NCBI GenBank assembly: GCA_030272155.1
Contig: CP126202.1
Coordinates: 3,307,501-3,371,500 of the forward strand
DNA length: 64,000 nt
Reading direction: 5' to 3'
DNA from: Tetradesmus obliquus
Lineage: Eukaryota > Chlorophyta > Chlorophyceae > Sphaeropleales > Scenedesmaceae
The notes under the pieces were generated by a model. The model had not been told where the DNA came from. It ran no database searches and worked only from the letters and a program-made list of their open reading frames with translations. Shown here piece by piece: positions 1 to 64,000 of the stretch (position 1 is the first letter of the stretch; every line of letters begins with the position of its first letter). The translations under genes and the position numbers were made by a program.

Positions 1-164
1 ACCTGGTGGTGGTGCCAGCAGAGAATGTGTACCTGCCTGTTATCATGGCACTGCATGGGCTTCTCATGCCTTCGCCGCTGCTGCTCTTGCGGTGGCTACA
101 ATACGCAGACAAGTTCCCGCCACAAGTAACACTGGCTGCAGCAGTCGGGGACCAGGAGCCTTGA
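1..164 (+). CDS. 3' end of an unknown gene (partial)
   Basis: A frame open from base 3 runs without a stop to a TGA at 162-164, giving about 53 residues that include LVVVPAENVYLP and a hydrophobic, Leu-rich stretch (MPSPLLLLRWLQY). The gene begins left of the window, so neither its start nor its domains can be seen. It is called because the frame reads like protein and ends well before the next gene, which lies on the opposite strand. I do not recognise the family. A chance open frame of this length is possible. Confidence 0.35.
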   Translation, partial: LVVVPAENVYLPVIMALHGLLMPSPLLLLRWLQYADKFPPQVTLAAAVGDQEP

Positions 165-240
165 ATGGGCCCTGCAGCCTTGCATGTATCCTGCACAGGC
201 TCCATCTACACAGTGAGCCCAATCTTTGTACATAAAACGT

Positions 241-298
241 GGTGTCCTTCTCATCATGGTGTCCTTCTCATCATACAACGTGGTGTCCTTCTCATCAT
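241..298. repeat. Triplicated 17-bp repeat
   Basis: The unit GGTGTCCTTCTCATCAT occurs at 241-257, 258-274 and 282-298, with seven bases between the second and third copies. It lies just past the stop of the partial gene, so probably in its 3' UTR. Confidence 0.85.
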
Positions 299-2049
299 GG
301 CTGACACACTGCCAGGTGGCCTCCTTTGCATGTATGTCAGCTGCTGCACATGCTGCTTTGCATGCACCATACGACTGCATGCAGATAACATAAGCACAAA
401 TCATGCAGAATGAACACAGGCAGGCAGAACATTCATGTTTGTTGCAGTCAGCTGTATCTTTGTTTTTCCTCATGCCGGGCTATGTGCTGCTCTGTTTGGA
501 CGACTTCTGTTTACAGCAAGTGGGCTGCAGCCCACCTAAAATCTCTAGGTGTGGAAGGTGTGCATCACAGGCATCAACTCCAGCTCTAGAAGAGGGTTGC
601 CACTCATGCTTCAAGCGGGGTGCCTACACAAAGGCATGTGATTAAGCCTGTGTGTCCAGCTGTTTTTGGCCCTCATCAGCTGGTTGTGCTGCGCGGCGGG
701 TTGTTATGGCTGTTACATAAGTTACTGCTGGTTCCTCTCATATGGCGGTTGTGCTCTCAGCATACTCCTTTGTGCTGCATAATGATCATGCATAGGGGTT
801 TGGGGTTTGAGCAGTCAGCGTTCGATATCAGCCAAGTTGGTGAGAAGGGAAAGATGCCCAGTTTGCAACCGCTGGTTGTTCAGCCGTACCGGGCTTGTGT
901 GCAGTACAGCAGTGCCATATATGACGGTGTAGTTGCCCAACCAGGTGCTGCGATCCTGCATTTAAAATACAGATGTTTTGATGCAATCAGCGCTTTTGTA
1001 AGCATAATTTCACAGAAGCACAGCGGGCGAATAGGGGCAAAATGACCGCGCAGACTTCAAGTGCATGTGAGGCACTAGACGTGGGCTGTTGGGTTGTCAG
1101 AGGTTTATGTTTTCGCCATGATCTGCCTGCACACAATGCACCAGGCAGCAGTGGGGTAAGTACCACTTTTGTGATTGCAGGAGGTTGCACGTTGGCCTCT
1201 TGTTGCGTCGTTTCATGCTGGGGCACTGCTGTGCTGCGCAAACATCACTGCTGCTGATCGCACTTGGTCAGCTCACCAACGAGATCACGCAGTCACCGGA
1301 GAGCTCTGCTGTGAACGGTGCTGCTCTTCAGTCAACGGCATCATGTGGCTTCAGGCAGCTCTGTGCTGTATCATGCATAGCCATGTGGGCACAGTTGGTA
1401 ATCCCAAGGTTTCACGAGCATACAGTACATGTGCAGCTGGGTACCATACCGTGTGGCACACGTGGGTTTGGCATGTTCAAGCATCACCTGGATCGACAGG
1501 GTGCAGTGCGCATATGTTTTGCACGCTCCTGTGTCATTGCACATTATGTAACTGCTGCAAGCACAGACACCACGTGGTGCACCACGCTGGTGATTGATCC
1601 GTTTGCCAAGCCTTCAAGGTAGCTAACTGTGCTAACAGCGTGGTGCTTGCTTGGTTGCAGCAATCACAGAACAACTCTCTTTTTACAACAAAACAGCAAC
1701 TTAACACTGCATAGAAACACTGTTGAGCATGTTACAGCTTTCACGAGAACTTCATGGTGCAAAGGAGAAGCGCTGTACTTCACGCTGATGTGCAGCAATG
1801 CACGTAGTCGATGCCAATAGTGTGCTTTCCGATCGCTGTGTCCTGCTCTGAACTGCAAACATGTTTGATGCACTACTGTTAGCATACGGTTGTGCCGCAA
1901 GGGCAATTGCCCGTTGCAACTGTCAGAACACCAACGGTGTCATCGAAGTCGTCAGAAAGTAATCAGGGATGTTAGCAATTTAAACGGCAAAACTATAGCA
2001 GAGTGCGAGCCTGTGCGGGACTTGAGCTATGTGCGCTCCATGCCCACTG
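299..2049. other. Gene-free stretch, no recognisable content
   Basis: About 1.7 kb between a plus-strand gene end and the 3' end of the minus-strand kanadaptin gene. Two overlapping plus-strand frames (620-1045 and 1185-1622) have mixed, non-repetitive composition and could be decayed coding or transposon sequence. I recognise no domain and could not build a splice model; the apparent intron at 1157-1181 is only 25 bases, too short to be likely. Confidence 0.5.
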
Positions 2050-2191
2050 GTAAAAACCTTGCATTGGCATGTAAACACAGTTTGCAATAGCTGAATGCAA
2101 CATGTTGCTCACTCACGCATCTAGGAGGCGCCCCCTGCCACCATGGCTGCTGTCTTCAACTTCATATATTCTGATGTGCTGCTCCTCCTGC
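2050..2191. repeat. Dispersed 142-bp direct repeat, copy 1
   Basis: Nearly identical to 61568-61708, with one substitution near the left end and a two-base indel. Both copies contain GCCACCATGG, a strong start-codon context, followed by codons for MAAVFNFIYSDVLLLL. Beyond the right end the sequences diverge completely. In this copy the frame runs on to a stop at 2398-2400. It may be an end of a mobile element or a copied gene leader; no transposase or target duplication was seen. Confidence 0.85.
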
Positions 2192-2444
2192 CACTGGCTC
2201 CTGAAGTTTGGGATCCCGGAGCCATCGGGCAGCCGAGCTGGCGTGTGGGAGGCACGACATGGTACAGGCTCGTGGAACACTGCCGATGTCAGTACTCGCT
2301 ATACAGCAGAGGTTCAACCTGGCACAACTGCCACAACACTTTTGCAGCAGCAGATCCTGGCACTAACATCCTATACTACATTGCCATGCTGGCTATCTGA
2401 AACGAGCTCACTCCCGCACAAGGTGTATGGCAGCGCTACCGTTT

Positions 2445-2742
2445 CTAGTACCCAAACTTGGCGTTCAGGCTGCTCTTGCCATCCCCTGTCTGGTCAGCAG
2501 GCGGCAGCCAGCCTCCCACCTCATCCTCCTGCCCCTGCTGCTGCCCACCCTGCTGCTGCTGCTGCTGCTCATCGTCTTCACCTATGGGTGCTCTGTGGCT
2601 AGTCAGGATGGCGATGCTAGCTGCTACGCGTGCTGCTGCTGCGGCGTTGACGTTGCTGCCGCCCTTTTCGCCTGCTGCTGGCTGTTTCGCTCCAGGGGCC
2701 TTGAAGCCAGGCGGTGGCATGGCAGGGCCCTAGCAGTCATGC

Positions 2743-2791
<49 letters not shown>

Positions 2792-5700
2792 CAGCAGCAG
2801 CAAGTTGACAGCAGTCAGCCACCAGGCAGTTCTTACCACTTCTTAGTATGTGATGTCAGTGACAGCCAATGCCAGCAACATGTTGCTCCGTTTTATGCAC
2901 CTGCAACATGGCGCGATCGCATTGCAACAGCTGCAGCTGTGCCAGCTTAATCCCACCCTGCAAGAGGACCACCCCCGCTCACCTTGACAGCTCGCTTGGC
3001 TGCTGCTGCAACCACCGGCTGTGCAAACTCCTTCATCAGCTGCTGCGCTGCTGCCTGTGCTGCTGTATCACCACTGCCCTTCCCAGCAGCACCTGCAGCA
3101 CCCCCAGCTGCTGCGGGTTTGCTGCTGCCAGGCGCTGCTGCTGCTGCTGCTGCTGTTGGTGCTGTCTTCTGCCGCAGCTGTGCTGTTGCTAGCAGGCCCT
3201 TGGGTTTGATCACCACTGGCACTGGCTTCACTGCTGCTGCTGCTTTGCTGCTGCCAGCCTCAGCCTGCTGCCGCTGCTCATTGTCTGCATCGCCCTGAGC
3301 TGCAGCTGCTGCTGGTTGATCTGCTTCCTCCTCCTCCTCTTCTGGTGGCAACTCTTCTCCAGCCTGCGAAAGCAGACATCACCGTCAGATACACACAAAC
3401 TGAGCAACGCAGCACTGCTGGCATCCACAGCAATTGCTAATCAACATAACATGCAAAGTGTAGATTCTACCACGCAGCAGCTGCTGCGCTAAACAAGGGC
3501 ACCAGTCAGCCCGCACTGCCGGCCGTCTGCAAAAAAGAGTAGCAAAGCTGTTGTTTTGGGAGCCAAACACAACACTCACATGCGCAGCAGCCCAGCCGGC
3601 TCGTTGAGCAGCCACTGCTGCTGCCCTCCGCTGCCTATCAGCTTCTAGCGCCTGCTTGGCAGCAGCAGCACGTGCAGCCGCTGCTGCTGCTGCCGCCGCA
3701 TCCCCGCCAGTTGCTGCTGCTGCTGCTGCTCTGCTTCTACTGCTGCCGGGTGGCTTGTACCAGCCGTCAGGGTCTGCTATGTGTATGAGGCGGTCTGTGC
3801 GCTGCAGCTGCTGGTTGATTGCCTCTAGCTCTTTTTGCAAAGAGCTCAACTGCCGGCAAAGCAGGCACAGGTGAGAAGGACAAAGCGGGCAGAAAGCAGC
3901 ATATGTTAGCAGCAGTCGCCACTTTTCAAATGGATGTGCTCGCAGATGTGTGTATTACAGCCGGCCGGCTGGTTCAGACATGAACAGCCGTGTCGCTAGC
4001 TGTCCACTGCTGTACATTCCCATGGAGCACCAACTAGGCCCCTTCTCTCGCGTCAGGACCTGCCCACACCACCATGCTCTCTCCCGCCTCACCCGATCTA
4101 GCTCCATCTTCTCTGTCACATCCTCCATGAAGGCATCTAGGGTGTCCACACCATCACCAGCAGCAGCAGCAGCAGCACCAGCAGTAGGGTCGGCAGTGTC
4201 TGCGGCTGCACTGCCATCAGCAGCAGCAGTAGCAGCAGCGCTGGTGCCCCCTGCATCCCCTTGCTGCTGTTGGCTGCTGCTGGCGGCTGCTTGCTGCTGC
4301 TCCAGCAGCTGCTGCTCTGCTGCAATGGCTGCCTCAAGACGCTGCACCTCCTCTAGCAGGGCAGACCTGCGGCAGCAGCGGCAGCAGCACGCTCCATCAG
4401 CACAGCGAGTGATGGAGACCAAGTTTGTGGCGGAGCTCCTGTGAAGCAAGCTTTAGCATTGTGCAGTGCTACGCAACGCACCAGACACTTAGGCATTGCC
4501 CGCGCCCCACCTCTTCGCGTACAGCGTCTCTGCTGACTCCACCTGCTGCGGCGCCTTCTCCTTGGCCTTGGCTGCTGCTCCCGCCTTCTTCTTAGGCCCT
4601 CCAGCAGCGCCGCCAGCAGCGACCGTGCGGTCGTAAAACTCATCGCCGCTGTCGCTGGCGTCTGCGTATTCATCGTCGGAGTCACGCTGCCGCTTGCGCT
4701 TCTTTTTGGCTGCTGAAGCGTCTTTGCTGTCCTTGGCAGCCTGCGGACGGTAGGACAGTAGGCAATAAAGCAGTAAAGCACCATGCAGAGCGTTGCTCCC
4801 AAAAGCACTGTTACCTCCGTGTCTTTAGGCAGAGCAGATGGGCCTGCCTTTCATGCAAGGTCATGTAATCTATTCTTAAAACTTAACAGTGAGATCTGAC
4901 TGCAACCGTGGAGACTGTTGAATCACCTGCTTGCCCTTGATGCTGTCGGTGATGCAGTCGGTGAGCTCCTCTTCAAGCTCCTCCAGCTCCTCACGCAGCG
5001 CATCCAGCGCGCGCTCGTTACGCACCTGTTACAAGCAGCATTTTCATAGCAGTTGGTGTAACAACTGACACAGCATGCCGGAAAACTCCTCTTCAAGCTC
5101 CTCCAGCTCCTCACGCAGCGCATCCAGCGCGCGTGCGTTACAAACCTGTTACAAACAGTGTTAGATGATAGTTAGTGTATCAGCTGACACAGCATGCCGG
5201 GGGGCTCGTCTTCAAGCTCCTCCAGCTCCTCACGCAGCGCATCCAGCGCGCGCTCATCACGCACCTGTTACAAGCGGCGTTACATAACAGTCGCTTCAAC
5301 ATGTGCTGCACCATGCACAGGATCGCCCCAAATGGCTGATGCCACGCGCGCAAGTATCACCAGTGACCAGGCGCCTGTCAAATGCAGCTCTGCACGAACG
5401 GGTATGATCACAGAAACAAGCAGTCAGCATGAGAGGCACACGCAGCCCAGCAGCAATGCAGCTGCCGCAGCCTCACCAGTGTTGAGGCCTGGCCCCGTAT
5501 GAGCCATCAAACTGCACAAGCTGGCAATGCAAGCTTCAAATGGGACAAGTAGAGCTTTAAACCACACTGCCGCCGACTCACCAGTGTTGAGGCCTGGCCC
5601 TGTGTCAGGCCTCCCTCGGTCTTCTCCTTGGCGGCAATCTTGGAGCACTCAGCCTCTAAGTTCTTGATCTTGTACTCGCGCTTGCTGCACGTTGTTCAGC

Positions 5701-8542
5701 GAAGTAGCCGGCGGCAGCAGCAGCAGCAGCAGCAGGGCGTGTGTAAGGTACATGATCACCAAGATGCTGCGGCAGACTGAGGGGCAACAAAGGAAACAGC
5801 AGCCGGCCGCCAACTATGTGAGCCCTTCCGCAGCCGCATAAGTGACCACCCTCAACCCAAAAAATCACACACCAGCCGCCTCAACTAGCCTCACCGGATC
5901 TTGTCCAGCAGCTTGGTCTGCCGGTCCGTGAGGTTGCTGCTGTGCTTGTCCACATAGCTGCGCCAGTTGACCTCCTTGGCAGGCCCTCCTTCATCTTCTT
6001 CCTCATCATCCAGGGACATGCCCCAGCTGGCGCCGCCTGCTGCAGAGCTTGCCAGTGCTGCCTCCATTTGTGCACGCGCTTTCAACTCGTCTGCGTCCTT
6101 GCGCCTCTGCACAAACACGGGCATTGAGGAGTAAGTCTTAGTAGGGCAGCTATGGGATGTGCTGAGCTGGGTGAAGCAGCCTCCATCTGTGTGCTCTTTT
6201 AGCTCGTCTGCTTCCATGCGCCGCTACATGCATACACGCGCAACCAGGGTTCGCGGTTACATATGTATAGTGACTATGGGTTCTGCTTAGGCAGCCAGTG
6301 CAGCCTCCATCTATGCGCGAGCTTTTGACTCGTCTGCGTCCTTGCGCCTCTGCAGACGTTGGGATAACAAGGGTTGTGAGGTTTGTCTGTAAGGATTTAA
6401 GCTGGTAGCTACAGGTGCTGCAGAGCTCGCCAATGCTGCCTCCACTTTTGCACGCGCTTTGAGCTCATCTGCATCCTTGCGCCTCTGCATACATCAGGGT
6501 TTGAGGTTCCAGTACAGCGCTGAAGCAGCCACTGGCTGACAGGTTTGCATGCGGCGTGTAGCAAAGTAACCCAGAAAGCCTACTCTATCCAATTGTTGGG
6601 TTTCGGCGCTACGGAACATACACGAGGTGAACACCACATGCAGGCTCAGCTGATACAGTGTAACAATATAAGTTTTATGACCCTAAGTTTGTCACCTGTG
6701 CCGCCTCCAGCAGCTTGAGCTGCTTCTGCTGCTGCTTGCTGAGCCCCTCCTGCGGCATCAACTCTGCTGGCCCAGTCAGCACATACATCCGGCTGCTCTG
6801 GCCAAAGCGGATGGTGTCACCGACCCTGCAGCACACATGCGCAATGAGTTGAAGTTTAACTTACGTGCCCGCAGAAATGGAACACGGACACACAGTCAAC
6901 AGCATGTTCAGAAATCTGGGAACAAAGCAGCTGAAACAATACCTGGAGTCGAAGAGAGCTGGACATCCAGACAGCAGTTTGCTGCACTCAGCAGCAGACT
7001 GCGCAACACATGCATGTGTGATCTTGCAGCAAGCACGCTTGCTCTCAGGGGAAACATACCTGATGGGTGCGTGCACGCGCGACTTGAGCCTGTTCCGGTT
7101 GAGGAAGGTGCCGTGCGTGCTGCCGCAGTCATATAGAAACACTTCATTGCTGCCGGCCTTGAACTGCAGCACTGCACATGGCAAGTTCCAAAAAGCATAG
7201 GGGTGCAGCAGCCAGCGGCAAGACAGAGCGTGGTGAGCCAGCGCAACACTGAAGCAGTTGAAGAAGGTACACCACTGCTGCCGCCGCTGCAAGTAGAACG
7301 ATGGGAAACAGGTTGCAGCAGAAAAAAGTGCAGCTAAGCATGCTCAGCCACAGCAGCGCTGCAGGGTGTACATTGCAAAAGGAATGTACAGATCAGCAAG
7401 ACAAGCACGCTGCAATCAAACAATGGCAGCTCATGCCTGGTGGCCACACAACACATCACCACTACAGGTTCCGACGCAGCAAAAGGGCAACACAGCCCCG
7501 CCCAGCCCAGCCCAGCACAGCGAGCACTCAGCGCCGAAGTGGGAGGCAGCCAGCCACACCCGCCAACAAGGGGAGCGACCCACGCGCTGTCCTCGCACCT
7601 GCATGCAGCCTTGATGCCGAGGGGTGCTCCAGCAGCAGGTCAGCAGTAGGGCTGCGGCCACAGGTGAAGACCGCCTGACCCTGCAGCGGCCGCTCCTCCA
7701 CCAGTGTGCCATTCTTGAGTACTTCTAGTCCAAATTCAGCACTGCAGCAGCAGCAGCGGCAGCAGCAGTAGCAACAGCAGCCGGCTCAGTTGCTGTTTGC
7801 GCCTGCGCGTGCTTTTTGAGCGTCACACACCTTCACCCGCTGCACTGCCTGATGATGTTGCCTACAATGCAGTGCAACAAATGCGCCACACCGCTGCCGT
7901 AATAAGTGCAGCAACAAGCAGTCGAGCCAGACACGTGCATAGCAGAACATGAACAGCAAAACATATGTAGCCCCTGACATATACTGCTCACTCACCCGTC
8001 AGGTGGGCCTGACCATTCAGGCTCTTCATAAGTCCCAGGCGCTGCAGGAGCTGTTGGAGCGCCATGCCCCGCTGGTGCTGCTGCCGCAGGCTCTGCCTGC
8101 TCTCCCTCGTGCTCCCCGCTTGCTGCATCTACTGCATCTTCTGGTGCGTTGTTGTCCCTAGCAGCCTCTGCCGCAGCTGCTGCAGCGTCACGCTCCTGCT
8201 GTGCTGCTAGGACTGCTTGTTGGATGGCCCTGTCGCGTTGACCAGGCGTTACAGACGCTGCTGCAACAGCAGCAGCTGCAGCAGCCCTGGCCTTGGCCCC
8301 TGCATTCGAACATAACAAATGCTCCACGACGTGATTTGATGTATATGTGCTGCTTGTGCTTTTGGCGTTGACAGAGCTGCTCTTGTATGCTGCTGCTGGC
8401 AAGCTGATGTACAGCAGTAGCAGGCAGCCTGCTGCCGCAACAGCAGTAGCACTGGCAGCAGCAGCTCAGCTGGCAGAGTGAGCAGGGTGCTGCAGCAGAG
8501 CAGCTTCAGCGTACCTGCATCTCTGTTGGCTGGAGGTAGCAT
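2445..8542 (-). CDS. SLC4A1AP: Kanadaptin-like FHA domain protein
   Basis: Thirteen exons give about 856 residues: 8542-8515, 8299-7996, 7741-7599, 7171-7060, 6825-6696, 6106-5895, 5684-5582, 5025-4927, 4740-4511, 4366-4093, 3849-3580, 3363-2983 and 2729-2445. The frame is kept across every GT-AG junction. After an Ala-rich lead comes EEPEWSGPP, then the FHA domain (LEVLKNGTLVEERPL, FTCGRSPTADLLLEHPSASR, LYDCGSTHGTFLNRNRL), a basic/Gln coiled stretch, a kanadaptin-specific middle (WGMSLDDEEEDEG, GDEFYDRT, DTLDAFMEDVTEKMELDR) and the diagnostic C-terminus WLPPADQTGDGKSSLNAKFGY. FHA domains bind phosphothreonine peptides; kanadaptins are mostly nuclear and linked to RNA processing. Exons 6 and 8 have extra partial copies in the preceding introns. 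The family call is firm; the start (a 28-base first exon) is less so. Confidence 0.93.
2743..2814 (-). repeat. (CTG)n tract in last kanadaptin intron
   Basis: On the coding (minus) strand this is a CTG/GCT run of roughly 20 units ending a few bases before the acceptor of the last exon at 2729. It occupies the place of a polypyrimidine tract. Confidence 0.85.
5081..5273 (-). repeat. Two extra copies of the start of kanadaptin exon 8
   Basis: Units at about 5081-5152 and 5205-5273 repeat the acceptor and first two thirds of exon 8 (ERALDALREELEELE) with a period of 119-120 bases, flanking intron included. Both lie upstream of the working exon in the sense of transcription and lack its end and donor, so they are intronic decoys rather than alternative exons. 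They differ at a few residues (VCNARALD and VRDERALD against VRNERALD). Confidence 0.88.
6160..6488 (-). repeat. Three extra copies of the start of kanadaptin exon 6
   Basis: Degenerate copies of the RRKDADELKARA segment lie near 6160-6225, 6295-6353 and 6415-6488, upstream in the sense of transcription of the working exon that begins at 6106. The farthest copy keeps an acceptor-like AG and reads RRKDADELKARAKVEAALA; the others are damaged. Confidence 0.8.
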
Positions 8543-9372
8543 CTATAGTTTGATTGTTCAGCGAATATTGAGCTTTGTGTTGTCTGCTGCCTGCAAGCCA
8601 AGACTAGGCATCGATGTCGTGGCTCGCATCGGCGATCATGTTCAGTCTTGCAGTCAACCAGTCAACCAGTCAACCTAACAGAATGAGCAACAAAATCGAA
8701 TCAAGTCAGTCGATTGTGTTGCGGGAGCACGTAGGCGTGGCAAGTTCAAAGCCCTGGCTGTACAGTACCTCGGTTGCGGTCCCTGACGTAGTAGGCGTGC
8801 GATCACAGCTTGCTGTTTGTAAGGCTGGGTTAACGTTGTGTGCATCGCGTAATTGCACTGGCAGCTGGTGCGCTGTGCCATGCGAAGCTCCGTGGCATTT
8901 GGTGTGTCCTCCAGGGCAAGAAATCTCGCCCAGACAGGCAGGCCCGCAGCTGTTTGGAGACTTGCAGGCTCTCTTGCTTCTTTCGGCCTGAAGGACGCCC
9001 GCCAAACCGCCAGCAGCAGCTGTCAGGTAAGTCTGCTGTTGATGGCCATACACATCAGCAGACGAGCACCTGCAGCTAGTGCAACCCGCATTGGCGCTTG
9101 CAACAGCTGATCTGGACGCCCTTAGCACGCGGGGAAGCTGCTACAGCGGTCAGACACGTGCTTGGGGCTGTTGGCAGTTGTCCTGCAAGCAGCGGTTGTC
9201 TGTGGTAGAAGTTGCAGTTGCTTGCTGCTCATCACTCAGCAGCCTGCTACAGCCCACGCCTCCCTCTTGTCACTTACAGCATTTCCACACCGTCTACCTG
9301 TCCTTGCAGGAACAAAGCAGCAGCAGCACAGCAAGCCACAGCACCCGCCGCACCCTCAGCATCCGCGCAGCA
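8543..9372. promoter_or_regulatory. Divergent intergenic region
   Basis: About 830 bases separate the start codons of kanadaptin (minus) and aminopeptidase P (plus), so promoters and 5' UTRs of both must lie here. No TATA box or other element can be named with confidence. The segment 9310-9372 is in frame with the aminopeptidase and reads SSTASHSTRRTLSIRAA after an acceptor-like CAG, so an upstream exon adding a plastid-type leader is possible. Confidence 0.5.
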
Positions 9373-9806
9373 ATGGCGAGCAACGGTGCTGCAGCAGCAG
9401 CTGCTGTTGACCCAAGGCTGGTCAAACTTCGGGCAGCAATGGCAGCAGCAGATGGTGGCCAGGGCGTTGCTGCATACATCGTGCCTACTGAGGACCCCCA
9501 CATGAGCGAGTACCCGCCTGACCACTTCAAGCGCAGGGAGTACATCTCAAGGTGCGTATGCGGCAGTCCAGGATGTTACATGTTGAATTGATTTCATCTA
9601 TGACCACTACAAACTCTGCGCAGTGTTGTGCAGTGAGTGGTGTTGCAGGATGCCACTGACTTGAGCTTGTCGGGCAGCTGCACTGGAGCTTGTCCATAGA
9701 CATGTGGAGCTGGTGTGCGCCAAGTGTCGTGCTTTCACACCTCGGTGTTGACGAAGGCACTTGCAATGTGACCTGTGGCAGGTTACTGGAACCTGTTCGT
9801 CCTGCC

Positions 9807-9840
<34 letters not shown>

Positions 9841-10404
9841 ATACTAATGCTGCTGCTGCTGTTGCCGCCCCCGCAGCTTCACTGGCTCTGCAGGCACTGC
9901 TGTCATCACAGCCGAGCAGGCGCTGCTGTGGACCGATGGCCGCTACTTCCTGCAAGCCGAAACAGAGCTGGGCCCCGGCTGGACGCTGATGCGCGGAGGC
10001 ACTGGCAGCTGCCCTGAGGTGCGCTTCAAATAGAGCTAAATGACAGGGGTCGGAGGCAGCAGCAGCAGCAACCCAGGATATAGAGAGTGTTAGCAGGGGC
10101 ATCAGCTGCCTTGCGGTGTGCAGGTGCAGCAGCAGCAACCAGGGCGAGAACAGTGGTTACAGCCACAGCAGGTGCAGCTGGGCCCTGGCTGGACACTCAT
10201 GCGCGGAGGAACGGGCAGCTGCCCTGAGGTGCGCCGCAGCCATTTCAGCTCATGAGGGGGAGCACGTACAGCTACACTGCAGTGGGCAGCAGCAGAAGGG
10301 GTGGCAGCAGCAGCAGTAGCAACTGCAGCAGCAGCAGAGGGTGCAGCCACAGAAGTTACAACTCTTGAGGAAAGTCATGGGCAGCTGCTGTGAGGCGCGC
10401 AGCC

Positions 10405-10437
<33 letters not shown>

Positions 10438-12308
10438 CTACTGAGGGCCAACAGCAGGGCGCGGCACACTGCAGCTGCCATTCGCTGGATGTGTCTGCAC
10501 GCATGTGCTGCAGTTGCAGCTACAATGGCTGCTCTGCCTGCTGCCTTGCACCGCTGCTCGGTCAAAACACTAGTGTCTGCTGCTGCTGTGGCTGTCCCGT
10601 CATTTGTCGTCTGGCTGCACCTGCCAGAAAATGGCTTCTATGACTTCTGCAGTTCAACGAATGGCATGCTATCAGCCTCATTGAGGACTTGCGCGCGCTG
10701 CTGCTGTAGCTTTCCTGTCGCCTGACTGTACCTGACTGCATCTGGCCGCATCTCATGCTGCTGCCTGCTGAGATCAACGACCGGCTGGCTGGCTGACAGC
10801 CTGCCTGAGGGCTCCCGCATCTGCCTGCTCTTTAGTGCTGCTCATAAACAACACCCTTGACGGCTGGCTGCATTTGCTGTTGTTAATGTTGCAGATCAAC
10901 GACTGGCTGGCTGACAGCCTGCCTGAGGGCTCCCGCGTGGGCTTTGACCCCTTCTGCCACACAGTGGAGGCAGTCAACAAGCTCAAGTCAAAACTGCAGG
11001 TGGCGATTGGTTCTGCCGGGTATTGGTTGTTTACATAGATGTATGTTGGCTTTGACGCCCTTTTTGCAGACAGTGGAGGCGGTCAACAAGCTCAAGTCAA
11101 AGCTGCAGGTATGTTTGTTGAGTTTCTCATGAATCTGCGCATCTGGTTGTGACTTTGCAGTATCTCTGCTGCCACTGCTGCTATAACAGCGGCTGCTACT
11201 GCGCTCTACTACATTCATGATGCGCCATTCATATCATGCGCTCCCTCCCATGTTTGCAGGAGAAGGGCCTGGAGGCAGTGCCGCTGCTGGCTGATGGCAA
11301 CCTGGTGGACCAGGCCTGGGGCGCAGACCGCCCAGGCCTGCCTCCCTGCTGTGCTTGTGCTTGCAGGAGTGCTAATCACCTTTTTTTGAGTCTGCTGTCA
11401 CTGCTTTCACCTCACCATGCTTGCCCTGTGCTTTTTCGCCCTTTTGCAGGAGAAGGGTCTGGAGGCAGTGCCGCTGCTGGCGGATGGAAACCTGGTGGAC
11501 CAGGCCTGGGGCGCTGACCGGCCAGGCCTGCCCACAGCGCCGCTCCGTGTGCATGCTGCAGAATGGGCAGGGGCCAGCATCCAGCAGAAGGTGGACGAGG
11601 TGAGCACATCTCGACGCATGCAGCTGGGTGTCAATGTCTTGGCTGCTTCTCAGCTGGTTTGCTGGGACATGCGTGCAGAGCCTGCTGTGGGGTGTGGTTT
11701 GAGAAAGGGTGCATGCTGCAGAATGGGCGGGCGCCAGCATCCAGCAGAAGGTGGATGACGCGAGCACACCATGAACTATAGTATAGTACAGCTCTGGTAA
11801 TGTGCGGCTGGGTGTTGTGACATACCCCGCAGACCAAGCGTTTGTTGTAGTTCAGGCAAGACTCCAGCATGCCCTTTGTACTTCTGCAGGCTTCACCCCG
11901 GCATCAGCCTGCCTTGGCTGCTGCTGCTGCTGCTGCTATACTCTGCCTTCAGCGCTGTGCTTGCCTGTGATTGAACTGCTTTTGCTGCTGCCGCCGCCGC
12001 TGCTGCTGCTGCTGCCACCAGGTGCGCCAGAAGCTGGCTGGCGTGAAGGCCGACTGCTTCCTGGCCACCACGCTGGATGAGGTGGCATGGCTGTACAACC
12101 TGCGCGGCAGCGATGTGCCATACAACCCTGGTGGGTAGAGTATTCATTGAGGGATTGGCTAAAGTCTTCACGGGGTTATGTCAGCTGGGCCCACTGCTTG
12201 TCGGCTACTGTGGTGAATGTGGTGGATGAGGTACGCGCTGGTGTCCCTGACCAATGCTGTGCTGTACACGAACCCTGAAATGTTTGTGCCAACACGATTC
12301 TTGAGTCG

Positions 12309-12347
<39 letters not shown>

Positions 12348-12451
12348 AGTGTTTGTCTCATATGCTCTGGTGTCCCTCACTGATGCCGTGCTGTACACAA
12401 ACCCTGAAAAGGTGACACCATCAGCATCCCTGAATCAAACTGCTGCTGCTG

Positions 12452-12482
<31 letters not shown>

Positions 12483-15400
12483 AGTGTTCGTATCATACGC
12501 GCTGGTGTCCCTCACCGATGTTGTGCTGTACACCAATCCGGAGAAGGTCACACCAGCAGTGGCGGAGCATCTGAAGGCAGGCGGTGTGGTGGTGCGGCCG
12601 TATGAGCAGCTGGTGGCGGATGTGAAGGCTAAGGCATCTGCCAAGGCTCGCATTGCGATGGACATGTCCAAGGTGGGTGTGGGGCGGCTATCGTGACTCG
12701 GATATTGATTTAGGGACACATGCAGAGATGCACAGCAGAGTGCATGCTTGCAAAGCAGAAGCAAGTTGCAATTGGGTTGGAAGTTTGGTGTCACCGGCAG
12801 TGGCGGAGCACCTGAAGGCAGGCGGCGTGGTGGTGCGGCCATACGAGCAGCTCGTGGCAGATGTGAAGGCCAAGGCATCAGCCAAGGCACGCATCGCAAT
12901 GGACATGTCCAAGGTGGGTGCGGTGTGTCAGAGGTGGTGCTGTTTGGAGTCTTGTGAAAGGGACGAACAACAGAGATGCACAGGTAGCTTGAAAGCTGGC
13001 AAAGCAGGTGGATACATCTGCCTTGTGTGTTTTCAAGGGTAGTGCGCATGTTCAAGGTGGAGGCGGAGCACCTGAAGGCAGGCGGTGTGGTGGTGCGGCC
13101 GTATGAGCAGCTGGTGGCGGTTGTGAAGGCCAAGGCATCAACCAAGGCACGCATTGCAATGGACATGTCCAAGGTGGGTGTGGCGCTGCTGTTGTAGCTC
13201 AGACGGTCTGGAAGCACAGACAGATATGCACATATAGTTTGCAGGCTTGCAAAGCGTGCAGCTAGATGCATCTGCCTTGTGTGAGTTACGCGCGATGGGG
13301 GTGCTGGATGCTTTAGATGATGGTGGTGCCGCCGTATGAGCGGCTAGTGTCTCGTACCATCCGCACAGGTATTGGCTGCGGCCCATCACTGCAATTGCTC
13401 TTCTGTTGCCGTGCTGCAGGTCAGCTATGCTGTGTTCCAAGCTGCGGAAGAGGCAGCAGCTGCTGGGCCGCGCGGCCGCAAGCGCAACGCAGCAGATGCC
13501 GTCGTGCCAGCAGCAGGTGCGGCCTGCATGACGATGACGAGCAGCTTGCTTTCGCTGTTAGTACAGCTGCTAGCATGGATTCGCAATACAGCCCTGATGT
13601 CATGTGGTTGGGTAATAACAAGTCCGCTGTACTTGTTGCTCTTGATGGCTGCTGACCACCAAGTGTGCACCACTGCAATTCTTTGTGTAAAAACATTGAA
13701 GCATGTAACACCAGACTCTAGGAGATCTGTATGCTGTTTTGCAGAGGCACTCGCGCGCATGCTCGCTATAAATTGCCTATTAGTAGTGCTGGTGCTTTGC
13801 AACAATTGTGCAATGATCACACGCAGGTGGCAGCACGGCGGTGGTGGACCTGGTGTCTTTATTTGCTGCTGCCAAGGCCAGCATATCTGCATTCCCAGAT
13901 ACATATGCTTTTTGTTTCTGCGCAGGTGGCAGCAAGGCGGTGGTGGACCTGGTGTCGCCCATCGTGGCCGCCAAGGCCATCAAGAACGGCGCGGAGCTGG
14001 AAGGGATGAGGCAGGCGCACCTGAGGGACGCAGTCGCAATTTGTGACTTCCTGCAGTGGCTGGAGGCCAAGGTGTGTATGGTTGTGTGCATATGAGCCCT
14101 GTGTCAATTCAGGCAGGTTCAGGTTGAAGCTTTGGTTTCAGCTGGTAAGCTTGAGGGCATGCGCCAGGCGCACCTGCACGACGCTGTGGCAATCTGCGAC
14201 TTCCTGCAATGGCTGGAGGCGAAGGTGCGTGTTTGAGAACGATAGCAGGGTGAAGGATGCGGGTGCCATTTGCGACTGCCTGGATTGTGGACGCCACCGT
14301 TCGTGATGAGGCATGGGGCGTGGGGTGGATCTGAAGTTATCAAAACATGCTTTTCAAGGTTCGCTGACGCAGGGGAAGGTTGACCTGGAGCTCAGCGGCA
14401 GGCGCAAGCAGCAGCACGGCTTCATCGTTCACCATGTGTGACTGGCTTGTAACATCTGACTGCTGCTGGTGCTGCTGGTTGCTGCAGATTGCGTCTGGTG
14501 CCACACCAGCAGAGGTGGAGGTTGACCTGGAGCTGACAGGCAGGCGCAAGCAGCAGCAGGGCTTCATCTCTCACCTTGTGTGACTGGCTTGTAACATCTG
14601 ATTGCCAATGCTGTTGCTCCTGCTGGTTGCCGCAGATCGCGTCTGGTGCCACACTAACAGAGGTGGAGGTTGACCTGGAGCTGACAGGCAGGCGCAAGCA
14701 GCAGCCGGGCTTCATTGAGCCAAGCTTCCCCACCATTGCAGGGGCCAACGGCAACGGGGCCATCATCCACTACCGCGCACAGGAGGGAAGCTGCAAGTGA
14801 GACTGAAGCAGGGTTCATCATAGTCCTCGTCTGCCGCCGCAAAGAACATGCTGTTGGTGTTTCTGGGCGTGCCCTGCTGTGCTGCTCTTTTTGCATCTGC
14901 TGCTGCCTCGTCAAAACTCACTTGTGTTCCGGCAGGCCTCCTGCAGTCAACACACACAGCGCTGCAAAAGGCTCATCCTTGGCCACGTTTTTCGTGCTGC
15001 CAGCCTGCAGACCTCGTGTCCCTGTCTTTAGAACCAGAGCATCACCTACAAAGCTACGCTACTGCACATACATTCAACTCGGCCTCAGCATAAACGTATC
15101 TAACGCTGATGTTCCCTCCTTTATGTTTGCAGGACTGTGGACGCCAAGACGCTGCTGCTGATCGACTCTGGCGGCCAGTACGACTGCGGCACCACAGACA
15201 TCACGCGCACCATGCACTTTGGCAGCCCCAGCGAGCACCAGCGGCGCTGCTACACGCGCGTGCTGCAGGGCCACATCGCACTCAGCCAGGTAGGAGCTGC
15301 TCTTGGATCCTCTCAGGATGTGCATGGCCATGTGCAAGCTGCATGCATTGCTGGGCCTGTGCAGGCTTTATAGGTATGAGCTGGTGGCTGATCAGCACTC

Positions 15401-17424
15401 TCACAGACGCCGCTGCTTGCTGATATGTTCTTGCATCCGCGTTTGCCCCTGCTGCACTGCCGTGCACTGACCAGGCTATGTCCCCCTGGGGCACGCCAGG
15501 CACTGCCATGGACACTTCAACCGCCCTGCAGTCCTCCGTGCCCTGCTGACCTGCTGCCTTGCTGCCTTGCTGCTGCACTGCTGCCTCGCTTGCAACAATG
15601 AGCAGGCTGTGTTCCCTGAGGGCACCCCTGGCACCGCCATTGACACTTCAACCTCCTTGCATTCCTTTGTGTCCTGCTGACCTGCTGAACTGCCGCATTG
15701 CTGCCCTGCTGCTGTGTCTGCAGGCCGTGTTTCCTGACGGCACCCCCGGCACCGCCATTGACATTTCAGTCTGCTTGCATTCGCTCGTGTGCCGGTGTTG
15801 ACTGCTGAACTACTGCCTTGCCGCTGTGCCTGCAGGCTGTGCTCCCTGAGGGCACGCCAGGCACTGCAATTGACATGCTGGCTCGGCAGCCACTGTGCCC
15901 TGTTGAACTGCCGTCCTGATGAATATGCCCCTGTTGCTGTACGTCAGGCTGTGTTCCCTGAGGGCACCCCCGGCACCGCCATTTGCATGCCAGCCTGCTT
16001 GCAATCCTTCATGCTGTGCTGCCTTGCCGCTGCCCTACTATGCATGCAGGCTGTGTTCCCTGAGGGCACCCCTGGCACCGCCATCGACACTTCAACCTCC
16101 CTGCAGTCCTGCTGACTTGCTGCCTTGCTGCACTGCTGCCTTGCTGCTGCATTGCTGCCTCGCTTGCAACAATGAGCAGGCTGTGTTCCCTGAGGGCACC
16201 CCTGGCACCGCCATCGACACTTCGCCCTGCTTTCATTCCTCCGTGCCCCTGCTGTACTGATTAACTGCTGCCCTGCTGAATGGGCCGTGTGCACGCAGGC
16301 TGTGTTCCCTGAGGGCACGCCAGGCACCGCCATTGACACGCTGGCGCGGCTGCCGCTGTGGAGGGATGGCCTCAACTACAGGCACGGCACAGGTGGGTGG
16401 GTGGCTGTCTACCTGTCTGTGAATGTGTGGTTGGGTTGAAGTGCGGTTGTGGAGGGACGGGCTCAACTACAGGCACGGCACAGGTGGGTGGGCTGGCTGT
16501 CTACCTGTCTTTGGGTGCGTGGTGCAGTTGAAGTGCGGTTGTGGGGGGACGGGCTCAGCTAGAGGCACGGCACAGGTGGGTGGGCTGCTGCTCTGTCTTT
16601 GTGTATGGGTGTGTTTGCCTGTCTGCCTGTCTGCCTGCCTGTCTGCCTGCCTGCCTGTCTGTCTGTCTGTCTGTCTGTCTGTTCGTTTATTGGTGCGTGT
16701 GGGCAGGCACCTGTAACATCATGCTCCTGTAAGCGGTTGGCTCTGGTCATGCACCTGCTGCACGTCACGAAACAGTCAGGCGGCTGTACCCGTGCACTGT
16801 GTGCTCACCATGATGCTGCTGGCGCCGCTGCAGGTCACGGCGTGGGTGCTGCACTGAACGTGCATGAGGGCCCCCAGAGCATCAGCACGCGCTACTGGAT
16901 CACCACCCCACTGCAGGTGAGGACAGGGAAACTAGGGCCTTCTGTGGGAGCTCAAAAGCTTGCCAATAAGTGGCCGCAGTGTGGCAGACAGCTGCCATGC
17001 AGACGGTAGCATCAACTGCAGCTGCGCTGGTACTCCTGCTGAAGCGGGCTGTAGCTGTCCTGCAAGCATTCGAAAGCTGGCTTCACCGCAGGCCATGCAG
17101 CAGTGCTGCACAGCTGGCCTGTAACTGCAGTAGCGCCGCATGCCAGCAGCCTCCACTGCGAGCTGCTATCGAAGTGCATAGCCACAGTTCTCTCTGCATG
17201 CATGCGCTGTTCTGCTGCGCCTCAGAGCGATTTGTGCATGCTGTACGCCCTGCCAACAACTTGAAGCGCACCCAAAAGCGGACTGATCAATGCGGTGCAC
17301 ATCATGCGTGTGCAGGTGGGCATGATCTGCAGCAATGAGCCGGGCTACTATGAGGACGGCGGCTTTGGCATCCGCGTGGAGAACCTGCTGGTCATCAAGG
17401 AGGCAGACACCGAGTTCAGGTGAA

Positions 17425-17501
<77 letters not shown>

Positions 17502-18662
17502 TCTCAGCCAGTTTCAGGCGGTGCAGCTAGCTTTGAACGGCAAGCAGCAGCACCAGCTGGATGTGGCTGCATGAAGAGGCACCTGGTATGGGGAGACAGG
17601 GCAGGGCGCGCGGCTGAAAGAACATGCTGTGTTCGTCGTGTCTGGTGTGCATGTAAGGACCCTAGGCTGCTGCCATTGAGCACACATGAGTGATGTGACA
17701 TGATAGGGATTGCACTTGACTGTTTGATTCCTTCACGTCACCCTGTGCCCTACTGGTTTGGCGGCGCCACCTTCATGGGGTCTGGGGACCTGACGCTGGT
17801 GCCGATTCAAACTAAGATAATCAACCAAGAACCTGTGATGGTTTGTCATACCGTTGTTCTACATCATTCTTCTTTCATGGTTTGTGCGCTGCAGGTTTGG
17901 TGGCGCCACTTTCATGGCCTTTGAGGACCTCACGCTGGTGCCGATTCAGACCAAGATGATCAGCGCGGCGCTGCTCACAGCCAGCGAGGAGCAGTGGCTG
18001 GACAGCTACCACAAGCTGGTGAGTATTTGATGTTGTCATGGACAGCAATCTTAGTGCCGTTTGATGTGTTGGTTGTCATTGGCTGTGCTTGTAACAGCCA
18101 GCAAGGAGCAGTGGCTGGACAGCTACCACAAGCTGGTGAGTTGCTATCTTTGATGCATGTTAAGGAGCCGGGCATTGGATCTTCCTCTGAGAGCACACGC
18201 TGGCGCGCCGCCCAGCTCCAATAGCACTGCATTGCAGCCAGAAGCCACAAAGCAATGTGCGCTGCTGCGGCTGCGTGGTGTTGCATGCATCAAGCGGCCT
18301 TACTCAGGCTGCGGCAGCACCTCCCCATCGCAGCATGATGTATGCGCAGGTGCGGGCAGCTACCGCAGCATTTGAGTGCATGACGCATGCTGACGACTGT
18401 GGTGTGAGTTGCCTTGATGCTGGAGCTGCAACTTCTGCTACTTGCGGTGCACATGAAGGACAACTCACGCTCTGCTATGACGTGCTGATGTGCCGCTGCT
18501 GCTGCTGCTGCTGCTGCTGTACAGGTTTGGGAGCGGGTGTCACCGCTGCTGGCAGACAAGCCTGACGTGCTAGCATGGCTGAAGCGCAACACAGCACCCC
18601 TCAAGGAGCAGGTGGCAGCAGCAGGGGCAGCAGCACCTGCACCTGCCTTAACTGCAGTCTAA
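9373..18662 (+). CDS. APP1: Xaa-Pro aminopeptidase P (M24B metallopeptidase)
   Basis: Fifteen exons give 658 residues with the frame kept throughout: 9373-9551, 9877-10018, 10895-10999, 11450-11599, 12022-12130, 12485-12672, 13420-13516, 13926-14071, 14636-14796, 15133-15289, 16299-16392, 16834-16916, 17316-17419, 17895-18018 and 18525-18662. The enzyme removes an N-terminal residue that precedes proline. Two creatinase-like N-terminal domains (GTAVITAEQALLWTDGRYFL; VAWLYNLRGSDVPYNP) precede the pita-bread catalytic domain. All five metal ligands are visible: the two Asp in GGQYDCGTTDITRT, His in GTGHGVGAALNVHEGP, and the two Glu in SNEPGYYEDGGFGIRVEN. Length fits eukaryotic cytosolic APP1 (about 620-660). 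Nearly every intron holds partial copies of the neighbouring exons. The start at 9373 is conservative; an upstream leader exon is possible. Confidence 0.96.
9808..9862 (+). repeat. (CTG)n tract with TACTAAT branch-site match before an acceptor
   Basis: A run of about eleven CTG units is followed by TACTAAT at 9842-9848, further CTG units, then CCCGCAG and the exon at 9877. TACTAAT is a near-perfect match to the consensus lariat branch site and lies about 28 bases before the acceptor. Confidence 0.75.
10166..14575 (+). repeat. Partial exon copies in aminopeptidase introns 2-8
   Basis: Copies of 5' exon parts lie upstream of their exons: 10770-10812 (exon 3), 11260-11345 (exon 4), about 12228-12275 and 12350-12414 (exon 6), 13826-13880 (exon 8), 14356-14430 and 14488-14575 (exon 9). 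Copies of 3' parts lie downstream: 10166-10230 (exon 2), 11071-11107 (exon 3), 11710-11760 (exon 4), 12790-12912 and 13055-13173 (exon 6), 14152-14225 (exon 8). Most keep the matching splice signal, for example the repeated IAMDMSK followed by GTGGGT. Divergence ranges from a few percent to heavy, so the copies differ in age. Confidence 0.9.
12311..12484 (+). repeat. Two (CTG)n tracts, each ending in an acceptor
   Basis: Runs at about 12311-12349 and 12441-12484 each end in CTGCAG directly before a copy of exon 6: first the decoy at 12350, then the working exon at 12485. The repeat therefore seems to have been duplicated together with the acceptor. Confidence 0.85.
15474..16225 (+). repeat. 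Seven upstream partial copies of aminopeptidase exon 11
   Basis: The acceptor plus the first 40-50 bases of exon 11 (AVFPEGTPGTAID) recur near 15474, 15604, 15722, 15835, 15947, 16050 and 16178, about 100-130 bases apart, before the working exon at 16299. Most retain CAG and the coding sequence through the GTPGTA motif, then diverge into intron. Two copies of the exon's 3' part with donor follow at 16440-16482 and 16532-16575. Confidence 0.92.
16617..16683 (+). repeat. CTGC/CTGT tetranucleotide microsatellite
   Basis: An imperfect run of CTGC and CTGT units lies in intron 11 of the aminopeptidase gene and ends in seven or so uninterrupted CTGT units. Confidence 0.9.
17426..17499 (+). repeat. 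Long (CTG)n tract directly after a donor
   Basis: About 24 uninterrupted CTG units begin six bases after the GT of the exon 13 donor. Unlike most runs here it lies at the 5' end of its intron. Confidence 0.9.
17756..18134 (+). repeat. Flanking partial copies of aminopeptidase exon 14
   Basis: A copy of the 5' part (RFGGATFM, with a changed next segment) lies at about 17756-17828 upstream. A copy of the 3' part (SKEQWLDSYHKL plus GTGAGT) lies at 18088-18134 downstream of the working exon 17895-18018. Confidence 0.9.
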
Positions 18663-19047
18663 TTGCTTCAAGGGGTGGCCCGCTGCAAGGGATGCCAAGA
18701 GCGTTGTGGCTGCGCAGCGTGCAGCAGCGTATGGTGCAGTATCTGCGTGAAACACACAAATCATAATTATGCAGTGTGCTGCAATTGCTGCTGTAGAGGG
18801 TGTATGGGCTAGAGCTTGAATCAACTGAATGCGCAGCTGAGTGTAATCAGAGTGTAACACACAGATCGCAATCGCGCAGCTCCATGAAACAAGGGTACCA
18901 GCTTCAGCTTGGGTGTGAGGAAAAGGAAAGAACTGTCGGATCCTGTGACTCACCCCGGCGGTCATCCAAGAGAGCACGAACGAAACACTGGCTCTGCAAT
19001 GCAGTGGAAGCGCGGGGGTCGAGTTTGTAACATGACACTGTCTGACG
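18663..19047. other. Short intergenic stretch
   Basis: Holds the 3' UTR of the aminopeptidase gene and the 5' region of the next gene. TGTAA, the usual polyadenylation signal of green algae, occurs near 18853 in TGTAACAC and again near 19026; either could serve. No gene is seen. Confidence 0.45.
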
Positions 19048-19445
19048 ATGACATCGACTCCCGTTGGCACGGCACCCCTTGAGAGGAGCGGCCACCCTGC
19101 ATTACCAGATCAGCAGGGTATGCAACTGCATCAGCCATTTGGAATCGGTGCCTGCAGCAAGGTGACTGTGTCCCTCGCTCGCACTTTGCCTACACAGCTC
19201 TGCTGCAGCCATCAAGCGACCATTTACAAAAGGAGTCGCTCCACCGCCTTTGACAGCAAGCCAAAGTTACGGCTCAAGCTGGCCTGCACAACAACAGCGC
19301 CTACCGAGCCAGGTCAGCAAGCTTGAACTTTTGCATGGCTGGGCACACTGCTGCGCCCCAGGAACGCAGGAACGACAAGTGTGCACTTGATTACGGGAAT
19401 TGCATGGGCAGCCATACCTGTTCCCACGAGATAGGCCTGATTGAA

Positions 19446-19512
<67 letters not shown>

Positions 19513-20468
19513 ACTGCCGTACAGCTGCAGCCGCTTTGGCTGCAGACAAGCAGGTGGTGTGCCTGTTCTCATCAGTCGCCGCGGAGCTGCCTGAGACAGG
19601 CGAATGCGACCTGAGCGGGCTGCTGGTTGAGGGGCAGCCAGTGAGCAGGGCCATTGTGGTTGCCTGGCTGAACGCAGCTTACCAGGCAGCCTATGAAGAG
19701 GATTATGAAGCACAGGAGCCAGATCAGAACCCAGCATGCAGTGTAGAAGGGCTGTACATGCTGCTGTCCTTTACAGATGCTGTTGACTCGACTAGGCCAG
19801 TCTTCAGGGCATGCTGCTCCCAGCTGCAGCGCCTGCAGCTGCGTGCACAGCTGGGCCAGCAGCAGGTGGCGCTGGACACCAACGGGGTCGGCTACTTCTT
19901 TGACCCAAAATCTGGAGAGCTGTGTCGGCAGCCAATCTTGGTTGCGGGTGGGCTCCGCATGCCGGCTGCTCCAGACGCTGCAAGCGGAGAGCAGCAGGCA
20001 GCCTTCAAGCAGCAGGTGGCAGCGCAAACTGAGCAGCTGTTGTGGCTGGCTCACAGGCTGCAGCTGGCGCCGCTGGTGCAGCACATGCACAGCTGCATCC
20101 AGGCGCTGTCCTTCTTCGCCACATCAGTGCTGCGGGGCTTAGATGACGTGGTGTTCACCCCGCGCGTGCTGGAGGCGGCTGGCGTTGCCGGCCTGCCAGC
20201 TGGCAAGCAGATGCTGATCAACAACGTGCGGGGAGAGGTGCTGACGCTGGCAAACTCTGCATCTTTGGGGCCGGCAAGTCTGCAGCCCATTGGCTTGACG
20301 CAGCAGCAGCAGCAGCCACTGAGGTTTAACGCAGTGGTCAATCGCAGCACGCTGAGCACGCCTGGTGACACTGTAGCAGTCGAGCTGGATTTGTTTGGTG
20401 CATCTACAATGATGCTGGGGTCCCCCACGTTTGCAGTGCAACGGCGGCTTGGGCCATACATACAGTGA
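19048..20468 (+). CDS. Uncharacterised protein, possibly BTB-like
   Basis: Two exons, 19048-19312 and 19525-20468, join in frame (CCA G|GTCAGC donor, GTACAG acceptor) to give about 402 residues. The ATG at 19048 is the first in frame. The second exon has the better protein character: an acidic/hydrophobic region (VEGQPVSRAIVVAWLNAAYQ) followed by a long helical stretch, then FFDPKSGELCRQPI and a C-terminus rich in beta-type residues. The VSRAIVVAWLNAAY segment recalls the start of algal BTB/POZ proteins, but that is weak. No catalytic motif or signal peptide is seen. The gene is likely real; its function is unknown, and exon 1 is less secure than exon 2. Confidence 0.6.
19448..19511 (+). repeat. 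(CTG)n tract before an acceptor
   Basis: About 21 CTG units end 13 bases before the acceptor of exon 2 of the BTB-like gene. Read straight through it would encode poly-Ala, but the splice model makes it intronic. Confidence 0.8.
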
Positions 20469-21960
20469 ACACTGCCCTCTAGCGCAGTCAGCTGCCTGGT
20501 GCATACAGGTGTGGAGCAATGGCTGGATACTTTCACCTACGGGGATGGGCAGTCTTGTGTTGCATTCGTTTCACGATCAGCTCATTCTGCTGGACACACT
20601 ACTGTTTAGCTTGTGTATTGGCTTCCTTATGTAGCTGTGCATAAGTAGCAGGCTGTGAAGGTAGCAAGGAGCGCTGATGCCTGTGGGTTGTTTGTGCAGG
20701 ACTGTGGTTTCTTGACCTGAAAGCGACTGGTTTGATCTTCAACTAGCACTGTAGTGACTGGTGCATGCCAGGGCGCAAATGTAGCTTTACGACGCTTCAT
20801 GCACGTATGTCTATACAGATCACTGTGTACCTGTCGGCATGATGTTGCTGCAATGATGTAGGGACAGGGTCCATTGACACAAGGATTATTCCAGGTGCAT
20901 GTAAGCATTCTAGCGACGCGGTGTGCACCTACCTGCCTGTTGCTTGCCTTTTGTGTAAGTAGGCGTGCCGAATGAAACTGGCCTTGGCATACCAGGGGGA
21001 GGCCGCTGCTATTGCTGCTGCCCATCATGTTCTTGGTATCTGTTTCCTAATTGCGGGTAATGGCGGCGGCAACTGAACATGCTTGGTCACTTCATTGTTG
21101 TGGATATGTTGGCTGTACATATGCGATGCATGTATCCTGCAGCCTTGATGGTGTGTAACAAAAAAAAAGTCCTGGAAGCCAGTAATGTACAACTGCTGCG
21201 CAACAAGTTTTCAGATGTAAAGATTCAACATGGCCCTACAGCGCCACCTTTGTCCTTGCTTGCATTAGCCAAGCAGGACCAGTCAACACCATGCCTGCTT
21301 AAGGCAAGCTTGCCTCAAAGCCGAACGATTGCTGATGTCCTTACGGCTGTCAAATGCATCAGACAGGGCGTGCATGCTCAAAACCTGACCTGCTTTACAG
21401 CACCTGCTGTAAGCTGTACACGCAGCATGAGCCCGTGCATGGTTGCATCACATGAAAGATTGCTGTGCTCTGCTGACCAGGCACGGCTTCAATGCACATC
21501 ACCACACTAGTGCCAAGACTAAAGCGCGGCGCAGTGCCAGCACCGTCGCCTTATCATTGCCAACAATGCGCATGCAAGAACATGCTGCGTGGGACAGCAT
21601 GTGTGTGATACCATCTGCAAGGGCATGCAGCCAGCAGTTATTCTACTGCATGGCTGCACTAAGTTCAACAGAGCAACGCAGTGCAGAGCAGTGCAGAGAA
21701 CACGTGCTGCTGTACTCTGTTCACACTGAAGGAGATGTGCAGCCCGTGCTGGTGTGTGGCAGCTGCCATCGCCGACACTCAGCTGCTGTTCAACTGTGCA
21801 CTACTCCCACGTTGCATGCGAATGGAGCCTGCTGCCAGGCAGAGCTCTGGGGATGATGGTCAAACTCCCAAACACGTGGAAGCTGTATGTGGAGCCCTGG
21901 AGCAAGCTCCTGGGAGTGCAGATTGTGCTGTTGCCGTCACTGGCTGCTGTGCCTAGCACT
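20469..21960. other. Convergent intergenic region without a gene
   Basis: About 1.5 kb between the 3' ends of the BTB-like and fucosyltransferase-like genes. No coding region is supported. TGTAAC immediately followed by nine A occurs near 21155-21168. Confidence 0.5.
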
Positions 21961-24082
21961 TCAGGTAGGTGAAGGAATTGCAGCCGTGTCCTGCTCTGCT
22001 GCAGCTGCTGCTGTTGCCGATGTGGGTGTTTCTCCGGAGCCATGTGGCGCCATGCCCACGCGTCTCTTCAGCTCACCCACTGCTGCAGCTGAAAGTGTCC
22101 CGTTGCTGTCCAGCGGCATGATCCAATGCTTCAGCGGCACCCTGAACTGCTGCTGCTTGGCATTCGGGAAGAATACATTGAATCCATCCGGATTCAGCAG
22201 CGCAGCTGACAAACTGAAAGCTGAGTTGCTCATAACCAGTATGTCTGCTGTGGCCAGCATCTGCCAGCTCCAAGCTAGATCTGTGCTGACAAGAAGCACT
22301 GCTCCCGGCAGCTGCTGCTGCAGCAGCTGCAGCTCTGCCTTGCCTTCTGCTGTGTGAGGTGTCTCTGTGAAGACCTCGATGGTGAAGATGCAGCCAGCAG
22401 TGTCCAACACCTGCAGGCAGTGTTTGCAGGTACCCATGTGCTGTTAGCCGTTGACATGTCATGCATTCAATGCATGCAAGTTGCATTGCTGTCTTGCTGT
22501 CTTCCTGTCTCCCAACTGACATGAATTAGACCATCTTGCAGCTGTCCTCAGCACTGCTCCGTAGGCCCTCTGTGCATCAGCAAAGTCCAAGACCAGGGTT
22601 CACATGCTTGATCTGCTGCACGGCAGTTGATAGAATGTCTCAGACAGCCGTGCAGCTGCCGTCAGCACTGCTGCAGTCACTTCACTGTAGGATCCAGCTG
22701 CACACATCTAGCAAGCTGCAAAACGTATCCCACCTGCATGATCTGCCGCACAACGTCGATGAAGTAGTGAGGCGACAGCATTCGGTCAGCCCAGCGCTTG
22801 TTTTCTGCGATGTCGCCCCGCCTGAAGTGCACAGCTAGCCGCAGGCCATGCAGCAGGTAGGGCCGGCCTGGCTGTGGCGGGGCATCTGGCTGCGGCCTAT
22901 CACACACTAGCCTGGCCTGCAGGACAACAGGTGAAAGAGCACAACAGGCACATGCAGTCATTTTAGAAGGCCGTGCTGTGCACCGCTGCCATGCAGCAAG
23001 TTGTAAAAATGTGAGCTGCAATCATACGGTGTCCCTGGACTGTGTGCTGTGCCTGCTGCTGTATCACCCATCATACACCACATGCAGTAGCATCTTCTTT
23101 CTTTACTGACTTTGGCTGCTGAAAGCTGCTGCAGAAAGCTGCTGCCTGCATCTTCCGGAAGTGCAAGCACCTTTAGCACACCCTGCTGACAATACAGCCC
23201 GTTACTCACTGAGGGGTGCTTGGGTTGGAACTGCGGCACCGCCAGATACATGTCCGAGTAGTTGTGCAGGATACTTGTTGCAAACTCCGTGGATATCAGC
23301 AGCGGCCGCTTCCTCTGCAGCGCTTCCTCTGCCAGACCAGCTAATGTATTCCAGCCCAGCTTCGGCACATATTTGTGCTCCCAGCCGCTGACTTGCTCCT
23401 CTGTTACTGTAGATGGCAGCGTGATCAGCCGCCTGAGCTTTTCCACAAGCCGTTTGTCTGCATCTTTCAAACCGCTGCAATCTGACTTGCGGAAATGCAC
23501 CCGCCCATCTACATGGCCGATGCAGCGGATGGGTCTGTGTAGGTACCCTATGTTGAGGCTCTTTGCTACAGCATACAGCTCAAGCATGCGCATGGTTTGT
23601 GCTCCTACACCATCCAGTAGTTGGTGTGCATACACCAGGGCCACATTCTGCTGCGTCCAGGGGTGGCTGTATACTGGCAGGCTGGGCCAGCTGCTGCTGC
23701 TGCTGCTGCTGCCGATGCTGCTGCTGCCGATGCTGCTTCTGCTGCTGGCAGAAGTGTTGGCAATGCTGCTGTTCAAAGCTTGCATGCCGTGCTCCTGCAA
23801 ATAGACATGTGAGTTAGCCTTGATGTCAACTGTAAACACTGCAAGCAGGAGGTGCATATGTAGTGCCACCAGCTCACAGCAGCAGCAGTGCTAGCAAATT
23901 CACAGTGCTTGTGCTGACAGCAGCATGTTCAAAAAGCGTTCAAACGATGATATGTAATGGCTCAGCTGCACGGAAATGCATACGTATGCGTGGGTCGCGG
24001 TGATCCAGCTTACGTGTTGCTGCTGGCACAGAGCCACTGGTGCCAACAAGAGCAGAAGGGCCAGACAGCTTATTTTCAACAT
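21961..24082 (-). CDS. Secreted fucosyltransferase-like glycosyltransferase
   Basis: Four exons, 24082-24014, 23794-23210, 22916-22734 and 22410-21961, join in frame to give about 428 residues. Exon 1 encodes a clear signal peptide or membrane anchor (MLKISCLALLLLLAPVALC) and ends at a GTAAGC donor. A Ser-rich linker follows, then a globular domain with ALVYAHQLLDGVGAQTMRM, the key LAVHFRRGDIAENKRW segment, and near the C-terminus STDLAWSWQMLATADILVMS and SAFSLSAALLNPDG. An HxRRGD-type motif plus a late D/S-x-F-S-x-x-A segment is typical of the GDP-fucose-dependent superfamily (NodZ, GT11, protein O-fucosyltransferases), which acts in the Golgi or ER. Sugar donor and acceptor cannot be told. 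The gene is transcribed divergently from the SET-ARM gene. Confidence 0.75.
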
Positions 24083-24439
24083 CCCTGACCATAAGTGCTC
24101 TGATTTTGCAAGTTATGTTGGATATAGAGCTTCATGCGTCGAGCACAGAAGCGGGATGGTGGGCGCGCCAAATGAGGGAACGCACTGGGTCTGCTGCGCC
24201 GAACAACATCTTAGTAAGCATATAACTGAAACAATTGATTGTACATGTGTTTGTACAATGCATAGTTGAAATGGCAGGTGAGTGACCCCCTGAGCGGTTT
24301 CGCTTCGTTATGCCTACCTTGCTGCGCTTTTGCCATGACGCACCTTTGCTTGGAGTGATTGAATTCCGGCCTACGCGTTTTCTTTATGCTAATCTTGAAT
24401 TACAGCCAGCAAACGCAGAGCACGGGTTGAATCAACGGA
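24083..24439. promoter_or_regulatory. Short divergent promoter region
   Basis: Only 357 bases separate the start codons of the glycosyltransferase (minus) and SET-ARM (plus) genes, so a shared bidirectional promoter is likely. No specific box was identified. Confidence 0.5.
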
Positions 24440-24947
24440 ATGGAACACCTGCGCGATGCGCAGCAGCAACAGCAGGCAATACTCAACTATATTAGGCTCG
24501 GAGCAGTCTCATGCAGACTTTCAGGCACCCGGGAGCAGCTGTCATACCACAGCGAGGCCAAACATGCCCTCAGCCAAGATGGCAGGGAGCAGCTGCTGTC
24601 ACACATCCTGGAAATGGAAGCTCCGGAGATGATGCACAGCAGCAGCTGCGATGGCAGCCAGCAAAGTAACAGCCGCCTCTCCTGGAGCAACGACTTCCAG
24701 CTGCTGCCTCTCTCAAAAGGCCACAGGAACTTCCGCCGCAGCAGCAGGGAAAGCAGCGAGCAGCAGCAGCAGGTTGTAGCGGCTCGTGGCTTTGCGCGTG
24801 GAGAGGTCCTGGGCTTTGTGTTGGGCTGTATGATGCCAGCCAGTGATGCAGAGCAGTTGCTGCTGTCAGCTGCTTCGCCAGAAGAGGCGCTGCAAGTGGC
24901 AAGGCTGAGCTTCAGCTTTGAGCTAGCAGGCGAACGCGGGCAGCCGC

Positions 24948-24987
<40 letters not shown>

Positions 24988-25890
24988 GGTGGCAGCTGGT
25001 GGTGGCAGCAGCAGTGAGCGGCGCTGTGTGTCTGTGGTAGCAGCTGGCTTCCTCAATGGCAACCCTCTGGCACAGGTGCGGTGCTAAACACTCGATGACG
25101 CAACCAAAGCAAGGGCCGTGTGCCTGTCTGTTGAACAGTTGCGCCTGCACCCTGCTCTACCAGCGGCAGACCCTGATTCTCTTGGATAAAGCCGTTGGCG
25201 ACCATTTTGTCTAGCAATTGTAGCTGTTAAACAGTGAAGACACTGCTGCAAACTACTAGCGAGATGATCATTCATTGGTACGGTTGCAGCAGTGCACCTG
25301 ACACCGTTCGCTGCTGTTATTTCTGTTTTCTGCAGGTGTTGGACTACAGGCAGCTGGGTCCCTACTGCCAGGTGCTGGGGCCAGGAGCAGGCAGCCCCAA
25401 CGCTGCGCTGCTGCCGGTGTCACACAACAGGACAGGCAAAGTGTACCTTGCTGTTGTGGCGGTACGTGACATCACAGCTGGCACTGAAGTCACGTTTGAC
25501 TGTGGTACAGCAAGCTATGCAAGCCGCATTGATGCTGTGCTGCGCTGCTGCCTGAGCAGCAACCAGCAGCAGCTGCTGCTGATCAAGCAGAGGCTAGAGC
25601 AGCAGGAGGAAAAGCTACAAACCATCAAAACAACCGCAGAGCAGCAGCAGCAGCAGATGAAGGCGGCGGATTCCCATGATCTGCCAGTCTGCCCCGTGCC
25701 TGCAGGAAACGACGTGCCTGCAGGAAAGCTGCACAAGTCGCTGATGAGTCAGCTGCTGGCGGCGCTCGCCACTTGCAGGAAACTTCCTGCAAGCAGCGCG
25801 CAGCGCAGCGAGCTTGACAAGCTGCTGCAGCAGGCAGTGACGCTTGCTCATGAGGCTGTGGGGTTGTGGTCCTCTGCAGCAGCTACAGTG

Positions 25891-25925
<35 letters not shown>

Positions 25926-27679
25926 AGCTGGCGGTGGGGTGACCGCCAAAGATGCAGCAGCAGCAGGACAGAAACAGGAGGCAGCTGCAGCAGCAGAGTC
26001 AAGTGCACTGTCAGGTGCTTCATCCACACCCTCTGCACCGCGCACACCGACCTTTGCAGGATTCCTGGAGGTCGCTGCAGCAGCAGACAACAAGCAGCAG
26101 CACACCCATCAGGGCCCAGCAGCAGCAGTTGCAGGGCGGCATGGCATTCACCTGACTAGCTTTGGCTCTGCTGGAAGCTGCGAGTCTGTATCAGCTGCAG
26201 GCATGCGGCCATCTCGCTGGTCTCACAGCATCTCAGCAGCAGTAGAAGTGCCCCCAGCATGGCAGCAGGGTGGTGCTGAGGCAGACCAGCAGGACTGGCA
26301 GCAGCTGCAGCAGCAGCAGCAGGGGCCGCCTCCTGAGGGCGAGACAAGCCTTCTGGATGATGAATTCACCTACGAGCAGCAGCAGGAAATGCAGCAGCAG
26401 GGGTTTGGGTTCCACGCAGGGCAGCAGGCAGGGTGCTGTGATGATGGAAATCAGGAGGGCGGGGAGGTGTGTGCTGGCTCGGTGCAGGCTAATGTGCAGC
26501 CGCTGGTGCGGCAGCTGATCAGGTGAGGCTGTTGGATACAGTAGATAGAGTGCTGCAGTTGTGTTACATTGTACTGCTGTGCATGGTGATGCAGTGGTTC
26601 TGCTGTGGCACTACATAAAACTGAGTTGAGAGGTGCAGGCCAATGTGCAGCCCTGGTGCGGCAGCTGATCAGGTGAGGCAGCTCGTTGAAGGCTGTGTAA
26701 ACATTACATGAGTAGCAGTGGCACTGCAAACAGGGGTGGCGGCATGTGATGCCTCTGGTTCGGCAGCTGATCAGGTGAGGCTGTTGGATGCAGTAGGCTG
26801 CGGCAGCTGATCAAGTGAGGCTGTTGGATGCAGTAGAGTGAAGTGGGTGGTGCTGTGGTGCTGTGGTGGTGCTGTGGAGATAGGACGGTGAGGCTGCAGT
26901 GCTGCTGCAGTGATACTTCAGCGCAGCAGCCGCCGACCGCCACTGTTGCTGCAATCGCCATCATGAACATGGACTTCTTCATAACTAATGCATATTGCTG
27001 CGCGCGTGCTGCTTCCTCGTTATGTCTGCCGCGCAGCCAGCACAAGTACATGCAGCGCCTGGCCGCCAACGCCATCATGAACATGGCCTACGACTGCACA
27101 GACAGCCGCGGCGTCATTGCGGAGGCAGGAGCCATCCCTCCCCTGGTGGCCATGCTCAAGCTGCCCAGCCGCAGCTGCCAGGTGCGCAGTGCACTCTTGC
27201 TTGGTCTTGCAGGGACATATGTGTAAATGACAGGTGTGGGGCAAGCACTGCACCTTGCGACAATGATGCTGGTCAGCGGACAGTGCAGCTTGCAGGAAGA
27301 CTGCTGCAGTGACTCCGCTGGTGGCCATGCTCAAGCTGCCCAGCCGCAGCTGCCAGGTAAGCTTGCAGGAAACTTGCAGCCACCATGCGGGTTGCCAGCT
27401 GTGTCACTGGCAGATATGTAACATGCAGTTGCCAGGTGGCATGCTCCAGCTGCCCAGCCACAGCTGCCGGGTGAGTCATGTTTTAGCAGCACAGCTTGCA
27501 GGACAGGTGCGGTACAGCCGGCTTACCATGTTGCCACGGCGCACAAGTAAATTGCCTGTGTGGGCCGCAATAGCATTTTGCTGGGCATGAAGTTGTAAAC
27601 CTCACCACCCCAAGTTCCACTCTTGCTGGGAGTATGCTAGCTCACTGTGTAGCTCTGAACAATGCGACGCCATCACGTA

Positions 27680-27717
<38 letters not shown>

Positions 27718-29684
27718 GTTTCAGGCTGCCGCATCTGGTGCGCTGTCCAACCTGTGCATTGAGAACATGCCCAACCAGGCAGCCATTGCTGCCCTGGGAG
27801 GCATCCAGCTGCTCACAGGTGCGACAGTGCACAGCTACGCTTGCAGCTTGACTGGTGGGATGATCTCAAAGGGCAGGCACTGCTAGAGCCCCCAAAGGGC
27901 GATTGCAACCTCTAACGGATCTGGTAGCTGGCATAAGACCTACTCCTGGCTCCCATACAGCTTGCAAAGCACCTGCTGCATTGTGCGCCGCAGGATACAG
28001 GACAGCCACAGTTGCAGCAAGCACCACCCATCCTGTACATGCAGTCTTGAGCCAAGCTGCTCCCGCTACATCTGATTGCTTTGCGCAGGCCTGCTGTCCA
28101 GCAAGAGCGGCGCGGTGCAGCGCTCAGCAGCGCGTGCGCTGAACAACCTGGCCTGGGACATCGACAACCGCGCAGTGATTGCTGCTGCGGGCGGCATCCC
28201 ATCACTAGTCAGGTGAGGCTGCAGCTGACCAGGAGAGAGCTTGTGAAGTGTGCCTGAAATTGCAGGCAAGTGTAAGTACATGGCATGTCCTTGTCTTGTG
28301 CTGCGGATGCTGAGCAGCATGCAATCAGCTGAAACATCAAAGGACCCAATCAGATACCTCACAGAAGCAATTTCAGACATTCATACCATGCGCCGTGCTC
28401 AACCAGCAGTGCGCGCGCTCAAAGCAAAGAGTCCCGTTGTGTTCTGCTTCCTGCAGGCTGCTGGCCAGCAGCTGCGCTGATGTGCAGGAGCACGCGGCTG
28501 CCGCGCTGATGAACATGGCACGGGACATCATCTACGGCATACCCGTGGCCATCGCAACAGCTGGAGGCATCCCAGCACTGGTCAGGTGAGGCATGATAAG
28601 TGTAAATTTGGCTTTGGGTGGATGTCAGGAGCCGTAGCGGCACTGGCTATGCAATAATTGCGTTTAGGGTTCGTCAAGGCACCCTAGCACAGTGCAAGCG
28701 GATGTTGATGTAAGAGTCAGTAGCACGTCAGCACTGCTGTGGTTGGGTTGTGGGCTTCCGCGCTGATGAACATGGCGCGTGACATCATCTACGGCATACC
28801 CGTGGCCATCGCAGCAGCAGGCGGCATCCCGGCTCTCGTCAGGTGAGGCTGTTGAGAAGGATTGAGGACAGCTCTCAAGACTGGTGCGTGGTCATCAGAC
28901 CATGCTGCCGCTGCTGCTGACATTTTGCTCAGCTGGGTTGCTGTTGTTATGTTGTTGTTCTGTGGCATCCAACAGACGTTCAGATGCCTGCAGAGCAGTG
29001 CTGCAATGCTTGCAACACCCTGCCAACAATGTTGCTTCTGCTGTCTGCTTGCAGCCTGCTAACTAATGTTCGGCAGAGGTACTGGATTCGGCAGCGGGCA
29101 CGCTGTGATGCACCCGCCTAATACCTCCTGACGCCCTGCTACTGCTGCTGCTGTGCTGTTTGCCTGCAGCCTGTCGCGCCTCGACTGTTCAGCAGAGGTG
29201 CAGGACTCGGCAGCAGGCGCACTGATGCACCTGGCTTACAGCATCTGCTGATCCTGGTCTCTGCTGCTGCTGTTTTCGTGTCTGTATGTCTGCAGCCTGT
29301 TGCGCCTCCACTGCTCAGCAGAGATGCAGGAGTCGGCAGCAGGCACACTGCACCCCACCTACCTCTTTCTCACATCTGCCACTGCTGCTGCCAACAATGC
29401 TGTTGCTGCTGCTTGCTTGCAGCCTGCTGCGTCTCGACTGCTCAGCAGAAGTACAGGACTCAGCCGCAGGCGCACTGATGAACCTGGCTTACAGCACGCC
29501 AAGCAACCGCGCTGCCATCCACGCAGCGGGTGGCATCGGCCCCTTGGTGGCTCTGCTGAGCAGCAGCAGCCCATTTGTGCGGCGCAGCGCAGCAGGGGCT
29601 TTGAAGAACTGCTCCAGGGAGTCTGAGGAGAACCAGGCTGCCATTGTGGCTGCTGGGGGCATCCCTTTGCTGGTGAGTATTATT

Positions 29685-29718
<34 letters not shown>

Positions 29719-30172
29719 GCCATAGTGGTGTCTCTTTGCTGGTGGGCTGTTGAATCAGAGCAGCAGGTGATGCTTGGTTGCATGTTGTGCTTGATGCTGC
29801 AGCTGAACTCATCAGGTACCATCCCTAGTGCAATGCACTGACCCTCATGCACTATGCCGTGCCTGCTGTGTCTTGCACTTGGCAGGTTGCGCTGCTGAAG
29901 GGTGACAGGGACGATGCACGCTTTGAGGGAGGCGCTGTAAGACCTGGAGCACCTTCTGCTGAAGCGACTTCTACGTTACATGCTGTGCTGCTTTTCCACT
30001 GCACTGCGCTGTGCAGGTTGCGCTGCTGAAGGGAGACAGGGACGATGCTCGCTTTGAGGCAGGGGGCGCGCTGTGGAACCTGGTGCACAACAGCGGCGAG
30101 CACCTGGCTGAGTTGGCAGCAGCAGGAGGTGTACCTGACCTGGCAGCACTGATGTCAGACCAGCCGCAGTAG
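24440..30172 (+). CDS. SET domain protein fused to armadillo repeats
   Basis: Eight exons give about 906 residues in one frame: 24440-25075, 25336-26522, 27037-27181, 27725-27818, 28089-28212, 28457-28585, 29423-29672 and 30017-30172. The first part has a SET-like fold split by an Arg/Gln insert: RGEVLGFVLG, then SPNAALLP (in place of the usual NHSCxPN), VYLAVVAVRDITAGTEVTFDCG. A Gln/Ala-rich linker (about residues 310-590) follows, then at least six ARM repeats (RLAANAIMNMAYDCTDSRG, AVQRSAARALNNLAWDIDNR, EVQDSAAGALMNLAYSTPSN, FVRRSAAGALKNCSRESEEN). SET domains methylate lysines; ARM repeats bind partners. The missing NHS and the Cys in place of Tyr in FDYG make activity doubtful. The linking exon ends in LVRQLI, itself part of an ARM repeat, which supports one gene. 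Partial exon copies flank most exons. Confidence 0.85.
26635..28842 (+). repeat. Downstream partial exon copies in the SET-ARM gene
   Basis: The 3' end of exon 2 with its donor recurs at about 26635-26672, 26752-26776 and 26797-26820. The 3' end of exon 3 (VAMLKLPSRSCQ) recurs at 27305-27358, and more degraded at 27437-27475. Exon 6's 3' half (ALMNMARDIIYGIPVAIA) with donor recurs at 28751-28842. All lie downstream of the working exon. Confidence 0.9.
27680..27717 (+). repeat. (CTG)n tract before an acceptor
   Basis: About twelve CTG units are followed by TGTTTCAG and exon 4 of the SET-ARM gene at 27725. Confidence 0.85.
29050..29945 (+). repeat. Upstream partial copies of SET-ARM exons 7 and 8
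   Basis: The start of exon 7 (acceptor plus the codons around LLRLDCSAEVQDSAAG) recurs, increasingly close to the working sequence, near 29050-29110, 29165-29250 and 29296-29350. A copy of the start of exon 8 (VALLKGDRDDARFEGG) with its acceptor lies at 29885-29938. All are upstream of the exons they copy. Confidence 0.88.
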
Positions 30173-30306
30173 CAGCAGCAAAACCGACAGGGTACCTGTA
30201 GTAGCAACAGCAGCAGCGGCAGCGGCGGGCACCTGGCCGAGCTGGCAGCAGCAGAAGGGGTGCCAGACTTGGCAGCGCTAATGGCAGACCAGCCGCAGTA
30301 GCAGCA

Positions 30307-30341
<35 letters not shown>

Positions 30342-30421
30342 GACAAGCAAGCACTTGGCAGAGCTGGCAGCAGCAGGAGGGGTGCCTGACCTGGCAGCAC
30401 TGATGTCAGACCAGCCGCAGT

Positions 30422-30483
<62 letters not shown>

Positions 30484-30564
30484 TGACAGGCGAGCACCTG
30501 GCTGAGCTGGCAGCAGCAAGAGGTGTACCTGACCTGGCAGCGCTGATGTCAGATCAGCCGCAGT

Positions 30565-30625
<61 letters not shown>

Positions 30626-30840
30626 GCGACGGTGGCTGTGGCGGTGATGGCAAGCACCTGGCAGAGCTGGCAGCAGCAGGAGGGGTACCAGGATGGGCAG
30701 CACTGATGTCAGACCAACTGCAGTGAGTTTCTGAGCAAGCAGCAGCAGCAAATGCAGCCGCAAGCACCTGGCTGAGCTGGCAGCAGCAGCAGGAGGGATG
30801 CCTGACCTGGCAGCTGTAGATGTCCAACCAACCGCAGAAA
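30097..30840 (+). repeat. Six-fold tandem array of the terminal SET-ARM exon
   Basis: The last 75-80 bases of the coding sequence (EHLAELAAAGGVPDLAALMS, DQPQ, stop) plus a CAG tail recur: working copy 30097-30172, then about 30227-30308, 30350-30430, 30492-30570, 30652-30726 and 30762-30840, separated by (CAG)n runs of variable length. Copies two to four still carry the PQ-TAG ending, so the array is a 3' UTR of repeated stop-containing modules. Confidence 0.92.
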
Positions 30841-32814
30841 CATCGAGTGGCAAACAGCAGCAGCAGTTTGCAGCACACACCGCCGTGGTTTACAATAAAG
30901 CTGGTGCTGGTGCTGCAGCGGTTGATGCTGCTGGTTGCGTCTGACAGCCCATGTTTGAGGCTTGGGAGAACTTTTGGTGGCCAAAATGGGTTGACCAGCT
31001 GTAGGTCAAGGTGTCATGTTTGAAGACTTGTTGATAGCCGCGAGAGCAGCAATAGGAGCACTGGAGTGCTCCTATTACTGCTGCGAGCTGAAGGGTGGGC
31101 CTGGAACATGGAATGGTTTAATCTTATGGGTGACATCATGGGCTGATGTCCCGTCATTGGCAACTTGTAGTAGGAGCTAACCAGCAGGAAAGGGACGCGT
31201 TGTGCTGTGTGTTGGTAAGTATGATACAGCATCAGTGCTTGGGCTGTGTGCGTGTTGATGGTGACCTGTGATGTTCTGAAAAGACACTGCGTTCTTTCGG
31301 CAAAGGCTTGGATGGATGCTGATCTGGCAAGCGTTTGTGGGATGGCCAGCGATGCACGTGCCGCATATCAATGACGCTGCTGGCATTGCGGGGTGTCACA
31401 CGCAGCATGCTAGGAGTGAGTGAGTGAGTGATTACCCAGGCAGCTCTGCATCTGTTGGGTAAGTTAGGGCTGGAGAAGGTGTGTGTGGCCAGGGGTGGCG
31501 CCCCTGGGCTCCACGCCCTCTACCTGTCGCAGCATGCTATGACGCGCAGTTGATGCGCGGATGGCTCTTTATGGCAGGGCTTTATCAGCAGCTGGACAGT
31601 TGTGATGTGCCACCCATGACAGATGCTACTCCTTTACCTACCTGTATGGTGGGCTAGCGTTGCTTCATTTTCCTCGCGGCAGGTGCACCTGCTGCTTGTA
31701 TGGGTGGGCTGTCCAGGGCTGTTACTCAACAATCTACTAAGGCAGTGGCATGCTCGATGGCGTTATACAAACTTTCTAGTAGCAGCAGCTGCATTATATG
31801 GTTGACAAGTACCTGTGGTGGTTCATTGCAGAAGTACTAGACAGAAGGTGTCAACCTACTTATCACCTTGCAGGAAAGCACAAGCAGTGCGCATACTACA
31901 GCAGATTGTTGCCATTGTGCATGATGTGCTGCCGTAGCAAGTTGTGGCCAGCTGCTGCTGCTGCTGGCAGACACGGCTGCAGGTTTGTGCTATGCAGCTT
32001 GTGGACAGACGCCCCTTGCACTGCAGATGTCACACTATTACATTCCGTCAGGTCAGAAGCGTTCTATGAAATGCATGTCACGACAAGTGGGGCGCGGCAG
32101 TTTATGACAGTTCATGCAGGCCTGAACTGCTGATGGAACCAATCGCATGGTGAGGCTCTTGCCGTGTATGCTCTTGACGGCGCTGCTGCCCTTGGCCGCT
32201 TTGGGATGCCTTGATGTGCATCGAGCCGGCCGTCAGGGCCCTAGCATGCTGTTCGCTGATGTTGGAGGCTGGGATGCAATGCAGCCCCTTGAGGTTGCCA
32301 CGAGTTTCATCTGTTAACGGTGTTACACTTCCAAAGCAGAGAAAGTATCACTGCCAGTGTAAGTATGCACCTTGCAGAAAGCCAGGCTGCAAGCTCAGCC
32401 GCTGTGAAGCTACCAACGTGCAGGTGTACACAAGGCTGCCTTGCCAGCTCAAGCACCACACAGACCAAACGGGCGAGCCATGGAGTTTACCCATGTCCAA
32501 CATCTCAGATGCAGACATGGCGTGCGGCACAACACATAATCTGACAGCAACTGCAGGGAGTACAGCCAGCAATTCACAAAGCATGGCAGCAGGCAGTTCT
32601 GCAGCAGGCTGCCCTGCTGCCAGCACCATGCCGCACACAACCTGCCGCAACAGTTGAACTGAAGTGATGCACAAGTTGATGTAAAGAAGAGCAAGCTGCA
32701 GATGGAACCAGACTGAGAAAATGGGGCCGCACATAGGCAGCTGCAGAGTGCACCACTGCACGACACCACTGCAAGGCCTGCAGCACATCAAATCTCCAGA
32801 GACTTTAAGCCATG
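30841..32814. other. Convergent intergenic region without a gene
   Basis: About 2 kb between the ends of the SET-ARM gene and the large helical-repeat gene. Apart from the hairpin at 31051-31076 nothing is recognised. Longer frames at 31623-32133 and 32211-32657 show no domain or splice support. Confidence 0.5.
31051..31076. repeat. Perfect 12-bp inverted repeat
   Basis: AATAGGAGCACT at 31051-31062 is followed by GG and its exact reverse complement AGTGCTCCTATT at 31065-31076. The flanks (AGC before, ACTGCT after) would extend the stem past a two-base bulge. It may form a hairpin in the transcript end or mark a mobile-element footprint. Confidence 0.9.
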
Positions 32815-35800
32815 CTACGCCAAGCTTGCAGCTGCCTCCTGCATGCACTGCTGCAGCTGCTGCAGCACCTCCTCTGGGCCCAGCCCGGGCCTTGCAGCCA
32901 GCCGCACTACAGGACCGCTGCCACTGCCATCAACCCCGCTGCTGCTGCTGCTGCTGCTGCTGTCTGCCTGCTCTGCAAGGGTAAGCAGCTCGTCTCCAAA
33001 CACTGCATCCTCTCCACCAGCGAGGCACGCAGCAATAGCCTGCAGGCAATGCAGCGTGTGCAACAGGCAGCATGTGAACTGTACATGTCATGGTAATAGC
33101 TCGGTGGAGAGAACAGAGCAGCTGCTGTTAATATGCAGCTGGTGCTATGGCAGAGTAAAGCAGCGTGGGGGTTTATTAGGCTCTAGAACGAAACACGGCT
33201 GGTTTCACATGCTGTATGGCGTGATTGCTGCAACATGAACAAAGGAACACCGGCCTGACATACTATGATCTGATATTCTGCCTGCATAATCAGTCCCATG
33301 CTCGGCTAATAAATTAACCTCACCTATATGCAAAGTGATAAGCTCTGCAATCATGCTTACAAGGCAACCGCATGACATTGGATCCTCCGCATCTCAAGGT
33401 CTTCATGGCATTGAAACTCCCATGCATATTTCACAAGGCTGCTGGGAGTATTGCACATGACAGCACCCTCCTCACCTCAAGGTGTTCATTCGCAGCAGAG
33501 GCTGCCTGCAGCACTGCTGCTGCCAGCCCCGGGTGACTCAGCTGCCTGCCGCCAGCAGCAGTCAGGCCATCAAGCAGCAGCGGCACCACAGCAGCATGCC
33601 CCGCTGCCAGCCAGGCAGCAGCCGCGCCAGACAGCACAGCCTGCAGCGCCTCACTCCTGCTGCTGCTGCTGCTGCTGAGGGGTGCTTGCAGTGGCAGCTG
33701 GTGCCGCACTGCTGCCAGGACAATGCTGGACACTGTCTTGTACTGCCCAGCAGCAGCGTACAGCTGAGCGAGCAGCCCATACGTCTGTGCATCAGGTGAA
33801 AGCCGCTGCTGCTGCTGTAGCTCGCTGGCCGTGCTGCTGAGACCTGCCTTCACCTGAAGCAGCTGCCTTGCATACACTGCCTCAGCAACCCTCACTGCAG
33901 CTGCTGCAGCTGCTGCTGCCGCTTGCTCATCATCATCTCTGGCTGCTCTTGCCACATCCACTGCTGCTGCAAAGAAGCTGCTCAGGGCAGGCAGCGTCAG
34001 CAGGGGTGGCAGCTCTGCTGCTGCCACTGATCCAGCAACAAGTGCTGTTGCTGCTGGAGCTTGCTTGGCACCCTTCTGCTGCTTACGCCCAGCTGCTGCT
34101 GCTGCTGCCGGCTGCTGTGCCTGCCACTCCTCGTACTCCTGCAGCAGCAGCTGTGCTGTCTTCTCAACTCCCTCACAGTGCACCAGCACTGCCGGCAGAG
34201 CAGCACGTGCAGCTGGCAAGATGGGCAGCCAGGCCTGCTGCTGCTGCTGCTGCTGCTGGGACTTGCCTGGCTGCTTCTTGCCGCTGCCGCTGCTGCTGCC
34301 ACCAGCTGCAACAACACGCTCTGCTGTGTGGACAATTGCAAGGCCTGCACAGCAGAAGCAGTGCACCCCGCCCACGTCAGCAGTCATGCTGACATGCAAC
34401 AAACAGCAGCATGCTGTTGCAAACTTGTTACTCATAACTCAAGTGCTACGCAATGTAACACGTCACTGGCAAGATTTAATCAGGCATCCAGACATGGATT
34501 TGACAAGCTTGGCCACAGCACTGACGAGATGGACGAGCAGCAAAAAAATTTGCAGCAGGTTGACACAAGGCATCAAGGTCTAGGTCAAGCAGCAAGCAGC
34601 ATCGCACCCACCTTCATCCCAGTCTCCTGCAGCAGCTGCCGCCACCAGAGCCAGGTCCAGCAGCAGGCTGCCCAGCCCGGGCTTGCCTATACGAGCAGCT
34701 TGGTACAGCTTCAAGCCCAGCACACCAACTGCTGATGCGGCTGGAAGCTTGAATAATGTCTTCATTCCTGCTGAATGTGCTGCTGCTGCTGCAGGTTGGC
34801 TCCAGTACCAGGTACTAAACAGTGCTGCTGCTGCTGCTTCATGTGACAGCCTGTCCACCCATGCAGACACAGCATCCTGCAGAGACTGCCTGTCCATGTT
34901 GCCGTGCTGCAGCAGCTGCATGTAACAGAGCTCAGCAATGAGCCTGCTTGCCTGCAGCCTGTCTGCATTAGCCGCTGTGCTGTCGCTGCTGATGTCAGCT
35001 CCTGCTGCTGCCAGGTCTTCAGCTGGAACCAAGCCCAGTGCAGCAGCTGCTGCTGAGGGCTGCAGCTCGGCATGCTGCTGTGCCAGTGCGTTGAGAAGAG
35101 ACGCAACTGCCTGCAGTGTCACAGCGCCGGGTCCACTGCTGCTGTTGCATTCCACACACTGATGAGCTAGCTGCAGTGGACTCGGCAGGTCCAGCATCGC
35201 ACTGCCGCCTGCACTGTGAGCCGCACTGCTGGCTGCATTGCAGTAGAGGTCAACCAGCTGCTCAAGCTGCTCTGCTTTCAGCAGCGCTGGCAGCGGCTGC
35301 TGCTCTCCCGCACTGGTCTGCAGCACATGCAGCAGCAGCGCCACTGCTGCAGGCTGTTTGCTGAGAAGCAGCCTGTCTAGTGCAGCCAGCAGCACTGCCT
35401 GCTGCTGCTCTGCACCGGTTGGTTGCCCTGACAGTAGCTGCACAACTGCTGCCAGCACATATTGGCTCTGGTTTGCTGCAGCTGCCTCAACCACAGCTGC
35501 CACTGCAGCAGCTGCAACATCTACCTCCATGGCACTTGCATGTGAATCACTCAGGATGCAGCGGGTCAGCTTCAGGGCAGCTGTGAGTCTGCCATGCTGA
35601 CACAGCAGCTGCACCAGCTGTGCTGCTGCCTGCCGCTGCACTGCTTGCTGCTGCTCGAGCAGACTCAACAGCTGCTCTGCAACGCCAGCAGCTGCAGCAC
35701 CATTCAAGCTGCTGCTAGACACACACAGCTGTTGTAGGGCCTGACCCAAGACGTCAGCTTCAGGCTGCTGCTGTTGCCACAACCTGGCAAGGTGAGGCAG

Positions 35801-38800
35801 CAGTGCTGGGTCCTGCTGCTGCACCAGCTGCAGTGCTGCAGCGTGCTCTCCACTCGCAGCGAGAGCTGACACAACCGTGGTCAGCGCAGCTGTGCTCAGC
35901 TTCTCACTACTGGATACAGCCTGCTGCTGTGTTGCGTGCGTCTGCCACAGCTGCAGCACCCTGCTGCTGCCACCTGCTGTCTCCGCTGCCGCTTGCTGCT
36001 CGATCAAGGCGCTGCTTACTGCTGCCGGCAGCCCTTGCTGTGCTGCTGACCAGCTGCCAGTGTCCTGCAAATCCAGCAGCAGCTGGTACAACTGCCACGA
36101 CTGATCAGCTGAGCGCCTGCTGGCACTGGCAAGCAGCAAATCGCACAGCAGGCTGTGTGCTGCAGCTGCCGGTGCAGTGCTGCAATGCTGCTGCAGCCAA
36201 GCCAGCAGCTGCTGCCACTGCTGGTCGTCTGCTGCTGTGCCAGGCAGCAGAGCAGCTGCTGCAGCTGCATCTGGTGCCTCTCCCTGCTGCAGCAGCACTG
36301 CAACAGCTTGTTGCGCCAAAGCACCACTGCCAGAGCTACTAGCTGCCGCCGCAGCACTGCCTGAGCCCTGCCCTAGTGCTGCTATCAGCAGGTTTGGCGG
36401 CAGCTGCTGCAGCAGCTGTTGCTGCTCCGCATGCTGCAGCAGCTGCTGCACAGCCGACGCCTGCCTGCTGTCCACTGCTGCTTGCAGCAGCTGCTCAAGC
36501 AGCCGCAGCGGAACCGCTGCAGAGCCTAGCAGCAGGTCTGACACAGCTGCATCTGCTGCCATAGCAGCTGTGACAGCTGTTGCTGCTTCAGGGGACAGAG
36601 GCTGGTACACTTCAAAAGCTGCTGCAGCAGCAGCCTGCCACAGCCGCTGCAGATGTTTCATGAAATAGCCGCCCAAGGAGCCCTGTGCTGCTGCTGCTAC
36701 TGCAGCAGGTGCTGCTGCTGTCAATGCAGCTGACGTCACAGCAGCCACATCTGCGCTGCTCAGCTGCAGCTGCTGCGCCTGCTGGGTCACTGTCTGGAAC
36801 AAGCTGACGTCTCTCATTCCTGCAGCACCGGCTGATGCAGCACACAGCAGCCCCGGCAGTGCAGCGGGTCTGGGCACATGCGGGTGCTGCTGCAGCAGCG
36901 ACAGCACTCGGGCCACCATAGGCTGCAGCTGCTGCACTGGTCGATTGTCCATGCTGTAGACTGCTTGCAGAGCAGCGCAGACACCATGCAGCAGCAGCAC
37001 ACCAGCAGGCACGGTTGCCGCAGCTGAATCGGCAGCAAGCTGCTCCTGCTGCAGCTTCTCTGCTACCTCCAGGATAGGCAGCAGCAGCTGCTGCTGCAGC
37101 ACGGCACTTGACTGATGCATCCCCTGCTGCACGACTGCTGCGGCTGATGTCAGCACTGCCTGCTGCAGCTGCTGTGCTATCCACTCCGCATCCTGCTGGT
37201 GATTTAGCACAGTACCTGCTGCTTCCAGTGCAGGCTCAAGCAGCAGCGCAGCGCTGAAGCTGTCCAGTTTCATCTTCTGCTGCAGCTGCTGTGCTAGCCA
37301 TGCCTCATCTGGCCTCCTACCGCCAAAGGCACGCAGGCTGCTCAGCGCAGGGTCAGTGGCGGCAGACACTGCAGCCTGCCACACAGTAGTGATGGCCTCT
37401 GCTGAGCCTGCAGCAACAGCAGCAGCAGCAGGCAGGCAGGCGTTCCAAAGGCTACTCCCGCTTGTGGTGTTTATCATGGCATGTGCATATTGGCACTCAA
37501 GTCGAGTCTGTATGCAACTCTGAAAGCTGCTGGCAGCCAATTCAGGCAACCCACCCGCTGCCATGCCCAAGTGGCAGACATGCATATTTATGTGTTTTAT
37601 GTTATGTTATGTTATGTTTATGCATAGTCACACTAGCAAACCATCAGCTGCTGGTGTTGTAGGTAGGGCAAGCTGCCAGCAATGCCAGCTGATACATGAC
37701 ACAAAATCAGCCGAAGCTTGTCATTGCTAAACACCGCACCTGATGCACGTGCCAGCCGCAGCACGTGCTCATATTCAGCAGCATGAAGCAGGGGAACCCT
37801 GCGCAGCAGGTCCAGCAGTGCAGGCTGCAGCCCCCAGGCAACAGCCTGCCTGGCGAGCAGCTTCATGCAGGCCTGCAGCAGCGCCTGCGCCTCAGGGGGC
37901 TGCTGCTGGAATGGCTGCTGCTGCAGCACTGAGCGCAGGATGGTGCAGGCAAGCGCGGACGACTGGGCCGAGGGGTCTGAATCTTTAAAGCCAACCAATC
38001 TGCAGTGCACATGAACAACAGAGCATACGAGTACACTGGCATGGAAGCAGGCCGTTTCACCAAGATAGCCTGCACTGGCAACTGACACATGTGCATGTCG
38101 CAAAACATGACTTTGCACTGATTTTGCCTGCCAGGGTCCTGCAGCAAGCTTTGGTTGCGAGAGCCACATCCTTGCTACCAGGCCATGTGCGTGCTCACAT
38201 GGCTTGGCATATACAGCCACCAAGCTTCACGAGCTCCGTAAGCTAGCTGACCCGACTTGAGCACGTAAGCAATGTGTGTTCATAACAATACACAGACGCA
38301 GAAGAAGAGCAAAGGCGGGCACAGTTCAGCTCGGGTTTGCATTGCAAATGGTGAGACTTACGCGCATGCATTACAGATGTCCAGCAGCTGCCATGCCTCA
38401 TCATCCGGCTGCTGCAGCCGCTGAGCAGCCAGCCTCAAGTGTGCAGTGCCAATCGAAATTCTCAGTGAGGCCAAAGCGCACGCCTTCTGACTTGGCGGAC
38501 TTGCTGCTGCTGCCACCAACCAGACGGAGCTTCGCAGCTGCAGGGGCCCCAGTGGGACGAGCAATAAAATATTACTGTGGTCGATTGCTGCTGCTGCCGT
38601 GCTGCTGAGGCTCCAGCCCAAGCTGCAGATGCGCTGCGCCAGCAGCTCTCCTGGCACTGACCGTGATGACATGTAGTCGCCAACAGCCCTGCAGAGTGAG
38701 GAAAGAGCTGTAGTTACCGGTTTGAGGATAATGCAAGTCCCATGAAAACATTTAACATTCACACGGCTTGCATCTAAAGCTGATTATGTTCACTGTGTGT

Positions 38801-39249
38801 GCTGGGTGGATCTGAGTCAGGCTTGGCCGGTTGCGAGCATGCTGCCCAATACATGTGGATGACCTGTAGCTGAAGCCAGGCAGGGGCAGCTTCTCACCAT
38901 AGGTACTGCTGCGGCACGGCGTTCTCCCCCATCAGCAGCCGTGCTGCAGCAGGGCTGCTTGCAGACCGCAACACATGCAAGTGCGCGAGGGCTACTGGCA
39001 GCCAGGGAGTTGTGCCCCCTACTGGCAGCATGTTGGTGCTTGAGGTGATCCTCCACTCGCTTAGCTGTCCCCACCACATTTGCAATGCATCTGCCAACGC
39101 TGGATCAACAGGCTGCAGCTGCTGCCCACTGCCTGCTTGTACGCCGGCACTGGCAAACAGCTTCTGCAGCTGCTGTGCAGTGCCATCCCTGCTTGTAGCA
39201 CACATCAGTATTTTGTCAAGCTGCTGCTGCATGCCGGCCAAGGTGCTGC

Positions 39250-39290
<41 letters not shown>

Positions 39291-42200
39291 CTCCTACCGC
39301 TGCTGTTGTCTGCTGCACAGGCGCTGCGGGCTCTGGCATCGATGGTAGGTGGGAAGCTGCTGCTGCTGTTGGCGGCTTTCTGGTGTGCTGCTAAGTAAGC
39401 GGTTGCCTTGACGTCACCGCGTGTTGCAATCATCTGCCGGAAATCGTTGCACATCAGCAGCGGTGTAGTGCTAATGAGGTCCATGGACTTGGATCGCACC
39501 GGAAATGAAGGCGCCAGGGCATCAGCGAAGCGCAGCACCAGTCTGCAGGAGAAGCAGTCGCAGTGAGTGCGGGGAGACGCACATGACTTGGATGGCAGCA
39601 ATGGACCTTTGCTGACCTTGGCAGACCTGGCAAGACAGGCAGGACGCTTGGCATGCTCATGGGTGCGCAAGACTGCTGCACCAGTACACCATCCTGCAGC
39701 TGATGCATGCCATGCCCACCTTGCCACGAAGATGCTGTGCTTCTCCTTCATGAGCTGCTGCGCTGCTGCCACTGCTGCCGGGCCCGGCTTGCCGCCTGCC
39801 TCCTGCAGGGCCAGGCCCACAATGTCCAGCCAGTAGAAGCTGAAGGACCAGCAGTTGAAGGTGTCATCAACCAGCTGCAGCAAGGACAGTATGGTTGCAG
39901 GAACACCTCGTGCGCATCAGATACAGCAGAGCTCCAATGGAATATTTACTACAGAGTGATTACAGAGTGACTAGTACGACGTAGGAAAAATTGTGAAGAA
40001 AGCTATGTTGCAAGAAGCAATCCTGTCAAGAATATATGTCTACTGTTGCTCAACCAATGCTACAGCTGCCACAACACACCAGCTGTTGCGCAGGACAGCA
40101 GCCTACATGCAACAACAGATCATTGCATTTGCCCGACGGCAGCTCGCTTCTGGTGGAAAGCACCTGAAGAATCTGAGACTGTAGCATGCAGAGATAGATG
40201 CGCAGCATCAGCACTCCATTCCTCTGGAAGGCGTCACAGGTCAGCATGCGCTTCGTGAATGCCTCATCCCCCTGCTGAAGTGGCATTGCACGCGCAGCCT
40301 CCTGCAACCTGCACCAGTTTGCAGCAGCACATGCTCAGGTTCGCAAGTGCATGCGTCAACAAGCATGCGTGAGACCATATGCAAGGCAACAAGGCGAGGC
40401 CGCCTGCCGAGTAAGGCATGTTGAAAAGCACAGCGACGAAGGATGATACAGGATTACACAGGACTATCTGTACAACAATCACTGCTGCACGGTGCAATCC
40501 ACTGGCGAATGCTTACACTGCTAATGCTGCTAGCCCTGGCAGTTGCCCATACGTGACCGCGGCCTCCGTTTCCTGCCTGAACTCTTTTAACTGCTTTGAG
40601 GACAATATGGGATTGGACTGGCTGGCTAGCTGCAGCATCACCATCTCCGCTGCTGCATCTGCGCGGCTGTCGGTGCCCGGCATTTGCTCCCTGAGCGGCT
40701 TCAGAGCCTGCAAGCAGAGCACGTGTCAGTGTTGCGCTTGCTGAGATGGCTTCTGCGCGTGCCTTTGCACAATAGGTGGACAGTCAGAGACACAGGTGAA
40801 TCAGACAATGAGAAAGAGAGAACAGATGTATTTGCAATTGGAAAGGTTAAACTGGCAAACAGTCCTGCTTCCACACAAAGCCATTGCCAGTTGCAAAAGT
40901 AGGGCCACAGGCTCACCCACTAAGGAGCCAGACAAGGCTCATGGGGTCATTGCAGTGAAGGCTCAACCTGGTGCTAGCCTTGACGAAGTGCACCTGGCAA
41001 CCTTGAGGCTGAGGTTCTCAGCACTTTCCGCTTATACACATACAGGATTGGCACAGCTACACTCAGAAACAACCATGCATTGCGTAGCGTCACCCAGGCA
41101 GATGCAGCCACAGCAGCACAGCCGACTGAGCATGATTGCTTCAGCATTGAGGAGTGTCTGCATGCGAGGCTGTCTTCTAGTGTTTGCTGTTCTCACCGCG
41201 ATCGCAGGTGCCCAATCCCCCAGAGGCCGGTTGCCCTGCAGCTGCTCCATCGCTGTGATGTGCATGATGCTGGCGACTGTCTGGTGGGCTGAGAAGCGCA
41301 GCAGCGACGCAGGCATCATGCCGGGTGATGCGTGCTGACCATACGTCTTTTCAGGGTTGCTGTGCACAGCAGACTCAAACATGTAGGTGGCAGATGACAT
41401 AGCTGCGACTGTTGCAATGTCACTGGGGTCTTGCAGTGTGGACAGCGCAGTATCCACAATTTCCACAAACTGTGCTAATATGGCAAACCTGCAGGACAGC
41501 AGACGCGGATCAGCAGGGCAGCTGCTACAGCAGCAGGCTCGCCATAACACACATTGATGCTTTGGTGTATGGACACTGCAGCACAACGTGCACTTGTGTC
41601 GCACTTTGCAAGGGATACGCACACAAGGATTTCACAGTCAGGCCAGGACAGGGGGTGCATAGTGTTGCTGTCGCTGCTTTCCTTTGCATAGCTGTGTCGG
41701 GCACATGCACATGCACAACCAACCATTCTTTACCTGTCGCCCGTGAAATCCAGCATGCATTCTGTCCTGACGCATGTAGGCGGCTGAGAATAAGACTGGG
41801 TAGCCTGCAGCAGCAGCTCCTGCACTATCGGTGCTGCTGCGGCATCCGCTGCACTTGACATCCCTTTCCATACCATGGAGGCCACCTCTTTCAGCGGCCC
41901 ACCCAGGTTTAGAGATTCGCCAAAGACATCTCCATTGACGGTATCCCAACCGACCAACATGACGCGGCCCATGTCAGGCATAACAAAGGCTGACCAAGCT
42001 GCACGGTTGCACATCTGCGTTGACCTGCACAGCGCAAAGGCCAGCTGCGCCAGAAGCTGGTTTGCTGATGCAGCTGGCAGCTGCTGCACTTGCTGCTGCA
42101 GCCGCTTCAGCTCGGCCATGCTGACACTATCACCCGGCTGCTTTGCAGGCTGCTGCTTCAGCACCTCGCACAGCAATGCGTAAGCCAGCCCTGCTGTTGT

Positions 42201-42503
42201 TGTGGCCAATCTGGCATGGCGTTGCACATGCGGCAAGATAGCTTTATGGTAAAGGCGCTGCAGCGAGCTGTACGTCTGCAGGATGCTGCTCAGCAACTGG
42301 TTGTGCTGTGCCTCTTGTGCGAGAGGGCCGCTGCTGATCAGCGCCTGCTGTGCTGCTTCTGCCTCCTGCATGGCTTTTTCCAAAGATGACAACAGCTTAG
42401 GATCTGCTACCAGCTCATAGACTGCCTCGTCAACATCGTCTGCAGCTTCTACAGCTGCTGAGACCTTCGAAGCTGCAGGTACCACTGCCGCACCATAGCG
42501 GGC

Positions 42504-42584
<81 letters not shown>

Positions 42585-42758
42585 AATGCTGGCACTATTG
42601 GAGGAGCTCATGCTGCTAGGGTGGTTCCAGGCGCGTGAAGCAGCAGCACTGTGCCTGCATGACCTTCTGGCGCTGCATCCCGCTAGTGAGGGCGAGCATA
42701 GCTGCCTACTGCCGCGCTGCAGCACACTGTGCTGCCTGTACAACCCGACAGAGTGCAT
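32815..42758 (-). CDS. Giant helical-repeat (PPR-like) protein, probably plastid-targeted
   Basis: Eleven exons join in frame to about 2350 residues: 42758-41734, 41488-41197, 40707-40553, 40308-40164, 39874-39720, 39542-38898, 38688-38362, 37999-37740, 37557-34612, 34344-33476 and 33039-32815. The first residues are basic and Ser/Ala/Arg-rich without acids (GSRQLCSPSLAGCSARRSCR), like an algal plastid transit peptide, followed by a poly-Ser run of about 26. Then comes a mostly helical globular region, then some 1300 residues of Gln/Ala/Leu-rich helical hairpins. One near the end (DAQTYGLLAQLYAAAGQYKT) resembles a PPR or TPR unit. Such proteins usually bind organelle transcripts. The exon 8-9 junction (TCAG|GTGCGG to GGCATGGCAG) is in frame, but reading on instead gives a stop at 37633, which would make two genes. 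No match to a named factor. Confidence 0.7.
37598..37620. repeat. Short TTATG pentanucleotide repeat
   Basis: About four TTATG units lie inside the intron proposed to join the two halves of the giant gene. Confidence 0.8.
39241..39293 (-). repeat. In-frame AGC run encoding poly-Ser
   Basis: CTG units on the plus strand read as AGC (Ser) codons inside exon 6 of the giant gene, interrupted by AAC (Asn). Confidence 0.8.
42505..42583 (-). repeat. Poly-Ser coding (CAG/AGC)n tract near the N-terminus
   Basis: About 26 CTG units on the plus strand are read as AGC, giving uninterrupted Ser between the transit-like leader and the first folded region of the giant protein. Confidence 0.85.
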
Positions 42759-43378
42759 GGCACCGGAGCTCAGCAGCACTAGCCTACAGCACAGTTGGCT
42801 AATATATATGATTTAGAAACATGCGTGTGTCTGCTTGATCGTGTCCTGCAAAACGCGCGGGAGCTGTATCCGTGCTGAGGTGCGCTATCCGTGCTGGCCG
42901 TGGGTGGCACGGACCGAGCTTTCAGAGGCGTGCCAACAACTGCAGGAAGTTGAGGATAGCTTATACTTCCTACTGAAACCGAAGGACTGCATTAGCGAGA
43001 TCTAGGGTTTTCAGCAACATGTGCGTGGTCAATCTGTGGCGGTTCACCCCCAGACTGGGGACCCCACTGGGGCTTGCCTATGTGCTGCTTGTTCTGTAAC
43101 CACCATAGCATTCATGCGAGAGACACAACAGCCTACATGGGACACCTGCCAATGCCTCTGTCCAGCATAGCGCCGGCGATGGAAGCACCAACATGTTCTG
43201 CTGCCTGCTTACAACACATGGGCTCTGTGTCAGCACAAATTCAGCATGATCGGTGTATGCAGTGCCTGGTGCTTTACGCTTTGCCTCAACAATCATCTCA
43301 CAACAACGGCGTCAAGCCACCCTCAGTGACCATCAACACCTGCTGACGAGCACATCCGAAACACCACGTTTGCGGTCA
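42759..43378. other. Intergenic region between two minus-strand genes
   Basis: Carries the presumed promoter and 5' UTR of the giant gene and the 3' UTR of the Josephin gene. No gene or clear element is seen. Confidence 0.5.
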
Positions 43379-43399
43379 TTATGTGGCTGCATTGCCATC

Positions 43400-43438
<39 letters not shown>

Positions 43439-45045
43439 GACCACCAGCATGACGTGTGCCCCGTCAGCCAGCTGCTGCTGCAGGTGCCTGCGCAGCCGGC
43501 CTGCCCCGCCATCCGCCACATCAGCCTCCTCAGTGATAAAGCTGCAGGGGGCTGGCAGGCGGCTGTCTAGGTTCCACCTGCAGCCAGGAGCAGCAAGAGC
43601 AGCGGCAGCAGCAGCAGCAGCAGCAGCGTCGGCAAATGGGCCAGCTTAAACAAGGGACCCACATGCCCTGTAGCTGTCGTCACCAGCTAGCAGACATGCA
43701 CGCAGCCAGTGCCTGTATCCCGTCACCGTGCTTGACTGTTTCACTTACTGGTGTAACGCTCTGTGCAACCTTTCAACCCTGACACAGACTTCAACTACAT
43801 GAAGACAGCATGTGGGAGAGCTGTTTGTTGTCTGCAGCAAGCTGCCATCCACCTCACCAGCTGCCGTGCAGCCACTTGGTGGCCAGCCAGTGCCGCCCTC
43901 GCGTGAGCGACGCCCACCACCCGTCCCCAGCAACGTTCAGCACGATGCCAACCAGCTGCTGCTGCTGCTGCTGCTGTCTGCTACTATGTTGGTTGTTGCT
44001 GCTGCATGGCAGCTCTGCAGCACTGCTGTCAGTTGCACCACTGGGCTGTGCTGACTGCTGCTGCACCGCTTGACGCTGCTGCAGCTGACATGCTTCCTGC
44101 TGCAGCTGCTGATGCGGTCGCTGCCCTTGGACAGGTTGGTGTCCAGCCTGTTGCTGTACAGGTGGCTGCTGCTGTTGCTGCTGCTGCTCTGCCTGGTCGT
44201 GTTGTGGCTCCTGTTGCGCTTCTAGTGCTACCTCCTGCTGTCCTTCTACTTGCTGTTGCTGCTGCTGCTGCGAAGGTGCTTGCTCCTGTGCTTGCGCATC
44301 GCACTGCGGTGCTTGCTGCTGCTCCAGCTGCTGTGCGCACGGCTGCTCCAAGGGCAAGTTGAGTAGCTGCGTGTCCCTGGCATCATGCCACTTCAGCTCC
44401 TGCATACCAGAGCAGTATACACCTGAATCACTCAGTCTTAGACAGCTGGAGTCAACAGCGGCTCCAGCAGTGCAGGGCGTCCAAACACAATAATGCGTGC
44501 GAAGTGAAACTGGTGTGGCAGCAACATGGCAGCTTAACCAGGGCCAGCTGCTGCTGCAAGGGTTGGGTCAGCTGATGTCTTGATGAATTTCTTCAAACAT
44601 GTTGTGGGTCCCTGCAGCAAACAACGTGCTCACCAGACCTAGCGACTCGAGAGCAACAGCTAGCACATTCACATCATAGTTCCCAAGGAACAGCGTCCTG
44701 CAAAGCAAAACAGAAGCAGCGTGAGTAATATACACATGAACATCTTGCACCGACCCCAAGCCATGATTTTATACGCATATTTGCTTGGACTGGCGACATG
44801 CTGTCTAAGCTGCAGCTAGCGCTAACAGCTGCTTGTATGCTGCTACCAAACACCACCGCTGACAGCCATTGCAACCCCAAGGGCAGCAGTAAACATGACC
44901 ACATTGCTTCACATATGGCTTTCGAGGCTCACCTTTGTGCTTGTATGCTGTCGGCAAGTTTGTTGAGGCTAGCAATGCTGAACGCTTCTCGCTGCACCAG
45001 GTTGTTGATTGCATGCTTCAGGCAGTGCTGCCGGTGCTGCCTTTC
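43379..45045 (-). CDS. Josephin-domain deubiquitinase with Gln-rich insert (first exon missing)
   Basis: Four exons join in frame for 305 residues: 45045-44933, 44697-44634, 44399-43858 and 43577-43379. They encode the whole Josephin core. The catalytic Cys lies in QHCLKHAINNLVQRE, followed by FLGNYDVNVLAVALESLGL, His in GRHWLATKW and Asn in GSWWNLDSRLPAP; the end is HVMLVVK. Josephins are cysteine proteases that cleave ubiquitin chains (ataxin-3, JOSD1/2). Two oddities: about 140 Gln-rich residues are inserted inside the domain between LEQ and VGIVLNVAG, and the protein ends in about 12 Gln followed by HDGNAAT. The start codon must lie in an upstream exon that I could not find; the related MYH at 45140 does not splice in phase. 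Family call firm. Confidence 0.9.
43400..43436 (-). repeat. C-terminal poly-Gln coding (CAG)n tract
   Basis: About twelve CAG codons on the minus strand follow LVVK at the end of the Josephin gene, nine codons before the TAA. Confidence 0.85.
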
Positions 45046-46191
45046 CTGCAAGAAAGAATGAGACATACAATCTTTAACTCTTCCCTATGCCAACCCAACA
45101 TTTGCTGTGCAGCAGGAAGCACTTGCATGGTACATCAGTAGCTATCTCCACATGTGCTGCTGCTGTTGCTGCTGCTGCTGCTACACAGTGGCAGTGCCAG
45201 TGAGGTGGTAGCAGTGCAGAACATGTTCAAATTGTTCACGATGGATGTTTTGTTGCTTTACATTCATGGCTGTCTCCAAGCTTTGTAGGCTTGTCACTAG
45301 GGCTCTGGTCCGTGGCTGTGTTGACAAGTATGGGTGCGATCTTCTGCCGACAATCACGCGTTATCCGTGTCATGTAGCTGAAACTGGTCTTGTGTGCACC
45401 GCGCAGCCCGTCCAGTCCTGGATTTGCTCTGGACTTTTTTGCTATTGTGTCTCGGGTCCTCTTCATTTTCCCATTCTCACTGCATCGGTATTCTCTGCGT
45501 GCGTGTTGTCGATTGCTCCCGCGGCCTTCCATGCCCGGCCATGCCAGGCTGTGCAAGCAGTGACTTCGCAACCTTTCACTTGGGCATCGCCTAATCGTCG
45601 CCACTACGGGGCTCATTTGCAGCAGTATGTCTGGCAGGAGGCTTTCTGCTCGGCTGCGTGCGCTTGCAGGCACTGGCAGTGGCTCTGCAGACCAAGATAC
45701 GGAGGTATGCTGATGCTGTTGCTGCCACATGGCCAGCTGCGGTCAGGGATCAGCACACAGCTAAGCAGATCTGGCAGCAGCCTTGTCCATGCATGGCCAA
45801 TCTGCTGGAGTTTCAATTAGCTGGTTCGCAGGTAGCCAGCATGCAGCTGCGGTGCTTTGCAGCAATCCAATGTTTGTCCTGCAGCAGTCTGCACGCCACA
45901 TGCTGCAATGCACTGTCCTGCAAGTAGCGCGCACCTGCAGCTGCCTAACACATCCAATACTTCAACCAACAGTGCCTTCCATCACACGCGCACATGAAAA
46001 CAGACAAACGTACCAAGCGCAACGACCAAGGCACAGCCTGTGAACACGCCAGGCTTCCTGGCTTCATCACAAGCACTCCATGCATGATCAACTGCCTGGC
46101 AGTTGTCACAGCTGTTGGTCCTGCACCGCACCACACCCCTGATCTTCCATTGAACTCTGTGCCGCTGTGCCTTGCCTTGTCCTGCAAGCAG
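45046..46191. promoter_or_regulatory. Divergent region between Josephin and DCAF11-like genes
   Basis: About 1.1 kb that must hold the missing first Josephin exon, the promoters of both genes and the 5' UTR of the DCAF11-like gene. A short (CTG)n run lies at 45158-45182. A plus-strand frame open from 45994 joins the DCAF11-like start in frame, but an acceptor-like TGCAAGCAG just before 46192 suggests a 5' UTR intron instead. Confidence 0.45.
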
Positions 46192-47654
46192 ATGCATGAA
46201 GGTTCTGCTGCTGCCCCCATGGGTGCAGAAGAAGAGCAGGCGCCAATGATTGGACCACAGCCGCCGCCAGCAGCAGCAGCAGCAGCTGATGCAGACACCA
46301 GTGATGCTGACGAGGACGAAGAGGGTCAGTAGACGGTGTTCAACAGCACATGTTGTGATATCGGATTGGAGCGTTGTTGTGCCCACATGTGCCCACATGT
46401 GTAGCAGCGCACTACGCTGGCAGCCAGCGCTGGTGCACGACTGTGCAATGGCGCTCGCATGTTCTCAAATGAAGTTAGTGCATGATGCAGGTGCACAGAT
46501 CAGCATTTGCACCCTCTGAGCAACTGACCAACCAGCAAGCATGGCAGCTGATGCAGCAGTACGCAGATGTGCGTGAGCGTCCGATGCTTCTGCGCCTCTG
46601 AGACTACATGCTCTGCTTCAGCTCCCTCAAACACATGCATTCACGCTTGTCATTGTACCATGTTGCAGCTGAGTCAGCTGATGACGACGATGATGATGAA
46701 GATGATGATGATGATGACGACGATGACGAAGATTCAGATGATTGGGAAGAAGAGGCAACGGAGGCTGCCGGGGAGGGAGACGAAGCAGAGGAGGAAGATG
46801 AGCCTGCATTTATGCGCAGCCATGTGCTGCGCCTGCTGTTTGGAGGCGGCGGCCGCGGCAGGTGCGCTGCGCAGCATGTTTTAGGCACTGGGGGTTGAAG
46901 AAGTGCGTCGCGCATGTGTGTTTCCTATGCATTGTGCTGCTGCGTAATGCGCGGCCAAGCGGCTGCTGCTGTTTGCCCCTGCTGCTGGCGCGTCGTGTTG
47001 CAGTACAGCTTGTGTTGTGTTTACTCACTACGAGATTCAAGCACCTTGCTGCGGCAGGGAACGACAACTGAGCATGTGCCGCCTGCATCCTGCTGGTCAG
47101 TTTGTGGTTTGTAACAATGTTGCTACGCTATGCTGCATCTGCTTCTGCAAGCGTGTGCCGCCAGACCTGCAGAAGCTGCCTCTGACCATCACGCAGCTGA
47201 GAAGCATCTACATCTGCTGTGTTTCCATTATTATGTTTATGTTTTCTGCCGCAGGCGTGTACCGCCAGACCTGCAGAAGCTGCCGGTGCCTATTGTGCCC
47301 CTGCAGGGCGACCTGGCAGCGCAGCTCAACGCTGCAGCCAGTGCGCATGATGTGGGGCAGTGGGGCCCTATCTGGGTGAGCTTCTGGAGTGAGGGAGCAC
47401 AGTGTGGAGTGTGGTGCGGCTGCAGCAGCTGTGCTGCCTGTCGCTGTGAGAGAGCTCTGCAGTACTTGCACAGTCATGGTGCATTACTATGCGTGCCGCC
47501 TACCCAGTTCTGCTGCCTTTACTGCCGCCACCAAATGCTGCAGGCTTGCCTAGACAGCAGCTTTGACTCGAGCCAGGCGCCGCTTGTCTCTACAGAGCGC
47601 CTGCAGCAGCTGCTGCACGAGCAACAGCTGCAAGCTGCACTGCAACGCCAGCAA

Positions 47655-47689
<35 letters not shown>

Positions 47690-50600
47690 CCCGGCACCCA
47701 AGCGGCTGCGGAGCACGTTCTCGCGAAGAAACAGGAGCTCAGAAGATGGTGATGGCAGCGGCGGCGGTGGCAGCAGCAGCAGGCCGGGTGGCTTGGAAGG
47801 CCTCATCCAGTCAGCAGCAGCAAGCATCACTGGCCGTGGCAATGCGTCTCGGCGTGCAGATGTATCAAGCTCAGCCGCCGCTGCAGCAGCAGAAGCAGAA
47901 GCAGGAGCAGGTCCTAGTAGTTCAGCTGCAGCAGCAGCGGGGTGTAGCAGTGGCCAGGGCGCCGGCAGCAGCAGCAGTGAGTTTGACACGCAGTTTGGCT
48001 TGGTCAACTCTGCGCAGCTGCTGATGAAGCGGGAGCTGAGCCTGGGCAGGCAGCAAGGCTTCAGTAGGCAGCAACAGCGGCACATGTGCTGCCACAGGGC
48101 CCTACCACTGCACCCAAGCAAGGTGTGGGCACAGCTGATGTAGTTGCAGATTGTGTTTGTCGGTTGTGTGCTTGTTGTTGCTGATCAAACATGCTGTGTT
48201 CGCTTGGTGAGTGGTGTGCACATGTGTTGCCACAGGGTGCTGCCGCTGCTTCCCAGCAAGGTGAGGGGTGAAGTTTAATTTCTCATGTGCCATGTTTGTT
48301 GTTGGTCATTGGTTGTTGGCAACGTAGTGGGCCAGTCTGTTGAGTGCTGGTTTGCAATGTGCTGCCGATCTGGCAGCATATGAAATCTACACTGTGTTTT
48401 TGCATACCCTATATGCATCAGCTGCGAACATTCGTCAGTCCTCGTTGGGTGCATCAACTGTATGGATCTGTGCATGCTCTTTTTGTGCAGCAGTGCATGC
48501 AGCCGATGTCGTTACTGTGATGCAGCATGCATGCGATGTGCCCTGTGTGACATAGCCTGCTGCGCTGCTGCTGCTGCTGCTGCTGTGCTGCTGCGCACCC
48601 TTGTTGCCATCGCACATGCAGGTCCGTGACAGCATGCGCAGCCGTGCCTACATCGGGCAGTACTCCGCAAGCGGCGATTTCTACATAGCAGCATTCCAGG
48701 TGGGAGCTGACTGCCTTGCATACAGCAGCATGCCTGCGGTGCGCTGCGTGTGATTGCAGCTGTGTTGGGGCACACAGTTTGTTCGGCTGGAGTCGCAGGT
48801 GCAGGTCTAGCCCTAGCAGAATATGCATGGCGCATCCTTCCTGCTGCTCCAGCTGTTGGCGTTGTAAGCTCTGCCTGGGTGCTTGTGTGTTTCTTGTCAG
48901 CGCCCGTTCGCCATGCATCATTGTGCCATGCCATCCCACAGCAGCGTGACTGGCAGCTGCGCAATGACCTGACCACTGCACTGCACTGCTCTGCTCTGCT
49001 CTGTGTTGTACTGCCGCGCCGCAGGACCGCCGTGTGCGGCTGTACGACACGCAGCGTGACTGGCAGCTGCGTAAGGATGTGACCACGCGCATGACTCGCT
49101 GGACCATCACAGACACCTGCCTCAGCCCTGACCAGCGGCTGCTGGTCTACGCGAGCATCAGCCCGGTGGCGTTTGTGGTGCACGTGGGCAGCAGCGGCGA
49201 CCAGGTGTGTAATTCGCTTGACACAGCTTCATTGTGTGTTTATTGTAAAGGGGCTTCATCACCTGTTGGCTGTTGGCAGAACTTGAAACTGCAGTGGGAT
49301 GCTGGTTGTGGCGGTCAAAGGTCAGTTCTAGTAGGCAAACCCGCTGCTGGTTGATGCGCCATTGCTTTGGTGGCCTTCTTGATGCACGTGTGAGCCAGCT
49401 GCGTCGCGCACTTCGCAGCACACTCCCTGTGCAGCAGACACGCTGTGCACCTGGTACTGCACCTCGGTAACTGCCACCTGCTGCATGTGCCATTGCAATA
49501 TGGCTCGGCGCGTACAGGTGGAGTCGCTGGCCAACATCACAGAGCTGCATGAGCCGCTAGCGCTCCCAGCAGCATGGCTGCCTGCGCATAGTCTCAGTGG
49601 AACGATTTTGAACTGCAATTGCACACTTTGAATTGCACATCGCAGGTGGAGTCGCTGGCCAACATCACGGAGCTGCACGAGCCGCCAGCACTTGATGGCA
49701 GCATGGCCCCGGGTGCCGGCAGGTTTGATAATTTGAATTTGCAAAACCACAAACTTAAAACCTTCGACTTCTTTCAATCCACAGGTGGAGTCGCTGGCCA
49801 ATATCACTGAGCTGCATGAGCCGCTGGCTCTAGACGGCAGCATGGCCCCTGGTGCCGGCAACAACCGCGCCGCCTTTGAGGGTGACGAGGAGTATGACAG
49901 CTGGCGGGGGCGCGACTTTGGCATCTGGAGCATCGCCTGGAGCCCACAGGGCGGGCAGCTGATTGCAGGTGCGGTGCAGTGACAAGATGCTGGTTATGGC
50001 GTAGGGTCCCTTTACGACAGTTGGCGTGCGTGCGACATGGATTGGGACAAGTGTACATGGTTGTGGCTTTGCATTTTGAATTGCTTGCGTGCGCTGACTT
50101 GGATGCTGGCAGCTTTGCATGGAGGGTGGCGAGGAATATGACTTTGGCATGTGGATCATGTTGTCACAGCTGTGTGTGCATATCAGCATTAGTGTTGGTG
50201 CCAGGCCCCTGCCGTGCAATGCTGCGCTTTGGGTGCAGTAGCATGTACTATGGCCTGACGTGTGCTCCGCACTGCTCTGTCTGTGTGTGCAGGCACCAAT
50301 GACAACAGCGTTTATGTGTACGACATTGAGTTCAAGCATTGCCTGGCCTGATGCGCTGACTGTACTCATCTGTGTGTATGTGCACAATGCAGGCATCAAC
50401 GACAACAGCGTGTACGTTTACGGCATGCAGTTTGCGCGTGCCGCATAGTGCGGATTGCCTTGTTCATCATAGGCGCCAGATGATGCTCAGCTGCTCCAAT
50501 CTGCTCTGAAGTGGCGGCTCCTTTGATCGGTCTCTGCGTGCAGGCACCAATGACAACAGCGTGTACGTGTACGACATCGAGTCCAAGCACTGCCTGGCGC

Positions 50601-53192
50601 GCCTCACCGGCCACGGCAACGACGTCAACGCGGTCGCATACCTGCAGGTGAATGCTAGGCTGCCCCTTGCTCCGTTGAGGCGCCAGAGAGCTCATTGTTT
50701 GAGGGAGGATAGTTGCATGTTGGTCCTGGCACCATCTCAGATGTATGAGCCACAACAGGGTGAACACATGGTCTGAGACCATATAAAGGAGTGAACAGAG
50801 AGCTTAGACTGGTTCCAACGACACATGCGCTGCAGCTGAGCTGCGTCCCTACTGTGCCTGTGGCATCAGCAGCTGGTATGGACACACATCGCAGGTAGCT
50901 GTTGTGTACCTGGGTCTGGCAGCTGTTGTGTACCTGGCTCACCGGCAGTGCTGGCACCCTTCCTGCTGCTGCTGCTGTGTCCTGCAGGGTGACGGGTCTG
51001 ACGCGAGCAGCGCTGCTGCTGCCAGCCCACACCTGCTGGTCAGCGGCAGCGATGACCACATGGTGCGGCTGTGGGACACACGATTGAGGGACAGGGCGGG
51101 CGGCAACAGCAGGAAGCCCCAGGGCGTGCTCGTGGGTGAGCAAATTGGAGCAGTACATGATCTGTTTTTGTGTGTGGTTGTGTGTTGCCAAGCAGTCCTT
51201 TGCTTGGCATGGTTGACTTTGTTTCTCCTGTCCGGCTTCTTGGTTCGGGCTTGAAGCTGCAATGCACTGCAAGCTGTGCAGTCGTTCGTGCGCTGTGATG
51301 ACCACATGGTGCGGCTGTGGGACACGCGCGTGAGGGACAGGGCTGGCGGCAACAGCAGGAAGCCCCAGGGCGTGCTCGTGGGTGAGCGAAACGGAGCAGT
51401 ACATTATCTGTTCTTGTGTGTGTTTGTGTGTTGCTGAGCAGTCCTTTGCTTGTCAGGTTTGAGTTTGTTTCTTGTGTTTAGCTTCTTGGTTGCCGGCTTG
51501 AAGCTGCAATGCACTGCAAGCTATGCATGCGGTTGTGTGTTGTATTGACCACATGGTGCGGCTGTGGGACACGCGCGTGCGGGACATGGCAGGTGACAAC
51601 AGCAGGAAGCCCCAGGGCGTGCTCGTGGGTGAGTGAGGCAGTTGACAATGTTCGTTGTGCAATTGTTGCTTTCCTATGGTTGTTTTGGCTGTCTGTCGCA
51701 TGTCGCATGGTTTGGTGCAAGCTGCCGGACATGGATGTGTTTGTGGCGTAATTGGGCTCCCAGGCAGCAAAAGGGGAGTGCTTTGTTTGCTGCGTCAGCT
51801 TGACACTGTGTTCTTCTTGTCTGCAGCAAGCAATCAAGCTGGTCTGCGCACATATACCCTCTTGACCCTTGCTTGTCACTGGCATTGCAGGTCGCACGGA
51901 GGGCATCAAACACCTCTGCCCCAACGGCAGCACCTTTCACCTCATCAGCAACAGCAAGGACCAGAGCAACACTGCTGTTATGTCCACGCTCAGACTTGTA
52001 TGCCATTAATCGCTGATGCAGGCCACACTGAGGGCATCACGCACCTGTGCCCCAAGGGGGACGGCCACCACCTGATCAGCAACAGCAAGGACCAGAGCAT
52101 AAAGCTGTGGGACGTGCGCAAGGCGCTGAGCCAGGCTGAGGCCACGCAGCAGGCGCGGCAGCGGCCGCAGATCCCGCACTGGGACTACCGCTGGGAGGAG
52201 TACCCAGGTGAGGTTTGTGTCGCATACACACTCGTTTGAGCTGGTTTGAATGTAGTGCGAGCCTGCTCGTGCATTGTCGTGCATGGTTTTAAGGTGTGTG
52301 GGACGTGCGCAAGACGTTGAGCCCAGCTGAGGGCTTCAGCAGGCGCGGCAGCGGCCGCAGATTCTTTACTGGGACTACAGATGGGAGGAGCACCCAGGTA
52401 GGTTCTGATGGGCTGCTTTGCGTAACATGCGCCACATACACTCCGGTTTGAACTGGCTTGTATGTTGTGTGTGAGGTCAGTTGTGTTTGTGTTGTCTTGC
52501 ATGTTTGTGAATGGTGTGGGACGTGCGCAAGGCGCTGAGCCAGGCTGAGGCCACGCAGCAGGCGTGACAGCGGCCACAAATACCACACTGGGACTACCGC
52601 TGGGAAGAGTACCCAGGTGAGGCGTTTTGCGGCATGATGTAGCTGTATTGCTAAAGTGCATGCACACACTCCTTATGCTTTCCAGTAATACTGGCCTAGT
52701 AGGCCCGGCAGGGGCCTTGGATTCCGCACTGTCACTACCGCTGGGAGGAGTACCCAGGTGAGGTCAAAAGGTGTGCAGTTGTGTTACAAATGCGTCGTGA
52801 ATGACACGGAGCATCACTAAGACATGCATGTGTCTGCCTGCTTCGCCCTGTCTGTTGTGTTTTTCCTGCCGTCACAGCTGCCGGCTACAACGTGGTGAGC
52901 CTGGGCGAGGTGTCGCTAATGTCGTCCTGCACTGATTGCACCTGCACGTGCCTGCCTGTGCAATTCTTTTCTTGCAGCTGCCGGCTACAATGTGGTGCAC
53001 CCTGGTGACGTGGCGCTCATGACGTACCGCGGCCACGCAGTGCTGCAGACGCTCATCCGCGCCTACTTCAGCCCGGCACACAGCACAGGCCAGCGCTACG
53101 TGTACGCAGGGTCGGCAGAGGGCGTGATCAACGCATGGGATGTCGTCAGCGGCAAGCCGGTGAGCTTGCCGTTGCTGCTGCATGCCTGTGGC

Positions 53193-53227
<35 letters not shown>

Positions 53228-54061
53228 GTGTGGTGTGTGTGGACGTTGTCGGCAGCGAGCTGGTGAGCTAGCTTCTGTTGTTCGCCTGTGGTGTGTTGCA
53301 GCTGCTGCTGCTCTGCTGCTCCTCTGCTGCTGCTCTCCTGCGCAAGGCCCTCAAGGGTTGGGACCGGGACATTCTCAGCGGCGAGCCGGGTGTGCTGACC
53401 GTGGCTTCTGCTTGCTGCCGCTTCATTTGCTGTCTTTCGGTGCTGTCGCTGGCAACTCTGCAGCTGTCTTCGTCTTGCTTTTAAATGTGGCACATGTATT
53501 ATCTTGCCGTCACACTCCTGCTGCTGCTGCTGCTGCTGCTGCGTGTCTTCTTGCTTTGTTGTCCCTGCTGCCCCATTGCAGGTTGAACACAACACCGCGC
53601 GTTATCTGTGTGTGCCCTTGCCGACATGCTGCCACTGCTGCTGGGTTTGTTTGCAGGTGGCTCAGTTTAATTACCACCGTGCTCTGGTGCGCGACTATAG
53701 TTTGCCCAACCTGCTGCTGCTGCTGCTGCTGCTCTGCTTCGTGTCCCCCTGCTTTGTTCGCTGCTTCTGCTGCCAGGTGGCTCAGTCAGAGTACCACCGC
53801 TGGTGCGCGAGTGCAATTGGTCCAACCTGCTGCTACTGCTGCTGCTGCTGCTGCTTGTCCATCTGCTGTATTCGCCGCTGCTGCTGTCAGGTGGCTCAGT
53901 TCGAGTACCATCGGGCGCTGGTGCGCGACTGCAGCTGGCACCCCTACGAGCCCGAGATGACGTCAGTGTCATGGGACGGCCGCGTTGTCAGCTGGGCAGT
54001 ATCACCGGCACACGGCAAGCCACTGGCAGGGGACAGGGGCGATGTGGGCAGGTACTACTAA
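46192..54061 (+). CDS. DCAF11: DCAF11/LEC14B-type WD40 receptor of CUL4-DDB1 ligase
   Basis: Twelve exons give 752 residues in frame: 46192-46324, 46669-46861, 47255-47375, 47544-48122, 48622-48699, 49025-49204, 49785-49968, 50544-50647, 50988-51135, 52022-52207, 52978-53159 and 53891-54061. An Asp/Glu-rich N-terminus and a Gln/Ser-rich region precede about seven WD40 blades that follow plant LEC14B closely: SRAYIGQYSASGDFYIAAFQ, DTCLSPDQRLLVYASISPV, NDNSVYVYDIE, VSGSDDHMVRLWDTR, LISNSKDQSIKLWDVRK, HWDYRWEEYP, GHAVLQTLIRAYFSPAHSTG, VRDCSWHPYEPEM. WDTR and WDVR fit the WDxR (DWD) box that docks on DDB1, so the protein likely selects substrates for ubiquitination in the nucleus. In animals this family controls NRF2-type stress factors. 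Start 46192; 46219 is an alternative. Introns 2-11 carry partial exon copies. Confidence 0.93.
46672..46745 (+). repeat. Acidic codon-repeat tract (GAT/GAC)n
   Basis: About 20 Asp codons with scattered Glu, then SDDWEEE, in exon 2 of the DCAF11-like gene. Mixed GAT/GAC use shows it is not a fresh triplet expansion. Confidence 0.85.
47149..48265 (+). repeat. Partial copies of DCAF11-like exons 3 and 4
   Basis: A copy of the start of exon 3 (RVPPDLQKLPL) lies at 47149-47190 before the working exon at 47255. A copy of the end of exon 4 (CHRVLPLLPSK plus GTGAGG) lies at about 48230-48265 after the working exon that ends at 48122. Confidence 0.85.
48945..50430 (+). repeat. Upstream partial copies of DCAF11-like exons 6, 7 and 8
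   Basis: Exon 6: QRDWQLRNDLTT at about 48943-48981. Exon 7: acceptor plus VESLANITELHEP at 49518-49570 and a longer copy at 49647-49721, before the working exon at 49785. Exon 8: acceptor plus TNDNSVYVYDIE at about 50292-50350 and INDNSVYVYG at about 50393-50432, before the working exon at 50544. Confidence 0.92.
51293..52930 (+). repeat. Partial copies of DCAF11-like exons 9, 10 and 11
   Basis: Exon 9's 3' part (DHMVRLWDTRVRD to VLVG plus GTGAG) recurs downstream at 51293-51380 and 51540-51631. Exon 10 has an upstream 5' copy at 51891-51975 (RTEGIKHLCPNG) and downstream 3' copies at about 52295-52397, 52515-52617 and 52695-52758 (YRWEEYP plus GTGAGG). Exon 11 has an upstream 5' copy at about 52877-52925. 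Confidence 0.92.
53195..53226 (+). repeat. Intronic (CTG)n tract
   Basis: About ten CTG/GCT units in intron 11 of the DCAF11-like gene, followed by further scattered runs at 53518-53541 and 53710-53732. Confidence 0.8.
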
Positions 54062-54465
54062 GCTTGATTGCGGCATTGTATTAGGCAGGCAGTACTGACG
54101 CTGTGCTTGCTGCGGCACAGGCAGGTGACAGTATTGTTGATGGCAGGTTGGTTGGGCGGTGGTGTGATGCTTGGTTTTTTTGTGTTGAGAGTGTGAGCTG
54201 GGCGGTGTCGCCGCCACACGGCAAGCCAGTGGCGGGAGATCGGGGTGATGTGGGGAGGTATGACTGACAGCTGGACTTGGGTGATTCGGGCAGGTGTGAG
54301 TGAATTGGCAGGCATGTTGCTTGCGCGGGCTTATGGCACAGGTACCACCAACAGCACGCAGGCAAGTCGTTTGGAGGCTTGTGACGCATGTGGTGTGCGT
54401 TGTGGTGTCGAGGGTGCCAGCTGGGCGGTGTTGCCACCACACGGCAAAGCGCTGGCAGGGGATTG
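53655..54465 (+). repeat. Flanking copies of the last DCAF11-like exon
   Basis: Acceptor plus VAQFNYHRALVRDY at 53657-53699 and VAQSEYHRWCAS at 53777-53815 lie upstream. Copies of the C-terminal codons (SWAVSPPHGKPVAGDRGDV) lie in the 3' UTR at about 54190-54268 and, more degraded, at 54418-54466, each ending in a stop. Confidence 0.9.
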
Positions 54466-54840
54466 AGGCCTTTTTGCAGGTATTATTCACAGCCTAATAG
54501 CAGCAAAGCAGGCAGGCACTGGTGACAGCTCCTTGCGGCGCCATGGGCAGTGACAGACTGCTGATAGCTTTTAGGCAGGTTGTTTGTGCGGTGCTGTGAC
54601 GCTTGGATATGTTTTAGGGGTTTGCTGTGGTGCATTAGCTTGCCCCATGTGAATTATGTGCACGCTGCACTGTATATTACCTGCCGACCTTGCTGGCCAT
54701 AGCAGATGTCGTGCTCATGTCTTGCCAGCATGGATTTGTTGCTGCATCAAGAGCAGCAGCTACTTCCCTCTGTCAGCTGTACTATGGAATCTGTGGTGGT
54801 AGCAGCACGCTGTGAGGGTTTGTCTCAGAGCAGCAGCATG
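54062..54840. other. 3' flank of the DCAF11-like gene
   Basis: Holds the 3' UTR with two copies of the terminal exon. No further gene is seen. Confidence 0.5.
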
Positions 54841-54844
54841 CGTC

Positions 54845-54860
54845 CCCTGCACAGGTGCAT

Positions 54861-54900
<40 letters not shown>

Positions 54901-54926
54901 CATCACCTGCACAGGTGCATCAGCAT

Positions 54927-54962
<36 letters not shown>

Positions 54963-54983
54963 GCATCACCTGCACAGGTGCAT

Positions 54984-55064
<81 letters not shown>

Positions 55065-55123
55065 GCATCACCTGCACAGGTGCATCAGCAGCAGCAGCAT
55101 GCATCACCTGCACAGGTGCAGCA
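54845..55123 (+). repeat. Composite (CAG)n / CACCTGCACAGGTG satellite
   Basis: Five copies of CCTGCACAGGTGCA near 54845, 54905, 54965, 55068 and 55105 alternate with (CAG)n runs of about 12, 13, 28 and 5 units. CACCTG and CAGGTG are inverted repeats around CA, so each module is a small hairpin joined to a CAG hairpin former. Confidence 0.92.
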
Positions 55124-55136
55124 TGTAGGGACTGCT

Positions 55137-56365
55137 TGTATCTTTAATTAGTAGCCCAGCTACACTGGCAGTGTACAGAGTTGCAGGAAGCACCATTTAG
55201 TAGCCACGGCTACCCAGGATGATCCAATCATGCTGTTAATGGCATGTTGACTGGATCATCGTCGTGTTGCCACTGAATGATGCGACTCTGACTGACTGGA
55301 TGATATAACACGTGTTATCTCTGGCTGCGGGAGTCATGGATGGATCCTTTGTAGGGTTCTGTTGGGACATCACCGCCACGTGATGAACTGGCAACGCAGA
55401 GTTGAAGTTGAACAGTTGTCTCTTGGTGTGGTGTTGTAACGTTGTTGACACTTGCTGTTCATGATACACCATGCAGGAGTCAGTGTGGGGCCACCGCACC
55501 TTGGCACTGCACAGCAACCCTATTGTGCTCATGCATGTCGCATGCTTGGCACCCTCATAACCATGCACAAGCACGCACTGCGTGCAAGCTTGCATCAGTC
55601 AACCCCATGCTCACAAAGGACTGCCAAAGGACTGCCAACGGTTGGCGCAGGCTGTAGCGTGTAGTACGCTGGCAGTGGCGCTGTTATGATGAATCTCAAG
55701 ATGAGCTGCAACAAAGAAAACGGCAAAGAAAACGGCAAAGACAACGGCAAATATTCACAAGGCATGTGGGTGTGGCAACGGGAGAGTGCAGGCGCACGCT
55801 CAAAGTGACCGGTGGCGCATGTCAGATCAAGAAGGCAGTCATTGAAACCCCAAGCAAACCAACTCAGCACATGTGCTGCACATCAGCTCAATGATCACAC
55901 AACTATCCAGCATAGTAGGCTGCCAGCAAGTCAGGACGGCTGCCAGGCCAACATTCTTTGATATTTGTGCATGCGGGTGACTCTTGCGGCAATGGGAACG
56001 AGGCCGTGTAGGCTGACGCTCAAAGTGATCGGTGGCGCGTGTCATGTTCTACAAGCAGTCATTGAGCCCCCATGCAAACCAACGCAGCACATGTGCTGCA
56101 CATCAGCTCAATGATTCATCCATCACACAACTCTTCCAGCATTGTAAGCTGTCCGCAATCCGGTCGGCTCCCAGGCCAACACCAGCAGATGCAGTGACCA
56201 GCACAGTCAACATGACAGCCAGCCAGGGTCCCACCCTGACGGCCGCCTACATTGAACCACAACAGCACGTGCAGTACAAAGACCGGAGGCACACAATCAC
56301 AACTGGTACCAAATGAATGCACAAGCCAATTATTTGCAACCCAGCCCATGGCATGTCTGTGACAG
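55137..56365. other. Convergent region with a copied 3' end
   Basis: No independent gene is supported. Segments at about 55795-55945 and 56015-56185 are diverged direct repeats 220 bases apart. The second overlaps a minus-strand frame with a hydrophobic stretch (WLAVMLTVLVTASAGVGLGA), so this may be a decayed or alternative last exon of the subtilase-like gene and its copy. Confidence 0.6.
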
Positions 56366-59300
56366 TCATCCCAGCTTGTCTTTGGAACCGGGAGTGTCAA
56401 AAAGCATTTGATGACTAGCACACCAGAGCCGCCCGCACATGCTCTGCTTCCGTGACAGTGCCACGGCCACCACCAGAACAACAGAACCAATCCCAATGCC
56501 AGCCTGACGATCTTTGATGCATGCAAGCAGCGCTTCAGCGTTGCCTTGGCAGCTGAAGGAGTGGCCACTTTGCCACTCACGTAGTAACATGCATGCGCAG
56601 ACCTTCGCTCTGCAGAAAACCCACGTCATCGTGTGCAGGCACAAAAACATGCACTACAATGCAGACGCTGCGACAGGGAAAGTTGCTCCATTTCAATCCG
56701 CATGAAAAACCACAGGTTGAACATGGGGCATCGTGACCACCAATGCAGGTCCAATGCAGCAAGCATGTGTTGTTTGTTCAATGGTGCTCATTCTGTAGCA
56801 ATCCTTGTTGGAGCTCTGTTGTGTGAATCTCATACATGCGCCAACACACACAAAAGGTCGTTGTCCTGTATCAGAGGTTACACTGCCTCTTTGGCAGTGT
56901 AAACTATGGCACACAAGGTTGATGAACGGTGATCTGTTGCTCTGCTGATGCAGCGAGTGCAATGCACGCACAAACACCCGCTATGCCACTTACAGCGTCA
57001 CTGTGATTGAGCTCGTAGCAGACGCATACCAAGCTGATTCTGCAGATGTCGCGGTGATGGTGAGCGCTCCAGATGCACCCCTGACACGGCTGCAGCTCCA
57101 AACAGCACCAACCTTGCGGCCAGTGGTGCGCTGTGTTACCTTACAGCTGGCGAGGCCCGCAGGATCTAAAGTCAGGGTCACTGGAATGCCGCTCACAGCG
57201 TTGCGCGTGACAGGATCGCGCACCACCACAGTCACCTTGAAGAAAGAGACCTTACCCCCAAAGTGCTGGCCTGCTGCATCTGTATCCTTCTGGTCCTTGG
57301 GGAAAGGCGTGCTGCTTAGGGTGGTGGTGATGGTCAGGGTTGGTGTGGGCTTGCAGGGGTTGGTGACTAGGTACTCGTGAGCATCCCACACCTGGACGAG
57401 CAAGCACAGGAGCACGAAAAGTGAGAGCAGGACCCAGAAGTGTGATGCAGAGCGACTGTGATATCAGGAGTTGTCCCGCATGACAGCACATTGCGCGCTG
57501 CTGCATGCTGCTGCCTGCTGCCTGCTAGGGGCAGCAGAGTGCTGCAAGCCTTTGCATGAGAGCATGGAGCAAAGCAACGCACACACAACATTCCTACTGC
57601 CGCACGTTGGCAGCCCACCTGCAGCAGGCCTTTGCCGTAGCGTGCCTTCACCTCCCAATCAGGCAGCCCACTGTCCAGCTTGGGCTTTGCTGTTGCGCTG
57701 ACTGCAGCCAGGATCTGCTGCCGTGAGCAGCCGGGGTGCGCGCTCCACAGCGCACCAAACGCCCCAGTGGCCATGCAGGCAGCGTAATAGTTGTTGTAGT
57801 TTTTGGAAGCGTCGCTGAATGCGATCGGCACCTTGGTTGGTGTGCGGGTTGGTGAGGTGAGAGTCAGGGAGGTCAGTTTGCCCGCCTGCAGTGCTGAGAG
57901 CAGCGCCTTGCCCTGCTGCAGACTTGCGCCGATGACAATGGGCCAGGCTCCGGTGGGGCTTGTGACGGCAGTGTCATTGACAAATACGCCCTCTAGGTTG
58001 CCAGTTACTCGCTCGCAGGGACCTTGGTTATCCCTGCAGGCATGACCATAACAAGTTGGTAACATGTCAGTACACAGTATGTCACAGCAAAGAGACAGCA
58101 GCAGGGGTGTCTTAGCCGCAGGCATGCAAGATGTCGACAAGTGGTTGTTGTGAGACGACTGTACAACGACTGTCGTGGCAGAGACACATCAGACACAAGC
58201 TTGCTAGTGATACAGCGCACCGCCCAGAATGTGCCAGCGCATAGCTGTTGCAGCATGCATGTCCCACTGCTTGTTCTGTCAAGCTGCTCAGATCTGCCCA
58301 CCGTGCATAGATGACACCAGCCACTCCACCGCCGTTGATGCAGTTGACCACCTTTTCTGCAAACGTGCTGCCCCCGCGCTGAATCAAGCAGATCTTCCCC
58401 TGCAAGCCAGTATAGCGCACAGCACACAACGTATTGTGACACATTATAAAGCTGTTGACAAGAGACAGACCACGGGCTGCATTAGGCAGATTATCCCCTG
58501 CAAGACAAGCGCAGAATGCACCATACAGCATGTTACAACATCAGGCAAAATTCCAGTCACGCAACCACCTGGAAATCTGACCTGTCCAACAGATATAGCA
58601 GCATGACACATGAGCTGCATCCAGTCAACGTAAAGCCGCCTACGGCTACAAGGGCATGGTGATGTGCACATGCTGCGGTAAGCAGAGCCGCTGGCAGGAG
58701 CGGCGGCATCAGCATCAGCAGCAGCAGCAGCAGCAGACATTGTTGATGAATGAACAGCGCTGGTGATTTGATGGCTACAGCCGTGACTGGTGCTGTGTGC
58801 TGCATCATGCTGCCTTTGCCGCTGCTGCTGCTGCCGCCGTCGCTGCTGCCGCTGCTGCCGCCGTCGCTGCTGCCGCTGCTGCCGCCGTCGCTGCTGCCTG
58901 CGCTGCTGCTGCTTCAGCAGCTGCTCACCTTAGCACCGGCACACGTGCTGTTGCCTAGCCCACAATCCACCAGGCCTGCCGTGATACTTCCAACAGCTGA
59001 CCCTGCAAAAGCCCCGGGGGGAGGGGCATTCCAAAAGTCTGCCTGCACACCAGCCAGCGGCGGAGTGACTGCAATTTTGTTTTTGCGCTGGCCCCAAACG
59101 TCATTTGCATTCAGGTTGTAATCGCTGAGCGATGACGACCACATGATGTATTCTCCAGGCGCGGAGAAGTCTGTGTAGTTGACTGGCTGCTCAGTGCCGA
59201 TGGATGATACGAAGTCCGCATTCACACTGGAGACAGCGACAAACTGCGGGAACGCATTGGGAACCACATCCACCCACGTGCCGTTCTCATCAAATGTGCC

Positions 59301-60640
59301 TGACGCGCTTCCCACAAACATGACGTCATTGCGACGGGCTGTAACACTCTTGAGGTACGTAGGAACAGCATCCACGCCCTCTGTGACCCAGCCGTCAGAG
59401 AACACCACCATGTTGAGGGGTGGTGTGCCTGGGATCCTGTTTGCTTTGCGGGCATCGAGCTCCGCCTCACAGTCCTGGTAGGCAGCAACCAGTGCGGTCC
59501 CTGTCGGCTCTGGAGGATTGTTGAGGGTGGTGTTGTACACGCTGTAGCTGCAGGCATCAACAGATTGATTTGCAGATATGTGTTAGCCATTGCATGCACA
59601 AAGACAAAACAAGGTTGCCCTGTCTCACACGCCAAAGGTGGCTGCAACAGTCATGCGTTCAGCCGTCCCAGAAGTGCACATGCCACGTCCTGGCATGCAC
59701 CCCACTGTTAGACTCGTGCATCACACAAGTTGTCACAAGTACATGCTGGTGCACACACGCTGTCGGCTTCGTCCCTTCTCAGAGGCATGCGTGCTATTGC
59801 TCAACACGGATCCAGCAGTAAGGCCGTTCAAGCCTGCTTACATGTAGGCATTGGCGTCAGGAATGACACCCTTCAAACCAAATGAGTTGTCCAAGGCTCC
59901 AATAATAGACATCGCAACCATGCCGCCGCCCGCCGTTGCCACTCCTGTCGATGGGTAGCAGGCACGTGGTGCGCCGCCAGGCACGCGCGGTGTCCCTGGC
60001 ACACAACCCTTGACTGGCAGCGGCAGCAGTAACAGCAACAGCAGCAGCAGCAGCAGCAGCGGCGGCGGCGGCGGCGGCGGCAGCAGCAGCAGCAGCAGCA
60101 GCACGTCAGCACGGAATGTTAGGTTTGTAGTGTTGGCAGCCACTTCTATGATGAGGCATCATGCATGGAAGATGCCGGGCATGGCAGTAGCAGCAGCAGC
60201 AGGAGCAAGCAGCGGTACCCTTAGTAGCTTACCTAAGCTGCCTGGTGCAGCTCACCTGTTGGGATGTCCTGGTTCCTCTCGTCAATCCCGCTCGTCGTCA
60301 AGCAGAACAGCACGTTGCCTTTGACAGCCACAGCCGCCAGCCTGTCGGCCTGCATCATGGGGATGCCATATGACACGCCCTGGCCGTCCCTGCCCTTGCC
60401 GGCAGCATACTCAGGGTTGCCCGGCTCCAGGCCTGAAGGGCACACCTCTGTGCCGTCGCCTGCTGCCACAGCACGCCTTGTGGATGACACAGAAGAGGAT
60501 GTTAGGCCAGAGATGCCATCTGAGCCGCTACCATCATCGGACTGGCTTGCTCCAGGTCCTTGTGCAAGCACATGGGTGTGCAGGCATGCCAACGCTGCCA
60601 GAGCCAGCAGCAGGCATGCCAGGGAAGGTGTTGCTTGCAT
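56366..60640 (-). CDS. Subtilase-like protein lacking its catalytic residues
   Basis: Seven exons give about 776 residues in frame: 60640-60256, 60013-59842, 59547-58929, 58399-58302, 58033-57619, 57391-56994 and 56609-56366. A signal peptide (LACLLLALAALACLHTHVLA) leads into an S8 domain. The Asp motif reads LFCLTTSGID (IDSGI expected), the His motif TAGGGMVAMSIIGALDNS (HGTHVA), the oxyanion region MFVGSASGTFDEN (AAGNEG) and the Ser motif YYAACMATGAFGALWS (GTSMATPHVAG). By eye D, H, N and S are replaced by T, M, S and C. A protease-associated domain (GKICLIQRGGSTFAEKV) sits inside, an Ig-like domain follows (PVTLTLDPAGLASC), and GIGSVVLVVAVALSRKQ may be a C-terminal membrane helix. It is probably a pseudoenzyme at the cell surface or in the secretory route. 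The last exon is the least certain. Confidence 0.85.
58470..58512 (-). repeat. Degraded upstream copy of subtilase-like exon 4
   Basis: CTTGCAG followed by GGGATAATCTGCCTAATGCA closely parallels the acceptor and start of exon 4 at 58399 (GKICLIQ), but its frame soon differs. Confidence 0.75.
58820..58921 (-). repeat. Three-fold 24-bp GC-rich minisatellite
   Basis: A unit of CTGCTGCCGCCGTCGCTGCTG type is repeated about three times in intron 3 of the subtilase-like gene, close to the donor at 58928. Confidence 0.8.
60030..60102 (-). repeat. CTG/GCC triplet tract before an acceptor
   Basis: On the coding strand CTG units, a GCC run and more CTG units precede the acceptor of exon 2 at 60013. 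Confidence 0.85.
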
Positions 60641-60716
60641 GACGGCTGTACCTCCTGTGATAGTTGGCGTGATGTAGGAGAACTACAGCAGCAGCAGCAG
60701 CAGCAGCAGTAGCAGC

Positions 60717-60750
<34 letters not shown>

Positions 60751-61567
60751 ACAGCAGCAGCAGCACGCCGAGCAGAGCAGGTTTACTAGATGTACCGCTT
60801 GGAGGGCCAAAGTACCGCGTGTTAAGGACAACTGCCTCAATCAACAGCTTCAGAGTGCTCGATGCGGTAGCCATGCTGTCGCAAAGTCATGTTCAGCGGT
60901 TCCGGGATTTGCCTGCACTGCTGCTGGTGTCGACTGCCTGCAACGTCGCTGGAGCACGCAGCGCTCAGATGTGACAGCAAAGACATTATACCATCTTATT
61001 GCACATCTGGATACAAATGGGACGCTGCTACACGTGAATTCAGCTCAAACGGGTCACCTGTGCTACGGTAGCTCTAGCATACGAGGGCACACACGCTCTC
61101 CCACGCAAGAACCCGAATTGTGGGCTCACGATGTTGTTGAAGAAGATCACGCCAGAAAGGGTCCGGAAAATGCTCGACACTAGCAAGCGTGGTGGCAGCG
61201 CAGGCCCCACCTGGTGCCCGCTGCTGCACGTGAGCATGCTTCCCTGAGCCTGCTGCAAACGTGCACCCACCCACCTTTGAATGAATTTGTTTCGTTTAAG
61301 GAACTTCGGGTGCAGGATGGTGTGTTGGGCACGGAGATTGGGAGTGCGCCAGGTCCGGGCTAGCTGTGGTGTCGCTTCAGCACGAAACGAGCCTGTCTGC
61401 AGTCTTAAATGCAGATGAAATGACACGCCCGCAAATGCGCGCTTGCTCATGTACCCTGACACCTGAGCCAGAGAACAGCTGGAAGTAGGCCGGAACTTCC
61501 TGTGTACGACCGATGCAAAGGGCGTCTGTTTATCATGTACCGTATGCCAAGCAACCCGGGACAAGTA
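60641..61567. other. 5' flank of the subtilase-like gene; no supported gene
   Basis: Contains CAG and GGAGCA runs at 60685-60764. A 197-codon minus-strand frame at 61040-61633 has balanced composition, unlike the Ala/Gln-rich frames nearby, and starts inside the dispersed repeat. I recognise no domain; it may be a remnant of a mobile element. Confidence 0.45.
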
Positions 61568-61708
61568 GTAAAAAGCTTGCATTGGCATGTAAACACAGTT
61601 TGCAATAGCTGAATGCAACAGTTGCTCACTCACGCATCTAGGAGGCGCCCCCTGCCACCATGGCTGCTGTCTTCAACTTCATATATTCTGATGTGCTGCT
61701 CCTCCTGC
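61568..61708. repeat. Dispersed 141-bp direct repeat, copy 2
   Basis: Matches 2050-2191 almost perfectly and in the same orientation, including GCCACCATGG and the codons for MAAVFNFIYSDVLLLL; both flanks differ. Confidence 0.85.
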
Positions 61709-61989
61709 TATTACTTGTTCTAGTATTACCTGCAATCACAATAAAACCTGGTCAGTGCAAGTATGGCTCGCCGTGCTCGCATACCCGAAAGTGTGTTTTG
61801 ATGATTTGCGATAGGTCTTGGCAGCACAATGAACGCAGCCATGTTGCAGCTGTGCAGCGTGTAAGGGTGCAGGTCAGGTGGTGGCGCTGCTGTTATTGCA
61901 CCCCTACACCTGCTGCTGCTGCTGCGTGAGGCAACCCTCAACCATCCTGCTGCTGGCAATCAATGATTAACTTCCACCAAGCCGGTCCC

Positions 61990-62040
61990 AGGATGAGCTG
62001 CCTGTAAATCCATCTGCAGCTGCTGCACCAATGCAAGCCT
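61990..62040 (-). repeat. Downstream copy of the last exon of the right-edge gene
   Basis: The sequence AGGATGAGCTGCCTG to CTGCAGCTGCTGCACC resembles 62090-62130, the C-terminal codons (QLQAEYRQLI) of the adjoining minus-strand gene. It lies past the stop, as in the other genes of this window. Confidence 0.7.
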
Positions 62041-62077
62041 CAGATTGCTGCTGCAGGCAACCACTACTGAGGTGCCA

Positions 62078-64000
62078 TCAGGCAGCATCCATGATCAGCT
62101 GCCTATATTCCGCCTGCAGCTGCTGCACCTGGCTGAGCATGAGCTCCTGCGGCTGCCGCTGCAGGAAGGCTGACGAGTGCTGCTCAGCATGCCCCACAGC
62201 TGCTGCAAACCCCTGCGACAGCCTGCAGCAGCAGTGACAGCAGCAGCAGCAGCAGAGGGGCTGTTGGCGGCTGGGCAGGCTCAATGCAGCGCAGCAAGCG
62301 TTGCAGCAGGGGAGACACCACACCGCCCGCAGTTGTAGGCTTGTAGGCGTGCAAACTAAACAGGCATGGCATGGTTATCGTGTGCATGCCTTGGTTCTGT
62401 GCATACAAGCACTGCAAGAAGCTGCTGCTGCATGGCATAGCTGAGTGTGTGTGCTGGTGTCCCACCTGGCCAGCAGCTGGTGCTCAAAGTAGGTTGCTGC
62501 CAGGTGCTGGTAGTCAGCAAGCAGCAGCGCCACCTGCGCGATCATGCGTGTGCATAGCCACATGCATACGGCAGCAGCCGCAACAGTATTGTCAGCTATG
62601 TTTGGCTACAGAGCAGCACATAAAGGATTGCAGGAACAGCAAGGCAAGCAGCTGCCCTGCTTGCAGAGCTGAAACTAAATAATACTGTACTTTATGCTGC
62701 CACATCCACCTAAACACAGCATTTCAGCAGCAGCTGGCCTCATGCCAAGCAGCTGGCGATTTCAAAGGCTGCCAAACATCGGCGCCCAGCCGCTCCTACC
62801 TGTGCTACATGCAGCTGCGCCACTGCGCTTGACATCAAATGCTGCCGCGCAGCAGACACCAGCACGTCCGGCGGTATGCTGCTGCTGCTAGTGAAGCTGG
62901 CAGCATCCGTACTGCCACCTGTTGTACTGCCATCGTCTCCCAGCAGCTGCTGCCCCAACCTTGCAAGCTCCTGCAGTACAACACCAGGTGCCATACACGG
63001 CGCAGCAACAGCAGCAGCAGCAGCACCAGCTGCTGATGGCCCTGCAACTGCAGCAGCGCTGGCAGTAGCTCCTGCTACTGCTACTGCAGCAGGCTGCTGG
63101 GGTACTGCTGGTAGGCCTAGCTGTGTGCGTAGAGCCACGAGGGCAGGGTTGTTGACCTGACTGCTGGCTGCAGAACTGCTGCTGCCTCGCTGTGCTGCTG
63201 CTGCTGCTGACGGCAGCAGGCTTGGAGCAACACGAGACAGGGCAGCTGGCAGTGCTCCAGCGAGTGCGCTGCAACAGAAGCGAAGCAAGGGGCAAAGCAG
63301 CAGCAGCGGGAGCAGCAGCAGCAGGGCAGGAGGCAGCTTCAATCAGCAGGTTCTTGGTGAGTGCGGACTGCGCTGCCAGCACAGCCCATAGAGCAGCATG
63401 CATCACAATCATAGCCTGCCGCTCCGCCCGTGCTGCCGCATGCACCCTCCAATTGCTGCGCTCTCGCACAAAGCACCCGGTACCACATCAATTATGCACG
63501 ATTGCCAAAGCAACATCCAGCATGCTCCCCTCCTGACGGTATATCCGGGCCTTGCCCATTGCCACACTGCGCCCCACTCACCCTGCCTGCCCCTCCCTGC
63601 CAGCTAGCAGCGAGTTGACTGTGGTGGCCATAGTGCTGCTCACTGAGCTGCTAAGCTTGTTGATGGCATCAGCAGAATATGCTGCGGGGTTGCGAATCAG
63701 CTTTGCAAGCTCCCCAGAGCCCAGTCCAGCATCCATAAGAGCTGCAAGGGGCTGGCTGCTGCTGCTGCTGCTGCCGCCACATGCCGGGCTGGGCGGCTGC
63801 TGCTGCAGCTGCTGCTGACCGTATGCAGGGGCAGCATAGGCAGCAGGGGCGCCTGGGTAGGGTGGTGGCAGCTGCACTTGTGGCGGCGGTGGTGGCGGAG
63901 GGCCTGCTGCTGCTGCTGTTTGGTCTGCTGCTACTACTGGGAGCGCCTGTTGCTGCTGCTGGTGTAGTGAGCTGCTACTTGCGTGTTGTGCTCCTGCAGC
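62078..64000 (-). CDS. Unrecognised Pro/Gln-rich protein (3' part, 5' end beyond window)
   Basis: Exons seen: 64000 (window edge) to 63582, 63268-62800, 62533-62466 and 62222-62078, in phase at each junction; stop TGA at 62078-62080. The visible part starts with a Gln/Pro region (PPPPPPQVQLPPPYPGAP), then LAALMDAGLGSGELAKLIRN, an Ala/Ser-rich stretch, VVLQELARLGQQLLGDDG, LLADYQHLAATYFEHQLLAR and a helical, coiled-coil-like end (SQVQQLQAEYRQLIMDAA). An extra exon near 63370-63465 (ERQAMIVMHAALWAVLAAQ) reads well and has a phase-compatible acceptor, but I see no good donor. No known family was recognised. Confidence 0.55.

What the first reader, a model, noticed from the sequence alone, without database searches (positions are those of the whole stretch)
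2445..62222. One polarity rule for partial exon copies across the window
In at least seven genes I find more than 30 partial exon copies spanning one splice junction. Without exception, copies of an exon's 5' part plus acceptor lie upstream of the working exon, and copies of its 3' part plus donor lie downstream. This is what random short tandem duplication (about 50-200 bp) would leave after selection for an intact reading frame: a duplication across a junction is silent only if the outer copy becomes intron. It amounts to a steady mechanism of intron growth in this genome. Copies range from near-identical to barely visible, so the process looks continuous.
Basis: partly seen in the sequence, partly recalled or inferred. 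Interest (0 to 1): 0.88.

Follow-up and report, generated by a model that had tools for sequence, protein, structure and literature searches.

The report
Exon-edge repeats inside algal introns
In a green-alga genome many introns carry short tandem copies of the edge of the neighbouring exon; the copies are real and common, but they are tied to exons in a way that random duplication does not explain.

Summary
In the window plus 240 kb from six other chromosomes, 106 of 112 non-redundant one-junction copies obey the rule: donor copies downstream 60:4, acceptor copies upstream 46:2. Introns with a copy are longer (median 371 vs 257 bp).

The polarity follows from the geometry of any tandem duplication, because the intact exon is the copy still joined to the rest of the exon. 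It is no evidence of selection.

Random duplication is contradicted. Of 125 local-duplication clusters 120 include a predicted exon and one is intron-only (two more small intron-only places at pair level), although planted intron-only duplications are readily found. High exon identity does not bring intron homology: 4 of 17 non-array pairs at 0.95 or above show it; simulated flanks 98-100%. Differences are synonymous first: nonsynonymous share 0.21 below 4% divergence, 0.66 above 20%; 0.65 expected for a silent copy. Copy splice sites are nevertheless weaker.

Best reading, moderate confidence: exon-edge repeats renewed by recombination in exon sequence, probably between diverged alleles, then decaying. 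No RNA or relatives were available.

The parts
4964..5291 (-). Array of about 2.7 units (period 119-120) of the 5' edge of exon 4927-5025 of an FHA-domain (kanadaptin-like, name recalled) gene; copies upstream in gene direction
6051..6494 (-). 5' edge of exon 5895-6106 and its copies, upstream in gene direction
9877..10018 (+). Working exon of Xaa-Pro aminopeptidase 1 (APP1-like)
10176..10234 (+). Copy of the 3' part plus donor of exon 9877-10018, downstream; 5 synonymous, 0 nonsynonymous codon differences
10771..10818 (+). Copy of acceptor plus 5' part of exon 10895-10999, upstream, with a 4-bp insertion
11045..11110 (+). Copy of 3' part plus donor of exon 10895-10999, downstream
11253..11342 (+). 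Copy of acceptor plus 5' part of exon 11450-11599, upstream; 5 synonymous, 0 nonsynonymous
11709..11768 (+). Copy of 3' part plus donor of exon 11450-11599, downstream; donor GT changed to GC
12232..12409 (+). Two copies (12232-12280, 12361-12409) of the 5' part of the exon taken here to start at 12485 (the gene finder called 12350-12672 one exon)
12792..13283 (+). Two downstream copies of 3' part plus donor of the exon ending at 12672; pair 12551/12792 has 12 synonymous, 0 nonsynonymous differences in 40 codons
13822..13883 (+). Copy of acceptor plus 5' part of exon 13926-14071, upstream; 2 synonymous, 5 nonsynonymous
14148..14230 (+). Copy of 3' part plus donor of exon 13926-14071, downstream; 10 synonymous, 1 nonsynonymous
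14371..14577 (+). Copies of the 5' edge of exon 14636-14796, upstream
15472..16246 (+). Seven decaying copies of acceptor plus 5' part of exon 16299-16392, upstream
   Evidence: family D8
16442..16615 (+). Copies of 3' part plus donor of exon 16299-16392, downstream (period 91-92)
17744..17823 (+). Copy of 5' part of exon 17895-18018, upstream; its acceptor AG is lost
18094..18141 (+). Copy of 3' part plus donor of exon 17895-18018, downstream, 98% identical, flanks not detectably homologous
27313..27358 (+). Copy of 3' part plus donor of exon 27050-27181 (armadillo-repeat-like gene, name recalled); donor hexamer differs from the working one
29154..29350 (+). Copies of acceptor plus 5' part of exon 29423-29672, upstream
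49514..49721 (+). Copies of acceptor plus 5' part of DCAF11 exon 49785-49968, upstream
51297..51636 (+). Downstream copies (period 246) of 3' part plus donor of DCAF11 exon 50988-51131
51886..51968 (+). Copy of acceptor plus 5' part of DCAF11 exon 52022-52207, upstream
52297..52764 (+). Three downstream copies of 3' part plus donor of DCAF11 exon 52022-52207; the one at 52515 carries a stop codon
   Evidence: (family D20)
52875..52925 (+). Copy of acceptor plus 5' part of DCAF11 exon 52978-53159, upstream

Best explanation
Many exon edges in this alga (Tetradesmus/Scenedesmus-like, an inference) are one end of a small tandem repeat, S-F-S: S is mostly 30-130 bp of exon ending at the splice site, F is intron, mostly 45 bp or more. 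SHOWN on predicted gene models: head-to-tail geometry (so the partial copy must lie on the stated side), anchoring on exons, homology that often stops at the splice site whatever the exon identity, recent arrays that are not whole numbers of units, a spacing floor near 85 bp, synonymous-first divergence, weaker splice sites in the copies. INFERRED: the repeats are seeded by short tandem duplications, but the visible pairs persist because the exon copy is held constant by selection and so stays able to recombine with its partner. Unequal exchange or conversion confined to S renews the copies, adds or removes S+F units, and leaves the old intron flanks unlike. The renewing sequence is often a different functional allele, so a fresh copy already differs at synonymous sites; once cut off it decays in the intron. 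Intron-only duplications have no conserved partner and are lost from view. Net effect: introns lengthen by one unit of roughly 85-250 bp at a time.
For: 120 of 125 clusters include a predicted exon, 1 is intron-only (recheck); power control. Flank homology in 4 of 17 (exon identity at least 0.95), 7 of 22 (0.90-0.95), 9 of 20 (0.85-0.90) and 11 of 23 (below 0.85) non-array pairs, against 98-100% of simulated flanks up to 25% divergence. The recent array at C1 19320-19859 (98%, 4.6 units) ends at the GTGAGT donor, and the intron after its last copy looks unlike the filler between copies (by eye). Nonsynonymous share 0.46 against 0.65 +- 0.02 simulated for a neutral copy and 0.23 if both were constrained, rising 0.21, 0.34, 0.38, 0.46, 0.66 with divergence. 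Fewer indels per substitution in exon parts than in intron parts (0.049 vs 0.154). Own donor score of copies median 5.9 vs 7.2 in working exons, acceptor 3.4 vs 7.9; opposite-side splice sites at background. Two light-harvesting paralogues on C14 align as one block at 88.3% over 1156 columns with the differences concentrated in the intron (by eye), and their preceding intron ends align for about 20 bp only.
Against: Renewal was not seen directly; no reads, strains or relatives were available. By my reasoning conversion within one chromosome would not give the synonymous excess, so the allelic source is an extra assumption that needs very high diversity. Even with diverged alleles I would expect more visible intron-only duplications. 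The spacing floor is not explained. 49 of 104 pairs do show homologous intron flanks, as plain tandem duplication predicts. Blocks C3 (2 pairs) and C4 (12 pairs) show no synonymous excess (0.74 and 0.67), and DCAF11 (0.49) shows less than the aminopeptidase (0.29). All labels rest on a gene finder without RNA support; it called several copies exons.
Confidence: 0.4

Rival explanations
1. One reading: random 50-200 bp tandem duplications; those across a junction are silent because the outer copy becomes intron, and all parts then decay neutrally.
For: Geometry and polarity; a wide spread of ages; frameshifts in 21 of 112 pairs and new stops in 10 of 109; 49 of 104 pairs with homologous intron flanks; in 64 pairs where both parts align, mean exon identity 0.89 vs 0.84 outside the exon.
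Against: 1 intron-only cluster of 125 (two more small places) despite good power; most young non-array pairs lack flank homology; synonymous-first divergence; 2 of 325 pairs spaced under 80 bp.
Confidence: 0.17
2. Copies are, or were for long, used as alternative exon ends, so both copies are under protein-level selection.
For: Synonymous-first divergence; four Xaa-Pro aminopeptidase 1 pairs with 12:0, 10:1, 5:0 and 5:0 synonymous:nonsynonymous differences, though others in that gene have 1:3, 2:5 and 5:4.
Against: Copies lack a second splice site above background, and their own sites are weaker, in synonymous-rich copies too (donor median 2.4 vs 7.2, 7 of 16 below zero; acceptor scores include flank outside S); inclusion would duplicate segments that the matched homologues lack; spacing shows no excess of multiples of 3 (33, 34, 42).
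Confidence: 0.08
3. Assembly artefact: two diverged haplotypes joined in part at exon edges, where alignments break, in a heterozygous or hybrid strain.
For: Splice-site-bounded homology, valid but different donor hexamers, synonymous differences, almost no intron-only class, spacing near short-read length (read length is my guess).
Against: Many copies are decayed (stops, frameshifts, lost splice sites); an old array of eight diverged copies (D8); a smooth range of ages.
Confidence: 0.12
4. Exon-specific breakage (for example RNA-DNA hybrids over exons) makes tandem duplications with one end always in an exon.
For: Exon anchoring; splice-site-bounded homology.
Against: Not tested; does not explain synonymous-first divergence or unlike flanks in young pairs.
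Confidence: 0.13

Closest known systems
[quoted passage not shown] potato RdRp case, PMC4974935, abstract and passages read)
   Same: Short intragenic tandem duplication; in the potato case the duplicated segment spans an intron-exon boundary and carries its splice signals
   Different: There a new intron is gained; here existing introns lengthen and the partial copies are not shown to be spliced. About one in seven predicted splice junctions is affected here (95 of 666).
Short tandem duplications from repair of adjacent single-strand breaks in plants (recalled, not read)
   Same: Local head-to-tail copies of tens to hundreds of bp, sometimes with filler
   Different: Those are, as I recall, not tied to exon edges; here intron-only and intergenic cases are few.
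Minisatellites (tandem repeats changing by unequal exchange)
   Same: Arrays of 2-8 units, similar units
   Different: One unit is a constrained coding exon edge and the homologous part often ends at the splice site; copy-number change was not observed.
Introner elements (recalled)
   Same: Mass change of intron content
   Different: Fillers are not a family: 4 of 77 had hits elsewhere in the 304 kb.

Membership tests
Tandem genomic duplication | Copies head-to-tail, local, same orientation | tested here: met
   325 near direct pairs against 66 far direct and 17 inverted over seven blocks; polarity 106 of 112
Tandem genomic duplication | Homology covers the whole unit at birth, so flanks of near-identical pairs are homologous | tested here: not met
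   4 of 17 non-array pairs at exon identity of at least 0.95; met inside the recent arrays
Tandem genomic duplication | Placed without regard to annotation | tested here: not met
   Intron-only 1 of 125 clusters, two more small places at pair level, with power control
Intron gain by tandem duplication | Copies provide both splice sites of a new intron | tested here: not met
   Opposite-side splice sites in copies are at background; sites inside S were not tested one by one
Introner elements | Same sequence family inserted in many introns | tested here: not met
   4 of 77 fillers with hits elsewhere in 304 kb
Minisatellite | Copy number varies between individuals | not testable with these tools
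   No second genome or reads

The most novel reading that the evidence does not exclude
Exon edges act as permanent master copies for small repeat arrays that live in the neighbouring introns: because selection keeps the exon unchanged, it keeps recombining with its relics, so introns grow from their exon borders outward and carry archived older or foreign alleles of the exon edge.
Probability: 0.3. Interest if true: 0.78.

Novelty: new variant of a known kind. Interest (0 to 1): 0.62.

Why it matters
How introns lengthen is still an open question. A published comparison gives Tetradesmus obliquus a mean intron of 462 bp against 230-302 bp in three related algae and 270 bp in Chlamydomonas (PMC5966456, abstract and passages with Table 1 read; my own models give a mean of 319 bp). 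If about one in seven splice junctions carries an exon-edge repeat, the process can be counted, dated and compared between strains. If the copies archive older alleles, they would record the exon's own history. It also warns gene finders: mine called several copies exons.

Tried and rejected
Polarity as evidence of selection: rejected on geometry. Fast intron mutation as the cause of unlike flanks: not favoured, because in the youngest arrays exon and filler parts are equally similar (0.98 and 0.98 in C1 19320-19859). Filler as a mobile family: 4 of 77 with hits elsewhere. A paralogue elsewhere as donor: for the one gene searched, the 22 listed protein matches lie in this locus. Insertions hiding displaced flank homology: 20 of 77 spaced pairs show filler homology within 1.2 kb, some displaced by about 10-60 bp, so this explains part of the loss. 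Conversion within one chromosome as the cause of the synonymous excess: by my reasoning it leaves the ratio at the neutral-copy value. Mutation hotspots at third positions: overall transition/transversion numbers are alike in exon and intron parts (507/469 and 504/531), not tested by codon position. A lineage test gave unique changes 58 synonymous: 26 nonsynonymous on the working side and 134: 182 on copies; changes unique to the oldest copy can belong to the working lineage, so it is only supportive. I did not use the 14 stops, because some lie in the working model too; the corrected count is 10 of 109 pairs. A pair count by majority label shows many intron-intron pairs near exon arrays (79 strong ones at spacing 80-800); the pair-level recheck finds 40 intron-only pairs, 13 overlapping exon-bearing pairs, 25 in the one C2 array, and 2 elsewhere. 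The first accepted gene-finder training drifted to tiny exons and was replaced. Rfam found nothing in the window. Six searches of the paper library listed no paper whose listing describes this pattern; only PMC5966456 and PMC4974935 were opened, in passages. A DNA search of the gene region returned mainly simple repeats.

Rows dropped before counts: pairs with under 30 exonic columns (on), pairs touching both or no junction, pairs with offset above 700 or under 8 codons in the codon tests, pairs with L/d above the stated cut. The codon simulation assumes a transition bias of 1.9 and 8% acceptance of nonsynonymous changes in the working exon.
Full report
What the window is. The window lies in a 104.7-Mb genome of 17 contigs. 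Three COX1 fragments on two large contigs carry in-frame TAG codons, as expected of the mitochondrial code of Scenedesmus-type algae (code recalled). The species name is an inference. Predicted genes include an FHA-domain protein on the minus strand, an Xaa-Pro aminopeptidase 1 (3ctz) and a DCAF11-type WD40 protein (9ptu); other names rest on recalled motifs.

Sample. I used the window and six 40-kb blocks, joined from four 10-kb stretches each at 1.00-1.04 Mb of contigs C1, C2, C3, C4, C5 and C8. A gene finder written here and trained on these 304 kb gave 61 gene models and 394 exons, hence 333 introns. Donors read AG|GTGAGT-like, acceptors TGCAG|G. All exon and intron labels rest on it; for the two named genes most exons fall in stretches aligned to homologues, but not every edge was checked. 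There is no RNA evidence.

The observation. Self-comparison gives 325 near direct pairs (offset under 1.5 kb) in seven blocks. After reduction to one pair per exon edge, 60 donor copies lie downstream and 4 upstream, 46 acceptor copies upstream and 2 downstream; 11 pairs reaching both junctions and 32 reaching none are outside this count. Five of the six exceptions lie in multi-copy clusters where a copy had probably been called an exon. Exon identity ranges from 1.00 to 0.73. Introns with a copy are longer (median 371 against 257 bp), partly because a copy needs room, and the unit lengths of the nearest copies add up to 20.3 kb of 106.4 kb of intron.

Why the polarity is not informative. If a segment across an acceptor is duplicated head-to-tail, only the downstream copy stays joined to the rest of the exon, so the partial copy is upstream. 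Across a donor it is the reverse. No selection is needed to place it. The rule does speak against whole-exon duplication followed by random erosion, which would leave both kinds on both sides.

Why random duplication fails. Clustering all near pairs gives 125 places: 104 exon against non-exon, 16 exon against exon, 4 intergenic, 1 intron-only, although introns are 106 kb and intergenic sequence 82 kb of the sample. Because clustering can swallow intron pairs, I rechecked pair by pair: of 40 intron-only pairs 13 overlap exon-bearing pairs, 25 form the one C2 array, and 2 are elsewhere, one a 26-bp repeat and one the displaced flank of the exon-edge pair at C8 1337. Of the four intergenic places, one is an AT-rich duplication beside TTA repeats and one looks like a small terminal-repeat element. 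Planted 100-150-bp duplications in real introns are found at 1.00 up to 12% two-sided divergence, 0.97 at 18%, 0.80 at 24% and 0.65 at 30%, planted exon-edge ones at 1.00, 0.98, 0.97 and 0.92 (60 each per level). The deficit is therefore not one of detection under that model.

Where the homology stops. In many pairs the alignment ends within 2-12 bp of the splice site on the intron side. A test of the intron flanks against mismatched flanks finds homology in 49 of 104 pairs. Simulated flanks of the same lengths are recognised in 98-100% up to 25% divergence and 89% at 30%, yet among non-array pairs only 4 of 17 with exon identity of at least 0.95 have homologous flanks, and 7 of 22, 9 of 20 and 11 of 23 in the lower identity classes. 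With arrays included the counts are 8 of 21, 17 of 33, 12 of 24 and 12 of 26. High exon identity does not bring flank homology. Some flanks are merely displaced by insertions or repeat expansion (20 of 77 with filler homology within 1.2 kb; by eye).

Arrays. Recent arrays show full-unit repeats: C1 19320-19859 is 98% identical with period 118, and C5 23006-23702 is 98% with period 129. They are not whole numbers of units (4.6 and 5.4 from the printed lengths). The C1 array ends at its last donor, and the intron after that donor looks unlike the filler between the copies. This is what exchange between two pre-existing S copies would give, not repeated copying of one plain unit.

Codon pattern. 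For 109 one-junction pairs the differences between copy and working exon are 361 synonymous and 309 nonsynonymous codons, share 0.46; a simulation with a neutral copy and a constrained exon gives 0.65 +- 0.02, and with both constrained 0.23. By block the share is 0.31 in C1, 0.41 in the window, 0.43 in C5, 0.50 in C8, 0.67 in C4 and 0.74 in C3, so C4 (12 pairs) and C3 (2 pairs) do not show the effect. By divergence it is 0.21 (15 synonymous, 4 nonsynonymous, 11 pairs), 0.34, 0.38, 0.46, 0.66. Wrong exon models could add to that trend, but in the aminopeptidase the share is 0.29 over 14 pairs, while DCAF11 gives 0.49 over 11. The early divergence thus looks like that of two functional sequences.

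Are the copies used? Probably not. Their own splice sites score lower than the working ones (donor median 5.9 against 7.2 with 21 of 59 below zero; acceptor 3.4 against 7.9 with 15 of 44 below zero), also in synonymous-rich copies, and a second splice site is no better than in random intron stretches. GT is intact in 33 of 46 donor copies and AG in 27 of 36 acceptor copies. Ten of 109 pairs have a new stop in the copy and 21 of 112 a frameshift.

Reading. The facts ask for a process that (i) is tied to exons, (ii) resets similarity in the exon part only, (iii) brings in sequence that had been functional, and (iv) leaves the result unspliced. Recombination anchored in the exon part, often with another allele, does all four; it is an inference. 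Two light-harvesting paralogues in the same genome show similarity ending near a splice site in another setting, but both look like functional genes. Allelic origin needs high diversity, which I could not measure. An assembly mixing haplotypes would imitate much of this and cannot be excluded without reads, though the decayed copies argue against it.

Relation to known work. Tandem duplication across an intron-exon boundary is published, for example for intron gain in a potato gene (PMC4974935, passages read). I found no description of exon-anchored repeats at this frequency in the listings of six searches, which cover open-licence papers only.

Noticed in passing
G000 C6:76024-76742 and C13:2010572-2010844 (L002-L004): COX1 fragments with in-frame TAG codons on large contigs: probably nuclear copies of mitochondrial DNA with a Scenedesmus-type code.
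   Followed up: no
L014 6096-6372 (block C3 16096-16372): Identical 71-bp direct repeats 206 bp apart, starting TGTAACG and ending CGTTACATAC, around a 135-bp core: looks like a miniature terminal-repeat element.
   Followed up: no
G000 C14:4103200-4104500 and C14:4131100-4132400 (L037, L038): Two light-harvesting-protein paralogues with nearly identical exons but strongly diverged introns; suggests exon conversion or strong codon constraint.
   Followed up: partly
window 12310-12347, 12440-12482, 17426-17499, 19447-19511: CTG/TGC runs are common in introns and can form the tract before TGCAG acceptors; their expansion may help to erase intron homology.
   Followed up: partly
window 12350-12672: Two good acceptors (12350, 12485) in one open frame: the gene finder reads through copy and filler as one in-frame exon; about 11 synonymous and 1 amino-acid difference between the two copies (counted by eye).
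   Followed up: partly
block C2 11423-13020 (L010, L011): The one sizeable intron-only repeat array of the sample, 25 pairs, 67-94% identity.
   Followed up: no
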